From the NCBI GenBank assembly GCA_006386115.1, contig VFIW01000031.1:62001-126000 (forward strand): a stretch of 64,000 bases of DNA, given 5' to 3'. The notes beneath the pieces are model-generated. The model made no database searches, had not been told where the DNA came from, and saw only the letters and a list, made by a program, of their open reading frames with translations. A program made the position numbers and the translations under genes. This document shows, in pieces, positions 1 through 64,000 of the stretch. Numbering within the stretch: position 1 is the stretch's first letter; each line of letters opens with the position of its first letter. This stretch comes from Globisporangium splendens. Taxonomy: Eukaryota; Oomycota; Peronosporomycetes; Pythiales; Pythiaceae.

Positions 1-47
1 TTTTCTATCATGTATCTGGGAGACTATTTTTTCTTTCTGTGCTAGTT

Positions 48-2300
48 CTAGTTGTGGTGCCTTGGCGCAACCTTGGTGAGCAGCGCGGCTTCGTGGGCGT
101 AGTTGATGATCTTCGTCTCAATGTCTCGAAATGGGAGCTCGTTCCACTCGGTCAGGTTGAAGTACGGGTACGCGATCGGCTCGGCGCCGTAACACGACTG
201 GAATTCGCGGAACAGCGGCGCACTGGACTGGATCCCGATGATGTACTTCGTCTTGATGTCCTCGTAGCTCATCATCGGGGACGCAACGGGGTCACCATCC
301 ACTTGCGCTTCCTGCAAGCGACGGTGGAGCCAGTAGTCTGGCCGCCAGTCAAAGCTCTGCAAGTGGGTCCAGTACGGTTCGTCCATGACGGTCACGCGGC
401 CATTGAGCTTCTTGGCATTGCGATGCAGGAAGAGCACCTGGCCGGTGGCGTCGTACTGCACCATCGTCATGCCGCAAAACTTGTTCTCTCGGATCGTGCC
501 AGCGGCGCCAGGCGGGTACGGCACCATGTAGAAGTCAGTGTTGGTCTTCATCCACGCCAGTCGGAACAGATCCTTGTCTCCATGGGCGAGAATTAGGCGG
601 TCAAAGTGATTCGGACGGTGGAACGCATAGAATTGCAGCACCTCCATCGCGACCGCGCTCTTCCGGCGATTGATCAGGATCTGACCACTCTCCTGCTCAA
701 ACATGTCGACAAACGGCATGTCGACGAGCTCCCAGAGCAGTGACAGCTCCTGGATGTTGAAAATCGTGTTCTTTGGGTGCCAGAAATCCGGCCAGAAGAT
801 CGCGCTGTTGGTCTGGAACTCCTTGGAATAAAATAAATAAGTCGGATCTTTCACGGGCACGTTGTCGGCATCCAGAAACAGCACGTTCTCGAACGCCGAG
901 TTGTAAATCGCGTGGATCTTGGTCGTGAAGCCCGTGACCGTCGGATCTTTGATGGTTTTCACGCTCACGGGGCCATACTTTTCTTGAATCGCATGCAAAA
1001 TCTCTGTTTTCTTTGGACTGCGCGCCATTTCGGACTCGAGCACCCACAGCTCGATGGGCAGCACGCAGCCGTACGACCGCAGCGTGCGGATCGTGGCGTA
1101 CGCGCTCGTCATGAGCTTCGGGTACACGACAATGACGATCCCGTTGCCGAATCCTTTCGAACCTTGAAGCGATGCAAGCGGTTTGTCCCGTGCTTTTTCG
1201 TAGATTTCTTGGCTCCTCAGACCGAAATTGGCGAAATCGGCGGCGTTCGTGCACGAGAAGCTCACGTGGTCGCGGACACTGGAACAGTTGAGTTGCATCA
1301 CGCGAAAGTGCTCGTCGGTATCTCGATCCACCATCTCACAATATCCGGAAACACCGCCCGTGACAAGTTGGTTGCACGCGTGGTCCTGCTCAGGCTCTCG
1401 GTCACCCCACGGACCACATCCGGTCGTTTGCTTCCAGCCTATACAGCTCAGGTTTGGACGAATGCGTCGCGGTTGGTGCTTTCGAATGTCGAGTGCTCGG
1501 ATCGCGTAAATAGATTCGAGCTCCGTGGCTTCAGCACCGTACATTTTCTTTGCGGCATCCAAAATTGCTTGCAGCCGCGTGACTTCGGATTGCGCAGTGT
1601 CGCGCAGAATCTGCAGTCGCTTTAGCTCTCTCGCATGATCCTCCACGGACCATTCCGAGCGATCCTTCGACGTAAATGGTGCTAACGCCGCCGAAATCAC
1701 CGCTGCCACGAGCTCACCTTCGTTCGCTTTCCCGTCTTTTGTACCTATCGGATCTACATCTTTACCATCTGCATTCGCTCCGACCGGATTGCCTCGCAAT
1801 GCCGCCGCGTTGGCGCCATCCTGACGAGGCACTCGGACTCCCGGCTGCAGCGCTGCATTCGGGTTCCCTTTCGATTGCTGTGGCGTCGATGCTGCGATCG
1901 CTACAGGCGGCGTCTGCGCATTCCCCTCTTGGATCCCTAGCAATTTGTTGATCGCGGCGACTTCTTCGGGTCTCGGCACGAACTCGTCTTCGGGTTTGGT
2001 TGTCACCAGCATCGGTGCCTTCTGTTTCGTGAGACTCACAATCCTGCTCCCAATGCCGCCAGCAGCAGCCGATCGACTCGCAATCGAGCCGTCGACGTTC
2101 GGATCAAGACCGAAGAACGCAAACAGCGCCGCGACGTATACGAGCATCACGAGCGTCACCCACCACTTGACGCTGCGCGACACGAGCCACCTGCCCAATC
2201 TGCGCAGCGCCGACTTGACACCGCCACTGCTGCTACTGACACTGCTGGAGAGCCCCATAACGCCGCGCGGAAGACTGGACGACGAGTATCGCTGCGGCAT
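48..2300 (-). CDS. GT71-type (MNN1/MNN2-like) alpha-mannosyltransferase, type II Golgi membrane protein
   Basis: Single 750-aa frame from an ATG at 2300 to a TAG at 48. Residues 1-45 are a Ser-rich basic cytosolic tail and about 46-64 a transmembrane helix, followed by a long low-complexity stem and a catalytic domain from about 385 to 740. The domain carries the landmarks of the fungal MNN-type mannosyltransferases: a Tyr-Pro-Lys stretch followed by LRSYGCVLPIELW, the metal-binding LFLDADN near residue 474, AIFWPDFW, GQILINRRKSA, HGDKDLFRLAW and a closing MVQYDATG...FLHRN block. Members transfer mannose from GDP-mannose onto glycoprotein or wall glycans in the Golgi. Several cysteines before the domain (near residues 280-340) could form luminal disulfides. 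No intron is needed. The family call is firm; linkage and acceptor cannot be read from the sequence. Confidence 0.88.
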   Translation of the reverse strand: MPQRYSSSSLPRGVMGLSSSVSSSSGGVKSALRRLGRWLVSRSVKWWVTLVMLVYVAALFAFFGLDPNVDGSIASRSAAAGGIGSRIVSLTKQKAPMLVTTKPEDEFVPRPEEVAAINKLLGIQEGNAQTPPVAIAASTPQQSKGNPNAALQPGVRVPRQDGANAAALRGNPVGANADGKDVDPIGTKDGKANEGELVAAVISAALAPFTSKDRSEWSVEDHARELKRLQILRDTAQSEVTRLQAILDAAKKMYGAEATELESIYAIRALDIRKHQPRRIRPNLSCIGWKQTTGCGPWGDREPEQDHACNQLVTGGVSGYCEMVDRDTDEHFRVMQLNCSSVRDHVSFSCTNAADFANFGLRSQEIYEKARDKPLASLQGSKGFGNGIVIVVYPKLMTSAYATIRTLRSYGCVLPIELWVLESEMARSPKKTEILHAIQEKYGPVSVKTIKDPTVTGFTTKIHAIYNSAFENVLFLDADNVPVKDPTYLFYSKEFQTNSAIFWPDFWHPKNTIFNIQELSLLWELVDMPFVDMFEQESGQILINRRKSAVAMEVLQFYAFHRPNHFDRLILAHGDKDLFRLAWMKTNTDFYMVPYPPGAAGTIRENKFCGMTMVQYDATGQVLFLHRNAKKLNGRVTVMDEPYWTHLQSFDWRPDYWLHRRLQEAQVDGDPVASPMMSYEDIKTKYIIGIQSSAPLFREFQSCYGAEPIAYPYFNLTEWNELPFRDIETKIINYAHEAALLTKVAPRHHN

Positions 2301-2915
2301 TCGCTTCGCTTCGGCCGCCCCCTTCTCTACTTTTGAATCCCTCTAATCGATTTGCAAAACGTCAGAGCGGAGTGATGGTCGCGGCGCAAGTCGCACGTTG
2401 CGACGCGAATGGACGGCGCCTTGACGGACAAGCGAGGGGGAGGTTTCGTACCACGCGGACGCTAATGGGAACCGCTCACAGCAGCAGCTGAGAGCCACCT
2501 GTTCCTTCTTATCTGCCGCACACTCGCCACCAGGTGCGCGGGGGATTGTGTGCGGAATGAGGAGCTCCGTCCGGTTCTGAGCGATCGCGAGCGTCTGACA
2601 TCTGACACTTTTCTCTCAATAGTGGCCTGTGCTATAGCCTCCATGAAGTAATGTTTGGTTTAATTTGTTGGGTATGGAACATCAGTTTCTATACTGCGCG
2701 TCATGTGAAACTGGATAGTTGACTGCTCTGGGCACAAACTGAACATTTCAGAGAGAGAAGTTCTCTTTAAGTTAATAACACAGCACGAATGAACCCTGTG
2801 GACAAATGACGATCTGAATGATGACAGGCGCTTGCTGTCGCTTTGCTTCTTACCGCAATACTGTATTACCGAATGAACCATTTGCAGCTATGCATTCGAT
2901 CCCATGGAAGAAAAC
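2301..2915. other. Intergenic spacer between the two host genes
   Basis: 615 bp upstream of the mannosyltransferase start and downstream of the next minus-strand gene. Only short, unsupported reading frames are present. It presumably holds the promoter of the first gene and the 3' end of the second, but no oomycete initiator element was recognised. Confidence 0.5.
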
Positions 2916-4331
2916 TCATCGCGCTTCGTCGAGGTGGTGGTGGTGGAATCCGTCCTGCGTCTCATCGCCTCCGTCTTCTTCCTCATTAGCGGCGGTCACT
3001 GCTGCTCGAGTCTCTGGGGCTGCGACTTGCTCCTCACTTTCTTTGATCGCATCCGCTGCCCCTTCGTCTCTCCCAACACCCAAAGGAGCTGCACTAGCGT
3101 CATCTGAAGAAATTGGTCCTAACGGTGGTTCGGAAGAAAGCGCTTCGTCCGTATGAGCAAATGACGGAACAGCAGCCGCTGCAGCTGCTGTGTCGGTAGG
3201 TACATGCTGCCCTTCATGAAGCCGTGGTTCTGCTTCCGCTTCTCGCACCACTGCGTCTTTCTCGTTTCTGTTGACCATGGGTGGAATGATTGATGACTCG
3301 ACATTGTTGGCAAGAGCTGTGGTCGAATCTTCACCGTCTCGGTCTGTCTTCCTGAGCACAGCGGGTTCATCAGCCTCACGGACTAAGCTCTCTGTAACTG
3401 GATGATCTGCATTTGCGGCTTCATCCTTCGGCAGTGGCTTCATTGAAAGTTGATCCGGTTCGCCATGTCGGTTTTCAGCATCACGAGGTGCTTGTGACCA
3501 GTTCTCTGCCATCATTGCTGCTGCTCGATTATCATCTTCAGCGTCTTGATGGTGGTCTGGGGTGACACTGACAGGCGGAGGAGCTCTTACTCCTTGCTCG
3601 TGCGTCTCAGCTGCTTTCTCCTGCTCAGGCTTTCCATGTTCTTCGTCTTCTGTTTGCACAGTTGGTGGGGCTTCTTGTGGTGGATTCAACGACGGTTCGT
3701 GCAAAGCAGGCGATACAGAAGCATCCACCTGATGACTCGCGGGTGGCGGCACATCTCGCTCCTCGGCTGCTGCTTCAACATCGACACTCTTCTCCTCATT
3801 CTCCTTTGGTAGCTCTGACACATCAGCTGCCTTCACAAAATCCGCATCGCGCTTCTCCCCATTCACTACTTCAGGGTCGGTCATCGCCGCGCGCAAGTAC
3901 TGACTCGCGGCCGAGTGCATGGGCTTCCACTGAGAGAAGATCTTCTGGCGGGTCTGCTCAGAGTTGACGAATTTGCCGAACGAGACGATCTCCTGTGCGA
4001 AGAAGAGCGCGCAAAAGTACAGCAGCACGCACACGACGAAGAACGTGCGCAACTGCAGCGTGCTCATCTTCTTGGACGACGACGACAGCGAGGCGCCACC
4101 TCCACTATAGCTACTGCCACTACTGCTACTATACAAACCACGACGAATATACTTGCTGGACCTGCGTCCTTTGCTGCTACCGGGACTACTATTGCTACTG
4201 TTGTTTCTATATACTTGGCGGCTGCTCTCACTTGTCTTGCTGCTGCTGTCGACGGCGTCGACCTCGTTGATGTCGACCGCCGTGTGGAAGTACCTGGCGT
4301 CGCCGCGCGGCTTGCGGTGCAGCGTCGTCAT
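2916..4331 (-). CDS. Hypothetical type II membrane protein with acidic low-complexity tail
   Basis: 471 aa from an ATG at 4331 to a TGA at 2916. The frame stays open upstream to 4481, but the only other start codon there is GTG, so the ATG is preferred. A Ser-rich basic cytosolic segment (about 1-88) precedes one transmembrane helix (about 92-112, around FFVVCVLLYFCALFFA). The remaining 350 residues are rich in Glu, Ala, Pro and Asp, predicted disordered, and end in a short His run. No catalytic domain is seen. The layout (Ser-rich tail, one helix, stem) resembles the neighbouring mannosyltransferase on the same strand. It could be a glycosyltransferase-like stem without its enzyme, the first exon of a longer gene, or an unrelated lineage-specific protein. 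Function unknown. Confidence 0.6.
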   Translation of the reverse strand: MTTLHRKPRGDARYFHTAVDINEVDAVDSSSKTSESSRQVYRNNSSNSSPGSSKGRRSSKYIRRGLYSSSSGSSYSGGGASLSSSSKKMSTLQLRTFFVVCVLLYFCALFFAQEIVSFGKFVNSEQTRQKIFSQWKPMHSAASQYLRAAMTDPEVVNGEKRDADFVKAADVSELPKENEEKSVDVEAAAEERDVPPPASHQVDASVSPALHEPSLNPPQEAPPTVQTEDEEHGKPEQEKAAETHEQGVRAPPPVSVTPDHHQDAEDDNRAAAMMAENWSQAPRDAENRHGEPDQLSMKPLPKDEAANADHPVTESLVREADEPAVLRKTDRDGEDSTTALANNVESSIIPPMVNRNEKDAVVREAEAEPRLHEGQHVPTDTAAAAAAVPSFAHTDEALSSEPPLGPISSDDASAAPLGVGRDEGAADAIKESEEQVAAPETRAAVTAANEEEDGGDETQDGFHHHHLDEAR

Positions 4332-5588
4332 CGGCCAGTGTGTCGGTGTGTCCGTGTACGCGAGAGTGAGCTGTGGATTGTGGATGCGAGTTCGTCGCGT
4401 CTTCCTGCTTCCCCCTTGCTGTTGTGTCGGTCCAGATGGTGGCGCTTTGCTCCGACACTTCAGACGAACAACCCCAGACACAAAGAAAAAACTAGAGATC
4501 CTGGATTAGCGTGTACCACGTAAAACACGCAATTGAAGGTGGTGCCGTTGCACACACATGTTCGTCATGGTGTCGCGAGAGCTCAGAACCCACAAAGCGC
4601 GGCAATTGGTCAACACAGCCTGGATATGTCGCGACCAGATGATTGCCTTTGGAGAAGGAAGTGCGCTTGGCGCAGCTGGAAACTCGCTTATGATGCTGAA
4701 CCAAATTATGCTTTGAGAAGGTGTATTCAGAAAAAAGCACATCCGCAACGTCTTCATCACCACTGCATACTGTGCTCGATGTACTTTGACTTCTCAAATG
4801 GGAAAGTTCATTCGCAAGTTTCCTTGCGAATGAATACATGCGTTGCATAGCTAAATAGTAGAAACCATAAAGTGAGCAGATGGGTGTGGGAGCTATAATG
4901 TGTCTGCATGTAATGCCATTTCTGAATCAAAAGGATGCAGCATCATGGGACGGATAATGCATCGTTGTGCAAATGCAGGATGAGGGGCAACACGATGGAG
5001 AGAAGTAAAACGAAGTGTTCCCTCCCAAAGAGAGGATCCAGAAATTGGTTGAAGCCGCATTCAGTTGAGTCGATTCCACGGTAATCTTTAGTGAAAAGCG
5101 AAAGATTAATGCGTGATGAAATGAACTCGGTGGGGTGCTGCTCACAGGCTTTCTTTAGGTACAGCAAATTCAGCCCACACAAATATTTGCTGTAATTTAA
5201 TCACGCATGCTTTTGGTCAAGAAATGCAAAAAAACATGTTTGAGAAAGTTGGGTTTAGTTTTAGTTTTATAAAACCAGGTTTCCCAAAATTGTTTTTCTT
5301 TTTTAATCCGAGTGATGTTATAAGTGAATGAACGAGCTTTTCAGCAAATCACTGCCTGTAAGTTCCGCGATTTGATGGATGAATCCACATGTCAAACACC
5401 CGGTACAGAAGCAGCTCCAGCAGTCGTCACACTGAACAGCGCATTACACCCGACTGCATCAACAGTCACATTCACAGCCAGTCGCCAGCTAGAACTGTAA
5501 AGGAGCAACGCACTTCTCCTGCTAGTTCGATGCATCGTGCTCTGTTGTGTGACGAGATCATTGGCCAATTCAAAAATCAGATAGCCTG
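4332..5588. other. Non-coding, lower-GC spacer
   Basis: Contains only short open frames with no recognisable domain on either strand. The part nearest 4332 is presumably upstream sequence of the acidic membrane protein. No RNA gene or repeat was recognised. Confidence 0.4.
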
Positions 5589-5650
5589 TGTAATGGGGCT
5601 TCCCATTACATGGGTTCTTGGTCCCAGAGAGTGTGGGTCATGCCCACACT
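5589..5650 (+). repeat. Possible LTR terminus (TGTAATGGGG...CCCATTACATG)
   Basis: The start resembles the U3 end of the chromovirus LTRs read on the minus strand (TGTAATGGGC, a few bases, then CCATTACATG), and an AGTGTGGG/CCCACACT hairpin follows. No matching far end or target duplication was found, so this is at best a remnant of a related LTR. Boundaries are uncertain. Confidence 0.25.
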
Positions 5651-5975
5651 GGTTTTGCCACTCTCTCCAAACCCACCCGTTAACCAATGAACTCTGTATG
5701 TAGCCAGTTGCATTTTTAGTCAATAAGAACATTCCATTAAAGTTTAATCTCATTGGATGATAGTCGGATTGGACACCTCATTATCTACCAATCGGAGACA
5801 CCGCAGGAACAACCCATCAGATTTGCATTTCAGACCTTAAGATTTCAATTCACCTCTCGTTTTGCACGATACCGCGTAAAGCTCCCTTCCTTCTATTGGA
5901 CGCAGCGTTACGGCTGTGTCCTTCCTCTCACTTGCACTTCCTCAACGCACGTGTACGCCGTATCACGAGCAATCC

Positions 5976-6091
5976 CGTTACAGTAATCCATTTGTTATTT
6001 GTGTCCACAATGCATGCTGAAGGTGGTGTGTGCCACACTAGATCTGGAGACAGATCCGCCTTCATGTAATAGCTGGTTTCAGCCCACTACA
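5976..6091 (-). repeat. LTR fragment related to the solo LTR at 9703-10354
   Basis: About 110 bp aligns by eye with the last 110 bp of the solo LTR (GTAATCC, TTTGTTATTTGTGT, CACAATGCA, GCTGAAGGTGGTGTGTG and the ATCTGG-GACAGATCC block) and ends CCCACTACA instead of CCCATTACA. The rest of the LTR, including the paired TGACGTCA sites, is missing or too diverged. An old, truncated copy. Confidence 0.6.
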
Positions 6092-6625
6092 AAGTGCGAA
6101 AGATGACGGGGTTAGGGACACTGAACACGTCGTAGGAAGGGATGTGCCATCACCAATGGAGACGCGCAGTGCTCGGGATGTTAGTAGCAGTATCATTGCT
6201 GCAGCACCACCCACCGAGAGGCGAAATGCTGGCATCTAGCGCCTCCCTAGGGTACGGTTAAGCAACAAAGCAGGCATTTAGGGAGATAATCAAAAACACT
6301 AACACTGCAGGCTACTACACAGCACTTCCAACTGAACAATTCTACTTCTTCAATAAATGGAAAACCACAGGCAGAGCGGCTTGATACACATCAATGGAAA
6401 TGCATTGGCCACCAATGAACGGTCCTTGTGATGTGAACTGTGTAAATACGGTGAATCGCGCTAGGAGGTACTCGCACACAGATGCTGCGTTGGCTCGCAC
6501 GATAGGTTGAGCGGGTAATAGGGCATCTGGTAAAATGTGTAAGAGTACAGCGTACAGTATGCACCGGTTAAATGCAAAGGACACAACATGCAGCAATTGA
6601 ATGATGAAGAACGGTGGAACCCCCT
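6092..6625. other. Unassigned flank of the retrotransposon array
   Basis: Sequence just beyond the 3' end of the leftmost array unit, so it may be the original insertion target or an older element. A short minus-strand open frame (6342-6596) has no ATG at its head and no known motif. The first bases next to the array (6616-6628) read GTCAGGGGGT on the minus strand, close to the array's internal junction. No U2 snRNA sequence was recognised. Confidence 0.4.
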
Positions 6626-6746
6626 GACGAAAATTCTACTGTGGAGTTACTCGTAAGAGCATTCCTGAACTATTACAGCACCAGCGTGTAAGGGACCTGC
6701 TCCGGCTCATGTTAATCACCTCATTGATCGTGATCAAACACCAGTC
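6626..6746 (-). repeat. 3' tail of A1, diverged copy of the array-wide tail
   Basis: 121 bp homologous to the tail in every other unit but with several substitutions. In the small hairpin, CCC-GAAA-GGG of the other units (plus strand) is CTC-GTAA-GAG here (6650-6659): a paired C:G to T:A change that keeps the stem. No poly(A) follows the tail. Confidence 0.8.
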
Positions 6747-6976
6747 TTTTGATACGTGTATTTCAGCCAATATAGAATCCCACTGTGGGTGTAGAATGTA
6801 AGCTAATTCGGAAAGGGGAGCTAGCAATGTAGGTACGCATGTATGTAAAAATAGACAACAAATGCCGTCCAGTGGCACCCTTGTCGTGGTATGTCGATTC
6901 AATTGGGCTTGAGAAGAATGGTTTCCTTAATGGAGGGTGTTCTTGCGATCACATGGAGGATCTGGGAGCTTCGCTA

Positions 6977-8666
6977 CTACGTCGTGCGATGCGATAGACC
7001 TCTCGCAGAGGTGCTGGTGATGCGCTGCTGTGTTCCCCCCCTGGTTAGCGGACGCGGTGTGGTAGACTGGTATCTCGCTCGTTCGCGGACTGTGCGATCG
7101 TGGTTGCATCGTTCCTGCGCGTCTCGGCGTCTTGGTTCGTCGCTGGCTTGGCTCGGTCGCTGTCTTCGGCTGGTGGCGCGCTCTTCGTTGGTCACGTTGG
7201 CTGCGGTGGTGGCGCCGCGGCGGCCCTCATCGTGGCGCGCTCGTCTTTGTTGTTGCTGCTGCGCGTCTCGGGGTCTTGGCTCGTCGCTGGCTTGGCTCAA
7301 CCCTGCGTTGATGGTGTTAGGTTGCGCCGGCGTCGGTGACACCGCTATCGTGGCGCCTCGTTCGCGCCGAATTTGCTCTCCGCCGGCATGGAGTCGCCAT
7401 ATGCGGTGACTGGACTGGATTGCCGTAGCTGAGCCACGGCGATTGAGCTGGTTGGCAGTACGTTTGTGGAGGCCGAGATGCTCTGTGAAGATCTTGTAGT
7501 TGCGGGTCCCGACCCCACCCAGCGAGCCGAACACGATCGCCGATAGGTGCACTTGCCATCCTTGACGCTCAAGGTGAAGTTTTATAGGCGCGTACTTTCG
7601 TACCTTGTGTTCGTACGCGAAGGCAAGGTTGGAGCTCACCGGGTCATCGCCTGATTGCTCCTCGAAGGAGATCGACAGATCGGATACGTACACCGTGCCA
7701 GTGGCGTGGTCGAACAGTTGAATATCGGGTCGGTAGGCGGGACCAGTGAAGCTAGCCACGGGTTCGTCGTAGTGGACCGTGAACCTGCCTTGTGAGCTCG
7801 TCACCACAGGAGAGACTGCGTTCTTGATGAGCTGGAGGATGTTGTCGTGGCGGCCGCGGATTGCCTCTTCGTTTCCGGGGCAATGGTTGATGACGTGTGG
7901 CAGCGTCTCCTGGTGGGAGCATCCTGGGTGACGACAGACTGCGTTGCGGAGCTGCCGCATGCGTTTTAGCACCGCACGGGTGCAAACAAGGTTGAGGCGA
8001 GCGCGAAGAGCAAACCGGAATTCAGCATCACTGAGACCTCCGCCTCGGGACAGAAAAGCGCTGCCGAAGCCGCCGTGAGCGCGGACTGTGTGGCCTTGGT
8101 CCGAGGCCGCCTTCCATTCCGCAAGCGCGAGCATTTTCATGTGTTGCTTGAGTTGTCGTGCTACGGTCTTGTGGCGCAGTGCGTGTCGGTGGTGCGGGAC
8201 GCGTAGTTGGAGCATCTTTTCTGTGGCAACTCCTTCGGGTGAAGTAAACACCTCGGTGGTGAATTGTAGGTTGTAGGAGCGCAGATGGCGTTGCACATCA
8301 ATCCACATGTAGCCAATGTCGCCATGGGTCCGCTTCACGGTGGCATGCGGGGAATCAGGCAACTTGTAGTTAAGAAATAGCTGAATGAGTTCTTCGTCCT
8401 TCTCTCGCCAATGCGCCGCATCGAGTTTAAATCGCAGCTGGATTATTTGGATGACTTGAGCACGGGCAATTGCTCTCACGCTAGGGTCCCTTGAGTGCAG
8501 CATCTGCCAGCCGTGTGCGATTTGGAGTGCGGCATGAAGGTTCTTGAGCTTGACGAAGCCCAGTCCCCCACTAGACTGCGGCGCGAAGAACGCTGCGCTG
8601 AGTGAGACTGGCGGCAGGCAGAGCACGTGTCGAAGTCCCTTGGCCAGCGCTGAGTCGAAGCCCTGG
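6977..8666 (-). pseudogene. Family A retrotransposon protein of A1, C-terminal part (CCHC, endonuclease, basic tail)
   Basis: Continues the A1 protein after the chromovirus insertion, at about residue 1202 of 1763. It includes the end of the RT/thumb region, the knuckle CRHPGC...HVINHC, and the restriction-like endonuclease with YRPDIQLFDH, a following VSDLSISFEE acidic strand and a KVRKYAPI lysine helix. The C-terminal tail is rich in Arg, Gln and Thr and contains repeats of a DEPRPRDAQ-type unit. It stops at 6977. The frame is open, but it is separated from its start by 8.1 kb, so no full protein can be made from this copy. Confidence 0.85.
8662..8666. repeat. Target site duplication CCTGG, left copy
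   Basis: Five bases directly left of the chromovirus 3' LTR, identical to 16786-16790. The uninterrupted A2 copy has this CCTGG once (near 35333-35337), which proves the duplication. Confidence 0.95.
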
Positions 8667-9274
8667 TGTAAGAGGCTATCCGAGGCAGCCTCAAGCACAG
8701 CACGCACGCTTGCGCTTGAGAGGAAGACTTGAGAGGAACTTGGCAAAAATGCAACTCAATTGAAATGAGCTTATGGTTCCTGGCACTACATATAAAACAC
8801 CACTAGGACTCCTACAGGTTTTATGCATAAAACCTAAACATGCAGAAATAAAACCTATGAATCTGATGTATAAAACCTTGGGTACACTGAGGTTGAACCT
8901 ACAGGATCTTCGAGAAACTTGAACTTGAAATACTGCGAAGATTCCCTGCGAAGTGACTGGCTCATGCCACTCACTTCAGGTGGTAGAGACACGTCCGTCT
9001 CGTCAACAGTGTTGTTTCCCCAAGTAGGAACCATCATTCACATGTCTCGAGTACTGTTGTGCGCAATCACGCCGAATCTCAATGATTGCGAGCGACCAAC
9101 ACTCAACTCAGACACAGATTGCTCTGACGTCAGACGATGACGTCACCTGTGCATGTGGGGATCACTTTATGTGCTTCACCCAATATCTTCGCACCCACAA
9201 TGCACTTCCACAAGGTGGTGTGTGACACACACAAAGAGCCACCTTGCATGTAATGGCAGCCTTAGCCCATTACA
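8667..9274 (-). repeat. Chromovirus 3' LTR
   Basis: 608 bp, starting TGTAAGAGG and ending CCCATTACA on the plus strand, so TG...CA ends in both directions. Contains paired TGACGTCA sites and several ATAAAACC-type repeats. On the plus strand it lies directly upstream of the antisense coiled-coil frame. Confidence 0.93.
9125..9145. promoter_or_regulatory. Paired CRE-type palindromes in the 3' LTR
   Basis: TGACGTCA at 9125-9132 and again at 9138-9145, starts 13 bp apart. This is the consensus site of CREB/ATF-type bZIP factors. The same pair at the same spacing recurs in the other LTRs of the window. It sits about 210-230 bp before the plus-strand ATG at 9351. Confidence 0.6.
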
Positions 9275-9287
9275 TCATCCCTCCCTT
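9275..9287 (-). other. Polypurine tract of the chromovirus
   Basis: On the minus strand AAGGGAGGGATGA abuts the start of the 3' LTR, the expected place and composition for the plus-strand DNA primer. Confidence 0.7.
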
Positions 9288-9697
9288 AAAGTTCCATCAC
9301 GGACTCTACTTCTTTCGGAAGAGGCACCCGCTCTCACTTTCCAATTGACCATGAAGCGATCAAGCGACCAAGTGAAGCGCGAAGAACAGCCCGAGCCGAA
9401 GCGGCAGCGGACGACTCCCGGCTTGTACGACATCTCCACTATTCGCAAGAAGCGTGGTGACGTCGATTCTACAAGGAGTTGTTCTTCCTCTGGCGCAAGA
9501 TGTCTGGCAGAGACGATCCAGGCAAGTCCAGCACAGCGAATCTCGAGTCGTGGAAGACGTTTGTCCGACTCGAGAACGAGCATCTTGTCGAGCGTTTGCT
9601 AGGGAACCTAGGAGGCACGCTCGAGAACGACCATAAAGAGCTTGGCTCTCGTCATTCTAGTGCTCGCAAGAGCACTACAAGCTCTGCTCGTAGCTGT

Positions 9698-9702
9698 GAA
9701 CC
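9698..9702. repeat. Target site duplication GAACC, left copy
   Basis: Immediately left of the solo LTR; identical to 10355-10359. Confidence 0.9.
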
Positions 9703-10108
9703 TGTAAGAGGGCGCTGTTCACAACAGTCCCTCAAACACGGCACACACGCTTGTGCCAGAGGAAGCGATCTCCCGACTTGGAGGGAGGAAGGAGACTTGA
9801 GGGCTTGGAGGAAAATTTGCAACTGAATTAAAAATGGTTATGGTTCCTGTCGCTACTTACAAATGAACCCCAAGGGCTCCTACAGGTTTTATAACTAAAA
9901 CCTAAACATACACAATAAAACCTATGAATCTGATATATAAAAAACCTTGGGTACACTGAGGTTGAACCTACGGGATCTTCTAGAAGCTTGAACTTCAAGT
10001 CTTGTTTAAAATCCCTGCAAAGTGATTGGCTCGCGCCACTCACTCCAGGTGGCAGAGACACGTCGGTCTCGTCGCCAGTCCAGTTCCCCAAGCAGGAACC
10101 ATCACTCA

Positions 10109-10184
10109 GTACTTGATTAGTACATGGATGTCATTGCTCTGTACTGATTAGTACATGGGAACAACATTCTGCACTGATCAGCAC
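10109..10184. repeat. Three spaced palindromic units in the solo LTR
   Basis: GTACTTGATTAGTAC (10110-10124), GTACTGATTAGTAC (10141-10154) and the weaker GCACTGATCAGCAC (10171-10184) are about 30 bp apart, each followed by a short spacer. They are absent from the other LTRs in the window. Possibly protein-binding sites; no factor can be named. Confidence 0.5.
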
Positions 10185-10196
10185 AGAGAACACTCG

Positions 10197-10217
10197 TGAC
10201 GTCATCGAATGACGTCA
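10197..10217. promoter_or_regulatory. Paired CRE-type palindromes in the solo LTR
   Basis: TGACGTCA at 10197-10204 and 10210-10217, with the same 13 bp start-to-start spacing as in the host element's LTRs although the surrounding sequence has diverged. Confidence 0.6.
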
Positions 10218-10349
10218 CACGTGCATGTTGGGACTGTATTACCGTAATCCCTTTGTTATTTGTGTCTCCACAATGCACGCTGAAGGTGGTGTGTGACACA
10301 CTAAATCTGGGGACAGATCCACCTTCATGTAATGGCTGGTTGTGGCCCA

Positions 10350-12452
10350 TTACAGAACCACGTCGGGAACATCAGACTGAAGAGCCTCTCGAGGTTCCCA
10401 CGTGTCTGAGTCCGGTGGAGAGCCAAGCCACCGTACTCTGTAGAAGCGTTGACGGTTCGACGACTTCTCTCCTCGACGACGAGTCGATCGATCCTCATGA
10501 TCGACTATCGACTCAACGATCCAACGGCGCTCTCCCTGATGATCGATCAGAGGAGGTGGGGTTGAACGCGAAAACGATTGAGCGACTCTGGAAGTGGAAG
10601 AGTGCTCACCGCGCTCAGATCGAGGCTCTTGAAGTTCGCAACGCGGTACTCGAAGACCGGTGCGAAAGCCTCGAAGACCGGTTGAAGGAGCAGGAGTCGA
10701 AGATCGACTTGCTGCTCGATGGTCTTGCCCAGCGTTCGGCAATGGAGTCACGTTTCGAACAGAGGTCCGAGAAGATTCAAGTCGAGCTTGAACGACTCCA
10801 GAAGGCTGAGAAAGCCCGTGATGCGTATCGCGAACGTCTACTGCGCTCTGTGGAAGAGGCAGGGGTTTCTCTTGAGATACTTCGGAAGGAGTATCATGGT
10901 CGCCTTCTCGCGTTGGAGACAATAAAGGACGAGTCCTTTGATGTGCTTCAGCGCCTTTATGCCGAGAAGAAGCTCCATGGCGATGAGTTACAGACTCTTC
11001 GCGAGCTGGTGGAGCGACTTCAGGATCGACTTGATCGTCTGGCAAAGGCTCTATAGGGTTCGCTGACCCACTTGGAAGGTAAGGCTTTAGTCTACCTACG
11101 TAGAACGTAGGGTGTAGTCGCATGCGTTTAGGAATGTCTAGTGTGTAGGCATCACCATTGCATTTAACCACCTTGAACGGTCCAATGAACCTTGGCAGAA
11201 GCTTCGAGCTTCCCAAGTTGGACACTGCATGTTCAGGCAGGTTCGCCGTGCTAAGCAATACAAGATCATTGATCTTATAAACTTGCTTGTTCTTCCTTCC
11301 GCTCTTGTCTGCTTGTTCCTTTTGCAGATCCTGAGCCTTCGCTATTGCGTCTCGAACAAACCTCACAACGGCTTGTCTCCTCACAATAAAGTCATCGACT
11401 TGCTGCTCTTCACGACTTGTTGGGTCGCCGAGGGGTTTCATCGAGTCAAAATTCGCTTTTAACTCTGTGACAGCATTCAGGTCATAAGACGACTTCGGCT
11501 TGTTTCCATGAGCCAGAGTCCCTCCCCCACTTAAGGTAGAGACCTCACCCATTATGGAAGCAGGCACTCGAGGATGAATGCCATAGCTCACATAAAATGG
11601 AGAGTGACCTGTCGAGACATGCGTGGAGTTGTTCAACGCAAACTCGGCAAGAGGGAGAAACTCACTCCACTCTCCGAAAGACGTCGCATAACTGCGCAAC
11701 ACGTCTTCCAGGACACGATTCACTCGTTCAGTTTGACCATCTGTCTCTGGGTGTGCTGCTGTTGACATGGATAGTTTCGTATCCAAAATGCCAAGCAGAG
11801 TACGCCAGAATCTGGATGTAAACCGAGTGTCACGGTCTGATACGATCTCTGAGGGCAGACCATGTAGGCGAAACACCACGTCTACAAAGACTTTCGCAGT
11901 CATCTCTGCCGAGATCTTGTCCGAGACCGGGGTAAGATGCACCATCTTACTGAATCGGTCCACAAACACCAGGACACCATTCCTGCGATGTTTGTCCCTT
12001 GGAAGTCCGAATATGAAATCCATACTCACAGACTTCCAACTGTCCTGAGGGACAGGTAATGAACGAAGTGGAGCCTGAGTAGAGCCAGATGGCTTAACTC
12101 TTTGGCACACTTCGCAAGTCCTCACATACTTGCGAACCCACTTGTACATGTGAGGCCAGTAGTAATCTCGAGGCAAGTTGAGGAACGTTTCCTCACGTCC
12201 GAGATGGCCACTCGAAGGACCGTCATGATACTCGTACAAGAGTCGATGGCGCAGACCTTCGTCGTTGGGGACAACGATCCTCGCTGGATCCCCTTCGTCA
12301 ACCGCATAATACAACAGCTCATTGTGCATGCTGTAACGGTGAACACGCGATCTTGCTCTTGATGGGAGGTTTTGGAGTGCCTTATCTGAGGGATTCTTGA
12401 AATACTTGATCAGTTCTTGACATGCTTCGTCTTGCTTGTAGCTCTCAGTGAT
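10350..12452 (-). pseudogene. pol: Chromovirus pol, distal part: integrase and chromodomain
   Basis: Follows the protease-RT-RNase H part in the same frame after one TAA (12453-12455). The first in-frame ATG is at 12329, but translation was presumably continuous. Contains the HHCC zinc-binding domain (ends TCEVCQRVK), the integrase core with SMDFIFGLP, SDRDTRF and TDGQTERVNR supplying the D, D and E residues, a GPF module (RFIGPFKVV...HPTFYVGRLKPY), a Ser/Pro/Arg-rich linker of about 175 residues, and a C-terminal chromodomain (RRWIVESIVDHED, FYRVRWLGSPPDSDTWEP). Chromodomains steer integration to marked chromatin. The present stop lies inside the solo LTR; the older end was only a few codons further. 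The linker is exactly the stretch opposite the antisense coiled coil. Confidence 0.85.
10355..10359. repeat. Target site duplication GAACC, right copy
   Basis: Immediately right of the solo LTR; identical to 9698-9702. Confidence 0.9.
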
Positions 12453-15046
12453 TTATTCTTGGACTGTGCTTGCCACTCCCGTAGCATTCGTGTTGACGTC
12501 TTCACAGAGTCGGCACGCTCCGTTCGTGTCGTCACTCTTGTTCTTCGGATCATAGTCCGGACGTCTTGACAAAGCGTCAGCAAGTATGTTGGACTTGCCG
12601 GGCTTGCAGTGTACAACAAAGTTATACTCAGCAAAGAAGGAAAACCATCTTGCCATTCTTTGCGATAGGTGAGGCGTCTTTACAGCTGTCCGCAGTGATG
12701 CGTGATCAGTGTAAATAGCGAACTGCTCCTCACCAAGCAAATAGACTCGGAACTTTGCCAATGCATACTTCATGGCCAAAAGTTCTTTGTCATGGACCGG
12801 ATAGTTCCTTTCTGCGGGCCTGAGTTGTCGTGATTGATACGACACAACTCTTTCTTTGCCCTCATCATCGTGTTGCATCAGTGCACACCCGATGGCATAA
12901 TCGCTCGCATCGCAGACTACATGGAACGGCTCCTCATGATCTGCGAGAGCTAGGACAGGAGCTTCTCTTAAGCTCTTCTTCGCTTCAGCAAACGCTGCCT
13001 GATGTTCCTCAGACCACTCCCACTCATTGTCCTTTTTCAAGAGACTCGTGAGAGGTTGCACTAGTGCTGCGTAGTTGCTTGTGTATTTGTGCAGGTAGTT
13101 TGCCAAACCCAACCACTGGCGTAGTTGTTTGACATTCTGAGGAATAGGCCAATCGTCAACAGCCTTGACTTTCTCGGGATCAGCTCGAACGCCATTCTTG
13201 CCAACAAAGCAACCGAGTACAGGGATCTCAGGGGCGAAGAAGACGCATTTCTTCAAGTTAGCGTATAATTTATTTTCACGCATAACCTGAAAAACTTGAC
13301 GAAGATGATCGGGATGAACATCAACATCCTTCTTCTTTCCCAAAGCCTTACTGTGAACGAAGATATCGTCAAAGTAGCTCGGTGCAAACTCTCTCAATGG
13401 ACGAAGTATATTCGTGACCATTCTGTCGAAAGTTGCTGGCGCGTTCTTCAGACCTTGTGGCATTACCATCCACTCCCACAGCATACCACTAGGGGTGCTT
13501 ACTGCTGTAAATGGTACATCGCTCTCACGCATACGAATCTGATAGAACCCATCTTTCAGATCGATCGCGCTAAAGACAGTGCTGCCAACCATTCCATCAA
13601 GGATCACATCCTTACGTGGAACTGGGGTCTGAGCAGGTATGGTCGCATCATTCAATTTGTTGAATGCATGAACAATACGCCAACCACCTGTGGCCTTCTT
13701 AACACAGAAGGCAAGACTACAGTGCGGAGACTTGCTCTCGCGCACATGGCCAGCCTTCTGTCGCTGCGCGAAGAACTCATCGATTGCATCAACTTGTTCC
13801 TTCGGTAGCGGCCACTGCCTTGTGATGCAGTACTTCGTTCCCGGAAGTACGTCTATCTCGTGACGAATGCCTCTGTCTTGCGGCAATTCGTCAGGCACTT
13901 TGTCTGGGAATATGTCCGCATATTCCTTGACAAGTCCATACACGGGGTTTGTCTTTAGAGCGTCCCACGACTGCTCGTCAAACCTTTCCTTCCGTGTCTT
14001 CTCATCTAACACTTCCGCAGTGTTGATGACATCGTCGGCAGCTTCATCGACGATCGCACAAATTTGCGAAATTTCGCCTTTCGCCAGGCTACGCTTGAGC
14101 GTCTTCTTGCTCATCAACGGCAAGGAAATCAATTCTTGAGCCAGACTTGGAGGATTTTCAACTTGTACGTGACGCACTATCTGGCTGTCACCTTCTTCAT
14201 TGTAGACTGCGACGTTCACATATTCTCTTGAAGTGGCTTGTTCTTGTCGCTTCACTTCATCTTCTGCCTTTCTTGTGTCTTGATCAGGGACGCTTGCAGA
14301 TCTTCGTTCTTCTTCGTCGGTCTTCTTGTCTTCTTTCCTTCTGCCAGAGCGGAACTCCACATCGCTCTTGGCTACAGGAGTAGTCTTTTTCTGGCGCCTG
14401 ACTACTCCACCTCCAGTGGTCTTCACGGGCTTGTCATTTGAGTGTGAGGGGCCATCGCACGCCTGACTCTCATTAGACACATCTTCCACAGAGGTATATG
14501 CCCAAATTACCTCTCTTGCTGCCAGGCAGCCGAGGTCTTCGTCGACTTGCTTGTCGACGCTGATCTTCTTCTTCTTCCAGTCAATGCTCGGTTGGTACCT
14601 TCTCAGCCAGGGCATTCCCAGAATCAGATCAAACTTGTCATCGAGGTCGAGTGCTATAAACTCGTCTTCGCCTCGGAAATCATCACATTCGATTGCCATA
14701 CGCAACACGCGCTTAGGCATCGTCACTTTCGATCCGTTCGCCAAGCGAACGATCATTTCCTTGTTTGAGTTAGGCAGGTCCAAACCTTGCCTTCTCACCA
14801 CTTGTGTGCGGACAAAATTGTTCGACGCACCAGTGTCTACAAGAGCCCGTAGAGGTTCTGAATAACCATCTACCTTAACCTTGTGGACTATCAAGGCTGG
14901 CTCTTGCTCGACATGCTCACATCTGTTCGCGGAAACTTCATGTGCATTGCGCACATCGGGGCAAGAGTTCTGCGCTTCCACGACATTCACAGAACTCTTT
15001 GTTCGCCCAGTAGGGAGCCCCGCTCCTACTGGTCGTTCCCGTTTTT
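12453..15046 (-). CDS. pol: Chromovirus pol, proximal part: protease, reverse transcriptase, RNase H
   Basis: Open in the -1 frame relative to gag from 15179; no ATG is at its head, so it is entered by frameshifting at 15041-15047. In order: aspartic protease (ALVDTGAS, DTGA at 14826-14837; ILGMPWL flap end), RT (FSAIDLKDGFYQI, MPQGLKNAP, catalytic YFDD at 13365-13376), Ty3-type RNase H (CDASDYAIGCAL, ending near LADALSRRP). These process the polyprotein and copy genomic RNA to DNA in virus-like particles. The frame ends at a TAA at 12453 in the connection between RNase H and integrase. Because the integrase frame follows in phase, this is most simply a nonsense mutation in this copy. Confidence 0.9.
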
Positions 15047-15049
15047 TGG
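15007..15049 (-). promoter_or_regulatory. -1 programmed ribosomal frameshift signal between gag and pol
   Basis: On the minus strand the gag frame reads CCA AAA AAC, giving the canonical slippery heptamer A AAA AAC (15047-15041). After an 8-nt spacer comes an 8-bp perfect stem, CCAGTAGG (15032-15025) with CCTACTGG (15014-15007). The gag stop (TAG, 15026-15028) lies within the stem. A one-base backward slip leads exactly into the pol frame, as AAA AAA CGG. This sets the Gag to Gag-Pol ratio. Confidence 0.88.
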
Positions 15050-16069
15050 CTGTTGGGAACGCTCGAATCGTCGGCCTCTGCCTGATCGATTCGATCGCGA
15101 ACCGTGTGTCGCTTGCTGGCTTGGCAAGGACACCTTGCAATTTCTTGCGATGTGACCGGGCTTGCCGCAACGGAAACACTTCCCGTCATTGCGTGGCTGT
15201 CTGTTAGCGGTCGCATCGGCATACGAGATGTCCATCGGCTCTGGACCGTCGTATGTGACTGCGTGTTGTCGAACAGGACGAGGGCCGAAACCGTTGAACT
15301 TGGCTTGCTTGATGCTGAATTCTTCTTGCATCGCTCGCTCGATGGCTTCATCCAGCGTCTTGGGGTACTCGCGGAACAGCTGGTTCCGAATCGGACCGTC
15401 ATTGAGCCCTGCCATGAATGTCACAACTTGCGTTGAGGCATCAATCGGCTCATTCACGATACTTGACACGAGGTATCGTGCTCGTTGAGCGTACGAGTGT
15501 AGGTCGTATTTACCCTGACGAAGCTTTAAGAACTCAGCGCGAGCCCGAAATTCGCTCTGCGGAGGCTCAAAAGCTCTCTTCAGCTCTCGCTTGAAGTCGC
15601 CCAGGTCGTAGAAGCAATGTGGCTCCGCCAATCGCTTCCCATACGCCCAACTCTTCGCTCGACCCGCAAGGTTTGACATCGCAAACAACACTTGCTGCAT
15701 TGGGTCCCGTAGTTGTCTTGCAGTGATAGCTGCATCCAACTCAACGAACCATCTCGCTAGAGGTTCGTTTTCTCCGCCACGGTACAGAGATACATCGAGC
15801 CTCAGAGGCGCCACTCTCATCGCCGTGACAGGAGTTGCAGGCTGTCGATGAGTGTTCATGATCTCGCGATGCATGAAGCTCGTAGCCGCATTCCTCTGCT
15901 CATCCGGTGACGCTGATCTCAGCAAGCTGATTACAGCTGCCTCACCGATGACTGCTCGCATACGCTCGAGGGCTGCCCACTCGTGGCTAGACAAATGAGG
16001 GAAATGCTCATTCATCAGCTCCACGGTCTCTGCAGGCATCGTACCCATCGGCGTCTCCATCCCTCCCAT
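15026..16069 (-). CDS. gag: Chromovirus Gag polyprotein
   Basis: 347 aa from an ATG at 16069 to a TAG at 15026. The central section matches the retrotransposon Gag capsid region (ARWFVELDAAI, LDEAIERAMQEEF), and a CCHC zinc knuckle (CFRCGKPGHIARNC) near residue 290-305 is followed by a basic Arg/Ser/Gln-rich end, as expected for RNA packaging. It forms the virus-like particle and binds genomic RNA. It overlaps pol by 154 nt of open frame and ends at the frameshift signal. The frame is intact. Confidence 0.92.
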   Translation of the reverse strand: MGGMETPMGTMPAETVELMNEHFPHLSSHEWAALERMRAVIGEAAVISLLRSASPDEQRNAATSFMHREIMNTHRQPATPVTAMRVAPLRLDVSLYRGGENEPLARWFVELDAAITARQLRDPMQQVLFAMSNLAGRAKSWAYGKRLAEPHCFYDLGDFKRELKRAFEPPQSEFRARAEFLKLRQGKYDLHSYAQRARYLVSSIVNEPIDASTQVVTFMAGLNDGPIRNQLFREYPKTLDEAIERAMQEEFSIKQAKFNGFGPRPVRQHAVTYDGPEPMDISYADATANRQPRNDGKCFRCGKPGHIARNCKVSLPSQQATHGSRSNRSGRGRRFERSQQPKNGNDQ

Positions 16070-16162
16070 TGTTTCTCACAATCGAACAGGGGTCTTGGAA
16101 TGTCCGCGCACGCTACACAAGCGGCCTATGCAGACTCTTGACTTGGTCGTTGGAAGGACTAC

Positions 16163-16174
16163 GAAGTGCTACCA
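16163..16174 (-). other. Primer-binding site, initiator-Met tRNA type
   Basis: Two bases after the 5' LTR the minus strand reads TGGTAGCACTTC. TGGTAGC is the complement of the CCA end of eukaryotic initiator Met tRNAs (compare Ty1 TGGTAGCGCC). Position fits exactly; the match beyond eight bases cannot be checked without the host tRNA. Confidence 0.6.
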
Positions 16175-16176
16175 GG

Positions 16177-16785
16177 TGTAAGAGGCTATCCGAGACAGCC
16201 TCAAACACAGCACGCACGCTTGCGCTTGAGAGGAAGACTTGAGAGGAACTTGGCAAAAATGCAACTCAATTGAAATGAGCTTATGGTTCCTGGCACTACA
16301 TATAAAACACCACTAGGACTCCTACAGGTTTTATGCATAAAACCTAAACATGCAGAAATAAAACCTATGAATCTGATGTATAAAACCTTGGGTACACTGA
16401 GGTTGAACCTACAGGATCTTCGAGAAACTTGAACTTGAAATACTGCGAAGATTCCCTGCGAAGTGACTGGCTCATGCCACTCACTTCAGGTGGTAGAGAC
16501 ACGTCCGTCTCGTCAACAGTGTTGTTTCCCCAAGTAGGAACCATCATTCACATGTCTCGAGTACTGTTGTGCGCAATCACGCCGAATCTCAATGATTGCG
16601 AGCGACCAACACTCAACTCAGACACAGATCGCTCTGACGTCAGACGATGACGTCACCTGTGCATGTGGGGATCACTTTTATGTGCTTCACCCAATATCTT
16701 CGCACCCGCAATGCACTTTCACAAGGTGGTGTGTGACACACACAAAGAGCCACCTTGCATTTAATGGCAGCCTTAGCCCAATACA
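16177..16785 (-). repeat. Chromovirus 5' LTR
   Basis: 609 bp, near-identical to 8667-9274, with TGTAAGAGG at the left. The outer end reads CCCAATACA instead of CCCATTACA, so the terminal inverted bases have mutated in this copy. It should hold the promoter for genomic RNA read toward gag. Confidence 0.93.
16635..16655. promoter_or_regulatory. Paired CRE-type palindromes in the 5' LTR
   Basis: TGACGTCA at 16635-16642 and 16648-16655, starts 13 bp apart, about 130-150 bp inside the upstream edge of the LTR and therefore in the U3 promoter region. This suggests stress- or signal-linked transcription by a host bZIP factor. Confidence 0.6.
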
Positions 16786-16790
16786 CCTGG
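16786..16790. repeat. Target site duplication CCTGG, right copy
   Basis: Directly right of the 5' LTR; matches 8662-8666. Confidence 0.95.
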
Positions 16791-19700
16791 AGTTGAGACT
16801 GTAGGGGGCGGACGTGGCGTAGGAGATATTCGATTTGGGGAACCACGTACGTTTTTATGGCCCGTACCATTTGCCACGGAGCGAGGTCCGAGCGGAAAAT
16901 GGCGGATATGTCCCGCTTCAGCTCTGCAAGTCTTGGAGCGATGGATACGCGTCGTTTGGTATGGTTGAATCCGTCGCCGATACCGAGGTAGGTGTAGCTT
17001 TGCGACAGGTCCATCGTCGGGATCGGGTCGCCGTCGAGGGTGAGGGAGACTGCATTCGGATCCGCGTGTAGCTTCCTGCCGAGGTCTGGCTTCACTGAGA
17101 GAGACGCGCACTTGGCTGGGTTGGCTGTCATTGCTGACCAGCGCAGGAATGTTGTCACCAGGTGGTGCGCTTTCTGGATGCCTTCTGCACTGTTGCTGAA
17201 AGTCTTTAGGTCGTCAGCGTACGCGGGTACAGACACGCTCACGTCAGTTGCCAGTGGGATTCCAGAGGCGAGCCCATGGAGCGCGCGGATGAGCGGCATG
17301 ATCCCCACCAGGAACAGGTGTGGGCTCAGCGGACATCCTTGGTAGACACCAGTTTCTTGTCGGATCGGGTCTGTTGCACCACCCGCCGTGTTCGCGACTG
17401 TGTAGTACGAGTCGTGGTAGATGTTCTCACAGCGTTCAACGAACGCGGGGTCAACGCCAATGGCCCGCAAAACCTGCCACATGAGTAGCGGTGGTATCGA
17501 GCCGAATGCATTCTTAAAATCATACCACACCATGTGTATGGCACGGGGTTTGCGGCGCGTTTGGTCGAGGACAGCAGAGCTCACGAAGTTGTGCTCGTTG
17601 GCTCCGTTAAAGTGACGGAGGCCTTTCTGCGCGTCCGTGAGACGGTCATTCGCGTCCAGCCACCGCGTCAGTCGTAGCGCCAGTAGTCCGGTGTACAGTT
17701 TGTAGATGCATGGCTGCAGGCAGATTGGCCGCCAGTTGGATGGGTCCTTGGGGTCACCTTTCTTGAAGATGAGCTGGGTGACACCGACCTTCCACGTGCT
17801 GGGCACCTTGCGGTGTGACCAGCAGAAGCTGAACGCCGCATGCAATGCTGGGAGTAGCTCGAACCGGAACTTCTTGAATACATCGTAGCCAATGCCGTCG
17901 ATACCTGGGCTGGAGGCGGCGTCTGCGCGCTGGAACTGGTCTTCAACTTCATCTTCGGTAATATCTTCGGAGAAGGCGCCGGACGCTTTGGTCGCGGCTG
18001 GGAGTGACTCCAGGAGCTGGCGAAAGACGGCACCGGTTGCGCCGTTGTAGTCGAAGTGGCACGTCGGCGCACTAACCCCTTGGAAGTAACGCTGGATCTC
18101 GTCGCGAGAGATTGGGCAGGTATTCGGAGCCGAAGTACCGGTGCCATCACCACTGGTCGGGAGAAGCAGCTGGTGCATACACGCTTTTTCGTTCGTGTCG
18201 AAGCGTTTGCGCGTGCGTTCGCGTCGAAGCGCGCTCCTCACCCGTCCGGCGCGTCGGCGCGCCTTTTGGATGCGGCGTTGGGACGCCTGGGGTGCTGGTT
18301 GGGCTGCCGCCAGGTCGTCGAGAGCTTGGTCCAGTGCTTGGTGCACCGGCTCGGTGGATACTCGTGGCGGACGTCGTTGCTGGTGCTGCTGGTCTTGGGG
18401 TGGGCGAGGAGGGGTCCGTTGGCGCTTGCAGAATGGCACGAGAGCCGTGTATAGTTGCGATGTGAGAGCACTGATGATGCCTTCACCTGCTTCCCAGGTG
18501 TCGGTGTCCGCAATGCGGTCCGCGAACGTGTTCGCGATCTTGGCTACGGCCGTGGTCGCCATCTCGTCCTCGCTCTCAGTAAGTTGTCGCAGTCGGAGCC
18601 GACGTCGGCGCGCGGGTACGCAGTCGGGGCCGATGTCGAAAGTCGGGAAGACTTCACCGTCAGTGTGCAGCGTTGCGTCGGCTTCGGCTTCCAAATCTTC
18701 CATCTCGTGATTCGCGGCGGCTTGGTCAAGGTCGGGGTCGATGTCTTCCATTGGTTCGGTGGGGCTTGGGTCTCGAGGTGGTGACGCAGCCACGACGAAG
18801 GTAGCCGGAGAGCAGCACTCGGTGCTATTGGTGCCATGGGTGGCACACACAATATTCGTGCGCCGGGTGTTCAACCCCTGGTTGGCCAGGCGGTCGGCAT
18901 GCTGGTTTGCAAACCTGTCGATGTGCTTGAGCTGGTATTGGGCGAGACGTCGCAGCAGGTCCTTGGCTTTCTTGCGCAGCTTCCGTAGACGTGGGTTGTT
19001 GCACCCGAACTCGCCTCGGAGCTGGGCGAGCACGAGCGTACTGTCTCCCTCGATGCGCAGGCGCTGAGCTCCGTGGTGCGTTGCACTTTGTAGCCCAGCG
19101 ATTAGCGCCATATATTCCGCTGTGTTGTTGGTGTTGGTGTTGGACGGTAGGAAGTGCGCGATTGTCCACTTAACGGTGCCGTCGGGATGGAAGAGCGCTG
19201 CACCGGCGCCGGCGGCACCTGGGTTGCGGCGACATGCTCCGTCAAATCGGAGCACCCACGGCAGGCGAGATGTGGATGCTGGGGCTGGAGGCGGTGTTGT
19301 TGCTGGAGCTGGAGTCAATGCTGGTGCTGGAACAGGCGTAGTTGATGGAGCAGGAACAGGGGTCGATGTTGGAGCTAAGGCTGGGGGCATTAGTGGTGCT
19401 GGGTCAGGAGTCGCTGTTGGAGCGGGAGTCGGTGTTGGGGCTGGATCAGTGGTCGGTGTGTGTGCTGGAGCAGACGTCGAAGTTGGGCTTGGTGCTGGGG
19501 ACATGGCTGGTGGCGGGGCTCGCAGCGGCGCAGGATCGGGGGCCGCAGTTCGTGTCGGGACTGTGGCGAAGAGGCGAGCGAGGAACTGTGACGCTCGAGT
19601 TGATGGGTCAGGGGAGATGGCCGGGATTGTCACGGGCGCGGGCGACATCGAGGGGGGGATCGGTATCGCAGGCGGCACTGGTTCATCAACGAAGCTGACC

Positions 19701-20392
19701 GCGCGGTCGCGCGTAGTAGCGGGGGGAGTGATCGACTCCGAGGTATGGGGTACGGCCATTGTCTCAGCGTCGACCTCGAGAGTGGGGTGCCTTGGGCTCT
19801 GGTGTGGGGCTGCTGGTGCCACCGCCGCGGAATCGGGGTCGGCGTCGGATGTCGGCGCCTGCGTAGTACCGTCGTTGGCGTCTGTTGGATTGTCGCGCTG
19901 CACGTCTCGGAGGCAGGCTTCGGCGTGCCGTGTCGCCGCAATGCGCGAGGTGTACGAGACGCCGCAGGCACAGCCTGCGTGGAAGATGTCGACAAAGTCG
20001 ACACCGCGATGGTGGCGATGGCGGTGGGAGCGCAGCTCTGCCATGTGTGGCGCGGCAAAGTCGCACGCAACGCATCGGAAGAGTCTTGCGTTGTGAGCGA
20101 AGATCGATAGCGGTGGTGGACGCTCGAGCGCGTGGACGACTGGTGGGGGCTCGTGGAGCGGCGTGGGCCATTCGGTGGCCGGGATGGTTGGTGGTGGGAG
20201 CGGCACGGCTGAAGCAGCAACAGCGTCGAGTGGACTCGCGTCCGTGTCGCTGTCGCTGCCTTCATCTGCGCTCAGGAACGCAGCGTCGCTGCTGCCGACG
20301 CTCATCGCGTCGTTGTCGTCGTCGCGCGCGGTCGAGGCCGCGCTGTCCAGTGAATCGGCGCGCGCGCGCGGAAGCCACGAGAAGATGGCCAT
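16786..20392 (-). pseudogene. Family A retrotransposon protein of A1, N-terminal part (zinc fingers, RNase H, RT)
   Basis: Starts at the ATG at 20392 (MAIFSWLPRARAD); the frame is open further upstream but only with a TTG. It holds two zinc fingers (CVAC...H...HH near 107-128; CAC...H...C at 141-160), a Pro/Ala/Thr repeat linker (about 285-375), RNase H with D384, E426, D450 and D500, then RT with GIDGIGYDVF, NWRPICLQP, GVYQGCPLSP and YADD. It has AYADD preceded by Pro instead of the Ser of A2/A3, and LRHFNG for FRHFNG. Reading past 16786 runs into LTR sequence. Confidence 0.87.
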
Positions 20393-20511
20393 GGCGCGGC
20401 TCGCTGCAGGCGCACACGCACGGACACTCACGGACGGGGGCGTCGCACGCAGAGGGGGCACTGAGTAGAGCTTCAAGAGTAGGGCGGGAGAGTATCGACC
20501 GCGGAAGGCTG

Positions 20512-20671
20512 AAAAGGGCGGTGGGGGCGGCGCACGCGCTCACCCCCGCTGACAAAAATTCTACTGTGGAGTTACCCGAAAGGGCATTCCTGAACCATTA
20601 CAGCACCAGCGTGTAAGGGGCCTGCTCCGGCTCATGTTAATCACCTCATTGATCGTGATCAAACACCAGTC
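20512..20671 (-). repeat. Array junction A1/B1: shared 5' head and shared 3' tail
   Basis: 20512-20550 is the 39-bp head common to all units. It contains a strong hairpin, GGGGGTG/CGCCCCC in the sense strand (20547-20541 with 20529-20523), with a GCG/CGC inner stem. 20551-20671 is the 121-bp tail common to families A and B, with three small hairpins (TTGAT-CACG-ATCAA; TTACA/TGTAA; CCC-TTTC-GGG). There is no spacer and no poly(A) between the units. Confidence 0.9.
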
Positions 20672-20878
20672 AAATAAAAGTCTATTACCAAACGTTACCT
20701 AGCCGTTGCGGTCCACACCGCGTGGCATATCTGTCACACACTACTGTTGGTAGTTGTTGTGTCCGTGTCCCGGGATGTTGTGGGGATGGGGTGCGCGGTT
20801 GAGATGCTGTCGTAATGGTTGGGTTTGTGAGGCGATATCCTTCGTGGATCTTGCGCTTCTGGTCGTGTCTCGACCATT

Positions 20879-23800
20879 CTATTGTTTCTCTCTCGTTTGT
20901 GCAGGGGCCGCTGTGCGCGGTTGCTTTGGCTGCGTGCGTTCCGTTGGGACTCGCGCCTGTCGGGTTGTGTCACGGCGCCGCGCTGGTGTCGTCGCGTTGC
21001 TGGAAGCTGAAGCTGGGGTCGGGCCGCGAGTTTGGCTCGTGGCTGTCACTGTCGCTGTTGTTGCTCTGGATCGTCGTCGGTTGTAGCTGTCGGTCGTTGC
21101 TGTCGTTGTTGGTGCTCTGGATCGCCGTCGAGTGTCGCTGTTGGTGGTCGGTCTCCGTGCGCCTGGCCGCTCTTTGGTTTGACTACTGGCGCGAGGCGTA
21201 GTACTTACCTTTCTTGCAGTTGCCGTCATCGCCGGTTCGCTTGAGTCTCGAGCGGCGCTCGGGTGCGTGCTCGACGCTTTGGTCGCACTCGTTCGTGCGA
21301 TCTGTCGAGGCCGTTCTTGTGTGCTGTGCTGCTGGCGTTGTCTACCGTTCTCCACTCCGTTGCCGTCAGTGCCACGAGCTCTGGTACTGCTGGACTTACC
21401 CTGACCTGTCGGTGTTCTGGACGCGGCACTGGGTTTCTCCATGCCGCGGCCGGAATGCCGCTGTCCATCCGTCGTCGTCGATCTTTGCATCGTGGCCGTT
21501 GTCGAGGTCGCTGGCGTAGCCGCACGTGTGGGCGAGCGCGTGAGCGTCGCGTTGCTTCGGTTCGTCGATGATCTGGTTGCCTGTGGTCGCTGCTGCGGGT
21601 GTGGTCTTGGTCTTGGCCCTTGCTCTCGGTTGGATCGAGCGCTGTCACGACATATCGCTTGAGTGCGGTGCGTCGTAGTCGCCATCTCTGCCGCCGCCGG
21701 CGTGGTGCCAATGCGGTCGGCTGAGTTCCTGCAGTTGTCTTCCCGTTGCTGATTTGTCGTCGCTGCTCGCGCTGGCGCTGACGCTCGCGTCAGAAGCCTC
21801 GTCTCTCCGTTTGCAATTGCGTGTCGCTTCCAGATGCGGTGGCTGAAGTTCACGTGCCGTGCCGAGAGCTGCCGCTCTAGTGCGCGCGAGACACCTTTTC
21901 GCATCCCAAGCATGTCGGTGTACACCTCGAGATTGCTCGAGCAGATGGACCCAAGAGATCCGTAAACTAGTGCACCCACGTGCACTGTGTACCCTTTGTA
22001 CTCTAGGAAGCGCACGATGTTCTCGTATTTCTTAATCTTGATCGCGCGGACGCGCGCAAAGTTCGACGAAGTGGCAGCGTCATCCGTGGCCTGGTCTTCG
22101 AATGCGACGGCGAGGTCCACGATGCTGGCGGTCATTGCGTTGTCATCGTAAAGTTGGACGTCCGGTCGTTGGGCCGTTTGACTTCTGCTGGTGCTCGTGT
22201 CATTGTCCTCCATACCCGGCACAGTCGCGTCGATGAGCAGCCGCTGATGGGAGCGTCTGCTACGACCTTGTTCCGCCACCACGCGGTGTCGGATGATCTG
22301 CAGCGACTCATCGTGCCGCACACGAATAGCGTCGGCACCAAATGAGCAATGATGGAGAACGTGAGCAAGCGTTTCGGTGTCGTTGCAGCCTGGTGCACGA
22401 CACCGATTATTCTGCACAATGTGCTTGCGCTTCAACGCGCTGCGCGTATCAACTTGGTTGAGCCGAGCACGCACCGCAAAGCGATAGCTACTATCGTAGA
22501 CAGCTGACGGCCGCGTCAGAAACGCGCTGCCAGCGCCACCGTGGAGCCGAGCCGTCTTGCCTTGGTCTTGGAAAGTGCGCCAGCGCGCCAGATGTCGGAG
22601 CCGGAGATGTGTCTTGATCTGCCGCCCCCACTCCTTGGGAACCAGTGCTTTCTGCGTGTGTGGTACTTGCAGTTGCAGGTGTTCGCCGTTCACCGTCCCT
22701 AACTTGAGTTCAAAGGTCTTCAGGTACGTCGCGACATCGACCCACAGAGAGGCCGAGTCGCCCGACACCTTCTTTTTCAGCGCAAACGCTGATCCAGCGA
22801 GTTCGCTGTTCAGGAACATTTGGATTGCTTCCTCTTCACGATCGGTCCAATGTGGTTCGTTGAGCACGAAGCGCTTCCGAATCACCGTCAGAAGTTGCCC
22901 TCGCGCGATGGCTCGCACGTTGGGATCTTGCGAGTGCAGCATCTGTAGACCGTGGGTGATTTTGAGAGCGCCATACAATTCGCGCAATGGTAGAAGTCCG
23001 AGGCCACCCGCCGACGTTGGCGCATACAGAAACTCGGTCGTCGCGGTCTGCGGCAGCTGCAGCAGCCGCTTCAAGCCACGCACGATCGTTTTGTCAAAGC
23101 CGTCGAACATGCTGAGGAACGGGCGCAGATGGCGCAGCGGGTAGTCGAGCTTGGAGAGCACATACGACTTGATCGCGCGCATTATTTGCCACGGAGCTAG
23201 GGGACTCTGTAGCAGCTTGATCACATCCGTCGTCAGCTCACGCAGCGTATCTTGGAGCACGACACGTACGCGTGCATGGTCTGGACCGTCCTCAATGCCC
23301 AGATAAACGTAGCCGTCGTGGCCAGTGAGCCTCGGTATCACGTTGTCGTGGATCGACAGATCGAGGCGCTCGTTGTGGCTCTCGCAGTCCGCAGCAGCGT
23401 CTGACACCATCAACGCGCATTTGCTCGCGTTGGCCTCCATTCGAGTCCACTGCAGGAATTCAAGCACGGCACCGTGGAGCGCACGAATTCCAGTGGCTGT
23501 TTTGGCAAAGATCTTCAGGTCGTCGGCATACGCTGACGTGCACTCTGGATTACCAGCAGCCAGCGACACCCCGTGCTCGGATTTCATGCCGTCCAGGACG
23601 AACATGAGCGGCGTGAGCGCAGCAATAAACAGGTACGGGCTGAGCGGACAGCCTTGATAGACACCGCGGCCCTGATGCACCGGGTCTGTTGTGCCATCGC
23701 GCGAGTCAACAATGAAGTACGAGTCCGTGTAGATGTCGCGTACCACCTGCAGAAACGCGTGTGGCACGCCGAGCCTCTCGAGCACCTTCCACATGTACAC

Positions 23801-26710
23801 CTGCGGCAGCGATCCAAACGCGTTGCGCAGGTCGTACCAGACGACAAAGAGCTTCTTGCGAGTGCGCCGCGCTTGTTCGTACAAACTCGTGGCCACGAAG
23901 TTGTGTTCATTGCACCCGTTGAAAGAACGGAACCCTTTCTGCGAGAATGTGAACCTAGCGTTGGCATCCATCCAGCGCTGAAAACGCACTGCGAGGACAC
24001 CGGCGTAGAGCTTGTACACTGTCTGCTGGAGACAGATTGGTCTCCAATTGCTCGGGTTGCCGCGTTCACCCTTGCGCTTGTAGATGAGGCGTACGTAGCC
24101 GACTTTCCACAGCCTTGGGACACTTTGGAATGTCCAGCACGCGTTAAATACTGCGTGCAAAAGGTCGAGCAGTTGGAGCTTAAAGCGCACGTAGACGTCA
24201 TACGGGATCCCGTCAAGACCTGGAGCCGACTGCTTATGCGCTCGATCGAGTTGGTCCTCGATGTCGCCGCGCGCGATTGGCGCAGTCAGCAGTTCCATCT
24301 CATTCGCTGCGTTCGCCTGATTGTCGATCGCCTCACGGAATCGCGCACCGCAAGCCGCATTAAAGTCAAAGTCGTCTGGCGGTGTCGCCTGCGTCTGGAA
24401 GTAGGCGTAGAGGTCACGTGGCTCGATCGGACAGCTGTTGTCACCACCATAGTTGTCGTTGGCGCCGGCATGGAGGATCTCGGACACACACTGGCGCTCA
24501 TTGCTCATGAACAGTTGGCGAGTCGCCTGGCGCTGACTGGCGCGTTCGAGGCGCGCAACACGCCGCGCAGCCTTGCGCACAGTCTTCTTGGTGCTCGGCG
24601 AGGTCTTGTCGGCAAGGCGTTTGCTGGCGCTGAGTTCGTCGCGTGCGCTGTCGATGGCAAGTTGGAGGAGGGTCGGCCCTCCGTTCCTGCGCTTACGGCG
24701 TGGTCTGGATCGTGGTCTCGTGCTGGAGCCGTCGCGTCGGTTTCGTTTCGCGGTCGGCCGCGAGACGCTCTGTCGCGCGCCTGTCGCCCGGGCGGCAGCG
24801 TGCGGTGCTACATCGGCGAAGCCCGCCGTGCTGCGCGCGTTGGCGCGCTCGGCGTCACCAGTGGTGTCGCCTGGCTGAGTCGACAGCTTTGTCGCTGCTG
24901 TAAGAAGCTCGGAGAGCTCTGCTGTGATGGCTGTAATGTAGCCTTCCGCGGAGCGCCAGTCCGGCGCATCCGTGATCTTGTCGGCCATTCTTCGAGCCAG
25001 CGTTTGAATCTGTTGCTCGAGTTTGCTCTGAAGCGGTGGAGCGAGTCGTGGTACGCGAAGACGCGGCTGTCGCAGCGGTACTACTCCTGGGCCGATCTCG
25101 AGCACGGGGAAGATGGTGCCACCGTCGCGGTCTGCGTTGGCAGCGTCGGCTTCAGCGTCGGGGTCGGGGTCACCTAGGTCCATGCGTACATTATCACTGT
25201 CATTGTCCTGGTCTTGGTCTTGGTCGCCGGTGGTCGAATCAGTCTCCATGGGGACAGGTCCATCCGGAGTCGGTGGCGTTCCGTACGTGCCGGGCCAGTG
25301 CCAGCACTGCGCGGCGTCACCTGGTGATGTGTGCTTGGCGCATACGGCCACGCATTTACAGAGATCCAATGCTCTGTTGGCGAGTCGGTCTGCGTGGGAA
25401 TTACGCAGTCGGTCGATGTGCTTGAGCGCATACGACTCGAACTCCTGGCACGTCGCGTACGCGAGGTCGCGCAGCGGCCGTAGTTCTTTTCCGCAAGCAA
25501 ACATGCCCTTGATTTGCTCGATCACGAGCTTCGAGTCGCCCTCGATGCGGACATGCTTGACGCCATGATGGACAGCGCACAGCAGGCCATCGATGATAGC
25601 GTTGTACTCTGCCGTGTTGTTTGTCGAGGCGCAGTCGGCGATGTAGCGGTAACTCGTCCAGAAGATCTTGCCGTTTGGCCGAGTGAGCGCCGCACCGGCA
25701 CCCGCTGGTCCTGGGTTCCGGCGGCAGGCGCCGTCGAAACGAAGTTGCCATGGAGCAACGATCGTACCTCCGAACGGAGGCTCGTCAGCAGCTGCTACTG
25801 CTGCTTCTACTGGGCGCGATGCTGGGACTAATGCGACCGTTGCAGGTTCGTCTGGTCTCGGAGCTGGTCGTGGTGGTCTCAGGTCTGCTGCTGTTGCTGC
25901 TGGAAGATCTGGTCTCGGTGCTGGTTCTGCTTCGGCTGCTGCACGTCGTTCTGGATCTGCTGCTGGTGCGACTGCAGTGGCTGTCACATTGGTTGTGACC
26001 ATCTGCCCGTCGTCGCTGTCGTCGTCGGAAAGCATGGTCGTGTCGTCGATATTCGCAATGGCGTCGTAAAACTCGTCTTCGTCATGGGAGTCCATGTCGT
26101 GGTCGTCGGTCGGTGCTGGAGCTGTCGAAGGTGCGTGAGTGCGCAAGAGAGCATCAACGTTGGCTGCGGCACACGCAGTGACGTGCGCGTGCCATGAGCG
26201 CGCGTCCGTGAGGAACGCGATGCAGCTTGGGCAGGTGCGCGGGTAGCGCCCCTGCGGTGCAAGCGAGAGAGAAGCTTGCGGTGGTGTGTCATCCACGTGC
26301 ACTCTCGTTCCCGAGGCGGTGCACACGGGCACACCAGCATTTCCGTCCATTTCCTCGTCCTCATCCGCGACCGCTGATGCGGCCGCTGGCGCTTGCCGAT
26401 CTGGTGGTTGTGGTGCGTTGGTGTGGTCGTGCCACTCGTCGCAGCGCCCAGAGTGAGCGAAAGCGTCGAGACGGCTGCCGAACAGTGCCGAGCATGGACA
26501 CGTGGCTTGGAACCAGTCCTCGAAGACCGAGGTCCGGTGGGCGCTGCGGCGGTGCGCCACGAGCGCGCCGTAATGGCGGAACTCGTCGGCGCACGCCGCG
26601 CACCCGAACCGCGAATCGTTGTGGCGGAAGATCGACATAAGCGGACCGCGCGCGGCGGCGCCGTCGTCAGCGACGTCAGCGTCGTCGTCCGCGGGAGCTC
26701 GAAGCCGCAT
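20879..26710 (-). CDS. Family B retrotransposon polyprotein (zinc fingers, RNase H, RT, RLE)
   Basis: 1943 aa from the ATG at 26710 (MRLRAPADDD); a longer frame exists only with a GTG start. Domains: zinc finger 1 (C37, C40, H53, H58), finger 2 (C71, C73, H86, C90), finger 3 (C160, C163, H176, C180); acidic and Ala/Pro linkers; archaeal/plant-type RNase H about 320-450 (FDGACRRNPG, D326, E368, D392, D441); basic region about 600-720; RT about 830-1150 (LDGIPYDVY, NWRPICLQQ, GVYQGCPLSP, YADD at 1061-1064); knuckle CRAPGC...HVLHHC near 1435; restriction-like endonuclease (RPDVQL, SIVDLAVAFED, KIKKYENI) about 1510-1600; long basic Ser/Thr/Arg tail. RT and endonuclease would carry out target-primed reverse transcription; RNase H would remove the RNA template. 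Architecture matches oomycete Utopia elements as described in the literature. Confidence 0.9.
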   Translation of the reverse strand: MRLRAPADDDADVADDGAAARGPLMSIFRHNDSRFGCAACADEFRHYGALVAHRRSAHRTSVFEDWFQATCPCSALFGSRLDAFAHSGRCDEWHDHTNAPQPPDRQAPAAASAVADEDEEMDGNAGVPVCTASGTRVHVDDTPPQASLSLAPQGRYPRTCPSCIAFLTDARSWHAHVTACAAANVDALLRTHAPSTAPAPTDDHDMDSHDEDEFYDAIANIDDTTMLSDDDSDDGQMVTTNVTATAVAPAADPERRAAAEAEPAPRPDLPAATAADLRPPRPAPRPDEPATVALVPASRPVEAAVAAADEPPFGGTIVAPWQLRFDGACRRNPGPAGAGAALTRPNGKIFWTSYRYIADCASTNNTAEYNAIIDGLLCAVHHGVKHVRIEGDSKLVIEQIKGMFACGKELRPLRDLAYATCQEFESYALKHIDRLRNSHADRLANRALDLCKCVAVCAKHTSPGDAAQCWHWPGTYGTPPTPDGPVPMETDSTTGDQDQDQDNDSDNVRMDLGDPDPDAEADAANADRDGGTIFPVLEIGPGVVPLRQPRLRVPRLAPPLQSKLEQQIQTLARRMADKITDAPDWRSAEGYITAITAELSELLTAATKLSTQPGDTTGDAERANARSTAGFADVAPHAAARATGARQSVSRPTAKRNRRDGSSTRPRSRPRRKRRNGGPTLLQLAIDSARDELSASKRLADKTSPSTKKTVRKAARRVARLERASQRQATRQLFMSNERQCVSEILHAGANDNYGGDNSCPIEPRDLYAYFQTQATPPDDFDFNAACGARFREAIDNQANAANEMELLTAPIARGDIEDQLDRAHKQSAPGLDGIPYDVYVRFKLQLLDLLHAVFNACWTFQSVPRLWKVGYVRLIYKRKGERGNPSNWRPICLQQTVYKLYAGVLAVRFQRWMDANARFTFSQKGFRSFNGCNEHNFVATSLYEQARRTRKKLFVVWYDLRNAFGSLPQVYMWKVLERLGVPHAFLQVVRDIYTDSYFIVDSRDGTTDPVHQGRGVYQGCPLSPYLFIAALTPLMFVLDGMKSEHGVSLAAGNPECTSAYADDLKIFAKTATGIRALHGAVLEFLQWTRMEANASKCALMVSDAAADCESHNERLDLSIHDNVIPRLTGHDGYVYLGIEDGPDHARVRVVLQDTLRELTTDVIKLLQSPLAPWQIMRAIKSYVLSKLDYPLRHLRPFLSMFDGFDKTIVRGLKRLLQLPQTATTEFLYAPTSAGGLGLLPLRELYGALKITHGLQMLHSQDPNVRAIARGQLLTVIRKRFVLNEPHWTDREEEAIQMFLNSELAGSAFALKKKVSGDSASLWVDVATYLKTFELKLGTVNGEHLQLQVPHTQKALVPKEWGRQIKTHLRLRHLARWRTFQDQGKTARLHGGAGSAFLTRPSAVYDSSYRFAVRARLNQVDTRSALKRKHIVQNNRCRAPGCNDTETLAHVLHHCSFGADAIRVRHDESLQIIRHRVVAEQGRSRRSHQRLLIDATVPGMEDNDTSTSRSQTAQRPDVQLYDDNAMTASIVDLAVAFEDQATDDAATSSNFARVRAIKIKKYENIVRFLEYKGYTVHVGALVYGSLGSICSSNLEVYTDMLGMRKGVSRALERQLSARHVNFSHRIWKRHAIANGETRLLTRASAPARAATTNQQREDNCRNSADRIGTTPAAAEMATTTHRTQAICRDSARSNREQGPRPRPHPQQRPQATRSSTNRSNATLTRSPTRAATPATSTTATMQRSTTTDGQRHSGRGMEKPSAASRTPTGQGKSSSTRARGTDGNGVENGRQRQQHSTQERPRQIARTSATKASSTHPSAARDSSEPAMTATARKVSTTPRASSQTKERPGARRPTTNSDTRRRSRAPTTTATTDSYNRRRSRATTATVTATSQTRGPTPASASSNATTPARRRDTTRQARVPTERTQPKQPRTAAPAQTREKQ

Positions 26711-26807
26711 GGTCGGGGGGGGGCGCACACGCCGCGACCAGTCGTTTCACCGGCTGAGCTGCACACTCGCGCGCGTGTGTGAACACGCACGTATGGACAC
26801 ACGCACG

Positions 26808-26822
26808 CCTGCTATAAGCAGG
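26808..26822. repeat. 5' UTR inverted repeat of family B
   Basis: CCTGCT-ATA-AGCAGG, a perfect 6-bp inverted repeat. It also occurs at 33181-33195 (B2, ATA loop) and with a GTA loop at 51213-51227 (B3), 57589-57603 (B4) and 63962-63976 (B5). Role unknown; it may be part of the 5' RNA structure. Confidence 0.6.
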
Positions 26823-26883
26823 GCACACACAGGGCCAGAGGCTAGGCGCGAACGATGGGGTCGATAGGAAGGAGGGGAAAGCG

Positions 26884-27043
26884 AAAAGGGCGGTGGGGGC
26901 GGCGCACGCGCTCACCCCCGCTGACAAAAATTCTACTGTGGAGTTACCCGAAAGGGCATTCCTGAACCATTACAGCACCAGCGTGTAAGGGGCCTGCTCC
27001 GGCTCATGTTAATCACCTCATTGATCGTGATCAAACACCAGTC
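26884..27043 (-). repeat. Array junction B1/B2
   Basis: Common head of B1 (to 26922; hairpin 26895-26919) directly joined to the common tail of B2 (26923-27043). Confidence 0.9.
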
Positions 27044-30000
27044 AAATAAAAGTCTATTACCAAACGTTACCTAGCCGTTGCGGTCCACACCGCGTGGCAT
27101 ATCTGTCACACACTACTGTTGGTAGTTGTTGTGTCCGTGTCCCGGGATGTTGTGGGGATGGGGTGCGCGGTTGAGATGCTGTCGTAATGGTTGGGTTTGT
27201 GAGGCGATATCCTTCGTGGATCTTGCGCTTCTGGTCGTGTCTCGACCATTCTATTGTTTCTCTCTCGTTTGTGCAGGGGCCGCTGTGCGCGGTTGCTTTG
27301 GCTGCGTGCGTTCCGTTGGGACTCGCGCCTGTCGGGTTGTGTCACGGCGCCGCGCTGGTGTCGTCGCGTTGCTGGAAGCTGAGGCTGGGGTCGGGCCGCG
27401 AGTTTGGCTCGTGGCTGTCACTGTCGCTGTTGTTGCTCTGGATCGTCGTCGGTTGTAGCTGTCGGTCGTTGCTGTCGTTGTTGGTGCTCTGGATCGCCGT
27501 CGAGTGTCGCTGTTGGTGGTCGGTCTCCGTGCGCCTGGCCGCTCTTTGGTTTGACCACTGGCGTGAGGCGTAGTACTTACCTTTCTTGCAGTTGCCGTCA
27601 TCGCCGGTTCGCTTGAGTCTCGAGCGCCGCTCGGGTGCGTGCTCGACGCTTTGGTCGCACTCGTTCGTGCGATCTGTCGAGGCCGTTCTTGTGTGCTGTG
27701 CTGCTGGCGTTGTCTACCGTTCTCCACTCCGTTGCCGTCAGTGCCACGAGCTCTGGTACTGCTGGACTTACCCTGACCTGTCGGTGTTCTGGACGCGGCA
27801 CTGGGTTTCTCCATGCCGCGGCCGGAATGTCGCTGTCCATCCGTCGTCGTCGATCTTTGCATCGTGGCCGTTGTCGAGGTCGCTGGCGTAGTCGCACGTG
27901 TGGGCGAGCGCGTGGCGTCGCGTTGCTTCGGTTCGTCGATGATCTGGTTGCCTGTGGTCGTTGCTGCGGGTGTGGTCTTGGTCTTGGCCCTTGCTCTCGG
28001 TTGGATCGAGCGCTGTCACGACATATCGCTTGAGTGCGGTGCGTCGTAGTCGCCATCTCTGCCGCCGTCGGCGTGGTGCCAATGCGGTCGGCTGAGTTCC
28101 TGCAGTTGTCTTCCCGTTGCTGATTTGTCGTCGCTGCTCGCGCTGGCGCTGACGCTCGCGTCAGAAGCCTCGTCTCTCCGTTTGCAATTGCGTGTCGCTT
28201 CCAGATGCGGTGGCTGAAGTTCACGTGCCGTGCCGAGAGCTGCCGCTCTAGTGCGCGCGAGACACCTTTTCGCATCCCAAGCATGTCGGTGTACACCTCG
28301 AGATTGCTCGAGCAGATGGACCCAAGAGATCCGTAAACTAGTGCACCCACGTGCACTGTGTACCCTTTGTACTCTAGGAAGCGCACGATGTTCTCGTATT
28401 TCTTAATCTTGATCGCGCGGACGCGCGCAAAGTTCGACGAAGTGGCAGCGTCATCCGTAGCCTGGTCTTCGAATGCGACGGCGAGGTCCACGATGCTGGC
28501 GGTCATTGCGTTGTCATCGTAAAGTTGGACGTCCGGTCGTTGGGCCGTTTGACTTCTGCTGGTGCTCGTGTCATTGTCCTCCATACCCGGCACAGTCGCG
28601 TCGATGAGCAGCCGCTGATGGGAGCGTCTGCTACGACCTTGTTCCGCCACCACGCGGTGTCGGATGATCTGCAGCGACTCATCGTGCCGCACACGAATAG
28701 CGTCGGCACCAAATGAGCAATGATGGAGAACGTGAGCAAGCGTTTCGGTGTCGTTGCAGCCTGGCTGCACGACACCGATTATTCTGCACAATGTGCTTGC
28801 GCTTCAACGCGCTGCGCGTATCAACTTGGTTGAGCCGAGCACGCACCGCAAAGCGATAGCTACTATCGTAGACAGCTGACGGCCGCGTCAGAAACGCGCT
28901 GCCAGCGCCACCGTGGAGCCGAGCCGTCTTGCCTTGGTCTTGGAAAGTGCGCCAGCGCGCCAGATGTCGGAGCCGGAGATGTGTCTTGATCTGCCGCCCC
29001 CACTCCTTGGGAACCAGTGCTTTCTGCGTGTGTGGTACTTGCAGTTGCAGGTGTTCGCCGTTCACCGTCCCTAACTTGAGTTCAAAGGTCTTCAGGTACG
29101 TCGCGACATCGACCCACAGAGAGGCCGAGTCGCCCGACACCTTCTTTTTCAGCGCAAACGCTGATCCAGCGAGTTCGCTGTTCAGGAACATTTGGATTGC
29201 TTCCTCTTCACGATCGGTCCAATGTGGTTCGTTGAGCACGAAGCGCTTCCGAATCACCGTCAGAAGTTGCCCTCGCGCGATGGCTCGCACGTTGGGATCT
29301 TGCGAGTGCAGCATCTGTAGACCGTGGGTGATTTTGAGAGCGCCATACAATTCGCGCAATGGTAGAAGTCCGAGGCCACCCGCCGACGTTGGCGCATACA
29401 GAAACTCGGTCGTCGCGGTCTGCGGCAGCTGCAGCAGCCGCTTCAAGCCACGCACGAGCGTTTTGTCAAAGCCGTCGAACATGCTGAGGAACGGGCGCAG
29501 ATGGCGCAGCGGGTAGTCGAGCTTGGAGAGCACATACGACTTGATCGCGCGCATTATTTGCCACGGAGCTAGGGGACTCTGTAGCAGCTTGATCACATCC
29601 GTCGTCAGCTCACGCAGCGTATCTTGGAGCACGACACGTACGCGTGCATGGTCTGGACCGTCCTCAATGCCCAGATAAACGTAGCCGTCGTGGCCAGTGA
29701 GCCTCGGTATCACGTTGTCGTGGATCGACAGATCGAGGCGCTCGTTGTGGCTCTCGCAGTCCGCAGCAGCGTCTGACACCATCAACGCGCATTTGCTCGC
29801 GTTGGCCTCCATTCGAGTCCACTGCAGGAATTCAAGCACGGCACCGTGGAGCGCACGAATTCCAGTGGCTGTTTTGGCAAAGATCTTCAGGTCGTCGGCA
29901 TACGCTGACGTGCACTCTGGATTACCAGCAGCTAGCGACACCCCGTGCTCGGATTTCATGCCGTCCAGGACGAACATGAGCGGCGTGAGCGCAGCAATAA

Positions 30001-33000
30001 ACAGGTACGGGCTGAGCGGACAGCCTTGATAGACACCGCGGCCCTGATGCACCGGGTCTGTTGTGCCATCGCGCGAGTCAACAATGAAGTACGAGTCCGT
30101 GTAGATGTCGCGTACCACCTGCAGAAACGCGTGTGGCACGCCGAGCCTCTCGAGCACCTTCCACATGTACGCCTGCGGCAGCGATCCAAACGCGTTGCGC
30201 AGGTCGTACCAGACGACAAAGAGCTTCTTGCGAGTGCGCCGCGCTTGTTCGTACAAACTCGTGGCCACGAAGTTGTGTTCATTGCACCCGTTGAAAGAAC
30301 GGAACCCTTTCTGCGAGAATGTGAACCTAGCGTTGGCATCCATCCAGCGCTGAAAACGCACTGCGAGGACACCGGCGTAGAGCTTGTACACTGTCTGCTG
30401 GAGACAGATTGGTCTCCAATTGCTCGGGTTGCCGCGTTCACCCTTGCGCTTGTAGATGAGGCGTACGTAGCCGACTTTCCACAGCCTTGGGACACTTTGG
30501 AATGTCCAGCACGCGTTAAATACTGCGTGCAAAAGGTCGAGCAGTTGGAGCTTAAAGCGCACGTAGACGTCATACGGGATCCCGTCAAGACCTGGAGCCG
30601 ACTGCTTATGCGCTCGATCGAGTTGGTCCTCGATGTCGCCGCGCGCGATTGGCGCAGTCAGCAGTTCCATTTCATTCGCTGCGTTCGCCTGATTGTCGAT
30701 CGCCTCACGGAATCGCGCACCGCAAGCCGCATTAAAGTCAAAGTCGTCTGGCGGTGTCGCCTGCGTCTGGAAGTAGGCGTAGAGGTCACGTGGCTCGATC
30801 GGACAGCTGTTGTCACCGCCATAGTTGTCGTTGGTGCCGGCATGGAGGATCTCGGACACACACTGGCGCTCATTGCTCATGAACAGTTGGCGAGTCGCCT
30901 GGCGCTGACTGGCGCGTTCGAGGCGCGCAACACGCCGCGCAGCCTTGCGCACAGTCTTCTTGGTGCTCGGCGAGGTCTTGTCGGCAAGGCGTTTGCTGGC
31001 GCTGAGTTCGTCGCGTGCGCTGTCGATGGCAAGTTGGAGGAGGGTCGGCCCTCCGTTCCTGCGCTTACGGCGTGGTCTGGATCGTGGTCTCGTGCTGGAG
31101 CCGTCGCGTCGGTTTCGTTTCGCGGTCGGCCGCGAGACGCTCTGTCGCGCGCCTGTCGCCCGGGCGGCAGCGTGCGGTGCTACATCGGCGAAGCCCGCCG
31201 TGCTGCGCGCGTTGGCGCGCTCGGCGTCACCAGTGGCGTCGCCTGGCTGAGTCGACAGCTTTGTCGCTGCTGTAAGAAGCTCGGAGAGCTCTGCTGTGAT
31301 GGCTGTAATGTAGCCTTCCGCGGAGCGCCAGTCCGGCGCATCCGTGATCTTGTCGGCCATTCTTCGAGCCAGCGTTTGAATCTGTTGCTCGAGTTTGCTC
31401 TGAAGCGGTGGAGCGAGTCGTGGTACGCGAAGACGCGGCTGTCGCAGCGGTACTACTCCTGGGCCAATCTCGAGCACGGGGAAGATGGTGCCACCGTCGC
31501 GGTCTGCGTTGGCAGCGTCGGCTTCAGCGTCGGGGTCGGGGTCACCTAGGTCCATGCGTACATTATCACTGTCATTGTCCTGGTCTTGGTCTTGGTCGCC
31601 GGTGGTCGAATCAGTCTCCATGGGGACAGGTCCATCCGGAGTCGGTGGCGTTCCGTACGTGCCGGGCCAGTGCCAGCACTGCGCGGCGTCACCTGGTGAT
31701 GTGTGCTTGGCGCATACGGCCACGCATTTACAGAGATCCAATGCTCTGTTGGCGAGTCGGTCTGCGTGGGAATTACGCAGTCGGTCGATGTGCTTGAGCG
31801 CATACGACTCGAACTCCTGGCACGTCGCGTACGCGAGGTCGCGCAGCGGCCGTAGTTCTTTTCCGCAAGCAAACATGCCCTTGATTTGCTCGATCACGAG
31901 CTTCGAGTCGCCCTCGATGCGGACATGCTTGACGCCATGATGGACAGCGCACAGCAGGCCATCGATGATAGCGTTGTACTCTGCCGTGTTGTTTGTCGAG
32001 GCGCAGTCGGCGATGTAGCGGTAACTCGTCCAGAAGATCTTGCCGTTTGGCCGAGTGAGCGCCGCACCGGCACCCGCTGGTCCTGGGTTCCGGCGGCAGG
32101 CGCCGTCGAAACGAAGTTGCCATGGAGCAACGATCGTACCTCCGAACGGAGGCTCGTCAGCAGCTGCTACTGCTGCTTCTACTGGGCGCGATGCTGGGAC
32201 TAATGCGACCGTTGCAGGTTCGTCTGGTCTCGGAGCTGGTCGTGGTGGTCTCAGGTCTGCTGCTGTTGCTGCTGGAAGATCTGGTCTCGGTGCTGGTTCT
32301 GCTTCGGCTGCTGCACGTCGTTCTGGATCTGCTGCTGGTGCGACTGCAGTGGCTGTCACATTGGTTGTGACCATCTGCCCGTCGTCGCTGTCGTCGTCGG
32401 AAAGCATGGTCGTGTCGTCGATATTCGCAATGGCGTCGTAAAACTCGTCTTCGTCATGGGAGTCCATGTCGTGGTCGTCGGTCGGTGCTGGAGCTGTCGA
32501 AGGCGCGTGAGTGCGCAAGAGAGCATCAACGTTGGCTGCGGCACACGCAGTGACGTGCGCGTGCCATGAGCGCGCGTCCGTGAGGAACGCGATGCAGCTT
32601 GGGCAGGTGCGCGGGTAGCGCCCCTGCGGTGCAAGCGAGAGAGAAGCTTGCGGTGGTGTGTCATCCACGTGCACTCTCGTTCCCGAGGCGGTGCACACGG
32701 GCACACCAGCATTTCCGTCCATTTCCTCGTCCTCATCCGCGACCGCTGATGCGGCCGCTGGCGCTTGCCGATCTGGTGGTTGTGGTGCGTTGGTGTGGTC
32801 GTGCCACTCGTCGCAGCGCCCAGAGTGAGCAAAAGCGTCGAGACGGCTGCCGAACAGTGCCGAGCATGGACACGTGGCTTGGAACCAGTCCTCGAAGACC
32901 GAGGTCCGGTGGGCGCTGCGGCGGTGCGCCACGAGCGCGCCGTAATGGCGGAACTCGTCGGCGCACGCCGCGCACCCGAACCGCGAATCGTTGTGGCGGA

Positions 33001-33295
33001 AGATCGACATAAGCGGACCGCGCGCGGCGGCGCCGTCGTCAGCGACGTCAGCGTCGTCGTCCGCGGGAGCTCGAAGCCGCATGGTCGGGGGGGGGGCGCA
33101 CACGCCGCGACCAGTCGTTTCACCGGCTGAGCTGCACACTCGCGCGCGTGTGTGAACACGCACGTATGGACACACGCACGCCTGCTATAAGCAGGGCACA
33201 CACAGGGCCAGAGGCTAGGCGCGAACGATGGGGTCGATAGGAAGGAGGGGAAAGCGAAAAGGGCGGTGGGGGCGGCGCACGCGCTCACCCCCGCT
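26923..33295 (-). mobile_element. Non-LTR retrotransposon B2 (family B), frameshifted copy
   Basis: 6373 bp, same layout as B1, with two single-base indels in the coding region. Many 3'-half variants are shared with B5 (for example HPSGARD and HASGQTK), but B2 pairs with B3 at HAGTNDN and QAYMW. Confidence 0.9.
27251..33082 (-). pseudogene. Family B retrotransposon polyprotein, two compensating frameshifts
   Basis: ATG at 33082, stop at 27251, and the same total length as B1. One extra base at about 28765 falls inside the CCHC knuckle (other units read ...CCTGGTGCACG..., this one has an added C). One base is missing at about 27914, in the C-terminal basic tail. Between them the knuckle end, the endonuclease and part of the tail are in a different frame. 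RNase H and RT are intact, so this copy could still give a truncated RT without endonuclease. Either real decay or sequencing error. Confidence 0.82.
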
Positions 33296-33416
33296 GACAA
33301 AAATTCTACTGTGGAGTTACCCGAAAGGGCATTCCTGAACCATTACAGCACCAGCGTGTAAGGGGCCTGCTCCGGCTCATGTTAATCACCTCATTGATCG
33401 TGATCAAACACCAGTC
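33257..33416 (-). repeat. Array junction B2/A2
   Basis: Head of B2 (hairpin 33268-33292) joined directly to the tail of a family A unit (33296-33416). The tail is the same as in the B/B junctions although the two families differ beyond it: beyond 33416 the sequence is TTTTGATACG (A) instead of AAATAAAAGT (B). Confidence 0.9.
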
Positions 33417-36400
33417 TTTTGATACGTGTATTTCAGCCAATATAGAATCCCACTGTGGGTGCAGAATGTAAGCTAATTCGGAAAGGGGAGCTAGCAATGT
33501 AGGTATGCATGTATGTAAAAATAGACAACAAATGTCGTCCGGTGGCACCCTTGTCGTGGTATGTCGATTCAATTGGGCTTGAGAAGAACGGTTTCCTTAA
33601 TGGAGGGTGTTCTTGCGATCGCATAGAGGATCTGGGAGCTTCGCTACTACGTCATGCGATGCGGTAGACCTCTCGCAGAGGTGCTGGTGGTGCGCTGCTG
33701 TGTTCCCCCCCTGGTTAGCGGACGCGGTGTGGTAGACTGGTATCTCGCTCGTTCGCGGACTGTGCGATCGTAGGTGCATCGTTCCTGCGCGTCTCGGCGT
33801 CTTGGCTCGTCGCCGGCGTGGCTCGGTCGCTGTCTTCGGCTGGTGGCGCGCTCTTCGTTGGTCACGTTGGCTGCGGTGGTGGCACCGCGGCGGCCCTCAT
33901 CGTGGCGCGCTCGTCTTTGTTGTTGCTGCTGCGCGTCTCGGGGTCTTGGCTCGTCGCTGGCTTGGCTCAACCCTGCGTTGATGGTGTTAGGTTGCGCCGG
34001 CGTCGGTGACACCGTTATCGTGGCGCCTCGTTCGCACCGAATTTGCTCTCCGCCGGCATGGAGTCGCCATATGCGGTGACTGGACTGGATTGCCGTAGCT
34101 GAGCCACGGCGATTGAGCTGGTTGGCAGTACGTTTGTGGAGGCCGAGATGCTCTGTGAAGATCTTGTAGTTGCGGGTCCCGACCCCACCCAGCGAGCCGA
34201 ACACGATCGCCGATAGGTGCACTTGCCATCCTTGACGCTCAAGGTGAAGTTTTATAGGCGCGTACTTCCGTACCTTGTGTTCGTACGCGAAGGCAAGGTT
34301 GGAGCTCACCGGGTCATCGCCTGATTGCTCCTCGAAGGAGATCGACAGATCGGATACGTACACCGTGCCGGTGGCGTGGTCGAACAGTTGAATATCGGGT
34401 CGGTAGGCGGGACCAGTGAAGCCAGCCACTGGCTCGTCGTAGTGGACCGTGAACCTGCCTTGTGAGCTCGTCACCACAGGAGAGACTGCGTTCTTGATGA
34501 GCTGGAGGATGTTGTCGTGGCGGCCGCGGATTGCCTCTTCGTTTCCGGGGCAATGGTTGATGACGTGTGGCAGCGTCTCCTGGTGGGAGCATCCTGGGTG
34601 ACGACAGACTGCGTTGCGGAGCTGCCGCATGCGTTTTAGCACTGCGCGGGTGCAAACAAGGTTGAGGCGGGAGCGAAGAGCAAACCGGAATTCAGCATCA
34701 CTGAGACCTCCGCCTCGGGACAGGAAGGCGCTGCCGGAGCCGCCGTGAGCGCGGACTGTGCGGCCTTGGTCCGAGGCTGCCTTCCATTCCGCGAGCGCGA
34801 GCATTTTCATGTGTTGCTTGAGTTGTCGTGCTACGGTCTTGTGGCGCAGTGCGTGGCGGTGGTGCGGGACGCGTAGTTGGAGCATCTTTTCTGTGGCAAC
34901 TCCTTCAGGTGAAGTAAACACCTCGGTGGTGAATTGCAGGTTGTAGGAGCGCCGATGGCGTTGCACGTCGATCCACATGGAGCCGATGTCGCCATGGGTC
35001 CGCTTCGCGGTGGCATGCGGGGAATCAGGCAACTTGGAGTTAAGAAATAGCTGAATGAGTTCTTCGTCCTTTTCTCGCCAATGCGCCGCATCGAGTTTAA
35101 ATCGCAGCTGGATTATTTGGATGACTTGAGCGCGGGCAATTGCTCTCACGCTAGAGTCCCTTGAGTGCAGCATCTGCCAGCCGTGCGCGATTTGGAGCGC
35201 GGCATGAAGGTCCTTGAGCTTGACGAAGCCCAGTCCCCCACTGGACTGCGGCGCGAAGAACGCTGCGCTGAGTGAGACTGGCGGCAGGCGGAGCACGTGT
35301 CGAAGTCCCTTGGTCAGCGCTGAGTCGAAGCCCTGGAGTTGAGACTGTAGGGGGCGGACGTGGCGTAGGAGATATTCGATTTGGGGAACCACGTACGTTT
35401 TTATGGCCCGTACCATTTGCCACGGAGCGAGGTCCGAGCGGAAAATGGCGGATATGTCCCGCTTCAGCTCTGCAAGTCTTGGAGCGATGGATACGCGTCG
35501 TTTGGTATGGTTGAATCCGTCACCGATACCGAGGTAGGTGTAGCTTTGCGACAGGTCCAACGTCGGGATCGGGTCACCGTCGAGGGTGAGGGAGGCTGCA
35601 TTCGGATCCGCGTGTAGCTTCCTGCCGAGGTCTGGCTTCACTGAGAGAGACGCGCACTTGGCTGGGTTGGCTGCCATTGTTGACCAGCGCAGGAATGTTG
35701 TCACCAGGTGGTGCGCTTTCTGGATGCCTTCTGCACTGTTGCTGAAGGTCTTTAGGTCGTCAGCGTACGCGGACACGGACACGCTCACGCCAGTTGCCAG
35801 TGGGATTCCAGAGGCGAGCCCATGGAGCGCGCGGATGAGCGGCATGATCCCCACCAGGAACAAGTGTGGGCTCAGCGGACATCCTTGGTAGACACCAGTT
35901 TCTTGTCGAATCGGGTCTGTTGCGCCACCCGCCGTGTTCGCGACTGTGTAGTACGAGTCGTGGTAGATGTTCTCGCAGCGTTCAACGAACGCGGGGTCAA
36001 CGCCAATGGCCCGCAAAACCTGCCACATGAGTAGCGGTGGTATCGAGCCGAATGCATTCTTAAAATCATACCACACCATGTGTATGGCGCGGGGTTTGCG
36101 GCGCGTTTGGTCGAGGATGGCAGAGCTCACGAAGTTGTGCTCGTTAGCTCCGTTAAAGTGGCGGAAGCCTTTCTGCGCGTCCGTGAGACGGTCATTCGCG
36201 TCCAGCCACCGCGTCAGTCGTAGCGCCAGTAGTCCGGTGTACAGTTTGTAGATGCATGGCTGCAGGCAGATTGGCCGCCAGTTGGATGGGTCCTTGGGGT
36301 CTCCTTTCTTGAAGATGAGCTGGGTGACGCCGACTTTCCACGTGCTGGGCACCTTGCGGTGTGTCCAGCAGAAACTGAACGCCGCGTGCAATGCTGGGAG

Positions 36401-39096
36401 TAACTCGAACCGGAACTTCTTGAATACATCGTAGCCAATGCCGTCGATACCTGGGCTGGAGGCGGCGTCTGCGCGCTGGAACTGGTCTTCAACTTCGTCT
36501 TCGGTAATATCTTCGGAGAAGGCGCCGGACGCTTTGGTCGCGGCTGGGAGTGACTCCAGGAGCTGGCGAAAGACGGCACCGGTTGCGTCGTTGTAGTCGA
36601 AGTGGCGCGTCGGCGCACTAACCCCTTGGAAGTAACGCTGGATCTCGTCGCGAGAGATTGGGCAGGTATTCGGAGCCGAAGTACTGGTGCCATCGCCACT
36701 GGTCGGGAGAAGCAGCTGGTGCATACACGCTTTTTCGTTCGTGTCGAAGCGTTTGCGCGTGCGTTCGCGTCGAAGCGCGCTCCTCACCCGTCCGGCGCGT
36801 CGGCGCGCCTTTTGGATGCGGCGTTGGGACGCCTGGGGTGCTCGTTGGGCTGCCGCCAGGTCGTCGAGAGCTTGGTCCAGTGCTTGGTGCACCGGCTCGG
36901 TGGATACTCGTGGCGGACGTCGTTGCTGGTGCTGCTGGTCTTGGGGTGGGCGAGGAGGGGTCCGTTGGCGCTTGCAGAATGGCACGAGAGCCGTGTATAG
37001 TTGCGATGTGAGAGCACTGGTGATGCCTTCACCTGCTTCCCATGTGTCGGTGTCCGCAATGCGGTCCGCGAACGTGTTCGCGATCTTGGCTACGGCCGTG
37101 GTCGCCATCTCGTCCTCGCTCTCAGTAAGTTGTCGCAGTCGGAGCCGACGTCGGCGCGCGGGTACGCAGTCGGGGCCGATGTCGAAAGTCGGGAAGACTT
37201 CACCGTCAGTGTGCAGCGTTGCGTCGGCTTCGGCTTCCAAATCTTCCATCTCGTGATTCGCGGCGGCTTGGTCAAGGTCGGGGTCGATGTCTTCCATTGG
37301 TTCGGTGGGGCTTGGGTCTCGAGGTGGTGACGCAGCCACGACGAAGGTAGCCGGAGAGCAGCACTCGGTGCTATTGGTGCCATGGGTGGCACACACAATA
37401 TTCGTGCGCCGGGTGTTCAACCCCTGGTTGGCCAGGCGGTCGGCATGCTGGTTTGCAAACCTGTCGATGTGCTTGAGCTGGTATTGGGCGAGACGTCGCA
37501 GCAGGTCCTTGGCTTTCTTGCGCAGCTTCCGTAGACGTGGGTTGTTGCACCCGAACTCGCCTCGGAGCTGGGCGAGCACGAGCGCACTGTCTCCCTCGAT
37601 GCGCAGGCGCTGAGCTCCGTGGTGCGTTGCACTTTGTAGCCCAGCGATTAGCGCCATGTATTCCGCTGTGTTGTTGGTGTTGGTCTTGGACGGTAGGAAG
37701 TGCGCGATTGTCCACTTAACGGTGCCGTCGGGATGGAAGAGCGCTGCACCGGCGCCGGCGGCACCTGGGTTGCGGCGACATGCTCCGTCAAATCGGAGCA
37801 CCCACGGCAGGCGAGATGTGGATGCTGGGGCTGGAGGCGGTGTTGTTGCTGGAGCTGGAGTCAATGCTGGTGCTGGAACAGGCGTAGTTGATGGAGCAGG
37901 AACAGGGGTCGATGTTGGAGCTAAGGCTGGGGGCATTAGTGGTGCTGGGTCAGGAGTCGCTGTTGGAGCGGGAGTCGGTGTTGGGGCTGGATCAGTGGTC
38001 GGTGTGTGTGCTGGAGCAGACGTCGAAGTTGGGCTTGGTGCTGGGGACATGGCTGGTGGCGGGGCTCGCAGCGGCGCAGGATCGGGGGCCGCAGTTCGTG
38101 TCGGGACTGTGGCGAAGAGGCGAGCGAGGAACTGTGACGCTCGAGTTGATGGGTCAGGGGAGATGGCCGGGATTGTCACGGGCGCGGGCGACATCGAGGG
38201 GGGGATCGGTATCGCAGGCGGCACTGGTTCATCAACGAAGCTGACCGCGCGGTCGCGCGTAGTAGCGGGGGGAGTGATCGACTCCGAGGTATGGGGTACG
38301 GCCATTGTCTCAGCGTCGACCTCGAGAGTGGGGTGCCTTGGGCTCTGGTGTGGGGCTGCTGGTGCCACCGCCGCGGAATCGGGGTCGGCGTCGGATGTCG
38401 GCGCCTGCGTAGTACCATCGTTGGCGTCTGTTGGATTGTCGCGCTGCACGTCTCGGAGGCAGGCTTCGGCGTGCCGTGTCGCCGCAATGCGCGAGGTGTA
38501 CGAGACGCCGCAGGCACAGCCTGCGTGGAAGATGTCGACAAAGTCGACACCGCGATGGTGGCGATGGCGGTGGGAGCGCAGCTCTGCCATGTGTGGCGCG
38601 GCAAAGTCGCACGCAACGCATCGGAAGAGTCTTGCGTTGTGAGCGAAGATCGATAGCGGTGGTGGACGCTCGAGCGCGTGGACGACTGGTGGGGGCTCGT
38701 GGAGCGGCGTGGGCCATTCGGTGGCCGGGATGGTTGGTGGTGGGAGCGGCACGGCTGAAGCAGCAACAGCGTCGAGTGGACTCGCGTCCGTGTCGCTGTC
38801 GCTGCCTTCATCTGCGCTCAGGAACGCAGCGTCGCTGCTGCCGACGCTCATCGCGTCGTTGTCGTCGTCGCGCGCGGTCGAGGCCGCGCTGTCCAGTGAA
38901 TCGGCGCGCGCGCGCGGAAGCCACGAGAAGATGGCCATGGCGCGGCTCGCTGCAGGCGCACACGCACGGACACTCACGGACGGGGGCGTCGCACGCAGAG
39001 GGGGCACTGAGTAGAGCTTCAAGAGTAGGGCGGGAGAGTATCGACCGCGGAAGGCTGAAAAGGGCGGTGGGGGCGGCGCACGCGCTCACCCCCGCT
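33296..39096 (-). mobile_element. Non-LTR retrotransposon A2 (family A), full length
   Basis: 5801 bp with a 158-nt 5' UTR, an intact ORF, 230 nt of private 3' UTR and the 121-nt common tail. It provides the uninterrupted reference that shows where the chromovirus entered A1. Confidence 0.9.
33647..38938 (-). CDS. Family A retrotransposon polyprotein (zinc fingers, RNase H, RT, RLE)
   Basis: 1763 aa from the ATG at 38938. Two zinc fingers at 107-128 and 141-160 (no third as in family B); a Pro/Ala/Thr-repeat linker about 285-375; RNase H about 378-510 (FDGACRRNPG; D384, E426, D450, D500); basic region about 650-760; RT about 830-1150 (GIDGIGYDVF, NWRPICLQP, GVYQGCPLSP, YADD at 1058-1061, plus-strand 35756-35767); knuckle CRHPGC...HVINHC; restriction-like endonuclease (YRPDIQLFDH, VSDLSISFEE, KVRKYAPI). 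The C-terminal tail has repeated DEPRPRDAQ-like units and an RRARH basic stretch. Same role as the family B protein. Domain order is conserved between families, but sequence identity is clear only around RNase H, RT and RLE. Confidence 0.9.
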   Translation of the reverse strand: MAIFSWLPRARADSLDSAASTARDDDNDAMSVGSSDAAFLSADEGSDSDTDASPLDAVAASAVPLPPPTIPATEWPTPLHEPPPVVHALERPPPLSIFAHNARLFRCVACDFAAPHMAELRSHRHRHHRGVDFVDIFHAGCACGVSYTSRIAATRHAEACLRDVQRDNPTDANDGTTQAPTSDADPDSAAVAPAAPHQSPRHPTLEVDAETMAVPHTSESITPPATTRDRAVSFVDEPVPPAIPIPPSMSPAPVTIPAISPDPSTRASQFLARLFATVPTRTAAPDPAPLRAPPPAMSPAPSPTSTSAPAHTPTTDPAPTPTPAPTATPDPAPLMPPALAPTSTPVPAPSTTPVPAPALTPAPATTPPPAPASTSRLPWVLRFDGACRRNPGAAGAGAALFHPDGTVKWTIAHFLPSKTNTNNTAEYMALIAGLQSATHHGAQRLRIEGDSALVLAQLRGEFGCNNPRLRKLRKKAKDLLRRLAQYQLKHIDRFANQHADRLANQGLNTRRTNIVCATHGTNSTECCSPATFVVAASPPRDPSPTEPMEDIDPDLDQAAANHEMEDLEAEADATLHTDGEVFPTFDIGPDCVPARRRRLRLRQLTESEDEMATTAVAKIANTFADRIADTDTWEAGEGITSALTSQLYTALVPFCKRQRTPPRPPQDQQHQQRRPPRVSTEPVHQALDQALDDLAAAQRAPQASQRRIQKARRRAGRVRSALRRERTRKRFDTNEKACMHQLLLPTSGDGTSTSAPNTCPISRDEIQRYFQGVSAPTRHFDYNDATGAVFRQLLESLPAATKASGAFSEDITEDEVEDQFQRADAASSPGIDGIGYDVFKKFRFELLPALHAAFSFCWTHRKVPSTWKVGVTQLIFKKGDPKDPSNWRPICLQPCIYKLYTGLLALRLTRWLDANDRLTDAQKGFRHFNGANEHNFVSSAILDQTRRKPRAIHMVWYDFKNAFGSIPPLLMWQVLRAIGVDPAFVERCENIYHDSYYTVANTAGGATDPIRQETGVYQGCPLSPHLFLVGIMPLIRALHGLASGIPLATGVSVSVSAYADDLKTFSNSAEGIQKAHHLVTTFLRWSTMAANPAKCASLSVKPDLGRKLHADPNAASLTLDGDPIPTLDLSQSYTYLGIGDGFNHTKRRVSIAPRLAELKRDISAIFRSDLAPWQMVRAIKTYVVPQIEYLLRHVRPLQSQLQGFDSALTKGLRHVLRLPPVSLSAAFFAPQSSGGLGFVKLKDLHAALQIAHGWQMLHSRDSSVRAIARAQVIQIIQLRFKLDAAHWREKDEELIQLFLNSKLPDSPHATAKRTHGDIGSMWIDVQRHRRSYNLQFTTEVFTSPEGVATEKMLQLRVPHHRHALRHKTVARQLKQHMKMLALAEWKAASDQGRTVRAHGGSGSAFLSRGGGLSDAEFRFALRSRLNLVCTRAVLKRMRQLRNAVCRHPGCSHQETLPHVINHCPGNEEAIRGRHDNILQLIKNAVSPVVTSSQGRFTVHYDEPVAGFTGPAYRPDIQLFDHATGTVYVSDLSISFEEQSGDDPVSSNLAFAYEHKVRKYAPIKLHLERQGWQVHLSAIVFGSLGGVGTRNYKIFTEHLGLHKRTANQLNRRGSATAIQSSHRIWRLHAGGEQIRCERGATITVSPTPAQPNTINAGLSQASDEPRPRDAQQQQQRRARHDEGRRGATTAANVTNEERATSRRQRPSHAGDEPRRRDAQERCTYDRTVRERARYQSTTPRPLTRGGTQQRTTSTSARGLPHRMT

Positions 39097-39217
39097 GACA
39101 AAAATTCTACTGTGGAGTTACCCGAAAGGGCATTCCTGAACCATTACAGCACCAGCGTGTAAGGGGCCTGCTCCGGCTCATGTTAATCACCTCATTGATC
39201 GTGATCAAACACCAGTC
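39058..39217 (-). repeat. Array junction A2/A3
   Basis: Head of A2 (hairpin 39069-39093) joined to the common tail of A3 (39097-39217), no spacer. Confidence 0.9.
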
Positions 39218-42200
39218 TTTTGATACGTGTATTTCAGCCAATATAGAATCCCACTGTGGGTGCAGAATGTAAGCTAATTCGGAAAGGGGAGCTAGCAATG
39301 TAGGTATGCATGTATGTAAAAATAGACAACAAATGTCGTCCGGTGGCACCCTTGTCGTGGTGTGTCGATTCAATTGGGCTTGAGAAGAACGGTTTCCTTA
39401 ATGGAGGGTGTTCTTGCGATCGCATAGAGGATCTGGGAGCTTCGCTACTACGTCGTGCGATGCGGTAGACCTCTCGCAGAGGTGCTGGTGGGCGCCGCTG
39501 TGTTCCCCCCCTGGTTAGCGGACGCGGTGTGATCGGCTGGTATCTCGCTGCGTCCACGGTCTGCCCCCTGGTTAGCGGACGCGGTGTGGTAGACTGGTAT
39601 CTCGCTCGTTCGCGGACTGTGCGATCGTAGGTGCATCGTTCCTGCGCGTCTCGGCGTCTTGGCTCGTCGCCGGCGTGGCTCGGTCGCTGTCTTCGGCTGG
39701 TGGCGCGCTCTTCGTTGGTCACGTTGGCTGCGGTGGTGGCACCGCGGCGGCCCTCATCGTGGCGCGCTCGTCTTTGTTGTTGCTGCTGCGCGTCTCGGGG
39801 TCTTGGCTCGTCGCTGGCTTGGCTCAACCCTGCGTTGATGGTGTTAGGTTGCGCCGGCGTCGGTGACACCGTTATCGTGGCGCCTCGTTCGCACCGAATT
39901 TGCTCTCCGCCGGCATGGAGTCGCCATATGCGGTGACTGGACTGGATTGCCGTAGCTGAGCCACGGCGATTGAGCTGGTTGGCAGTACGTTTGTGGAGGC
40001 CGAGATGCTCTGTGAAGATCTTGTAGTTGCGGGTCCCGACCCCACCCAGCGAGCCGAACACGATCGCCGATAGGTGCACTTGCCATCCTTGACGCTCAAG
40101 GTGAAGTTTTATAGGCGCGTACTTCCGTACCTTGTGTTCGTACGCGAAGGCAAGGTTGGAGCTCACCGGGTCATCGCCTGATTGCTCCTCGAAGGAGATC
40201 GACAGATCGGATACGTACACCGTGCCGGTGGCGTGGTCGAACAGTTGAATATCGGGTCGGTAGGCGGGACCAGTGAAGCCAGCCACTGGCTCGTCGTAGT
40301 GGACCGTGAACCTGCCTTGTGAGCTCGTCACCACAGGAGAGACTGCGTTCTTGATGAGCTGGAGGATGTTGTCGTGGCGGCCGCGGATTGCCTCTTCGTT
40401 TCCGGGGCAATGGTTGATGACGTGTGGCAGCGTCTCCTGGTGGGAGCATCCTGGGTGACGACAGACTGCGTTGCGGAGCTGCCGCATGCGTTTTAGCACT
40501 GCGCGGGTGCAAACAAGGTTGAGGCGGGAGCGAAGAGCAAACCGGAATTCAGCATCACTGAGACCTCCGCCTCGGGACAGGAAGGCGCTGCCGGAGCCGC
40601 CGTGAGCGCGGACTGTGCGGCCTTGGTCCGAGGCTGCCTTCCATTCCGCGAGCGCGAGCATTTTCATGTGTTGCTTGAGTTGTCGTGCTACGGTCTTGTG
40701 GCGCAGTGCGTGGCGGTGGTGCGGGACGCGTAGTTGGAGCATCTTTTCTGTGGCAACTCCTTCAGGTGAAGTAAACACCTCGGTGGTGAATTGCAGGTTG
40801 TAGGAGCGCCGATGGCGTTGCACGTCGATCCACATGGAGCCGATGTCGCCATGGGTCCGCTTCGCGGTGGCATGCGGGGAATCAGGCAACTTGGAGTTAA
40901 GAAATAGCTGAATGAGTTCTTCGTCCTTTTCTCGCCAATGCGCCGCATCGAGTTTAAATCGCAGCTGGATTATTTGGATGACTTGAGCGCGGGCAATTGC
41001 TCTCACGCTAGAGTCCCTTGAGTGCAGCATCTGCCAGCCGTGCGCGATTTGGAGCGCGGCATGAAGGTCCTTGAGCTTGACGAAGCCCAGTCCCCCACTG
41101 GACTGCGGCGCGAAGAACGCTGCGCTGAGTGAGACTGGCGGCAGGCGGAGCACGTGTCGAAGTCCCTTGGTCAGCGCTGAGTCGAAGCCCTGGAGTTGAG
41201 ACTGTAGGGGGCGGACGTGGCGTAGGAGATATTCGATTTGGGGAACCACGTACGTTTTTATGGCCCGTACCATTTGCCACGGAGCGAGGTCCGAGCGGAA
41301 AATGGCGGATATGTCCCGCTTCAGCTCTGCAAGTCTTGGAGCGATGGATACGCGTCGTTTGGTATGGTTGAATCCGTCACCGATACCGAGGTAGGTGTAG
41401 CTTTGCGACAGGTCCAACGTCGGGATCGGGTCACCGTCGAGGGTGAGGGAGGCTGCATTCGGATCCGCGTGTAGCTTCCTGCCGAGGTCTGGCTTCACTG
41501 AGAGAGACGCGCACTTGGCTGGGTTGGCTGCCATTGTTGACCAGCGCAGGAATGTTGTCACCAGGTGGTGCGCTTTCTGGATGCCTTCTGCACTGTTGCT
41601 GAAAGTCTTTAGGTCGTCAGCGTACGCGGACACGGACACGCTCACGTCAGTTGCCAGTGGGATTCCAGAGGCGAGCCCATGGAGCGCGCGGATGAGCGGC
41701 ATGATCCCCACCAGGAACAAGTGTGGGCTCAGCGGACATCCTTGGTAGACACCAGTTTCTTGTCGAATCGGGTCTGTTGCGCCACCCGCCGTGTTCGCGA
41801 CTGTGTAGTACGAGTCGTGGTAGATGTTCTCGCAGCGTTCAACGAACGCGGGGTCAACGCCAATGGCCCGCAAAACCTGCCACATGAGTAGCGGTGGTAT
41901 CGAGCCGAATGCATTCTTAAAATCATACCACACCATGTGTATGGCGCGGGGTTTGCGGCGCGTTTGGTCGAGGATGGCAGAGCTCACGAAGTTGTGCTCG
42001 TTAGCTCCGTTAAAGTGGCGGAAGCCTTTCTGCGCGTCCGTGAGACGGTCATTCGCGTCCAGCCACCGCGTCAGTCGTAGCGCCAGTAGTCCGGTGTACA
42101 GTTTGTAGATGCATGGCTGCAGGCAGATTGGCCGCCAGTTGGATGGGTCCTTGGGGTCTCCTTTCTTGAAGATGAGCTGGGTGACGCCGACTTTCCACGT

Positions 42201-44953
42201 GCTGGGCACCTTGCGGTGTGTCCAGCAGAAACTGAACGCCGCGTGCAATGCTGGGAGTAACTCGAACCGGAACTTCTTGAATACATCGTAGCCAATGCCG
42301 TCGATACCTGGGCTGGAGGCGGCGTCTGCGCGCTGGAACTGGTCTTCAACTTCGTCTTCGGTAATATCTTCGGAGAAGGCGCCGGACGCTTTGGTCGCGG
42401 CTGGGAGTGACTCCAGGAGCTGGCGAAAGACGGCACCGGTTGCGTCGTTGTAGTCGAAGTGGCGCGTCGGCGCACTAACCCCTTGGAAGTAACGCTGGAT
42501 CTCGTCGCGAGAGATTGGGCAGGTATTCGGAGCCGAAGTACCGGTGCCATCACCACTGGTCGGGAGAAGCAGCTGGTGCATACACGCTTTTTCGTTCGTG
42601 TCGAAGCGTTTGCGCGTGCGTTCGCGTCGAAGCGCGCTCCTCACCCGTCCGGCGCGTCGGCGCGCCTTTTGGATGCGGCGTTGGGACGCCTGGGGTGCTC
42701 GTTGGGCTGCCGCCAGGTCGTCGAGAGCTTGGTCCAGTGCTTGGTGCACCGGCTCGGTGGATACTCGTGGCGGACGTCGTTGCTGGTGCTGCTGGTCTTG
42801 GGGTGGGCGAGGAGGGGTCCGTTGGCGCTTGCAGAATGGCACGAGAGCCGTGTATAGTTGCGATGTGAGAGCACTGGTGATGCCTTCACCTGCTTCCCAT
42901 GTGTCGGTGTCCGCAATGCGGTCCGCGAACGTGTTCGCGATCTTGGCTACGGCCGTGGTCGCCATCTCGTCCTCGCTCTCAGTAAGTTGTCGCAGTCGGA
43001 GCCGACGTCGGCGCGCGGGTACGCAGTCGGGGCCGATGTCGAAAGTCGGGAAGACTTCACCGTCAGTGTGCAGCGTTGCGTCGGCTTCGGCTTCCAAATC
43101 TTCCATCTCGTGATTCGCGGCGGCTTGGTCAAGGTCGGGGTCGATGTCTTCCATTGGTTCGGTGGGGCTTGGGTCTCGAGGTGGTGACGCAGCCACGACG
43201 AAGGTAGCCGGAGAGCAGCACTCGGTGCTATTGGTGCCATGGGTGGCACACACAATATTCGTGCGCCGGGTGTTCAACCCCTGGTTGGCCAGGCGGTCGG
43301 CATGCTGGTTTGCAAACCTGTCGATGTGCTTGAGCTGGTATTGGGCGAGACGTCGCAGCAGGTCCTTGGCTTTCTTGCGCAGCTTCCGTAGACGTGGGTT
43401 GTTGCACCCGAACTCGCCTCGGAGCTGGGCGAGCACGAGCGCACTGTCTCCCTCGATGCGCAGGCGCTGAGCTCCGTGGTGCGTTGCACTTTGTAGCCCA
43501 GCGATTAGCGCCATGTATTCCGCTGTGTTGTTGGTGTTGGTCTTGGACGGTAGGAAGTGCGCGATTGTCCACTTAACGGTGCCGTCGGGATGGAAGAGCG
43601 CTGCACCGGCGCCGGCGGCACCTGGGTTGCGGCGACATGCTCCGTCAAATCGGAGCACCCACGGCAGGCGAGATGTGGATGCTGGGGCTGGAGGCGGTGT
43701 TGTTGCTGGAGCTGGAGTCAATGCTGGTGCTGGAACAGGCGTAGTTGATGGAGCAGGAACAGGGGTCGATGTTGGAGCTAAGGCTGGGGGCATTAGTGGT
43801 GCTGGGTCAGGAGTCGCTGTTGGAGCGGGAGTCGGTGTTGGGGCTGGATCAGTGGTCGGTGTGTGTGCTGGAGCAGACGTCGAAGTTGGGCTTGGTGCTG
43901 GGGACATGGCTGGTGGCGGGGCTCGCAGCGGCGCAGGATCGGGGGCCGCAGTTCGTGTCGGGACTGTGGCGAAGAGGCGAGCGAGGAACTGTGACGCTCG
44001 AGTTGATGGGTCAGGGGAGATGGCCGGGATTGTCACGGGCGCGGGCGACATCGAGGGGGGGATCGGTATCGCAGGCGGCACTGGTTCATCAACGAAGCTG
44101 ACCGCGCGGTCGCGCGTAGTAGCGGGGGGAGTGATCGACTCCGAGGTATGGGGTACGGCCATTGTCTCAGCGTCGACCTCGAGAGTGGGGTGCCTTGGGC
44201 TCTGGTGTGGGGCTGCTGGTGCCACCGCCGCGGAATCGGGGTCGGCGTCGGATGTCGGCGCCTGCGTAGTACCGTCGTTGGCGTCTGTTGGATTGTCGCG
44301 CTGCACGTCTCGGAGGCAGGCTTCGGCGTGCCGTGTCGCCGCAATGCGCGAGGTGTACGAGACGCCGCAGGCACAGCCTGCGTGGAAGATGTCGACAAAG
44401 TCGACACCGCGATGGTGGCGATGGCGGTGGGAGCGCAGCTCTGCCATGTGTGGCGCGGCAAAGTCGCACGCAACGCATCGGAAGAGTCTTGCGTTGTGAG
44501 CGAAGATCGATAGCGGTGGTGGACGCTCGAGCGCGTGGACGACTGGTGGGGGCTCGTGGAGCGGCGTGGGCCATTCGGTGGCCGGGATGGTTGGTGGTGG
44601 GAGCGGCACGGCTGAAGCAGCAACAGCGTCGAGTGGACTCGCGTCCGTGTCGCTGTCGCTGCCTTCATCTGCGCTCAGGAACGCAGCGTCGCTGCTGCCG
44701 ACGCTCATCGCGTCGTTGTCGTCGTCGCGCGCGGTCGAGGCCGCGCTGTCCAGTGAATCGGCGCGCGCGCGCGGAAGCCACGAGAAGATGGCCATGGCGC
44801 GGCTCGCTGCAGGCGCACACGCACGGACACTCACGGACGGGGGCGTCGCACGCAGAGGGGGCACTGAGTAGAGCTTCAAGAGTAGGGCGGGAGAGTATCG
44901 ACCGCGGAAGGCTGAAAAGGGCGGTGGGGGCGGCGCACGCGCTCACCCCCGCT
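39097..44953 (-). mobile_element. Non-LTR retrotransposon A3 (family A), with a small 3' duplication
   Basis: 5857 bp, 56 bp longer than A2 because of a partly duplicated stretch at about 39500-39610. Otherwise nearly identical to A2. Confidence 0.9.
39234..44795 (-). CDS. Family A retrotransposon polyprotein with extended C-terminus
   Basis: 1853 aa from the ATG at 44795. As A2 through the fingers, RNase H, RT, knuckle and endonuclease. Near 39500-39610 the segment starting CCCCCTGGTTAGCGGACGCG is present twice, and a neighbouring small change (GGTGGGCGCC for GGTGGTGCGC) shifts the frame. The protein therefore misses the usual stop and reads 90 further residues through the 3' UTR, ending at 39234 just before the common tail. 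The extra part is probably not functional. All catalytic motifs are intact. Confidence 0.88.
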   Translation of the reverse strand: MAIFSWLPRARADSLDSAASTARDDDNDAMSVGSSDAAFLSADEGSDSDTDASPLDAVAASAVPLPPPTIPATEWPTPLHEPPPVVHALERPPPLSIFAHNARLFRCVACDFAAPHMAELRSHRHRHHRGVDFVDIFHAGCACGVSYTSRIAATRHAEACLRDVQRDNPTDANDGTTQAPTSDADPDSAAVAPAAPHQSPRHPTLEVDAETMAVPHTSESITPPATTRDRAVSFVDEPVPPAIPIPPSMSPAPVTIPAISPDPSTRASQFLARLFATVPTRTAAPDPAPLRAPPPAMSPAPSPTSTSAPAHTPTTDPAPTPTPAPTATPDPAPLMPPALAPTSTPVPAPSTTPVPAPALTPAPATTPPPAPASTSRLPWVLRFDGACRRNPGAAGAGAALFHPDGTVKWTIAHFLPSKTNTNNTAEYMALIAGLQSATHHGAQRLRIEGDSALVLAQLRGEFGCNNPRLRKLRKKAKDLLRRLAQYQLKHIDRFANQHADRLANQGLNTRRTNIVCATHGTNSTECCSPATFVVAASPPRDPSPTEPMEDIDPDLDQAAANHEMEDLEAEADATLHTDGEVFPTFDIGPDCVPARRRRLRLRQLTESEDEMATTAVAKIANTFADRIADTDTWEAGEGITSALTSQLYTALVPFCKRQRTPPRPPQDQQHQQRRPPRVSTEPVHQALDQALDDLAAAQRAPQASQRRIQKARRRAGRVRSALRRERTRKRFDTNEKACMHQLLLPTSGDGTGTSAPNTCPISRDEIQRYFQGVSAPTRHFDYNDATGAVFRQLLESLPAATKASGAFSEDITEDEVEDQFQRADAASSPGIDGIGYDVFKKFRFELLPALHAAFSFCWTHRKVPSTWKVGVTQLIFKKGDPKDPSNWRPICLQPCIYKLYTGLLALRLTRWLDANDRLTDAQKGFRHFNGANEHNFVSSAILDQTRRKPRAIHMVWYDFKNAFGSIPPLLMWQVLRAIGVDPAFVERCENIYHDSYYTVANTAGGATDPIRQETGVYQGCPLSPHLFLVGIMPLIRALHGLASGIPLATDVSVSVSAYADDLKTFSNSAEGIQKAHHLVTTFLRWSTMAANPAKCASLSVKPDLGRKLHADPNAASLTLDGDPIPTLDLSQSYTYLGIGDGFNHTKRRVSIAPRLAELKRDISAIFRSDLAPWQMVRAIKTYVVPQIEYLLRHVRPLQSQLQGFDSALTKGLRHVLRLPPVSLSAAFFAPQSSGGLGFVKLKDLHAALQIAHGWQMLHSRDSSVRAIARAQVIQIIQLRFKLDAAHWREKDEELIQLFLNSKLPDSPHATAKRTHGDIGSMWIDVQRHRRSYNLQFTTEVFTSPEGVATEKMLQLRVPHHRHALRHKTVARQLKQHMKMLALAEWKAASDQGRTVRAHGGSGSAFLSRGGGLSDAEFRFALRSRLNLVCTRAVLKRMRQLRNAVCRHPGCSHQETLPHVINHCPGNEEAIRGRHDNILQLIKNAVSPVVTSSQGRFTVHYDEPVAGFTGPAYRPDIQLFDHATGTVYVSDLSISFEEQSGDDPVSSNLAFAYEHKVRKYAPIKLHLERQGWQVHLSAIVFGSLGGVGTRNYKIFTEHLGLHKRTANQLNRRGSATAIQSSHRIWRLHAGGEQIRCERGATITVSPTPAQPNTINAGLSQASDEPRPRDAQQQQQRRARHDEGRRGATTAANVTNEERATSRRQRPSHAGDEPRRRDAQERCTYDRTVRERARYQSTTPRPLTRGQTVDAARYQPITPRPLTRGGTQRRPPAPLREVYRIARRSSEAPRSSMRSQEHPPLRKPFFSSPIESTHHDKGATGRHLLSIFTYMHTYIASSPFRISLHSAPTVGFYIG

Positions 44954-45074
44954 GACAAAAATTCTACTGTGGAGTTACCCGAAAGGGCATTCCTGAACCA
45001 TTACAGCACCAGCGTGTAAGGGGCCTGCTCCGGCTCATGTTAATCACCTCATTGATCGTGATCAAACACCAGTC
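44915..45074 (-). repeat. Array junction A3/B3
   Basis: Head of A3 (hairpin 44926-44950) joined to the common tail of a family B unit (44954-45074). Confidence 0.9.
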
Positions 45075-48000
45075 AAATAAAAGTCTATTACCAAACGTTA
45101 CCTAGCCGTTGCGGTCCACACCGCGTGGCATATCTGTCACACACTACTGTTGGTAGTTGTTGTGTCCGTGTCCCGGGATGTTGTGGGGATGGGGTGCGCG
45201 GTTGAGATGCTGTCGTAATGGTTGGGTTTGTGAGGCGATATCCTTCGTGGATCTTGCGCTTCTGGTCGTGTCTCGACCATTCTATTGTTTCTCTCTCGTT
45301 TGTGCAGGGGCCGCTGTGCGCGGTTGCTTTGGCTGCGTGCGTTCCGTTGGGACTCGCGCCTGTCGGGTTGTGTCACGGCGCCGCGCTGGTGTCGTCGCGT
45401 TGCTGGAAGCTGAAGCTGGGGTCGGGCCGCGAGTTTGGCTCGTGGCTGTCACTGTCGCTGTTGTTGCTCTGGATCGTCGTCGGTTGTAGCTGTCGGTCGT
45501 TGCTGTCGTTGTTGGTGCTCTGGATCGCCGTCGAGTGTCGCTGTTGGTGGTCGGTCTCCGTGCGCCTGGCCGCTCTTTGGTTTGACTACTGGCGCGAGGC
45601 GTAGTACTTACCTTTCTTGCAGTTGCCGTCATCGCCGGTTCGCTTGAGTCTCGAGCGGCGCTCGGGTGCGTGCTCGACGCTTTGGTCGCACTCGTTCGTG
45701 CGATCTGTCGAGGCCGTTCTTGTGTGCTGTGCTGCTGGCGTTGTCTACCGTTCTCCACTCCGTTGCCGTCAGTGCCACGAGCTCTGGTACTGCTGGACTT
45801 ACCCTGACCTGTCGGTGTTCTGGACGCGGCACTGGGTTTCTCCATGCCGCGGCCGGAATGCCGCTGTCCATCCGTCGTCGTCGATCTTTGCATCGTGGCC
45901 GTTGTCGAGGTCGCTGGCGTAGCCGCACGTGTGGGCGAGCGCGTGAGCGTCGCGTTGCTTCGGTTCGTCGATGATCTGGTTGCCTGTGGTCGCTGCTGCG
46001 GGTGTGGTCTTGGTCTTGGCCCTTGCTCTCGGTTGGATCGAGCGCTGTCACGACATATCGCTTGAGTGCGGTGCGTCGTAGTCGCCATCTCTGCCGCCGC
46101 CGGCGTGGTGCCAATGCGGTCGGCTGAGTTCCTGCAGTTGTCTTCCCGTTGCTGATTTGTCGTCGCTGCTCGCGCTGGCGCTGACGCTCGCGTCAGAAGC
46201 CTCGTCTCTCCGTTTGCAATTGCGTGTCGCTTCCAGATGCGGTGGCTGAAGTTCACGTGCCGTGCCGAGAGCTGCCGCTCTAGTGCGCGCGAGACACCTT
46301 TTCGCATCCCAAGCATGTCGGTGTACACCTCGAGATTGCTCGAGCAGATGGACCCAAGAGATCCGTAAACTAGTGCACCCACGTGCACTGTGTACCCTTT
46401 GTACTCGAGGAAGCGCACGATGTTCTCGTATTTCTTAATCTTGATCGCGCGGACGCGCGCAAAGTTCGACGAAGTGGCAGCGTCATCCGTGGCCTGGTCT
46501 TCGAATGCGACGGCGAGGTCCACGATGCTGGCGGTCATTGCGTTGTCATCGTAAAGTTGGACGTCCGGTCGTTGGGCCGTTTGACTTCTGCTGGTGCTCG
46601 TGTCATTGTCCTCCATACCCGGCACAGTCGCGTCGATGAGCAGCCGCTGATGGGAGCGTCTGCTACGACCTTGTTCCGCCACCACGCGGTGTCGGATGAT
46701 CTGCAGCGACTCATCGTGCCGCACACGAATAGCGTCGGCACCAAATGAGCAATGATGGAGAACGTGAGCAAGCGTTTCGGTGTCGTTGCAGCCTGGTGCA
46801 CGACACCGATTATTCTGCACAATGTGCTTGCGCTTCAACGCGCTGCGCGTATCAACTTGGTTGAGCCGAGCACGCACCGCAAAGCGATAGCTACTATCGT
46901 AGACAGCTGACGGCCGCGTCAGAAACGCGCTGCCAGCGCCACCGTGGAGCCGAGCCGTCTTGCCTTGGTCTTGGAAAGTGCGCCAGCGCGCCAGATGTCG
47001 GAGCCGGAGATGTGTCTTGATCTGCCGCCCCCACTCCTTGGGAACCAGTGCTTTCTGCGTGTGTGGTACTTGCAGTTGCAGGTGTTCGCCGTTCACCGTC
47101 CCTAACTTGAGTTCAAAGGTCTTCAGGTACGTCGCGACATCGACCCACAGAGAGGCCGAGTCGCCCGACACCTTCTTTTTCAGCGCAAACGCTGATCCAG
47201 CGAGTTCGCTGTTCAGGAACATTTGGATTGCTTCCTCTTCACGATCGGTCCAATGTGGTTCGTTGAGCACGAAGCGCTTCCGAATCACCGTCAGAAGTTG
47301 CCCTCGCGCGATGGCTCGCACGTTGGGATCTTGCGAGTGCAGCATCTGTAGACCGTGGGTGATTTTGAGAGCGCCATACAATTCGCGCAATGGTAGAAGT
47401 CCGAGGCCACCCGCCGACGTTGGCGCATACAGAAACTCGGTCGTCGCGGTCTGCGGCAGCTGCAGCAGCCGCTTCAAGCCACGCACGATCGTTTTGTCAA
47501 AGCCGTCGAACATGCTGAGGAACGGGCGCAGATGGCGCAGCGGGTAGTCGAGCTTGGAGAGCACATACGACTTGATCGCGCGCATTATTTGCCACGGAGC
47601 TAGGGGACTCTGTAGCAGCTTGATCACATCCGTCGTCAGCTCACGCAGCGTATCTTGGAGCACGACACGTACGCGTGCATGGTCTGGACCGTCCTCAATG
47701 CCCAGATAAACGTAGCCGTCGTGGCCAGTGAGCCTCGGTATCACGTTGTCGTGGATCGACAGATCGAGGCGCTCGTTGTGGCTCTCGCAGTCCGCAGCAG
47801 CGTCTGACACCATCAACGCGCATTTGCTCGCGTTGGCCTCCATTCGAGTCCACTGCAGGAATTCAAGCACGGCACCGTGGAGCGCACGAATTCCAGTGGC
47901 TGTTTTGGCAAAGATCTTCAGGTCGTCGGCATACGCTGACGTGCACTCTGGATTACCAGCAGCCAGCGACACCCCGTGCTCGGATTTCATGCCGTCCAGG

Positions 48001-51000
48001 ACGAACATGAGCGGCGTGAGCGCAGCAATAAACAGGTACGGGCTGAGCGGACAGCCTTGATAGACACCGCGGCCCTGATGCACCGGGTCTGTTGTGCCAT
48101 CGCGTGAGTCAACAATGAAGTACGAGTCCGTGTAGATGTCGCGTACCACCTGCAGAAACGCGTGTGGCACGCCGAGCCTCTCGAGCACCTTCCACATGTA
48201 CGCCTGCGGCAGCGATCCAAACGCGTTGCGCAGGTCGTACCAGACGACAAAGAGCTTCTTGCGAGTGCGCCGCGCTTGTTCGTACAAACTCGTGGCCACG
48301 AAGTTGTGTTCATTGCACCCGTTGAAAGAACGGAACCCTTTCTGCGAAAATGTGAACCTAGCGTTGGCATCCATCCAGCGCTGAAAACGCACTGCGAGGA
48401 CACCGGCGTAGAGCTTGTACACTGTCTGCTGGAGACAGATTGGTCTCCAATTGCTCGGGTTGCCGCGTTCACCCTTGCGCTTGTAGATGAGGCGTACGTA
48501 GCCGACTTTCCACAGCCTTGGGACACTTTGGAATGTCCAGCACGCGTTAAATACTGCGTGCAAAAGGTCGAGCAGTTGGAGCTTAAAGCGCACGTAGACG
48601 TCATACGGGATCCCGTCAAGACCTGGAGCCGACTGCTTATGCGCTCGATCGAGTTGGTCCTCGATGTCGCCGCGCGCGATTGGCGCAGTCAGCAGTTCCA
48701 TCTCATTCGCTGTGTTCGCCTGATTGTCGATCGCCTCACGGAATCGCGCACCGCAAGCCGCATTAAAGTCAAAGTCGTCTGGCGGTGTCGCCTGCGTCTG
48801 GAAGTAGGCGTAGAGGTCACGTGGCTCGATCGGACAGCTGTTGTCACCACCATAGTTGTCGTTGGTGCCGGCATGGAGGATCTCGGACACACACTGGCGC
48901 TCATTGCTCATGAACAGTTGGCGAGTCGCCTGGCGCTGACTGGCGCGTTCGAGGCGCGCAACACGCCGCGCAGCCTTGCGCACAGTCTTCTTGGTGCTCG
49001 GCGAGGTCTTGTCGGCAAGGCGTTTGCTGGTGCTGAGTTCGTCGCGTGCGCTGTCGACGGCAAGTTGGAGGAGGGTCGGCCCTCCGTTCCTGCGCTTACG
49101 GCGTGGTCTGGATCGTGGTCTCGTGCTGGAGCCGTCGCGTCGGTTTCGTTTCGCGGTCGGCCGCGAGACGCTCTGTCGCGCGCCTGTCGCCCGGGCGGCA
49201 GCGTGCGGTGCTACATCGGCGAAGCCCGCCGTGCTGCGCGCGTTGGCGTGCTCGGCGTCACCAGTGGCGTCGCCTGGCTGAGTCGACAGCTTTGTCGCTG
49301 CTGTAAGAAGCTCGGAGAGCTCTGCTGTGATGGCTGTAATGTAGCCTTCCGCGGAGCGCCAGTCCGGCGCATCCGTGATCTTGTCGGCCATTCTTCGAGC
49401 CAGCGTTTGAATCTGTTGCTCGAGCTTGCTCTGAAGCGGTGGAGCGAGTCGTGGTACGCGAAGACGCGGCTGTCGCAGCGGTACTACTCCTGGGCCGATC
49501 TCGAGCACGGGGAAGATGGTGCCACCGTCGCGGTCTGCGTTGGCAGCGTCGGCTTCAGCGTCGGGGTCGGGGTCACCTAGGTCCATGCGTACATTATCAC
49601 TGTCATTGTCCTGGTCTTGGTCTTGGTCGCCGGTGGTCGAATCAGTCTCCATGGGGACAGGTCCATCCGGAGTCGGTGGCGTTCCGTACGTGCCGGGCCA
49701 GTGCCAGCACTGCGCGGCGTCACCTGGTGATGTGTGCTTGGCGCATACGGCCACGCACTTACAGAGATCCAATGCTCTGTTGGCGAGTCGGTCTGCGTGG
49801 GAATTACGCAGTCGGTCGATGTGCTTGAGCGCATACGACTCGAACTCCTGGCACGTCGCGTACGCGAGGTCGCGCAGCGGCCGTAGTTCTTTTCCGCAAG
49901 CAAACATGCCCTTGATTTGCTCGATCACGAGCTTCGAGTCGCCCTCGATGCGGACATGCTTGACGCCATGATGGACAGCGCACAGCAGGCCATCGATGAT
50001 AGCGTTGTACTCTGCCGTGTTGTTTGTCGAGGCGCAGTCGGCGATGTAGCGGTAACTCGTCCAGAAGATCTTGCCGTTTGGCCGAGTGAGCGCCGCACCG
50101 GCACCCGCTGGTCGTGGGTTCCGGCGCAGGCGCCTGTCGCAACGAAGTTGCCATGGAAGCAACGATCGTACTCCGAACGGAGGCTCGTCAGCAGCTGCTA
50201 CTGCTGCTTCTACTGGGCGCGATGCTGGGACTAATGCGACCGTTGCAGGTTCGTCTGGTCTCGGAGCTGGTCGTGGTGGTCTCAGGTCTGCTGCTGTTGC
50301 TGCTGGAAGATCTGGTCTCGGTGCTGGTTCTGCTTCGGCTGCTGCACGTCGTTCTGGATCTGCTGCTGGTGCGACTGCAGTGGCTGTCACATTGGTTGTG
50401 ACCATCTGCCCGTCGTCGCTGTCGTCGTCGGAAAGCATGGTCGTGTCGTCGATATTCGCAATGGCGTCGTAAAACTCGTCTTCGTCATGGGAGTCCATGT
50501 CGTGGTCGTCGGTCGGTGCTGGAGCTGTCGAAGGCGCGTGAGTGCGCAAGAGAGCATCAACGTTGGCTGCGGCACACGCAGTGACGTGCGCGTGCCATGA
50601 GCGCGCGTCCGTGAGGAACGCGATGCAGCTTGGGCAGGTGCGCGGGTAGCGCCCCTGCGGTGCAAGCGAGAGAGAAGCTTGCGATGGTGTGTCATCCACG
50701 TGCACTCTCGTTCCCGAGGCGGTGCACACGGGCACACCAGCATTTCCGTCCATTTCCTCGTCCTCATCCGCGACCGCTGATGCGGCCGCTGGCGCTTGCC
50801 GATCTGGTGGTTGTGGTGCGTTGGTGTGGTCGTGCCACTCGTCGCAGCGCCCAGAGTGAGCAAAAGCGTCGAGACGGCTGCCGAACAGTGCCGAGCATGG
50901 ACACGTGGCTTGGAACCAGTCCTCGAAGACCGAGGTCCGGTGGGCGCTGCGGCGGTGCGCCACGAGCGCGCCGTAATGGCGGAACTCGTCGGCGCACGCC

Positions 51001-51328
51001 GCGCACCCGAACCGCGAATCGTTGTGGCGGAAGATCGACATAAGCGGACCGCGCGCGGCGGCGCCGTCGTCAGCGACGTCAGCGTCGTCGTCCGCGGGAG
51101 CTCGAAGCCGCATGGTCGGGGGGGGGGGCGCACACGCCGCGACCAGTCGTTTCACCGGCTGAGCTGCACACTCGCGCGCGTGTGTGAACACGCACGTATG
51201 GACACACGCACGCCTGCTGTAAGCAGGGCACACACAGGGCCAGAGGCTAGGCGCGAACGATGGGGTCGATAGGAAGGAGGGGAAAGCGGAAAAGGGCGGT
51301 GGGGGCGGCGCACGCGCTCACCCCCGCT
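44954..51328 (-). mobile_element. Non-LTR retrotransposon B3 (family B)
   Basis: 6375 bp with an open ORF. Its 3' half resembles B1 (DKTIVRG, TPAAAEM), other parts resemble B2 (HAGTNDN, QAYMW). An extra base (GCGGAAAAGG) lies next to the common head. Confidence 0.9.
45282..51113 (-). CDS. Family B retrotransposon polyprotein, RNase H active-site motif scrambled
   Basis: 1943 aa from the ATG at 51113. Same domains as B1, except that four single-base indels with net zero shift, plus two substitutions, lie within 50113-50175. They replace residues 314-335 so that FDGACRRNPG becomes CDRRLRRNPR. An aspartate remains by chance, but the conserved Gly-Ala is lost, so RNase H is probably inactive. 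RT, knuckle and endonuclease are intact. The clustered, frame-restoring pattern could be real or a local sequencing problem. Confidence 0.85.
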   Translation of the reverse strand: MRLRAPADDDADVADDGAAARGPLMSIFRHNDSRFGCAACADEFRHYGALVAHRRSAHRTSVFEDWFQATCPCSALFGSRLDAFAHSGRCDEWHDHTNAPQPPDRQAPAAASAVADEDEEMDGNAGVPVCTASGTRVHVDDTPSQASLSLAPQGRYPRTCPSCIAFLTDARSWHAHVTACAAANVDALLRTHAPSTAPAPTDDHDMDSHDEDEFYDAIANIDDTTMLSDDDSDDGQMVTTNVTATAVAPAADPERRAAAEAEPAPRPDLPAATAADLRPPRPAPRPDEPATVALVPASRPVEAAVAAADEPPFGVRSLLPWQLRCDRRLRRNPRPAGAGAALTRPNGKIFWTSYRYIADCASTNNTAEYNAIIDGLLCAVHHGVKHVRIEGDSKLVIEQIKGMFACGKELRPLRDLAYATCQEFESYALKHIDRLRNSHADRLANRALDLCKCVAVCAKHTSPGDAAQCWHWPGTYGTPPTPDGPVPMETDSTTGDQDQDQDNDSDNVRMDLGDPDPDAEADAANADRDGGTIFPVLEIGPGVVPLRQPRLRVPRLAPPLQSKLEQQIQTLARRMADKITDAPDWRSAEGYITAITAELSELLTAATKLSTQPGDATGDAEHANARSTAGFADVAPHAAARATGARQSVSRPTAKRNRRDGSSTRPRSRPRRKRRNGGPTLLQLAVDSARDELSTSKRLADKTSPSTKKTVRKAARRVARLERASQRQATRQLFMSNERQCVSEILHAGTNDNYGGDNSCPIEPRDLYAYFQTQATPPDDFDFNAACGARFREAIDNQANTANEMELLTAPIARGDIEDQLDRAHKQSAPGLDGIPYDVYVRFKLQLLDLLHAVFNACWTFQSVPRLWKVGYVRLIYKRKGERGNPSNWRPICLQQTVYKLYAGVLAVRFQRWMDANARFTFSQKGFRSFNGCNEHNFVATSLYEQARRTRKKLFVVWYDLRNAFGSLPQAYMWKVLERLGVPHAFLQVVRDIYTDSYFIVDSRDGTTDPVHQGRGVYQGCPLSPYLFIAALTPLMFVLDGMKSEHGVSLAAGNPECTSAYADDLKIFAKTATGIRALHGAVLEFLQWTRMEANASKCALMVSDAAADCESHNERLDLSIHDNVIPRLTGHDGYVYLGIEDGPDHARVRVVLQDTLRELTTDVIKLLQSPLAPWQIMRAIKSYVLSKLDYPLRHLRPFLSMFDGFDKTIVRGLKRLLQLPQTATTEFLYAPTSAGGLGLLPLRELYGALKITHGLQMLHSQDPNVRAIARGQLLTVIRKRFVLNEPHWTDREEEAIQMFLNSELAGSAFALKKKVSGDSASLWVDVATYLKTFELKLGTVNGEHLQLQVPHTQKALVPKEWGRQIKTHLRLRHLARWRTFQDQGKTARLHGGAGSAFLTRPSAVYDSSYRFAVRARLNQVDTRSALKRKHIVQNNRCRAPGCNDTETLAHVLHHCSFGADAIRVRHDESLQIIRHRVVAEQGRSRRSHQRLLIDATVPGMEDNDTSTSRSQTAQRPDVQLYDDNAMTASIVDLAVAFEDQATDDAATSSNFARVRAIKIKKYENIVRFLEYKGYTVHVGALVYGSLGSICSSNLEVYTDMLGMRKGVSRALERQLSARHVNFSHRIWKRHAIANGETRLLTRASAPARAATTNQQREDNCRNSADRIGTTPAAAEMATTTHRTQAICRDSARSNREQGPRPRPHPQQRPQATRSSTNRSNATLTRSPTRAATPATSTTATMQRSTTTDGQRHSGRGMEKPSAASRTPTGQGKSSSTRARGTDGNGVENGRQRQQHSTQERPRQIARTSATKASSTHPSAARDSSEPAMTATARKVSTTPRASSQTKERPGARRPTTNSDTRRRSRAPTTTATTDSYNRRRSRATTATVTATSQTRGPTPASASSNATTPARRRDTTRQARVPTERTQPKQPRTAAPAQTREKQ

Positions 51329-51449
51329 GACAAAAATTCTACTGTGGAGTTACCCGAAAGGGCATTCCTGAACCATTACAGCACCAGCGTGTAAGGGGCC
51401 TGCTCCGGCTCATGTTAATCACCTCATTGATCGTGATCAAACACCAGTC
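51290..51449 (-). repeat. Array junction B3/B4
   Basis: Head of B3 (hairpin 51301-51325) joined to the tail of B4 (51329-51449). Confidence 0.9.
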
Positions 51450-54400
51450 AAATAAAAGTCTATTACCAAACGTTACCTAGCCGTTGCGGTCCACACCGCG
51501 TGGCATATCTGTCACACACTACTGTTGGTAGTTGTTGTGTCCGTGTCCCGGGATGTTGTGGGGATGGGGTGCGCGGTTGAGATGCTGTCGTAATGGTTGG
51601 GTTTGTGAGGCGATATCCTTCGTGGATCTTGCGCTTCTGGTCGTGTCTCGACCATTCTATTGTTTCTCTCTCGTTTGTGCAGGGGCCGCTGTGCGCGGTT
51701 GCTTTGGCTGCGTGCGTTCCGTTGGGACTCGCGCCTGTCGGGTTGTGTCACGGCGCCGCGCTGGTGTCGTCGCGTTGCTGGAAGCTGAGGCTGGGGTCGG
51801 GCCGCGAGTTTGGCTCGTGGCTGTCACTGTCGCTGTTGTTGCTCTGGATCGTCGTCGGTTGTAGCTGTCGGTCGTTGCTGTCGTTGTTGGTGCTCTGGAT
51901 CGCCGTCGAGTGTCGCTGTTGGTGGTCGGTCTCCGTGCGCCTGGCCGCTCTTTGGTTTGACCACTGGCGCGAGGCGTAGTACTTACCTTTCTTGCAGTTG
52001 CCGTCATCGCCGGTTCGCTTGAGTCTCGAGCGGCGCTCGGGTGCGTGCTCGACGCTTTGGTCGCACTCGTTCGTGCGATCTGTCGCGGCCGTTCTTGTGT
52101 GCTGTGCTGCTGGCGTTGTCTACCGTTCTCCACTCCGTTGCCGTCAGTGCCACGAGCTCTGGTACTGCTGGACTTACCCTGACCTGTCGGTGTTCTGGAC
52201 GCGGCACTGGGTTTCTCCATGCCGCGGCCGGAATGCCGCTGTCCATCCGTCGTCGTCGATCTTTGCATCGTGGCCGTTGTCGAGGTCGCTGGCGTAGCCG
52301 CACGTGTGGGCGAGCGCGTGAGCGTCGCGTTGCTTCGGTTCGTCGATGATCTGGTTGCCTGTGGTCGCTGCTGCGGGTGTGGTCTTGGTCTTGGCCCTTG
52401 CTCTCGGTTGGATCGAGCGCTGTCACGACATATCGCTTGAGTGCGGTGCGTCGTAGTCGCCATCTCTGCCGCCGTCGGCGTGGTGCCAATGCGGTCGGCT
52501 GAGTTCCTGCAGTTGTCTTCCCGTTGCTGATTTGTCGTCGCTGCTCGCGCTGGCGCTGACGCTCGCGTCAGAAGCCTCGTCTCTCCGTTTGCAATTGCGT
52601 GTCGCTTCCAGATGCGGTGGCTGAAGTTCACGTGCCGTGCCGAGAGCTGCCGCTCTAGTGCGCGCGAGACACCTTTTCGCATCCCAAGCATGTCGGTGTA
52701 CACCTCGAGATTGCTCGAGCAGATGGACCCAAGAGATCCGTAAACTAGTGCACCCACGTGCACTGTGTACCCTTTGTACTCTAGGAAGCGCACGATGTTC
52801 TCGTATTTCTTAATCTTGATCGCGCGGACGCGCGCAAAGTTCGGCGAAGTGGCAGCGTCATCCGTGGCCTGGTCTTCGAATGCGACGGCGAGGTCCACGA
52901 TGCTGGCGGTCATTGCGTTGTCATCGTAAAGTTGGACGTCCGGTCGTTGGGCCGTTTGACTTCTGCTGGTGCTCGTGTCATTGTCCTCCATACCCGGCAC
53001 AGTCGCGTCGATGAGCAGCCGCTGATGGGAGCGTCTGCTACGACCTTGTTCCGCCACCACGCGGTGTCGGATGATCTGCAGCGACTCATCGTGCCGCACA
53101 CGAATAGCGTCGGCACCAAATGAGCAATGATGGAGAACGTGAGCAAGCGTTTCGGTGTCGTTGCAGCCTGGTGCACGACACCGATTATTCTGCACAATGT
53201 GCTTGCGCTTCAACGCGCTGCGCGTATCAACTTGGTTGAGCCGAGCACGCACCGCAAAGCGATAGCTACTATCGTAGACAGCTGACGGCCGCGTCAGAAA
53301 CGCGCTGCCAGCGCCACCGTGGAGCCGAGCCGTCTTGCCTTGGTCTTGGAAAGTGCGCCAGCGCGCCAGATGTCGGAGCCGGAGATGTGTCTTGATCTGC
53401 CGCCCCCACTCCTTGGGAACCAGTGCTTTCTGCGTGTGTGGTACTTGCAGTTGCAGGTGTTCGCCGTTCACCGTCCCTAACTTGAGTTCAAAGGTCTTCA
53501 GGTACGTCGCGACATCGACCCACAGAGAGGCCGAGTCGCCCGACACCTTCTTTTTCAGCGCAAACGCTGATCCAGCGAGTTCGCTGTTCAGGAACATTTG
53601 GATTGCTTCCTCTTCACGATCGGTCCAATGTGGTTCGTTGAGCACGAAGCGCTTCCGAATCACCGTCAGAAGTTGCCCTCGCGCGATGGCTCGCACGTTG
53701 GGATCTTGCGAGTGCAGCATCTGTAGACCGTGGGTGATTTTGAGAGCGCCATACAATTCGCGCAATGGTAGAAGTCCGAGGCCACCCGCCGACGTTGGCG
53801 CATACAGAAACTCGGTCGTCGCGGTCTGCGGCAGCTGCAGCAGCCGCTTCAAGCCACGCACGAGCGTTTTGTCAAAGCCGTCGAACATGCTGAGGAACGG
53901 GCGCAGATGGCGCAGCGGGTAGTCGAGCTTGGAGAGCACATACGACTTGATCGCGCGCATTATTTGCCACGGAGCTAGGGGACTCTGTAGCAGCTTGATC
54001 ACATCCGTCGTCAGCTCACGCAGCGTATCTTGGAGCACGACACGTACACGTGCATGGTCTGGACCGTCCTCAATGCCCAGATAAACGTAGCCGTCGTGGC
54101 CAGTGAGCCTCGGTATCACGTTGTCGTGGATCGACAGATCGAGGCGCTCGTTGTGGCTCTCGCAGTCCGCAGCAGCGTCTGACACCATCAACGCGCATTT
54201 GCTCGCGTTGGCCTCCATTCGAGTCCACTGCAGGAATTCAAGCACGGCACCGTGGAGCGCACGAATTCCAGTGGCTGTTTTGGCAAAGATCTTCAGGTCG
54301 TCGGCATACGCTGACGTGCACTCTGGATTACCAGCAGCTAGCGACACCCCGTGCTCGGATTTCATGCCGTCCAGGACGAACATGAGCGGCGTGAGCGTAG

Positions 54401-57400
54401 CAATAAACAGGTACGGGCTGAGCGGACAGCCTTGATAGACACCGCGGCCCCCCTGATGCACCGGGTCTGTTGTGCCATCGCGCGAGTCAACAATGAAGTA
54501 CGAGTCCGTGTAGATGTCGCGTACCACCTGCAGAAACGCGTGTGGCACGCCGAGCCTCTCGAGCACCTTCCACATGTACACCTGCGGCAGCGATCCAAAC
54601 GCGTTGCGCAGGTCGTACCAGACGACAAAGAGCTTCTTGCGAGTGCGCCGCGCTTGTTCGTACAAACTCGTGGCCACGAAGTTGTGTTCATTGCACCCGT
54701 TGAAAGAACGGAACCCTTTCTGCGAGAATGTGAACCTAGCGTTGGCATCCATCCAGCGCTGAAAACGCACTGCGAGGACACCGGCGTAGAGCTTGTACAC
54801 TGTCTGCTGGAGACAGATTGGTCTCCAATTGCTCGGGTTGCCGCGTTCACCCTTGCGCTTGTAGATGAGGCGTACGTAGCCGACTTTCCACAGCCTTGGG
54901 ACACTTTGGAATGTCCAGCACGCGTTAAATACTGCGTGCAAAAGGTCGAGCAGTTGGAGCTTAAAGCGCACGTAGACGTCATACGGGATCCCGTCAAGAC
55001 CTGGAGCCGACTGCTTATGCGCTCGATCGAGTTGGTCCTCGATGTCACCGCGCGCGATTGGCGCAGTCAGCAGTTCCATCTCATTCGCTGCGTTCGCCTG
55101 ATTGTCGATCGCCTCACGGAATCGCGCACCGCAAGCCGCATTAAAGTCAAAGTCGTCTGGCGGTGTCGCCTGCGTCTGGAAGTAGGCGTAGAGGTCACGT
55201 GGCTCGATCGGACAGCTGTTGTCACCACCATAGTTGTCGTTGGCGCCGGCATGGAGGATCTCGGACACACACTGGCGCTCATTGCTCATGAACAGTTGGC
55301 GAGTCGCCTGGCGCTGACTGGCGCGTTCGAGGCGCGCAACACGCCGCGCAGCCTTGCGCACAGTCTTCTTGGTGCTCGGCGAGGTCTTGTCGGCAAGGCG
55401 TTTGCTGGCGCTGAGTTCGTCGCGTGCGCTGTCGATGGCAAGTTGGAGGAGGGTCGGCCCTCCGTTCCTGCGCTTACGGCGTGGTCTGGATCGTGGTCTC
55501 GTGCTGGAGCCGTCGCGTCGGTTTCGTTTCGCGGTCGGCCGCGAGACGCTCTGTCGCGCGCCTGTCGCCCGGGCGGCAGCGTGCGGTGCTACATCGGCGA
55601 AGCCCGCCGTGCTGCGCGCGTTGGCGCGCTCGGCGTCACCAGTGGTGTCGCCTGGCTGAGTCGACAGCTTTGTCGCTGCTGTAAGAAGCTCGGAGAGCTC
55701 TGCTGTGATGGCTGTAATGTAGCCTTCCGCGGAGCGCCAGTCCGGCGCATCCGTGATCTTGTCGGCCATTCTTCGAGCCAGCGTTTGAATCTGTTGCTCG
55801 AGTTTGCTCTGAAGCGGTGGAGCGAGTCGTGGTACGCGAAGACGCGGCTGTCGCAGCGGTACTACTCCTGGGCCAATCTCGAGCACGGGGAAGATGGTGC
55901 CACCGTCGCGGTCTGCGTTGGCAGCGTCGGCTTCAGCGTCGGGGTCGGGGTCACCTAGGTCCATGCGTACATTATCACTGTCATTGTCCTGGTCTTGGTC
56001 TTGGTCGCCGGTGGTCGAATCAGTCTCCATGGGGACAGGTCCATCCGGAGTCGGTGGCGTTCCGTACGTGCCGGGCCAGTGCCAGCACTGCGCGGCGTCA
56101 CCTGGTGATGTGTGCTTGGCGCATACGGCCACGCATTTACAGAGATCCAATGCTCTGTTGGCGAGTCGGTCTGCGTGGGAATTACGCAGTCGGTCGATGT
56201 GCTTGAGCGCATACGACTCGAACTCCTGGCACGTCGCGTACGCGAGGTCGCGCAGCGGCCGTAGTTCTTTTCCGCAAGCAAACATGCCCTTGATTTGCTC
56301 GATCACGAGCTTCGAGTCGCCCTCGATGCGGACATGCTTGACGCCATGATGGACAGCGCACAGCAGGCCATCGATGATAGCGTTGTACTCTGCCGTGTTG
56401 TTTGTCGAGGCGCAGTCGGCGATGTAGCGGTAACTCGTCCAGAAGATCTTGCCGTTTGGCCGAGTGAGCGCCGCACCGGCACCCGCTGGTCCTGGGTTCC
56501 GGCGGCAGGCGCCGTCGAAACGAAGTTGCCATGGAGCAACGATCGTACCTCCGAACGGAGGCTCGTCAGCAGCTGCTACTGCTGCTTCTACTGGGCGCGA
56601 TGCTGGGACTAATGCGGCCGTTGCAGGTTCGTCTGGTCTCGGAGCTGGTCGTGGTGGTCTCAGGTCTGCTGCTGTTGCTGCTGGAAGATCTGGTCTCGGT
56701 GCTGGTTCTGCTTCGGCTGCTGCACGTCGTTCTGGATCTGCTGCTGGTGCGACTGCAGTGGCTGTCACATTGGTTGTGACCATCTGCCCGTCGTCGCTGT
56801 CGTCGTCGGAAAGCATGGTCGTGTCGTCGATATTCGCAATGGCGTCGTAAAACTCGTCTTCGTCATGGGAGTCCATGTCGTGGTCGTCGGTCGGTGCTGG
56901 AGCTGTCGAAGGCGCGTGAGTGCGCAAGAGAGCATCAACGTTGGCTGCGGCACACGCGGTGACGTGCGCGTGCCATGAGCGCGCGTCCGTGAGGAACGCG
57001 ATGCAGCTTGGGCAGGTGCGCGGGTAGCGCCCCTGCGGTGCAAGCGAGAGAGAAGCTTGCGGTGGTGTGTCATCCACGTGCACTCTCGTTCCCGAGGCGG
57101 TGCACACGGGCACACCAGCATTTCCGTCCATTTCCTCGTCCTCATCCGCGACCGCTGATGCGGCCGCTGGCGCTTGCCGATCTGGTGGTTGTGGTGCGTT
57201 GGTGTGGTCGTGCCACTCGTCGCAGCGCCCAGAGTGAGCAAAAGCGTCGAGACGGCTGCCGAACAGTGCCGAGCATGGACACGTGGCTTGGAACCAGTCC
57301 TCGAAGACCGAGGTCCGGTGGGCGCTGCGGCGGTGCGCCACGAGCGCGCCGTAATGGCGGAACTCGTCGGCGCACGCCGCGCACCCGAACCGCGAATCGT

Positions 57401-57703
57401 TGTGGCGGAAGATCGACATAAGCGGACCGCGCGCGGCGGCGCCGTCGTCAGCGACGTCAGCGTCGTCGTCCGCGGGAGCTCGAAGCCGCATGGTCGGGGG
57501 GGGGCGCACACGCCGCGACCAGTCGTTTCACCGGCTGAGCTGCACACTCGCGCGCGTGTGTGAACACGCACGTATGGACACACGCACGCCTGCTGTAAGC
57601 AGGGCACACACAGGGCCAGAGGCTAGGCGCGAACGATGGGGTCGATAGGAAGGAGGGGAAAGCGAAAAGGGCGGTGGGGGCGGCGCACGCGCTCACCCCC
57701 GCT
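51329..57703 (-). mobile_element. Non-LTR retrotransposon B4 (family B), full length
   Basis: 6375 bp, open ORF, same layout as B1. Confidence 0.9.
51657..57491 (-). CDS. Family B retrotransposon polyprotein (one extra Gly in RT)
   Basis: 1944 aa from the ATG at 57491. Differs from B1 by a three-base insertion near 54449 that adds a glycine directly before GVYQGCPLSP in RT motif B (HQGGRGVYQG), and by an Ala to Thr change shortly after (FIATLTP). All catalytic residues are kept. Variants GDTTGD, HAGANDN and QVYMW link it to B1, but DKTLVRG and TPTAAEM link it to B2/B5. Confidence 0.9.
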   Translation of the reverse strand: MRLRAPADDDADVADDGAAARGPLMSIFRHNDSRFGCAACADEFRHYGALVAHRRSAHRTSVFEDWFQATCPCSALFGSRLDAFAHSGRCDEWHDHTNAPQPPDRQAPAAASAVADEDEEMDGNAGVPVCTASGTRVHVDDTPPQASLSLAPQGRYPRTCPSCIAFLTDARSWHAHVTACAAANVDALLRTHAPSTAPAPTDDHDMDSHDEDEFYDAIANIDDTTMLSDDDSDDGQMVTTNVTATAVAPAADPERRAAAEAEPAPRPDLPAATAADLRPPRPAPRPDEPATAALVPASRPVEAAVAAADEPPFGGTIVAPWQLRFDGACRRNPGPAGAGAALTRPNGKIFWTSYRYIADCASTNNTAEYNAIIDGLLCAVHHGVKHVRIEGDSKLVIEQIKGMFACGKELRPLRDLAYATCQEFESYALKHIDRLRNSHADRLANRALDLCKCVAVCAKHTSPGDAAQCWHWPGTYGTPPTPDGPVPMETDSTTGDQDQDQDNDSDNVRMDLGDPDPDAEADAANADRDGGTIFPVLEIGPGVVPLRQPRLRVPRLAPPLQSKLEQQIQTLARRMADKITDAPDWRSAEGYITAITAELSELLTAATKLSTQPGDTTGDAERANARSTAGFADVAPHAAARATGARQSVSRPTAKRNRRDGSSTRPRSRPRRKRRNGGPTLLQLAIDSARDELSASKRLADKTSPSTKKTVRKAARRVARLERASQRQATRQLFMSNERQCVSEILHAGANDNYGGDNSCPIEPRDLYAYFQTQATPPDDFDFNAACGARFREAIDNQANAANEMELLTAPIARGDIEDQLDRAHKQSAPGLDGIPYDVYVRFKLQLLDLLHAVFNACWTFQSVPRLWKVGYVRLIYKRKGERGNPSNWRPICLQQTVYKLYAGVLAVRFQRWMDANARFTFSQKGFRSFNGCNEHNFVATSLYEQARRTRKKLFVVWYDLRNAFGSLPQVYMWKVLERLGVPHAFLQVVRDIYTDSYFIVDSRDGTTDPVHQGGRGVYQGCPLSPYLFIATLTPLMFVLDGMKSEHGVSLAAGNPECTSAYADDLKIFAKTATGIRALHGAVLEFLQWTRMEANASKCALMVSDAAADCESHNERLDLSIHDNVIPRLTGHDGYVYLGIEDGPDHARVRVVLQDTLRELTTDVIKLLQSPLAPWQIMRAIKSYVLSKLDYPLRHLRPFLSMFDGFDKTLVRGLKRLLQLPQTATTEFLYAPTSAGGLGLLPLRELYGALKITHGLQMLHSQDPNVRAIARGQLLTVIRKRFVLNEPHWTDREEEAIQMFLNSELAGSAFALKKKVSGDSASLWVDVATYLKTFELKLGTVNGEHLQLQVPHTQKALVPKEWGRQIKTHLRLRHLARWRTFQDQGKTARLHGGAGSAFLTRPSAVYDSSYRFAVRARLNQVDTRSALKRKHIVQNNRCRAPGCNDTETLAHVLHHCSFGADAIRVRHDESLQIIRHRVVAEQGRSRRSHQRLLIDATVPGMEDNDTSTSRSQTAQRPDVQLYDDNAMTASIVDLAVAFEDQATDDAATSPNFARVRAIKIKKYENIVRFLEYKGYTVHVGALVYGSLGSICSSNLEVYTDMLGMRKGVSRALERQLSARHVNFSHRIWKRHAIANGETRLLTRASAPARAATTNQQREDNCRNSADRIGTTPTAAEMATTTHRTQAICRDSARSNREQGPRPRPHPQQRPQATRSSTNRSNATLTRSPTRAATPATSTTATMQRSTTTDGQRHSGRGMEKPSAASRTPTGQGKSSSTRARGTDGNGVENGRQRQQHSTQERPRQIARTSATKASSTHPSAARDSSEPAMTATARKVSTTPRASGQTKERPGARRPTTNSDTRRRSRAPTTTATTDSYNRRRSRATTATVTATSQTRGPTPASASSNATTPARRRDTTRQARVPTERTQPKQPRTAAPAQTREKQ

Positions 57704-57824
57704 GACAAAAATTCTACTGTGGAGTTACCCGAAAGGGCATTCCTGAACCATTACAGCACCAGCGTGTAAGGGGCCTGCTCCGGCTCATGTTAATCACCTC
57801 ATTGATCGTGATCAAACACCAGTC
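57665..57824 (-). repeat. Array junction B4/B5
   Basis: Head of B4 (hairpin 57676-57700) joined to the tail of B5 (57704-57824). Confidence 0.9.
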
Positions 57825-60800
57825 AAATAAAAGTCTATTACCAAACGTTACCTAGCCGTTGCGGTCCACACCGCGTGGCATATCTGTCACACACTACTGT
57901 TGGTAGTTGTTGTGTCCGTGTCCCGGGATGTTGTGGGGATGGGGTGCGCGGTTGAGATGCTGTCGTAATGGTTGGGTTTGTGAGGCGATATCCTTCGTGG
58001 ATCTTGCGCTTCTGGTCGTGTCTCGACCATTCTATTGTTTCTCTCTCGTTTGTGCAGGGGCCGCTGTGCGCGGTTGCTTTGGCTGCGTGCGTTCCGTTGG
58101 GACTCGCGCCTGTCGGGTTGTGTCACGGCGCCGCGCTGGTGTCGTCGCGTTGCTGGAAGCTGAGGCTGGGGTCGGGCCGCGAGTTTGGCTCGTGGCTGTC
58201 ACTGTCGCTGTTGTTGCTCTGGATCGTCGTCGGTTGTAGCTGTCGGTCGTTGCTGTCGTTGTTGGTGCTCTGGATCGCCGTCGAGTGTCGCTGTTGGTGG
58301 TCGGTCTCCGTGCGCCTGGCCGCTCTTTGGTTTGACCACTGGCGTGAGGCGTAGTACTTACCTTTCTTGCAGTTGCCGTCATCGCCGGTTCGCTTGAGTC
58401 TCGAGCGCCGCTCGGGTGCGTGCTCGACGCTTTGGTCGCACTCGTTCGTGCGATCTGTCGAGGCCGTTCTTGTGTGCTGTGCTGCTGGCGTTGTCTACCG
58501 TTCTCCACTCCGTTGCCGTCAGTGCCACGAGCTCTGGTACTGCTGGACTTACCCTGACCTGTCGGTGTTCTGGACGCGGCACTGGGTTTCTCCATGCCGC
58601 GGCCGGAATGCCGCTGTCCATCCGTCGTCGTCGATCTTTGCATCGTGGCCGTTGTCGAGGTCGCTGGCGTAGTCGCACGTGTGGGCGAGCGCGTGAGCGT
58701 CGCGTTGCTTCGGTTCGTCGATGATCTGGTTGCCTGTGGTCGTTGCTGCGGGTGTGGTCTTGGTCTTGGCCCTTGCTCTCGGTTGGATCGAGCGCTGTCA
58801 CGACATATCGCTTGAGTGCGGTGCGTCGTAGTCGCCATCTCTGCCGCCGTCGGCGTGGTGCCAATGCGGTCGGCTGAGTTCCTGCAGTTGTCTTCCCGTT
58901 GCTGATTTGTCGTCGCTGCTCGCGCTGGCGCTGACGCTCGCGTCAGAAGCCTCGTCTCTCCGTTTGCAATTGCGTGTCGCTTCCAGATGCGGTGGCTGAA
59001 GTTCACGTGCCGTGCCGAGAGCTGCCGCTCTAGTGCGCGCGAGACACCTTTTCGCATCCCAAGCATGTCGGTGTACACCTCGAGATTGCTCGAGCAGATG
59101 GACCCAAGAGATCCGTAAACTAGTGCACCCACGTGCACTGTGTACCCTTTGTACTCTAGGAAGCGCACGATGTTCTCGTATTTCTTAATCTTGATCGCGC
59201 GGACGCGCGCAAAGTTCGACGAAGTGGCAGCGTCATCCGTAGCCTGGTCTTCGAATGCGACGGCGAGGTCCACGATGCTGGCGGTCATTGCGTTGTCATC
59301 GTAAAGTTGGACGTCCGGTCGTTGGGCCGTTTGACTTCTGCTGGTGCTCGTGTCATTGTCCTCCATACCCGGCACAGTCGCGTCGATGAGCAGCCGCTGA
59401 TGGGAGCGTCTGCTACGACCTTGTTCCGCCACCACGCGGTGTCGGATGATCTGCAGCGACTCATCGTGCCGCACACGAATAGCGTCGGCACCAAATGAGC
59501 AATGATGGAGAACGTGAGCAAGCGTTTCGGTGTCGTTGCAGCCTGGTGCACGACACCGATTATTCTGCACAATGTGCTTGCGCTTCAACGCGCTGCGCGT
59601 ATCAACTTGGTTGAGCCGAGCACGCACCGCAAAGCGATAGCTACTATCGTAGACAGCTGACGGCCGCGTCAGAAACGCGCTGCCAGCGCCACCGTGGAGC
59701 CGAGCCGTCTTGCCTTGGTCTTGGAAAGTGCGCCAGCGCGCCAGATGTCGGAGCCGGAGATGTGTCTTGATCTGCCGCCCCCACTCCTTGGGAACCAGTG
59801 CTTTCTGCGTGTGTGGTACTTGCAGTTGCAGGTGTTCGCCGTTCACCGTCCCTAACTTGAGTTCAAAGGTCTTCAGGTACGTCGCGACATCGACCCACAG
59901 AGAGGCCGAGTCGCCCGACACCTTCTTTTTCAGCGCAAACGCTGATCCAGCGAGTTCGCTGTTCAGGAACATTTGGATTGCTTCCTCTTCACGATCGGTC
60001 CAATGTGGTTCGTTGAGCACGAAGCGCTTCCGAATCACCGTCAGAAGTTGCCCTCGCGCGATGGCTCGCACGTTGGGATCTTGCGAGTGCAGCATCTGTA
60101 GACCGTGGGTGATTTTGAGAGCGCCATACAATTCGCGCAATGGTAGAAGTCCGAGGCCACCCGCCGACGTTGGCGCATACAGAAACTCGGTCGTCGCGGT
60201 CTGCGGCAGCTGCAGCAGCCGCTTCAAGCCACGCACGAGCGTTTTGTCAAAGCCGTCGAACATGCTGAGGAACGGGCGCAGATGGCGCAGCGGGTAGTCG
60301 AGCTTGGAGAGCACATACGACTTGATCGCGCGCATTATTTGCCACGGAGCTAGGGGACTCTGTAGCAGCTTGATCACATCCGTCGTCAGCTCACGCAGCG
60401 TATCTTGGAGCACGACACGTACGCGTGCATGGTCTGGACCGTCCTCAATGCCCAGATAAACGTAGCCGTCGTGGCCAGTGAGCCTCGGTATCACGTTGTC
60501 GTGGATCGACAGATCGAGGCGCTCGTTGTGGCTCTCGCAGTCCGCAGCAGCGTCTGACACCATCAACGCGCATTTGCTCGCGTTGGCCTCCATTCGAGTC
60601 CACTGCAGGAATTCAAGCACGGCACCGTGGAGCGCACGAATTCCAGTGGCTGTTTTGGCAAAGATCTTCAGGTCGTCGGCATACGCTGACGTGCACTCTG
60701 GATTACCAGCAGCCAGCGACACCCCGTGCTCGGATTTCATGCCGTCCAGGACGAACATGAGCGGCGTGAGCGCAGCAATAAACAGGTACGGGCTGAGCGG

Positions 60801-63800
60801 ACAGCCTTGATAGACACCGCGACCCTGATGCACCGGGTCTGTTGTGCCATCGCGCGAGTCAACAATGAAGTACGAGTCCGTGTAGATGTCGCGTACCACC
60901 TGCAGAAACGCGTGTGGCACGCCGAGCCTCTCGAGCACCTTCCACATGTACACCTGCGGCAGCGATCCAAACGCGTTGCGCAGGTCGTACCAGACGACAA
61001 AGAGCTTCTTGCGAGTGCGCCGCGCTTGTTCGTACAAACTCGTGGCCACGAAGTTGTGTTCATTGCACCCGTTGAAAGAACGGAACCCTTTCTGCGAGAA
61101 TGTGAACCTAGCGTTGGCATCCATCCAGCGCTGAAAACGCACTGCGAGGACACCGGCGTAGAGCTTGTACACTGTCTGCTGGAGACAGATTGGTCTCCAA
61201 TTGCTCGGGTTGCCGCGTTCACCCTTGCGCTTGTAGATGAGGCGTACGTAGCCGACTTTCCACAGCCTTGGGACACTTTGGAATGTCCAGCACGCGTTAA
61301 ATACTGCGTGCAAAAGGTCGAGCAGTTGGAGCTTAAAGCGCACGTAGACGTCATACGGGATCCCGTCAAGACCTGGAGCCGACTGCTTATGCGCTCGATC
61401 GAGTTGGTCCTCGATGTCACCGCGCGCGATTGGCGCAGTCAGCAGTTCCATCTCATTCGCTGCGTTCGCCTGATTGTCGATCGCCTCACGGAATCGCGCA
61501 CCGCAAGCCGCATTAAAGTCAAAGTCGTCTGGCGGTGTCGCCTGCGTCTGGAAGTAGGCGTAGAGGTCACGTGGCTCGATCGGACAGCTGTTGTCACCAC
61601 CATAGTTGTCGTTGGCGCCGGCATGGAGGATCTCGGACACACACTGGCGCTCATTGCTCATGAACAGTTGGCGAGTCGCCTGGCGCTGACTGGCGCGTTC
61701 GAGGCGCGCAACACGCCGCGCAGCCTTGCGCACAGTCTTCTTGGTGCTCGGCGAGGTCTTGTCGGCAAGGCGTTTGCTGGCGCTGAGTTCGTCGCGTGCG
61801 CTGTCGATGGCAAGTTGGAGGAGGGTCGGCCCTCCGTTCCTGCGCTTACGGCGTGGTCTGGATCGTGGTCTCGTGCTGGAGCCGTCGCGTCGGTTTCGTT
61901 TCGCGGTCGGCCGCGAGACGCTCTGTCGCGCGCCTGTCGCCCGGGCGGCAGCGTGCGGTGCTACATCGGCGAAGCCCGCCGTGCTGCGCGCGTTGGCGCG
62001 CTCGGCGTCACCAGTGGCGTCGCCTGGCTGAGTCGACAGCTTTGTCGCTGCTGTAAGAAGCTCGGAGAGCTCTGCTGTGATGGCTGTAATGTAGCCTTCC
62101 GCGGAGCGCCAGTCCGGCGCATCCGTGATCTTGTCGGCCATTCTTCGAGCCAGCGTTTGAATCTGTTGCTCGAGTTTGCTCTGAAGCGGTGGAGCGAGTC
62201 GTGGTACGCGAAGACGCGGCTGTCGCAGCGGTACTACTCCTGGGCCAATCTCGAGCACGGGGAAGATGGTGCCACCGTCGCGGTCTGCGTTGGCAGCGTC
62301 GGCTTCAGCGTCGGGGTCGGGGTCACCTAGGTCCATGCGTACATTATCACTGTCATTGTCCTGGTCTTGGTCTTGGTCGCCGGTGGTCGAATCAGTCTCC
62401 ATGGGGACAGGTCCATCCGGAGTCGGTGGCGTTCCGTACGTGCCGGGCCAGTGCCAGCACTGCGCGGCGTCACCTGGTGATGTGTGCTTGGCGCATACGG
62501 CCACGCATTTACAGAGATCCAATGCTCTGTTGGCGAGTCGGTCTGCGTGGGAATTACGCAGTCGGTCGATGTGCTTGAGCGCATACGACTCGAACTCCTG
62601 GCACGTCGCGTACGCGAGGTCGCGCAGCGGCCGTAGTTCTTTTCCGCAAGCAAACATGCCCTTGATTTGCTCGATCACGAGCTTCGAGTCGCCCTCGATG
62701 CGGACATGCTTGACGCCATGATGGACAGCGCACAGCAGGCCATCGATGATAGCGTTGTACTCTGCCGTGTTGTTTGTCGAGGCGCAGTCGGCGATGTAGC
62801 GGTAACTCGTCCAGAAGATCTTGCCGTTTGGCCGAGTGAGCGCCGCACCGGCACCCGCTGGTCCTGGGTTCCGGCGGCAGGCGCCGTCGAAACGAAGTTG
62901 CCATGGAGCAACGATCGTACCTCCGAACGGAGGCTCGTCAGCAGCTGCTACTGCTGCTTCTACTGGGCGCGATGCTGGGACTAATGCGACCGTTGCAGGT
63001 TCGTCTGGTCTCGGAGCTGGTCGTGGTGGTCTCAGGTCTGCTGCTGTTGCTGCTGGAAGATCTGGTCTCGGTGCTGGTTCTGCTTCGGCTGCTGCACGTC
63101 GTTCTGGATCTGCTGCTGGTGCGACTGCAGTGGCTGTCACATTGGTTGTGACCATCTGCCCGTCGTCGCTGTCGTCGTCGGAAAGCATGGTCGTGTCGTC
63201 GATATTCGCAATGGCGTCGTAAAACTCGTCTTCGTCATGGGAGTCCATGTCGTGGTCGTCGGTCGGTGCTGGAGCTGTCGAAGGCGCGTGAGTGCGCAAG
63301 AGAGCATCAACGTTGGCTGCGGCACACGCAGTGACGTGCGCGTGCCATGAGCGCGCGTCCGTGAGGAACGCGATGCAGCTTGGGCAGGTGCGCGGGTAGC
63401 GCCCCTGCGGTGCAAGCGAGAGAGAAGCTTGCGGTGGTGTGTCATCCACGTGCACTCTCGTTCCCGAGGCGGTGCACACGGGCACACCAGCATTTCCGTC
63501 CATTTCCTCGTCCTCATCCGCGACCGCTGATGCGGCCGCTGGCGCTTGCCGATCTGGTGGTTGTGGTGCGTTGGTGTGGTCGTGCCACTCGTCGCAGCGC
63601 CCAGAGTGAGCGAAAGCGTCGAGACGGCTGCCGAACAGTGCCGAGCATGGACACGTGGCTTGGAACCAGTCCTCGAAGACCGAGGTCCGGTGGGCGCTGC
63701 GGCGGTGCGCCACGAGCGCGCCGTAATGGCGGAACTCGTCGGCGCACGCCGCGCACCCGAACCGCGAATCGTTGTGGCGGAAGATCGACATAAGCGGACC

Positions 63801-64000
63801 GCGCGCGGCGGCGCCGTCGTCAGCGACGTCAGCGTCGTCGTCCGCGGGAGCTCGAAGCCGCATGGTCGGGGGGGGGGCGCACACGCCGCGACCAGTCGTT
63901 TCACCGGCTGAGCTGCACACTCGCGCGCGTGTGTGAACACGCACGTATGGACACACGCACGCCTGCTGTAAGCAGGGCACACACAGGGCCAGAGGCTAGG
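57704..64000 (-). mobile_element. Non-LTR retrotransposon B5 (family B), 5' end cut by the window
   Basis: 6297 bp visible; about 75-80 bp of 5' UTR and head are expected beyond the window. The ORF is complete. The array may continue to the right. Confidence 0.9.
58032..63863 (-). CDS. Family B retrotransposon polyprotein
   Basis: 1943 aa from the ATG at 63863. All three zinc fingers, RNase H residues, YADD, CCHC knuckle and RLE motifs are present as in B1. With ten Gs before the start codon, the upstream 5' UTR frame is open through it to about 63980, but only from non-ATG codons. A good candidate for a functional copy. Confidence 0.9.
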   Translation of the reverse strand: MRLRAPADDDADVADDGAAARGPLMSIFRHNDSRFGCAACADEFRHYGALVAHRRSAHRTSVFEDWFQATCPCSALFGSRLDAFAHSGRCDEWHDHTNAPQPPDRQAPAAASAVADEDEEMDGNAGVPVCTASGTRVHVDDTPPQASLSLAPQGRYPRTCPSCIAFLTDARSWHAHVTACAAANVDALLRTHAPSTAPAPTDDHDMDSHDEDEFYDAIANIDDTTMLSDDDSDDGQMVTTNVTATAVAPAADPERRAAAEAEPAPRPDLPAATAADLRPPRPAPRPDEPATVALVPASRPVEAAVAAADEPPFGGTIVAPWQLRFDGACRRNPGPAGAGAALTRPNGKIFWTSYRYIADCASTNNTAEYNAIIDGLLCAVHHGVKHVRIEGDSKLVIEQIKGMFACGKELRPLRDLAYATCQEFESYALKHIDRLRNSHADRLANRALDLCKCVAVCAKHTSPGDAAQCWHWPGTYGTPPTPDGPVPMETDSTTGDQDQDQDNDSDNVRMDLGDPDPDAEADAANADRDGGTIFPVLEIGPGVVPLRQPRLRVPRLAPPLQSKLEQQIQTLARRMADKITDAPDWRSAEGYITAITAELSELLTAATKLSTQPGDATGDAERANARSTAGFADVAPHAAARATGARQSVSRPTAKRNRRDGSSTRPRSRPRRKRRNGGPTLLQLAIDSARDELSASKRLADKTSPSTKKTVRKAARRVARLERASQRQATRQLFMSNERQCVSEILHAGANDNYGGDNSCPIEPRDLYAYFQTQATPPDDFDFNAACGARFREAIDNQANAANEMELLTAPIARGDIEDQLDRAHKQSAPGLDGIPYDVYVRFKLQLLDLLHAVFNACWTFQSVPRLWKVGYVRLIYKRKGERGNPSNWRPICLQQTVYKLYAGVLAVRFQRWMDANARFTFSQKGFRSFNGCNEHNFVATSLYEQARRTRKKLFVVWYDLRNAFGSLPQVYMWKVLERLGVPHAFLQVVRDIYTDSYFIVDSRDGTTDPVHQGRGVYQGCPLSPYLFIAALTPLMFVLDGMKSEHGVSLAAGNPECTSAYADDLKIFAKTATGIRALHGAVLEFLQWTRMEANASKCALMVSDAAADCESHNERLDLSIHDNVIPRLTGHDGYVYLGIEDGPDHARVRVVLQDTLRELTTDVIKLLQSPLAPWQIMRAIKSYVLSKLDYPLRHLRPFLSMFDGFDKTLVRGLKRLLQLPQTATTEFLYAPTSAGGLGLLPLRELYGALKITHGLQMLHSQDPNVRAIARGQLLTVIRKRFVLNEPHWTDREEEAIQMFLNSELAGSAFALKKKVSGDSASLWVDVATYLKTFELKLGTVNGEHLQLQVPHTQKALVPKEWGRQIKTHLRLRHLARWRTFQDQGKTARLHGGAGSAFLTRPSAVYDSSYRFAVRARLNQVDTRSALKRKHIVQNNRCRAPGCNDTETLAHVLHHCSFGADAIRVRHDESLQIIRHRVVAEQGRSRRSHQRLLIDATVPGMEDNDTSTSRSQTAQRPDVQLYDDNAMTASIVDLAVAFEDQATDDAATSSNFARVRAIKIKKYENIVRFLEYKGYTVHVGALVYGSLGSICSSNLEVYTDMLGMRKGVSRALERQLSARHVNFSHRIWKRHAIANGETRLLTRASAPARAATTNQQREDNCRNSADRIGTTPTAAEMATTTHRTQAICRDSARSNREQGPRPRPHPQQRPQATRSSTNRSNATLTRSPTRATTPATSTTATMQRSTTTDGQRHSGRGMEKPSAASRTPTGQGKSSSTRARGTDGNGVENGRQRQQHSTQERPRQIARTSATKASSTHPSGARDSSEPAMTATARKVSTTPHASGQTKERPGARRPTTNSDTRRRSRAPTTTATTDSYNRRRSRATTATVTATSQTRGPTPASASSNATTPARRRDTTRQARVPTERTQPKQPRTAAPAQTREKQ

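Follow-up and report, generated by a model that had tools for sequence, protein, structure and literature searches.

Among the described mobile elements, those closest to the ones treated here are the Utopia elements of oomycetes, which belong to the NeSL clade. According to the sections of the original report that deal with them (Kojima and Jurka 2015, PMC4640811), they encode a restriction-like endonuclease (RLE) and an RNase H upstream of the reverse transcriptase (RT), and they are strictly specific for small nuclear RNA (snRNA) genes. The same sections describe low copy numbers and arrays, with intact snRNA genes upstream of the elements and 5'-less ones downstream. There, the intact upstream genes are explained by deletion of a 5' fragment, and a gene body supplied by the element is not proposed (PMC4640811). 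The elements R2 and R1 of 28S rDNA are also similar, as the relevant part of the source describes target-primed insertion at a single site of a host RNA gene, use of the host promoter in the case of R2, and pairing of the cDNA with the upstream target (PMC2718515). In addition, R2 proteins are the closest solved structures to the elements described below.

We analyzed 64,000 nt (the window) of the genome of Globisporangium splendens, an oomycete and water-mould plant pathogen (assembly GCA_006386115.1, contig VFIW01000031.1, positions 62,001-126,000, forward strand). A preliminary description of this DNA had proposed a head-to-tail array of two families of RLE-type non-LTR retrotransposons, A and B, all on the minus strand and with exact joints. 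Self-comparison and unit mapping confirmed this arrangement. The unit lengths, which had been put near 5.80 kb for A and 6.37 kb for B, were measured as 5,801 nt for A2, 5,857 nt for A3 and 6,372-6,375 nt for B1 to B4. Each unit opens with nt 11-161 of U1, followed by a 5'UTR and an ORF (RNase H, RT and a predicted restriction-like endonuclease); its 3' end directly adjoins nt 11 of the U1 body in the next unit. The features are, in window positions:

5018..5135, minus strand: U5 snRNA gene in the host flank past the stack tail (Rfam RF00020, 69.7 bits, cut-off 40)
6610..6746, minus strand: stack tail, where the 3' end of A1 meets a diverged U1 body that starts at nt 11 (43.6 bits for RF00003, under the cut-off; it differs from the other bodies by substitutions and in its 3' part)
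6747..20671, minus strand: unit A1, U1 body 20521-20671, split by a Ty3/gypsy element
8667..16785, minus strand: Ty3/gypsy element with gag, protease-RT-RNase H and integrase-chromodomain ORFs, LTRs of ~0.61 kb, and a 5-bp duplication, CCTGG, on both sides
20672..27043, minus strand: unit B1, U1 body 26893-27043, longest stop-free frame 1,955 codons
27044..33416, minus strand: unit B2, U1 body 33266-33416, ORF interrupted, longest stop-free frame 1,501 codons
33417..39217, minus strand: unit A2, U1 body 39067-39217, longest stop-free frame 1,812 codons
39218..45074, minus strand: unit A3, U1 body 44924-45074, ORF 39234-44879 (P0001) with RNase H at 411-533 and RT at 909-1165
45075..51449, minus strand: unit B3, U1 body 51299-51449, ORF 45282-51233 (P0002) with RNase H at 370-487 and RT at 922-1170
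51450..57824, minus strand: unit B4, U1 body 57674-57824
57825..64000, minus strand: unit B5, cut by the window end, U1 body at C123:126048-126198, outside the window

At least eight units with a shared joint sequence had been reported. Eight are indeed seen, the last one, B5, being cut by the window end; the array continues outside the window with a ninth unit, B6, which is followed by an intact U1 gene at C123:132422-132582. A 5' end is present in 9 of 9 units of this stack. The shared joint sequence is also real, but its identity had been missed: it is the host gene for the U1 spliceosomal RNA, with a match to Rfam RF00003 at all 8 window joints (E 1.9e-16 to 1.1e-7; the score exceeded the curated cut-off at 5 joints and fell short of it at 3). 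The idea that a new copy inserts precisely where the 5' end of an older one lies therefore fits, since that 5' end is the U1 target. A telomeric or centromeric array, which had also been considered, is not favoured, as the locus is internal (69-133 kb of a 438-kb contig) and host genes lie on one side, where the flank carries the U5 gene and a mannosyltransferase-like ORF. The published assembly is an Illumina and PacBio hybrid (0.7 million PacBio reads, 10.2 Gb; public under BioProject PRJNA548776; PMC7163027), and because these reads average ~14.6 kb, exact unit counts in stacks are uncertain.

A genome-wide U1 search, in which 41 of 862 candidates were scored, yielded 15 matches in the assembly, and all U1 counts hold among the matches listed. 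Thirteen lacked the 5' end, and two were intact. All 13 3' ends of A and B elements that were found join U1 nt 11 (6/6 for B, 7/7 for A and its relative A'), three A' ends doing so after 5 diverged bases; the U1 copies at these junctions are the 13 matches that lack a 5' end. The target of A and B is thus U1 nt 10/11, not U2 nt 38/39, and the suggestion of a dedicated homing locus turned out to be right. Both intact genes are promoter-side heads of stacks with an element directly after them; in each, nt 1-10 behind a locus-specific promoter run directly into the body that belongs to the first unit. When up to 3 mismatches were allowed, U1 nt 1-38 was present in the assembly only at these two head genes, and the 1.4 kb upstream of them have only the last 26 bp in common. 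An identical stretch of at least 161 nt was found in 12 of the 15 U1 bodies listed, spanning A, B and both loci. An ordinary array of U1 genes with one element per gene was rejected, because neither a promoter nor a spacer lies between any 3' end and the next U1.

The second U1 locus is represented by two homologous copies, C125 and C34, which have in common a B unit broken at nt 4366 and are topped by A and A', two elements that are 6.2-7.0% apart. The A' bodies have their own U1 variant and sit above the B unit with the common variant. No U1 tail of this locus was found in C34:1020001-1050000. The tail of the C123 stack contains a U1 (last joint, 6746) in which the 3' stem-loop is unrecognisable; it has a change in a paired stem and lacks both the 3' part common to other bodies and their 10-nt extension. 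It is probably the displaced original host gene.

The proteins of A and B are ~40% identical, and in both the RNase H (PF13456) precedes the RT (411-533 and 909-1165 in A, 370-487 and 922-1170 in B). C..C..H..C and PD..D residues near the C-terminus are invariant in six aligned proteins; they gave no library match and were assigned by eye, as a putative zinc knuckle and a putative restriction-like endonuclease. For A versus A', dN/dS was 0.12 in the core and 0.26-0.28 over the whole ORF, which suggests that the ORF is under selection. In the RT tree, from which two rows were dropped for short coverage, A, A' and B group with two U2-site elements of G. splendens and with relatives from Phytophthora and Peronospora (support 98/90 without the Aphanomyces rows, and 100/100 with them). 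[Pythium] brassicae (P0032) and G. polare (P0026) branch with A. By this tree, the elements would probably belong to the oomycete Utopia/NeSL group. A single U1-targeting clade of A, A' and B was rejected (p-AU 0.0001, 48 rows), with the caveat that B forms a long branch; when only the labelled rows of G. splendens, six in number, are considered, a single change suffices (support 61/11). A and B are U1-targeting relatives of Utopia and, by their target, not Utopia. No relatives in viral contigs were confirmed for P0010 or alignment A1; a further search covered the best 120 of 298 matches, with 7,984 candidates scored.

We consider it likely that two RLE non-LTR lineages related to Utopia home to U1 nt 10/11 and restore the gene they enter. 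The element would be transcribed from the host snRNA promoter, through the snRNA body and into the ORF. The endonuclease would nick the head gene after nt 10, and reverse transcription of the element RNA would begin at the 3' end, cross the ORF and the snRNA body, and reach nt 1. The end of the cDNA would pair with the remaining nucleotides or with homologous body sequence, giving a seamless junction. R1 and R2 offer a precedent, as their cDNA is described, in the pertinent part of the source, to pair with the upstream target via co-transcribed RNA (PMC2718515). The new head would again be a complete U1 gene, the former head would lose its promoter and 5' nucleotides and become a lower layer, and older copies would be pushed downstream by each insertion. 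In this way, the element would always have an unused target together with a promoter, and U1 would not be lost to the host. An insertion lacking the body would inactivate U1 and be removed by selection, which would explain the full-length 5' ends of the units. Growth at the head is supported by the second locus, where different elements top the common broken B unit, and we infer that the snRNA body is carried through RNA.

The U1 bodies of A and B are identical despite the divergence of the proteins, so that U1 alone cannot tell whose body is found in a restored gene. Identity up to one sharp boundary would equally result from a fixed duplication or from copying of a precursor RNA. Element-borne bodies could stay this similar in old lineages only if elements exchanged them. 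In the case of a long target-site duplication, cleavage of the top strand 161 bp downstream from the nick in the bottom strand would duplicate U1 nt 11-161 plus 10 nt, and the functional upstream copy would have the body of the target. Exactly 161 nt are common to A and B, with divergence beyond, each element is flanked by direct repeats, and the reptile Utopia, as the section on it reports, makes 20-bp duplications (PMC4640811).

The U2 genes of the same genome speak against such a duplication. They contain larger element stacks, at the nt 38/39 site given for Utopia in the corresponding section of its description (PMC4640811). Thirty of the 36 U2 matches in the assembly were typed, resulting in 20 P bodies (19 and L071) and 10 Q bodies, the latter typed from the alignment. 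The untyped matches were C97:197 (motif outside the piece), C131:528026, C97:7817, C7:115712, C7:105472 and a weak C112 match. C131:547887 was rejected as a U2 tail and is a P body with an internal deletion. The evidence from U2 is limited in that the first ~60 nt of the body are identical in P and Q, with the type information in the 3' half, and in that Q bodies are confined to one stack, with no Q head among the copies found. In all 30 typed copies, the body was of the same type as the element after it; a P end preceded 13 P and 4 Q bodies, a Q end preceded 4 P and 6 Q bodies, and 3 copies were heads. The type changes in 8 of 26 neighbouring typed pairs. The snRNA body is thus inherited with the element in U2, even in alternating stacks, whereas a duplication would pass the old body upward; for U1, the comparison of A and B is uninformative. 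The C123 tail, with its altered stem and without the usual 3' part and extension, also argues against a duplication. The variant of A' over a B unit with the common one points in the same direction, but could equally be explained by later mutation. Taken together, we regard a long duplication as unlikely.

The U2 heads bear on another alternative, template jumping, in which the RT would leave the 5' end of its own RNA for the U1 precursor RNA and capture the current body of the host, so that the gene would also be restored. This would account for A and B carrying the same body with a short 3' extension, and end-to-end template jumping has precedents in R2 enzymes and in U6-LINE chimeras. However, the three intact U2 genes found are all P-type heads (two are homologous copies), while the bodies that precede Q elements are of the Q type in all 10 typed cases. 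The present heads can therefore not be the source of these Q bodies, and A' has a U1 variant of its own. Template jumping is, accordingly, very unlikely.

The preliminary description had also suggested amplification by unequal crossing-over. Stacks might grow mainly because snRNA-plus-element units undergo unequal crossing-over or gene conversion; retrotransposition would then be rare, and restoration would not extend past the founding event. The high identity of the units fits, as do neighbours that are closest relatives (8 substitutions each for A2 versus A3 and for B5 versus B6) and a few columns near the B 3' end that group B1, B3 and B4 against B2, B5 and B6. Furthermore, Q units from L063 and L056 have near-identical 5' parts and 3' ends that are 15% off; they are chimeric, indicating exchange between elements, and thus recombination shapes the stacks, too. 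Unequal crossing-over may have contributed, but on its own it is not favoured. Full-length B units differ by 8-38 substitutions per pair over ~6.37 kb and so are not copies of one another, and their pairwise distances reveal neither a block pattern nor periodicity. A duplication of the block A1 B1 B2 to A3 B3 B4 was unsupported, as B1-B3 and B2-B4 are not nearest pairs. In addition, A and B are both found at two U1 loci with unrelated upstream flanks, and A and A' lie atop the same old B unit. Several distinct P units are found at the four Q-to-P boundaries, and their nearest relatives are located elsewhere, so that these boundaries are not one copied block. Growth mainly by crossing-over or conversion is therefore quite improbable.

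Hence, we return to restoration of the target by the element. The snRNA body acts as if it were the 5' end of the element itself, and the host retains the promoter and the first nucleotides, 10 in U1 and 38 in U2. It seems somewhat likely that both genes have been taken over, each intact gene being composed of a locus-specific promoter, the recognition sequence and the body of the topmost element; this would apply to 2 of 2 intact U1 genes among the matches listed and 3 of 3 intact U2 genes found. Both junctions fall just behind the intron-recognising bases, which in U1 recognise the 5' splice site and in U2 the branch site. If true, two core splicing RNAs of G. splendens would be inherited, over the greater part of their length, via a retrotransposon, the elements could evolve and exchange snRNA bodies on behalf of the host, and a natural scar-free route into an essential gene would exist. 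Kojima and Jurka, in the passage concerned, found the persistence of five families with strict U2 specificity surprising, given around ten intact U2 genes (PMC4640811). An element that rebuilds the entered gene would directly answer this puzzle: insertion would be free of cost for the host, and several strict families could persist in few essential genes.

In the open-access literature, with subscription papers and preprints outside, neither a U1 insertion of a non-LTR element nor a restored target gene was found, and U1 would join the targets of non-LTR elements. SLACS and CZAR, which reside in trypanosomatid spliced-leader genes, resemble A and B in inserting just past the start of a small-RNA gene, near the promoter; unlike A and B, they make a short target duplication, and we know of no stack of them with a restored gene at its head. 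Keno (U2), Dada-U1 and Dada-U6 share the specificity for snRNA genes, but, according to the parts of the report that treat them, Keno has an AP-type endonuclease and Dada is a DNA transposon (PMC4640811). R1 and R2 differ in that the rRNA gene is disrupted and many spare copies are relied on. From Utopia, the nearest relative, A and B are distinguished by their target, which is U1 instead of the U2 given in the target descriptions of that report (PMC4640811).

Self-comparison of the window bore out the preliminary description of a head-to-tail array, with tandem units on a single strand. The units belong to the retrotransposon families A and B, which reside in the U1 snRNA gene. All results derive from the sequence of a single draft assembly (53.3 Mb in 195 contigs), in which the window is C123:62001-126000. 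Beginning at the promoter side, the units of this contig are ordered B6, B5, B4, B3, A3, A2, B2, B1, A1; B6 lies outside the window, and a Ty3/gypsy element sits within A1.

In the host flank, positions 48-2300 of the window hold an ORF whose product would contain a putative mannosyltransferase domain (PF11051).

All eight joints in the window matched U1 snRNA (Rfam). The genome search, in which 41 of 862 candidates were scored, gave 15 U1 matches. Two carry the full U1 start (88.9 bits each), and 13 start at nt 11, immediately after an element 3' end. The U1 of G. splendens is 161 nt long; nt 11-161, the body, together with the next 10 nt agree in 12 of the 15 copies, across A and B units, and the sequences diverge beyond. 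The exceptions are the last U1 of the window stack (the C123 tail) and two bodies of the family A' (one with one substitution, the other with one substitution and one deletion). Queries made of the 200 terminal 3' bases of each family gave six genome matches for B and seven for A, all at the 13 U1 joints. A pattern of U1 nt 1-38 (up to three mismatches) matched genome-wide only at the two heads, the intact genes on the promoter side.

Three U1 stacks, representing two loci, were compared. The window stack is topped by an intact U1 and then B6. In C125, an intact head U1 is followed by an A unit and then by a B unit that a Ty3/gypsy element interrupts at nucleotide 4366 of the unit. In C34, three A' units, the top one truncated by the contig end, lie atop a B unit interrupted at the same position. 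Between C125 and C34, divergence is 0.41% across 4,352 nt of the interrupted B unit and 2.2% across the 7,713 nt beyond it, but A (C125) differs from A' (C34) by 6.2-7.0%. The simplest reading is that C125 and C34 are homologous copies of one locus, at which different elements arrived atop the same old B unit. Upstream of nt 11, the heads of C123 and C125 have only the last 26 bp in common, of 1,400 compared. The tail U1 of C123 has a paired substitution, C-G to T-A, in the stem corresponding to stem-loop 3 of the folded head, and its 3' part is unrelated to the other U1 bodies. It fits a displaced original host gene; but the tail body as a whole does not take on a U1-like shape in free folding, so it may simply be a decayed copy.

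We propose that the snRNA body would travel in the element RNA and that each new element would insert at the stack head, rebuilding the gene. The U1 bodies of A and B are indistinguishable, so that, judged on U1 alone, restoration would also be expected from a 161-bp target duplication or from template jumping. At U2, by contrast, the body was linked to the element type in all 30 typed copies (20 of type P, 10 of type Q), each body being of the type of the element behind it. Because of this linkage, transport of the body in the element RNA is preferred over both duplication and template jumping. The preceding 3' end was no predictor of the body: 13 P and 4 Q bodies stood behind a P end, and 4 P and 6 Q behind a Q end; the remaining three bodies are heads. 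The type changed in 8 of 26 neighbouring typed pairs, and at the four Q-to-P boundaries the P units have their closest relatives elsewhere.

The genome holds 36 U2 matches; the U2 stacks were read as pieces of about 3 kb around the junctions. The junction TCTGTTCTAATCAG is at U2 nt 39, the Utopia site described in PMC4640811. Each of the three intact U2 copies forms the head of a stack and is followed by an element; two of them share a flank (99.4% identical), so the three heads represent two loci. Upstream, these loci are alike only in the last 43 bp, nt 1-38 included (93%), which indicates that the U2 promoter and first nucleotides are a property of the locus and the body a property of the element. 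An alignment of P with Q bodies shows 36 differing columns within 156 nt, chiefly in the two final stem-loops. Four bodies were folded. Both stem-loops formed in one P and two Q bodies, the letters of the third stem-loop differing; in the free fold of the fourth, the divergent Q body L042, they did not both form, although this body is paired in the Rfam alignment. U2 model scores were 69.7-74.1 for Q bodies (n=10) and 72.2-74.2 for P bodies that are complete apart from the missing 5' end, among the P matches listed.

Two Q units of C131, starting at the U2 loci L063 and L056, are chimeric elements: their 5' parts differ by at most 1% from most other Q units and by 4% from L042, and their 3' ends are about 15% diverged (17.5% from one). 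Matches of the deposited proteins P0007 and P0012 (loci L063, L056 and L042) run from the end of a U2 element across the U2 body into the beginning of its neighbour, so the underlying gene models are probably fusions of adjacent elements.

No stacks of 5'-less copies were found for U5 (three matches), U4 (one) or U6 (two) among the best candidates of each that were scored. The only two U6 matches among these, C122:24937-25041 and 43109-43213, are situated amid minus-strand RT matches of that contig. Many one-strand RT matches, about 7-10 kb apart and often close to contig ends, were seen in C34 and C125 (left ends), C121, C188, C153, C111, C114 and C122. Eight loci from these contigs (L001-L008) include seven that are mutually related; L001 combines RT with a weak AP-endonuclease match below the cut-off, and among solved structures it matches LINE-1 ORF2 best.

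The ORFs of both A and B contain RNase H and RT domains, and the best solved-structure match of the B protein is R2. Six aligned proteins share invariant residues at YADD, at a putative zinc knuckle and at a putative PD..D motif. In a 48-row tree, A, A' and B group with oomycete relatives, among which are this genome's own U2-site elements; a single clade of A, A' and B was rejected (p-AU 0.0001), subject to the caveat of B's long branch. P0036, encoded on a 741,032-base contig, is a further G. splendens relative; it shares 37-44% identity with A, B and the U2 elements. Between A and A', dN/dS was 0.12 in the core, 0.39-0.41 in the first 400 codons and 0.66 in the C-terminal part.

Our search of the open-access literature found neither a non-LTR element in U1 nor target restoration. 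According to Kojima and Jurka (PMC4640811), oomycete Utopia elements reside in U2, a target restated in a 2017 survey of oomycete retroelements (PMC5348765). In place of the expected 5' fragment, Kojima and Jurka found intact U2 genes, which they attribute to deletion.
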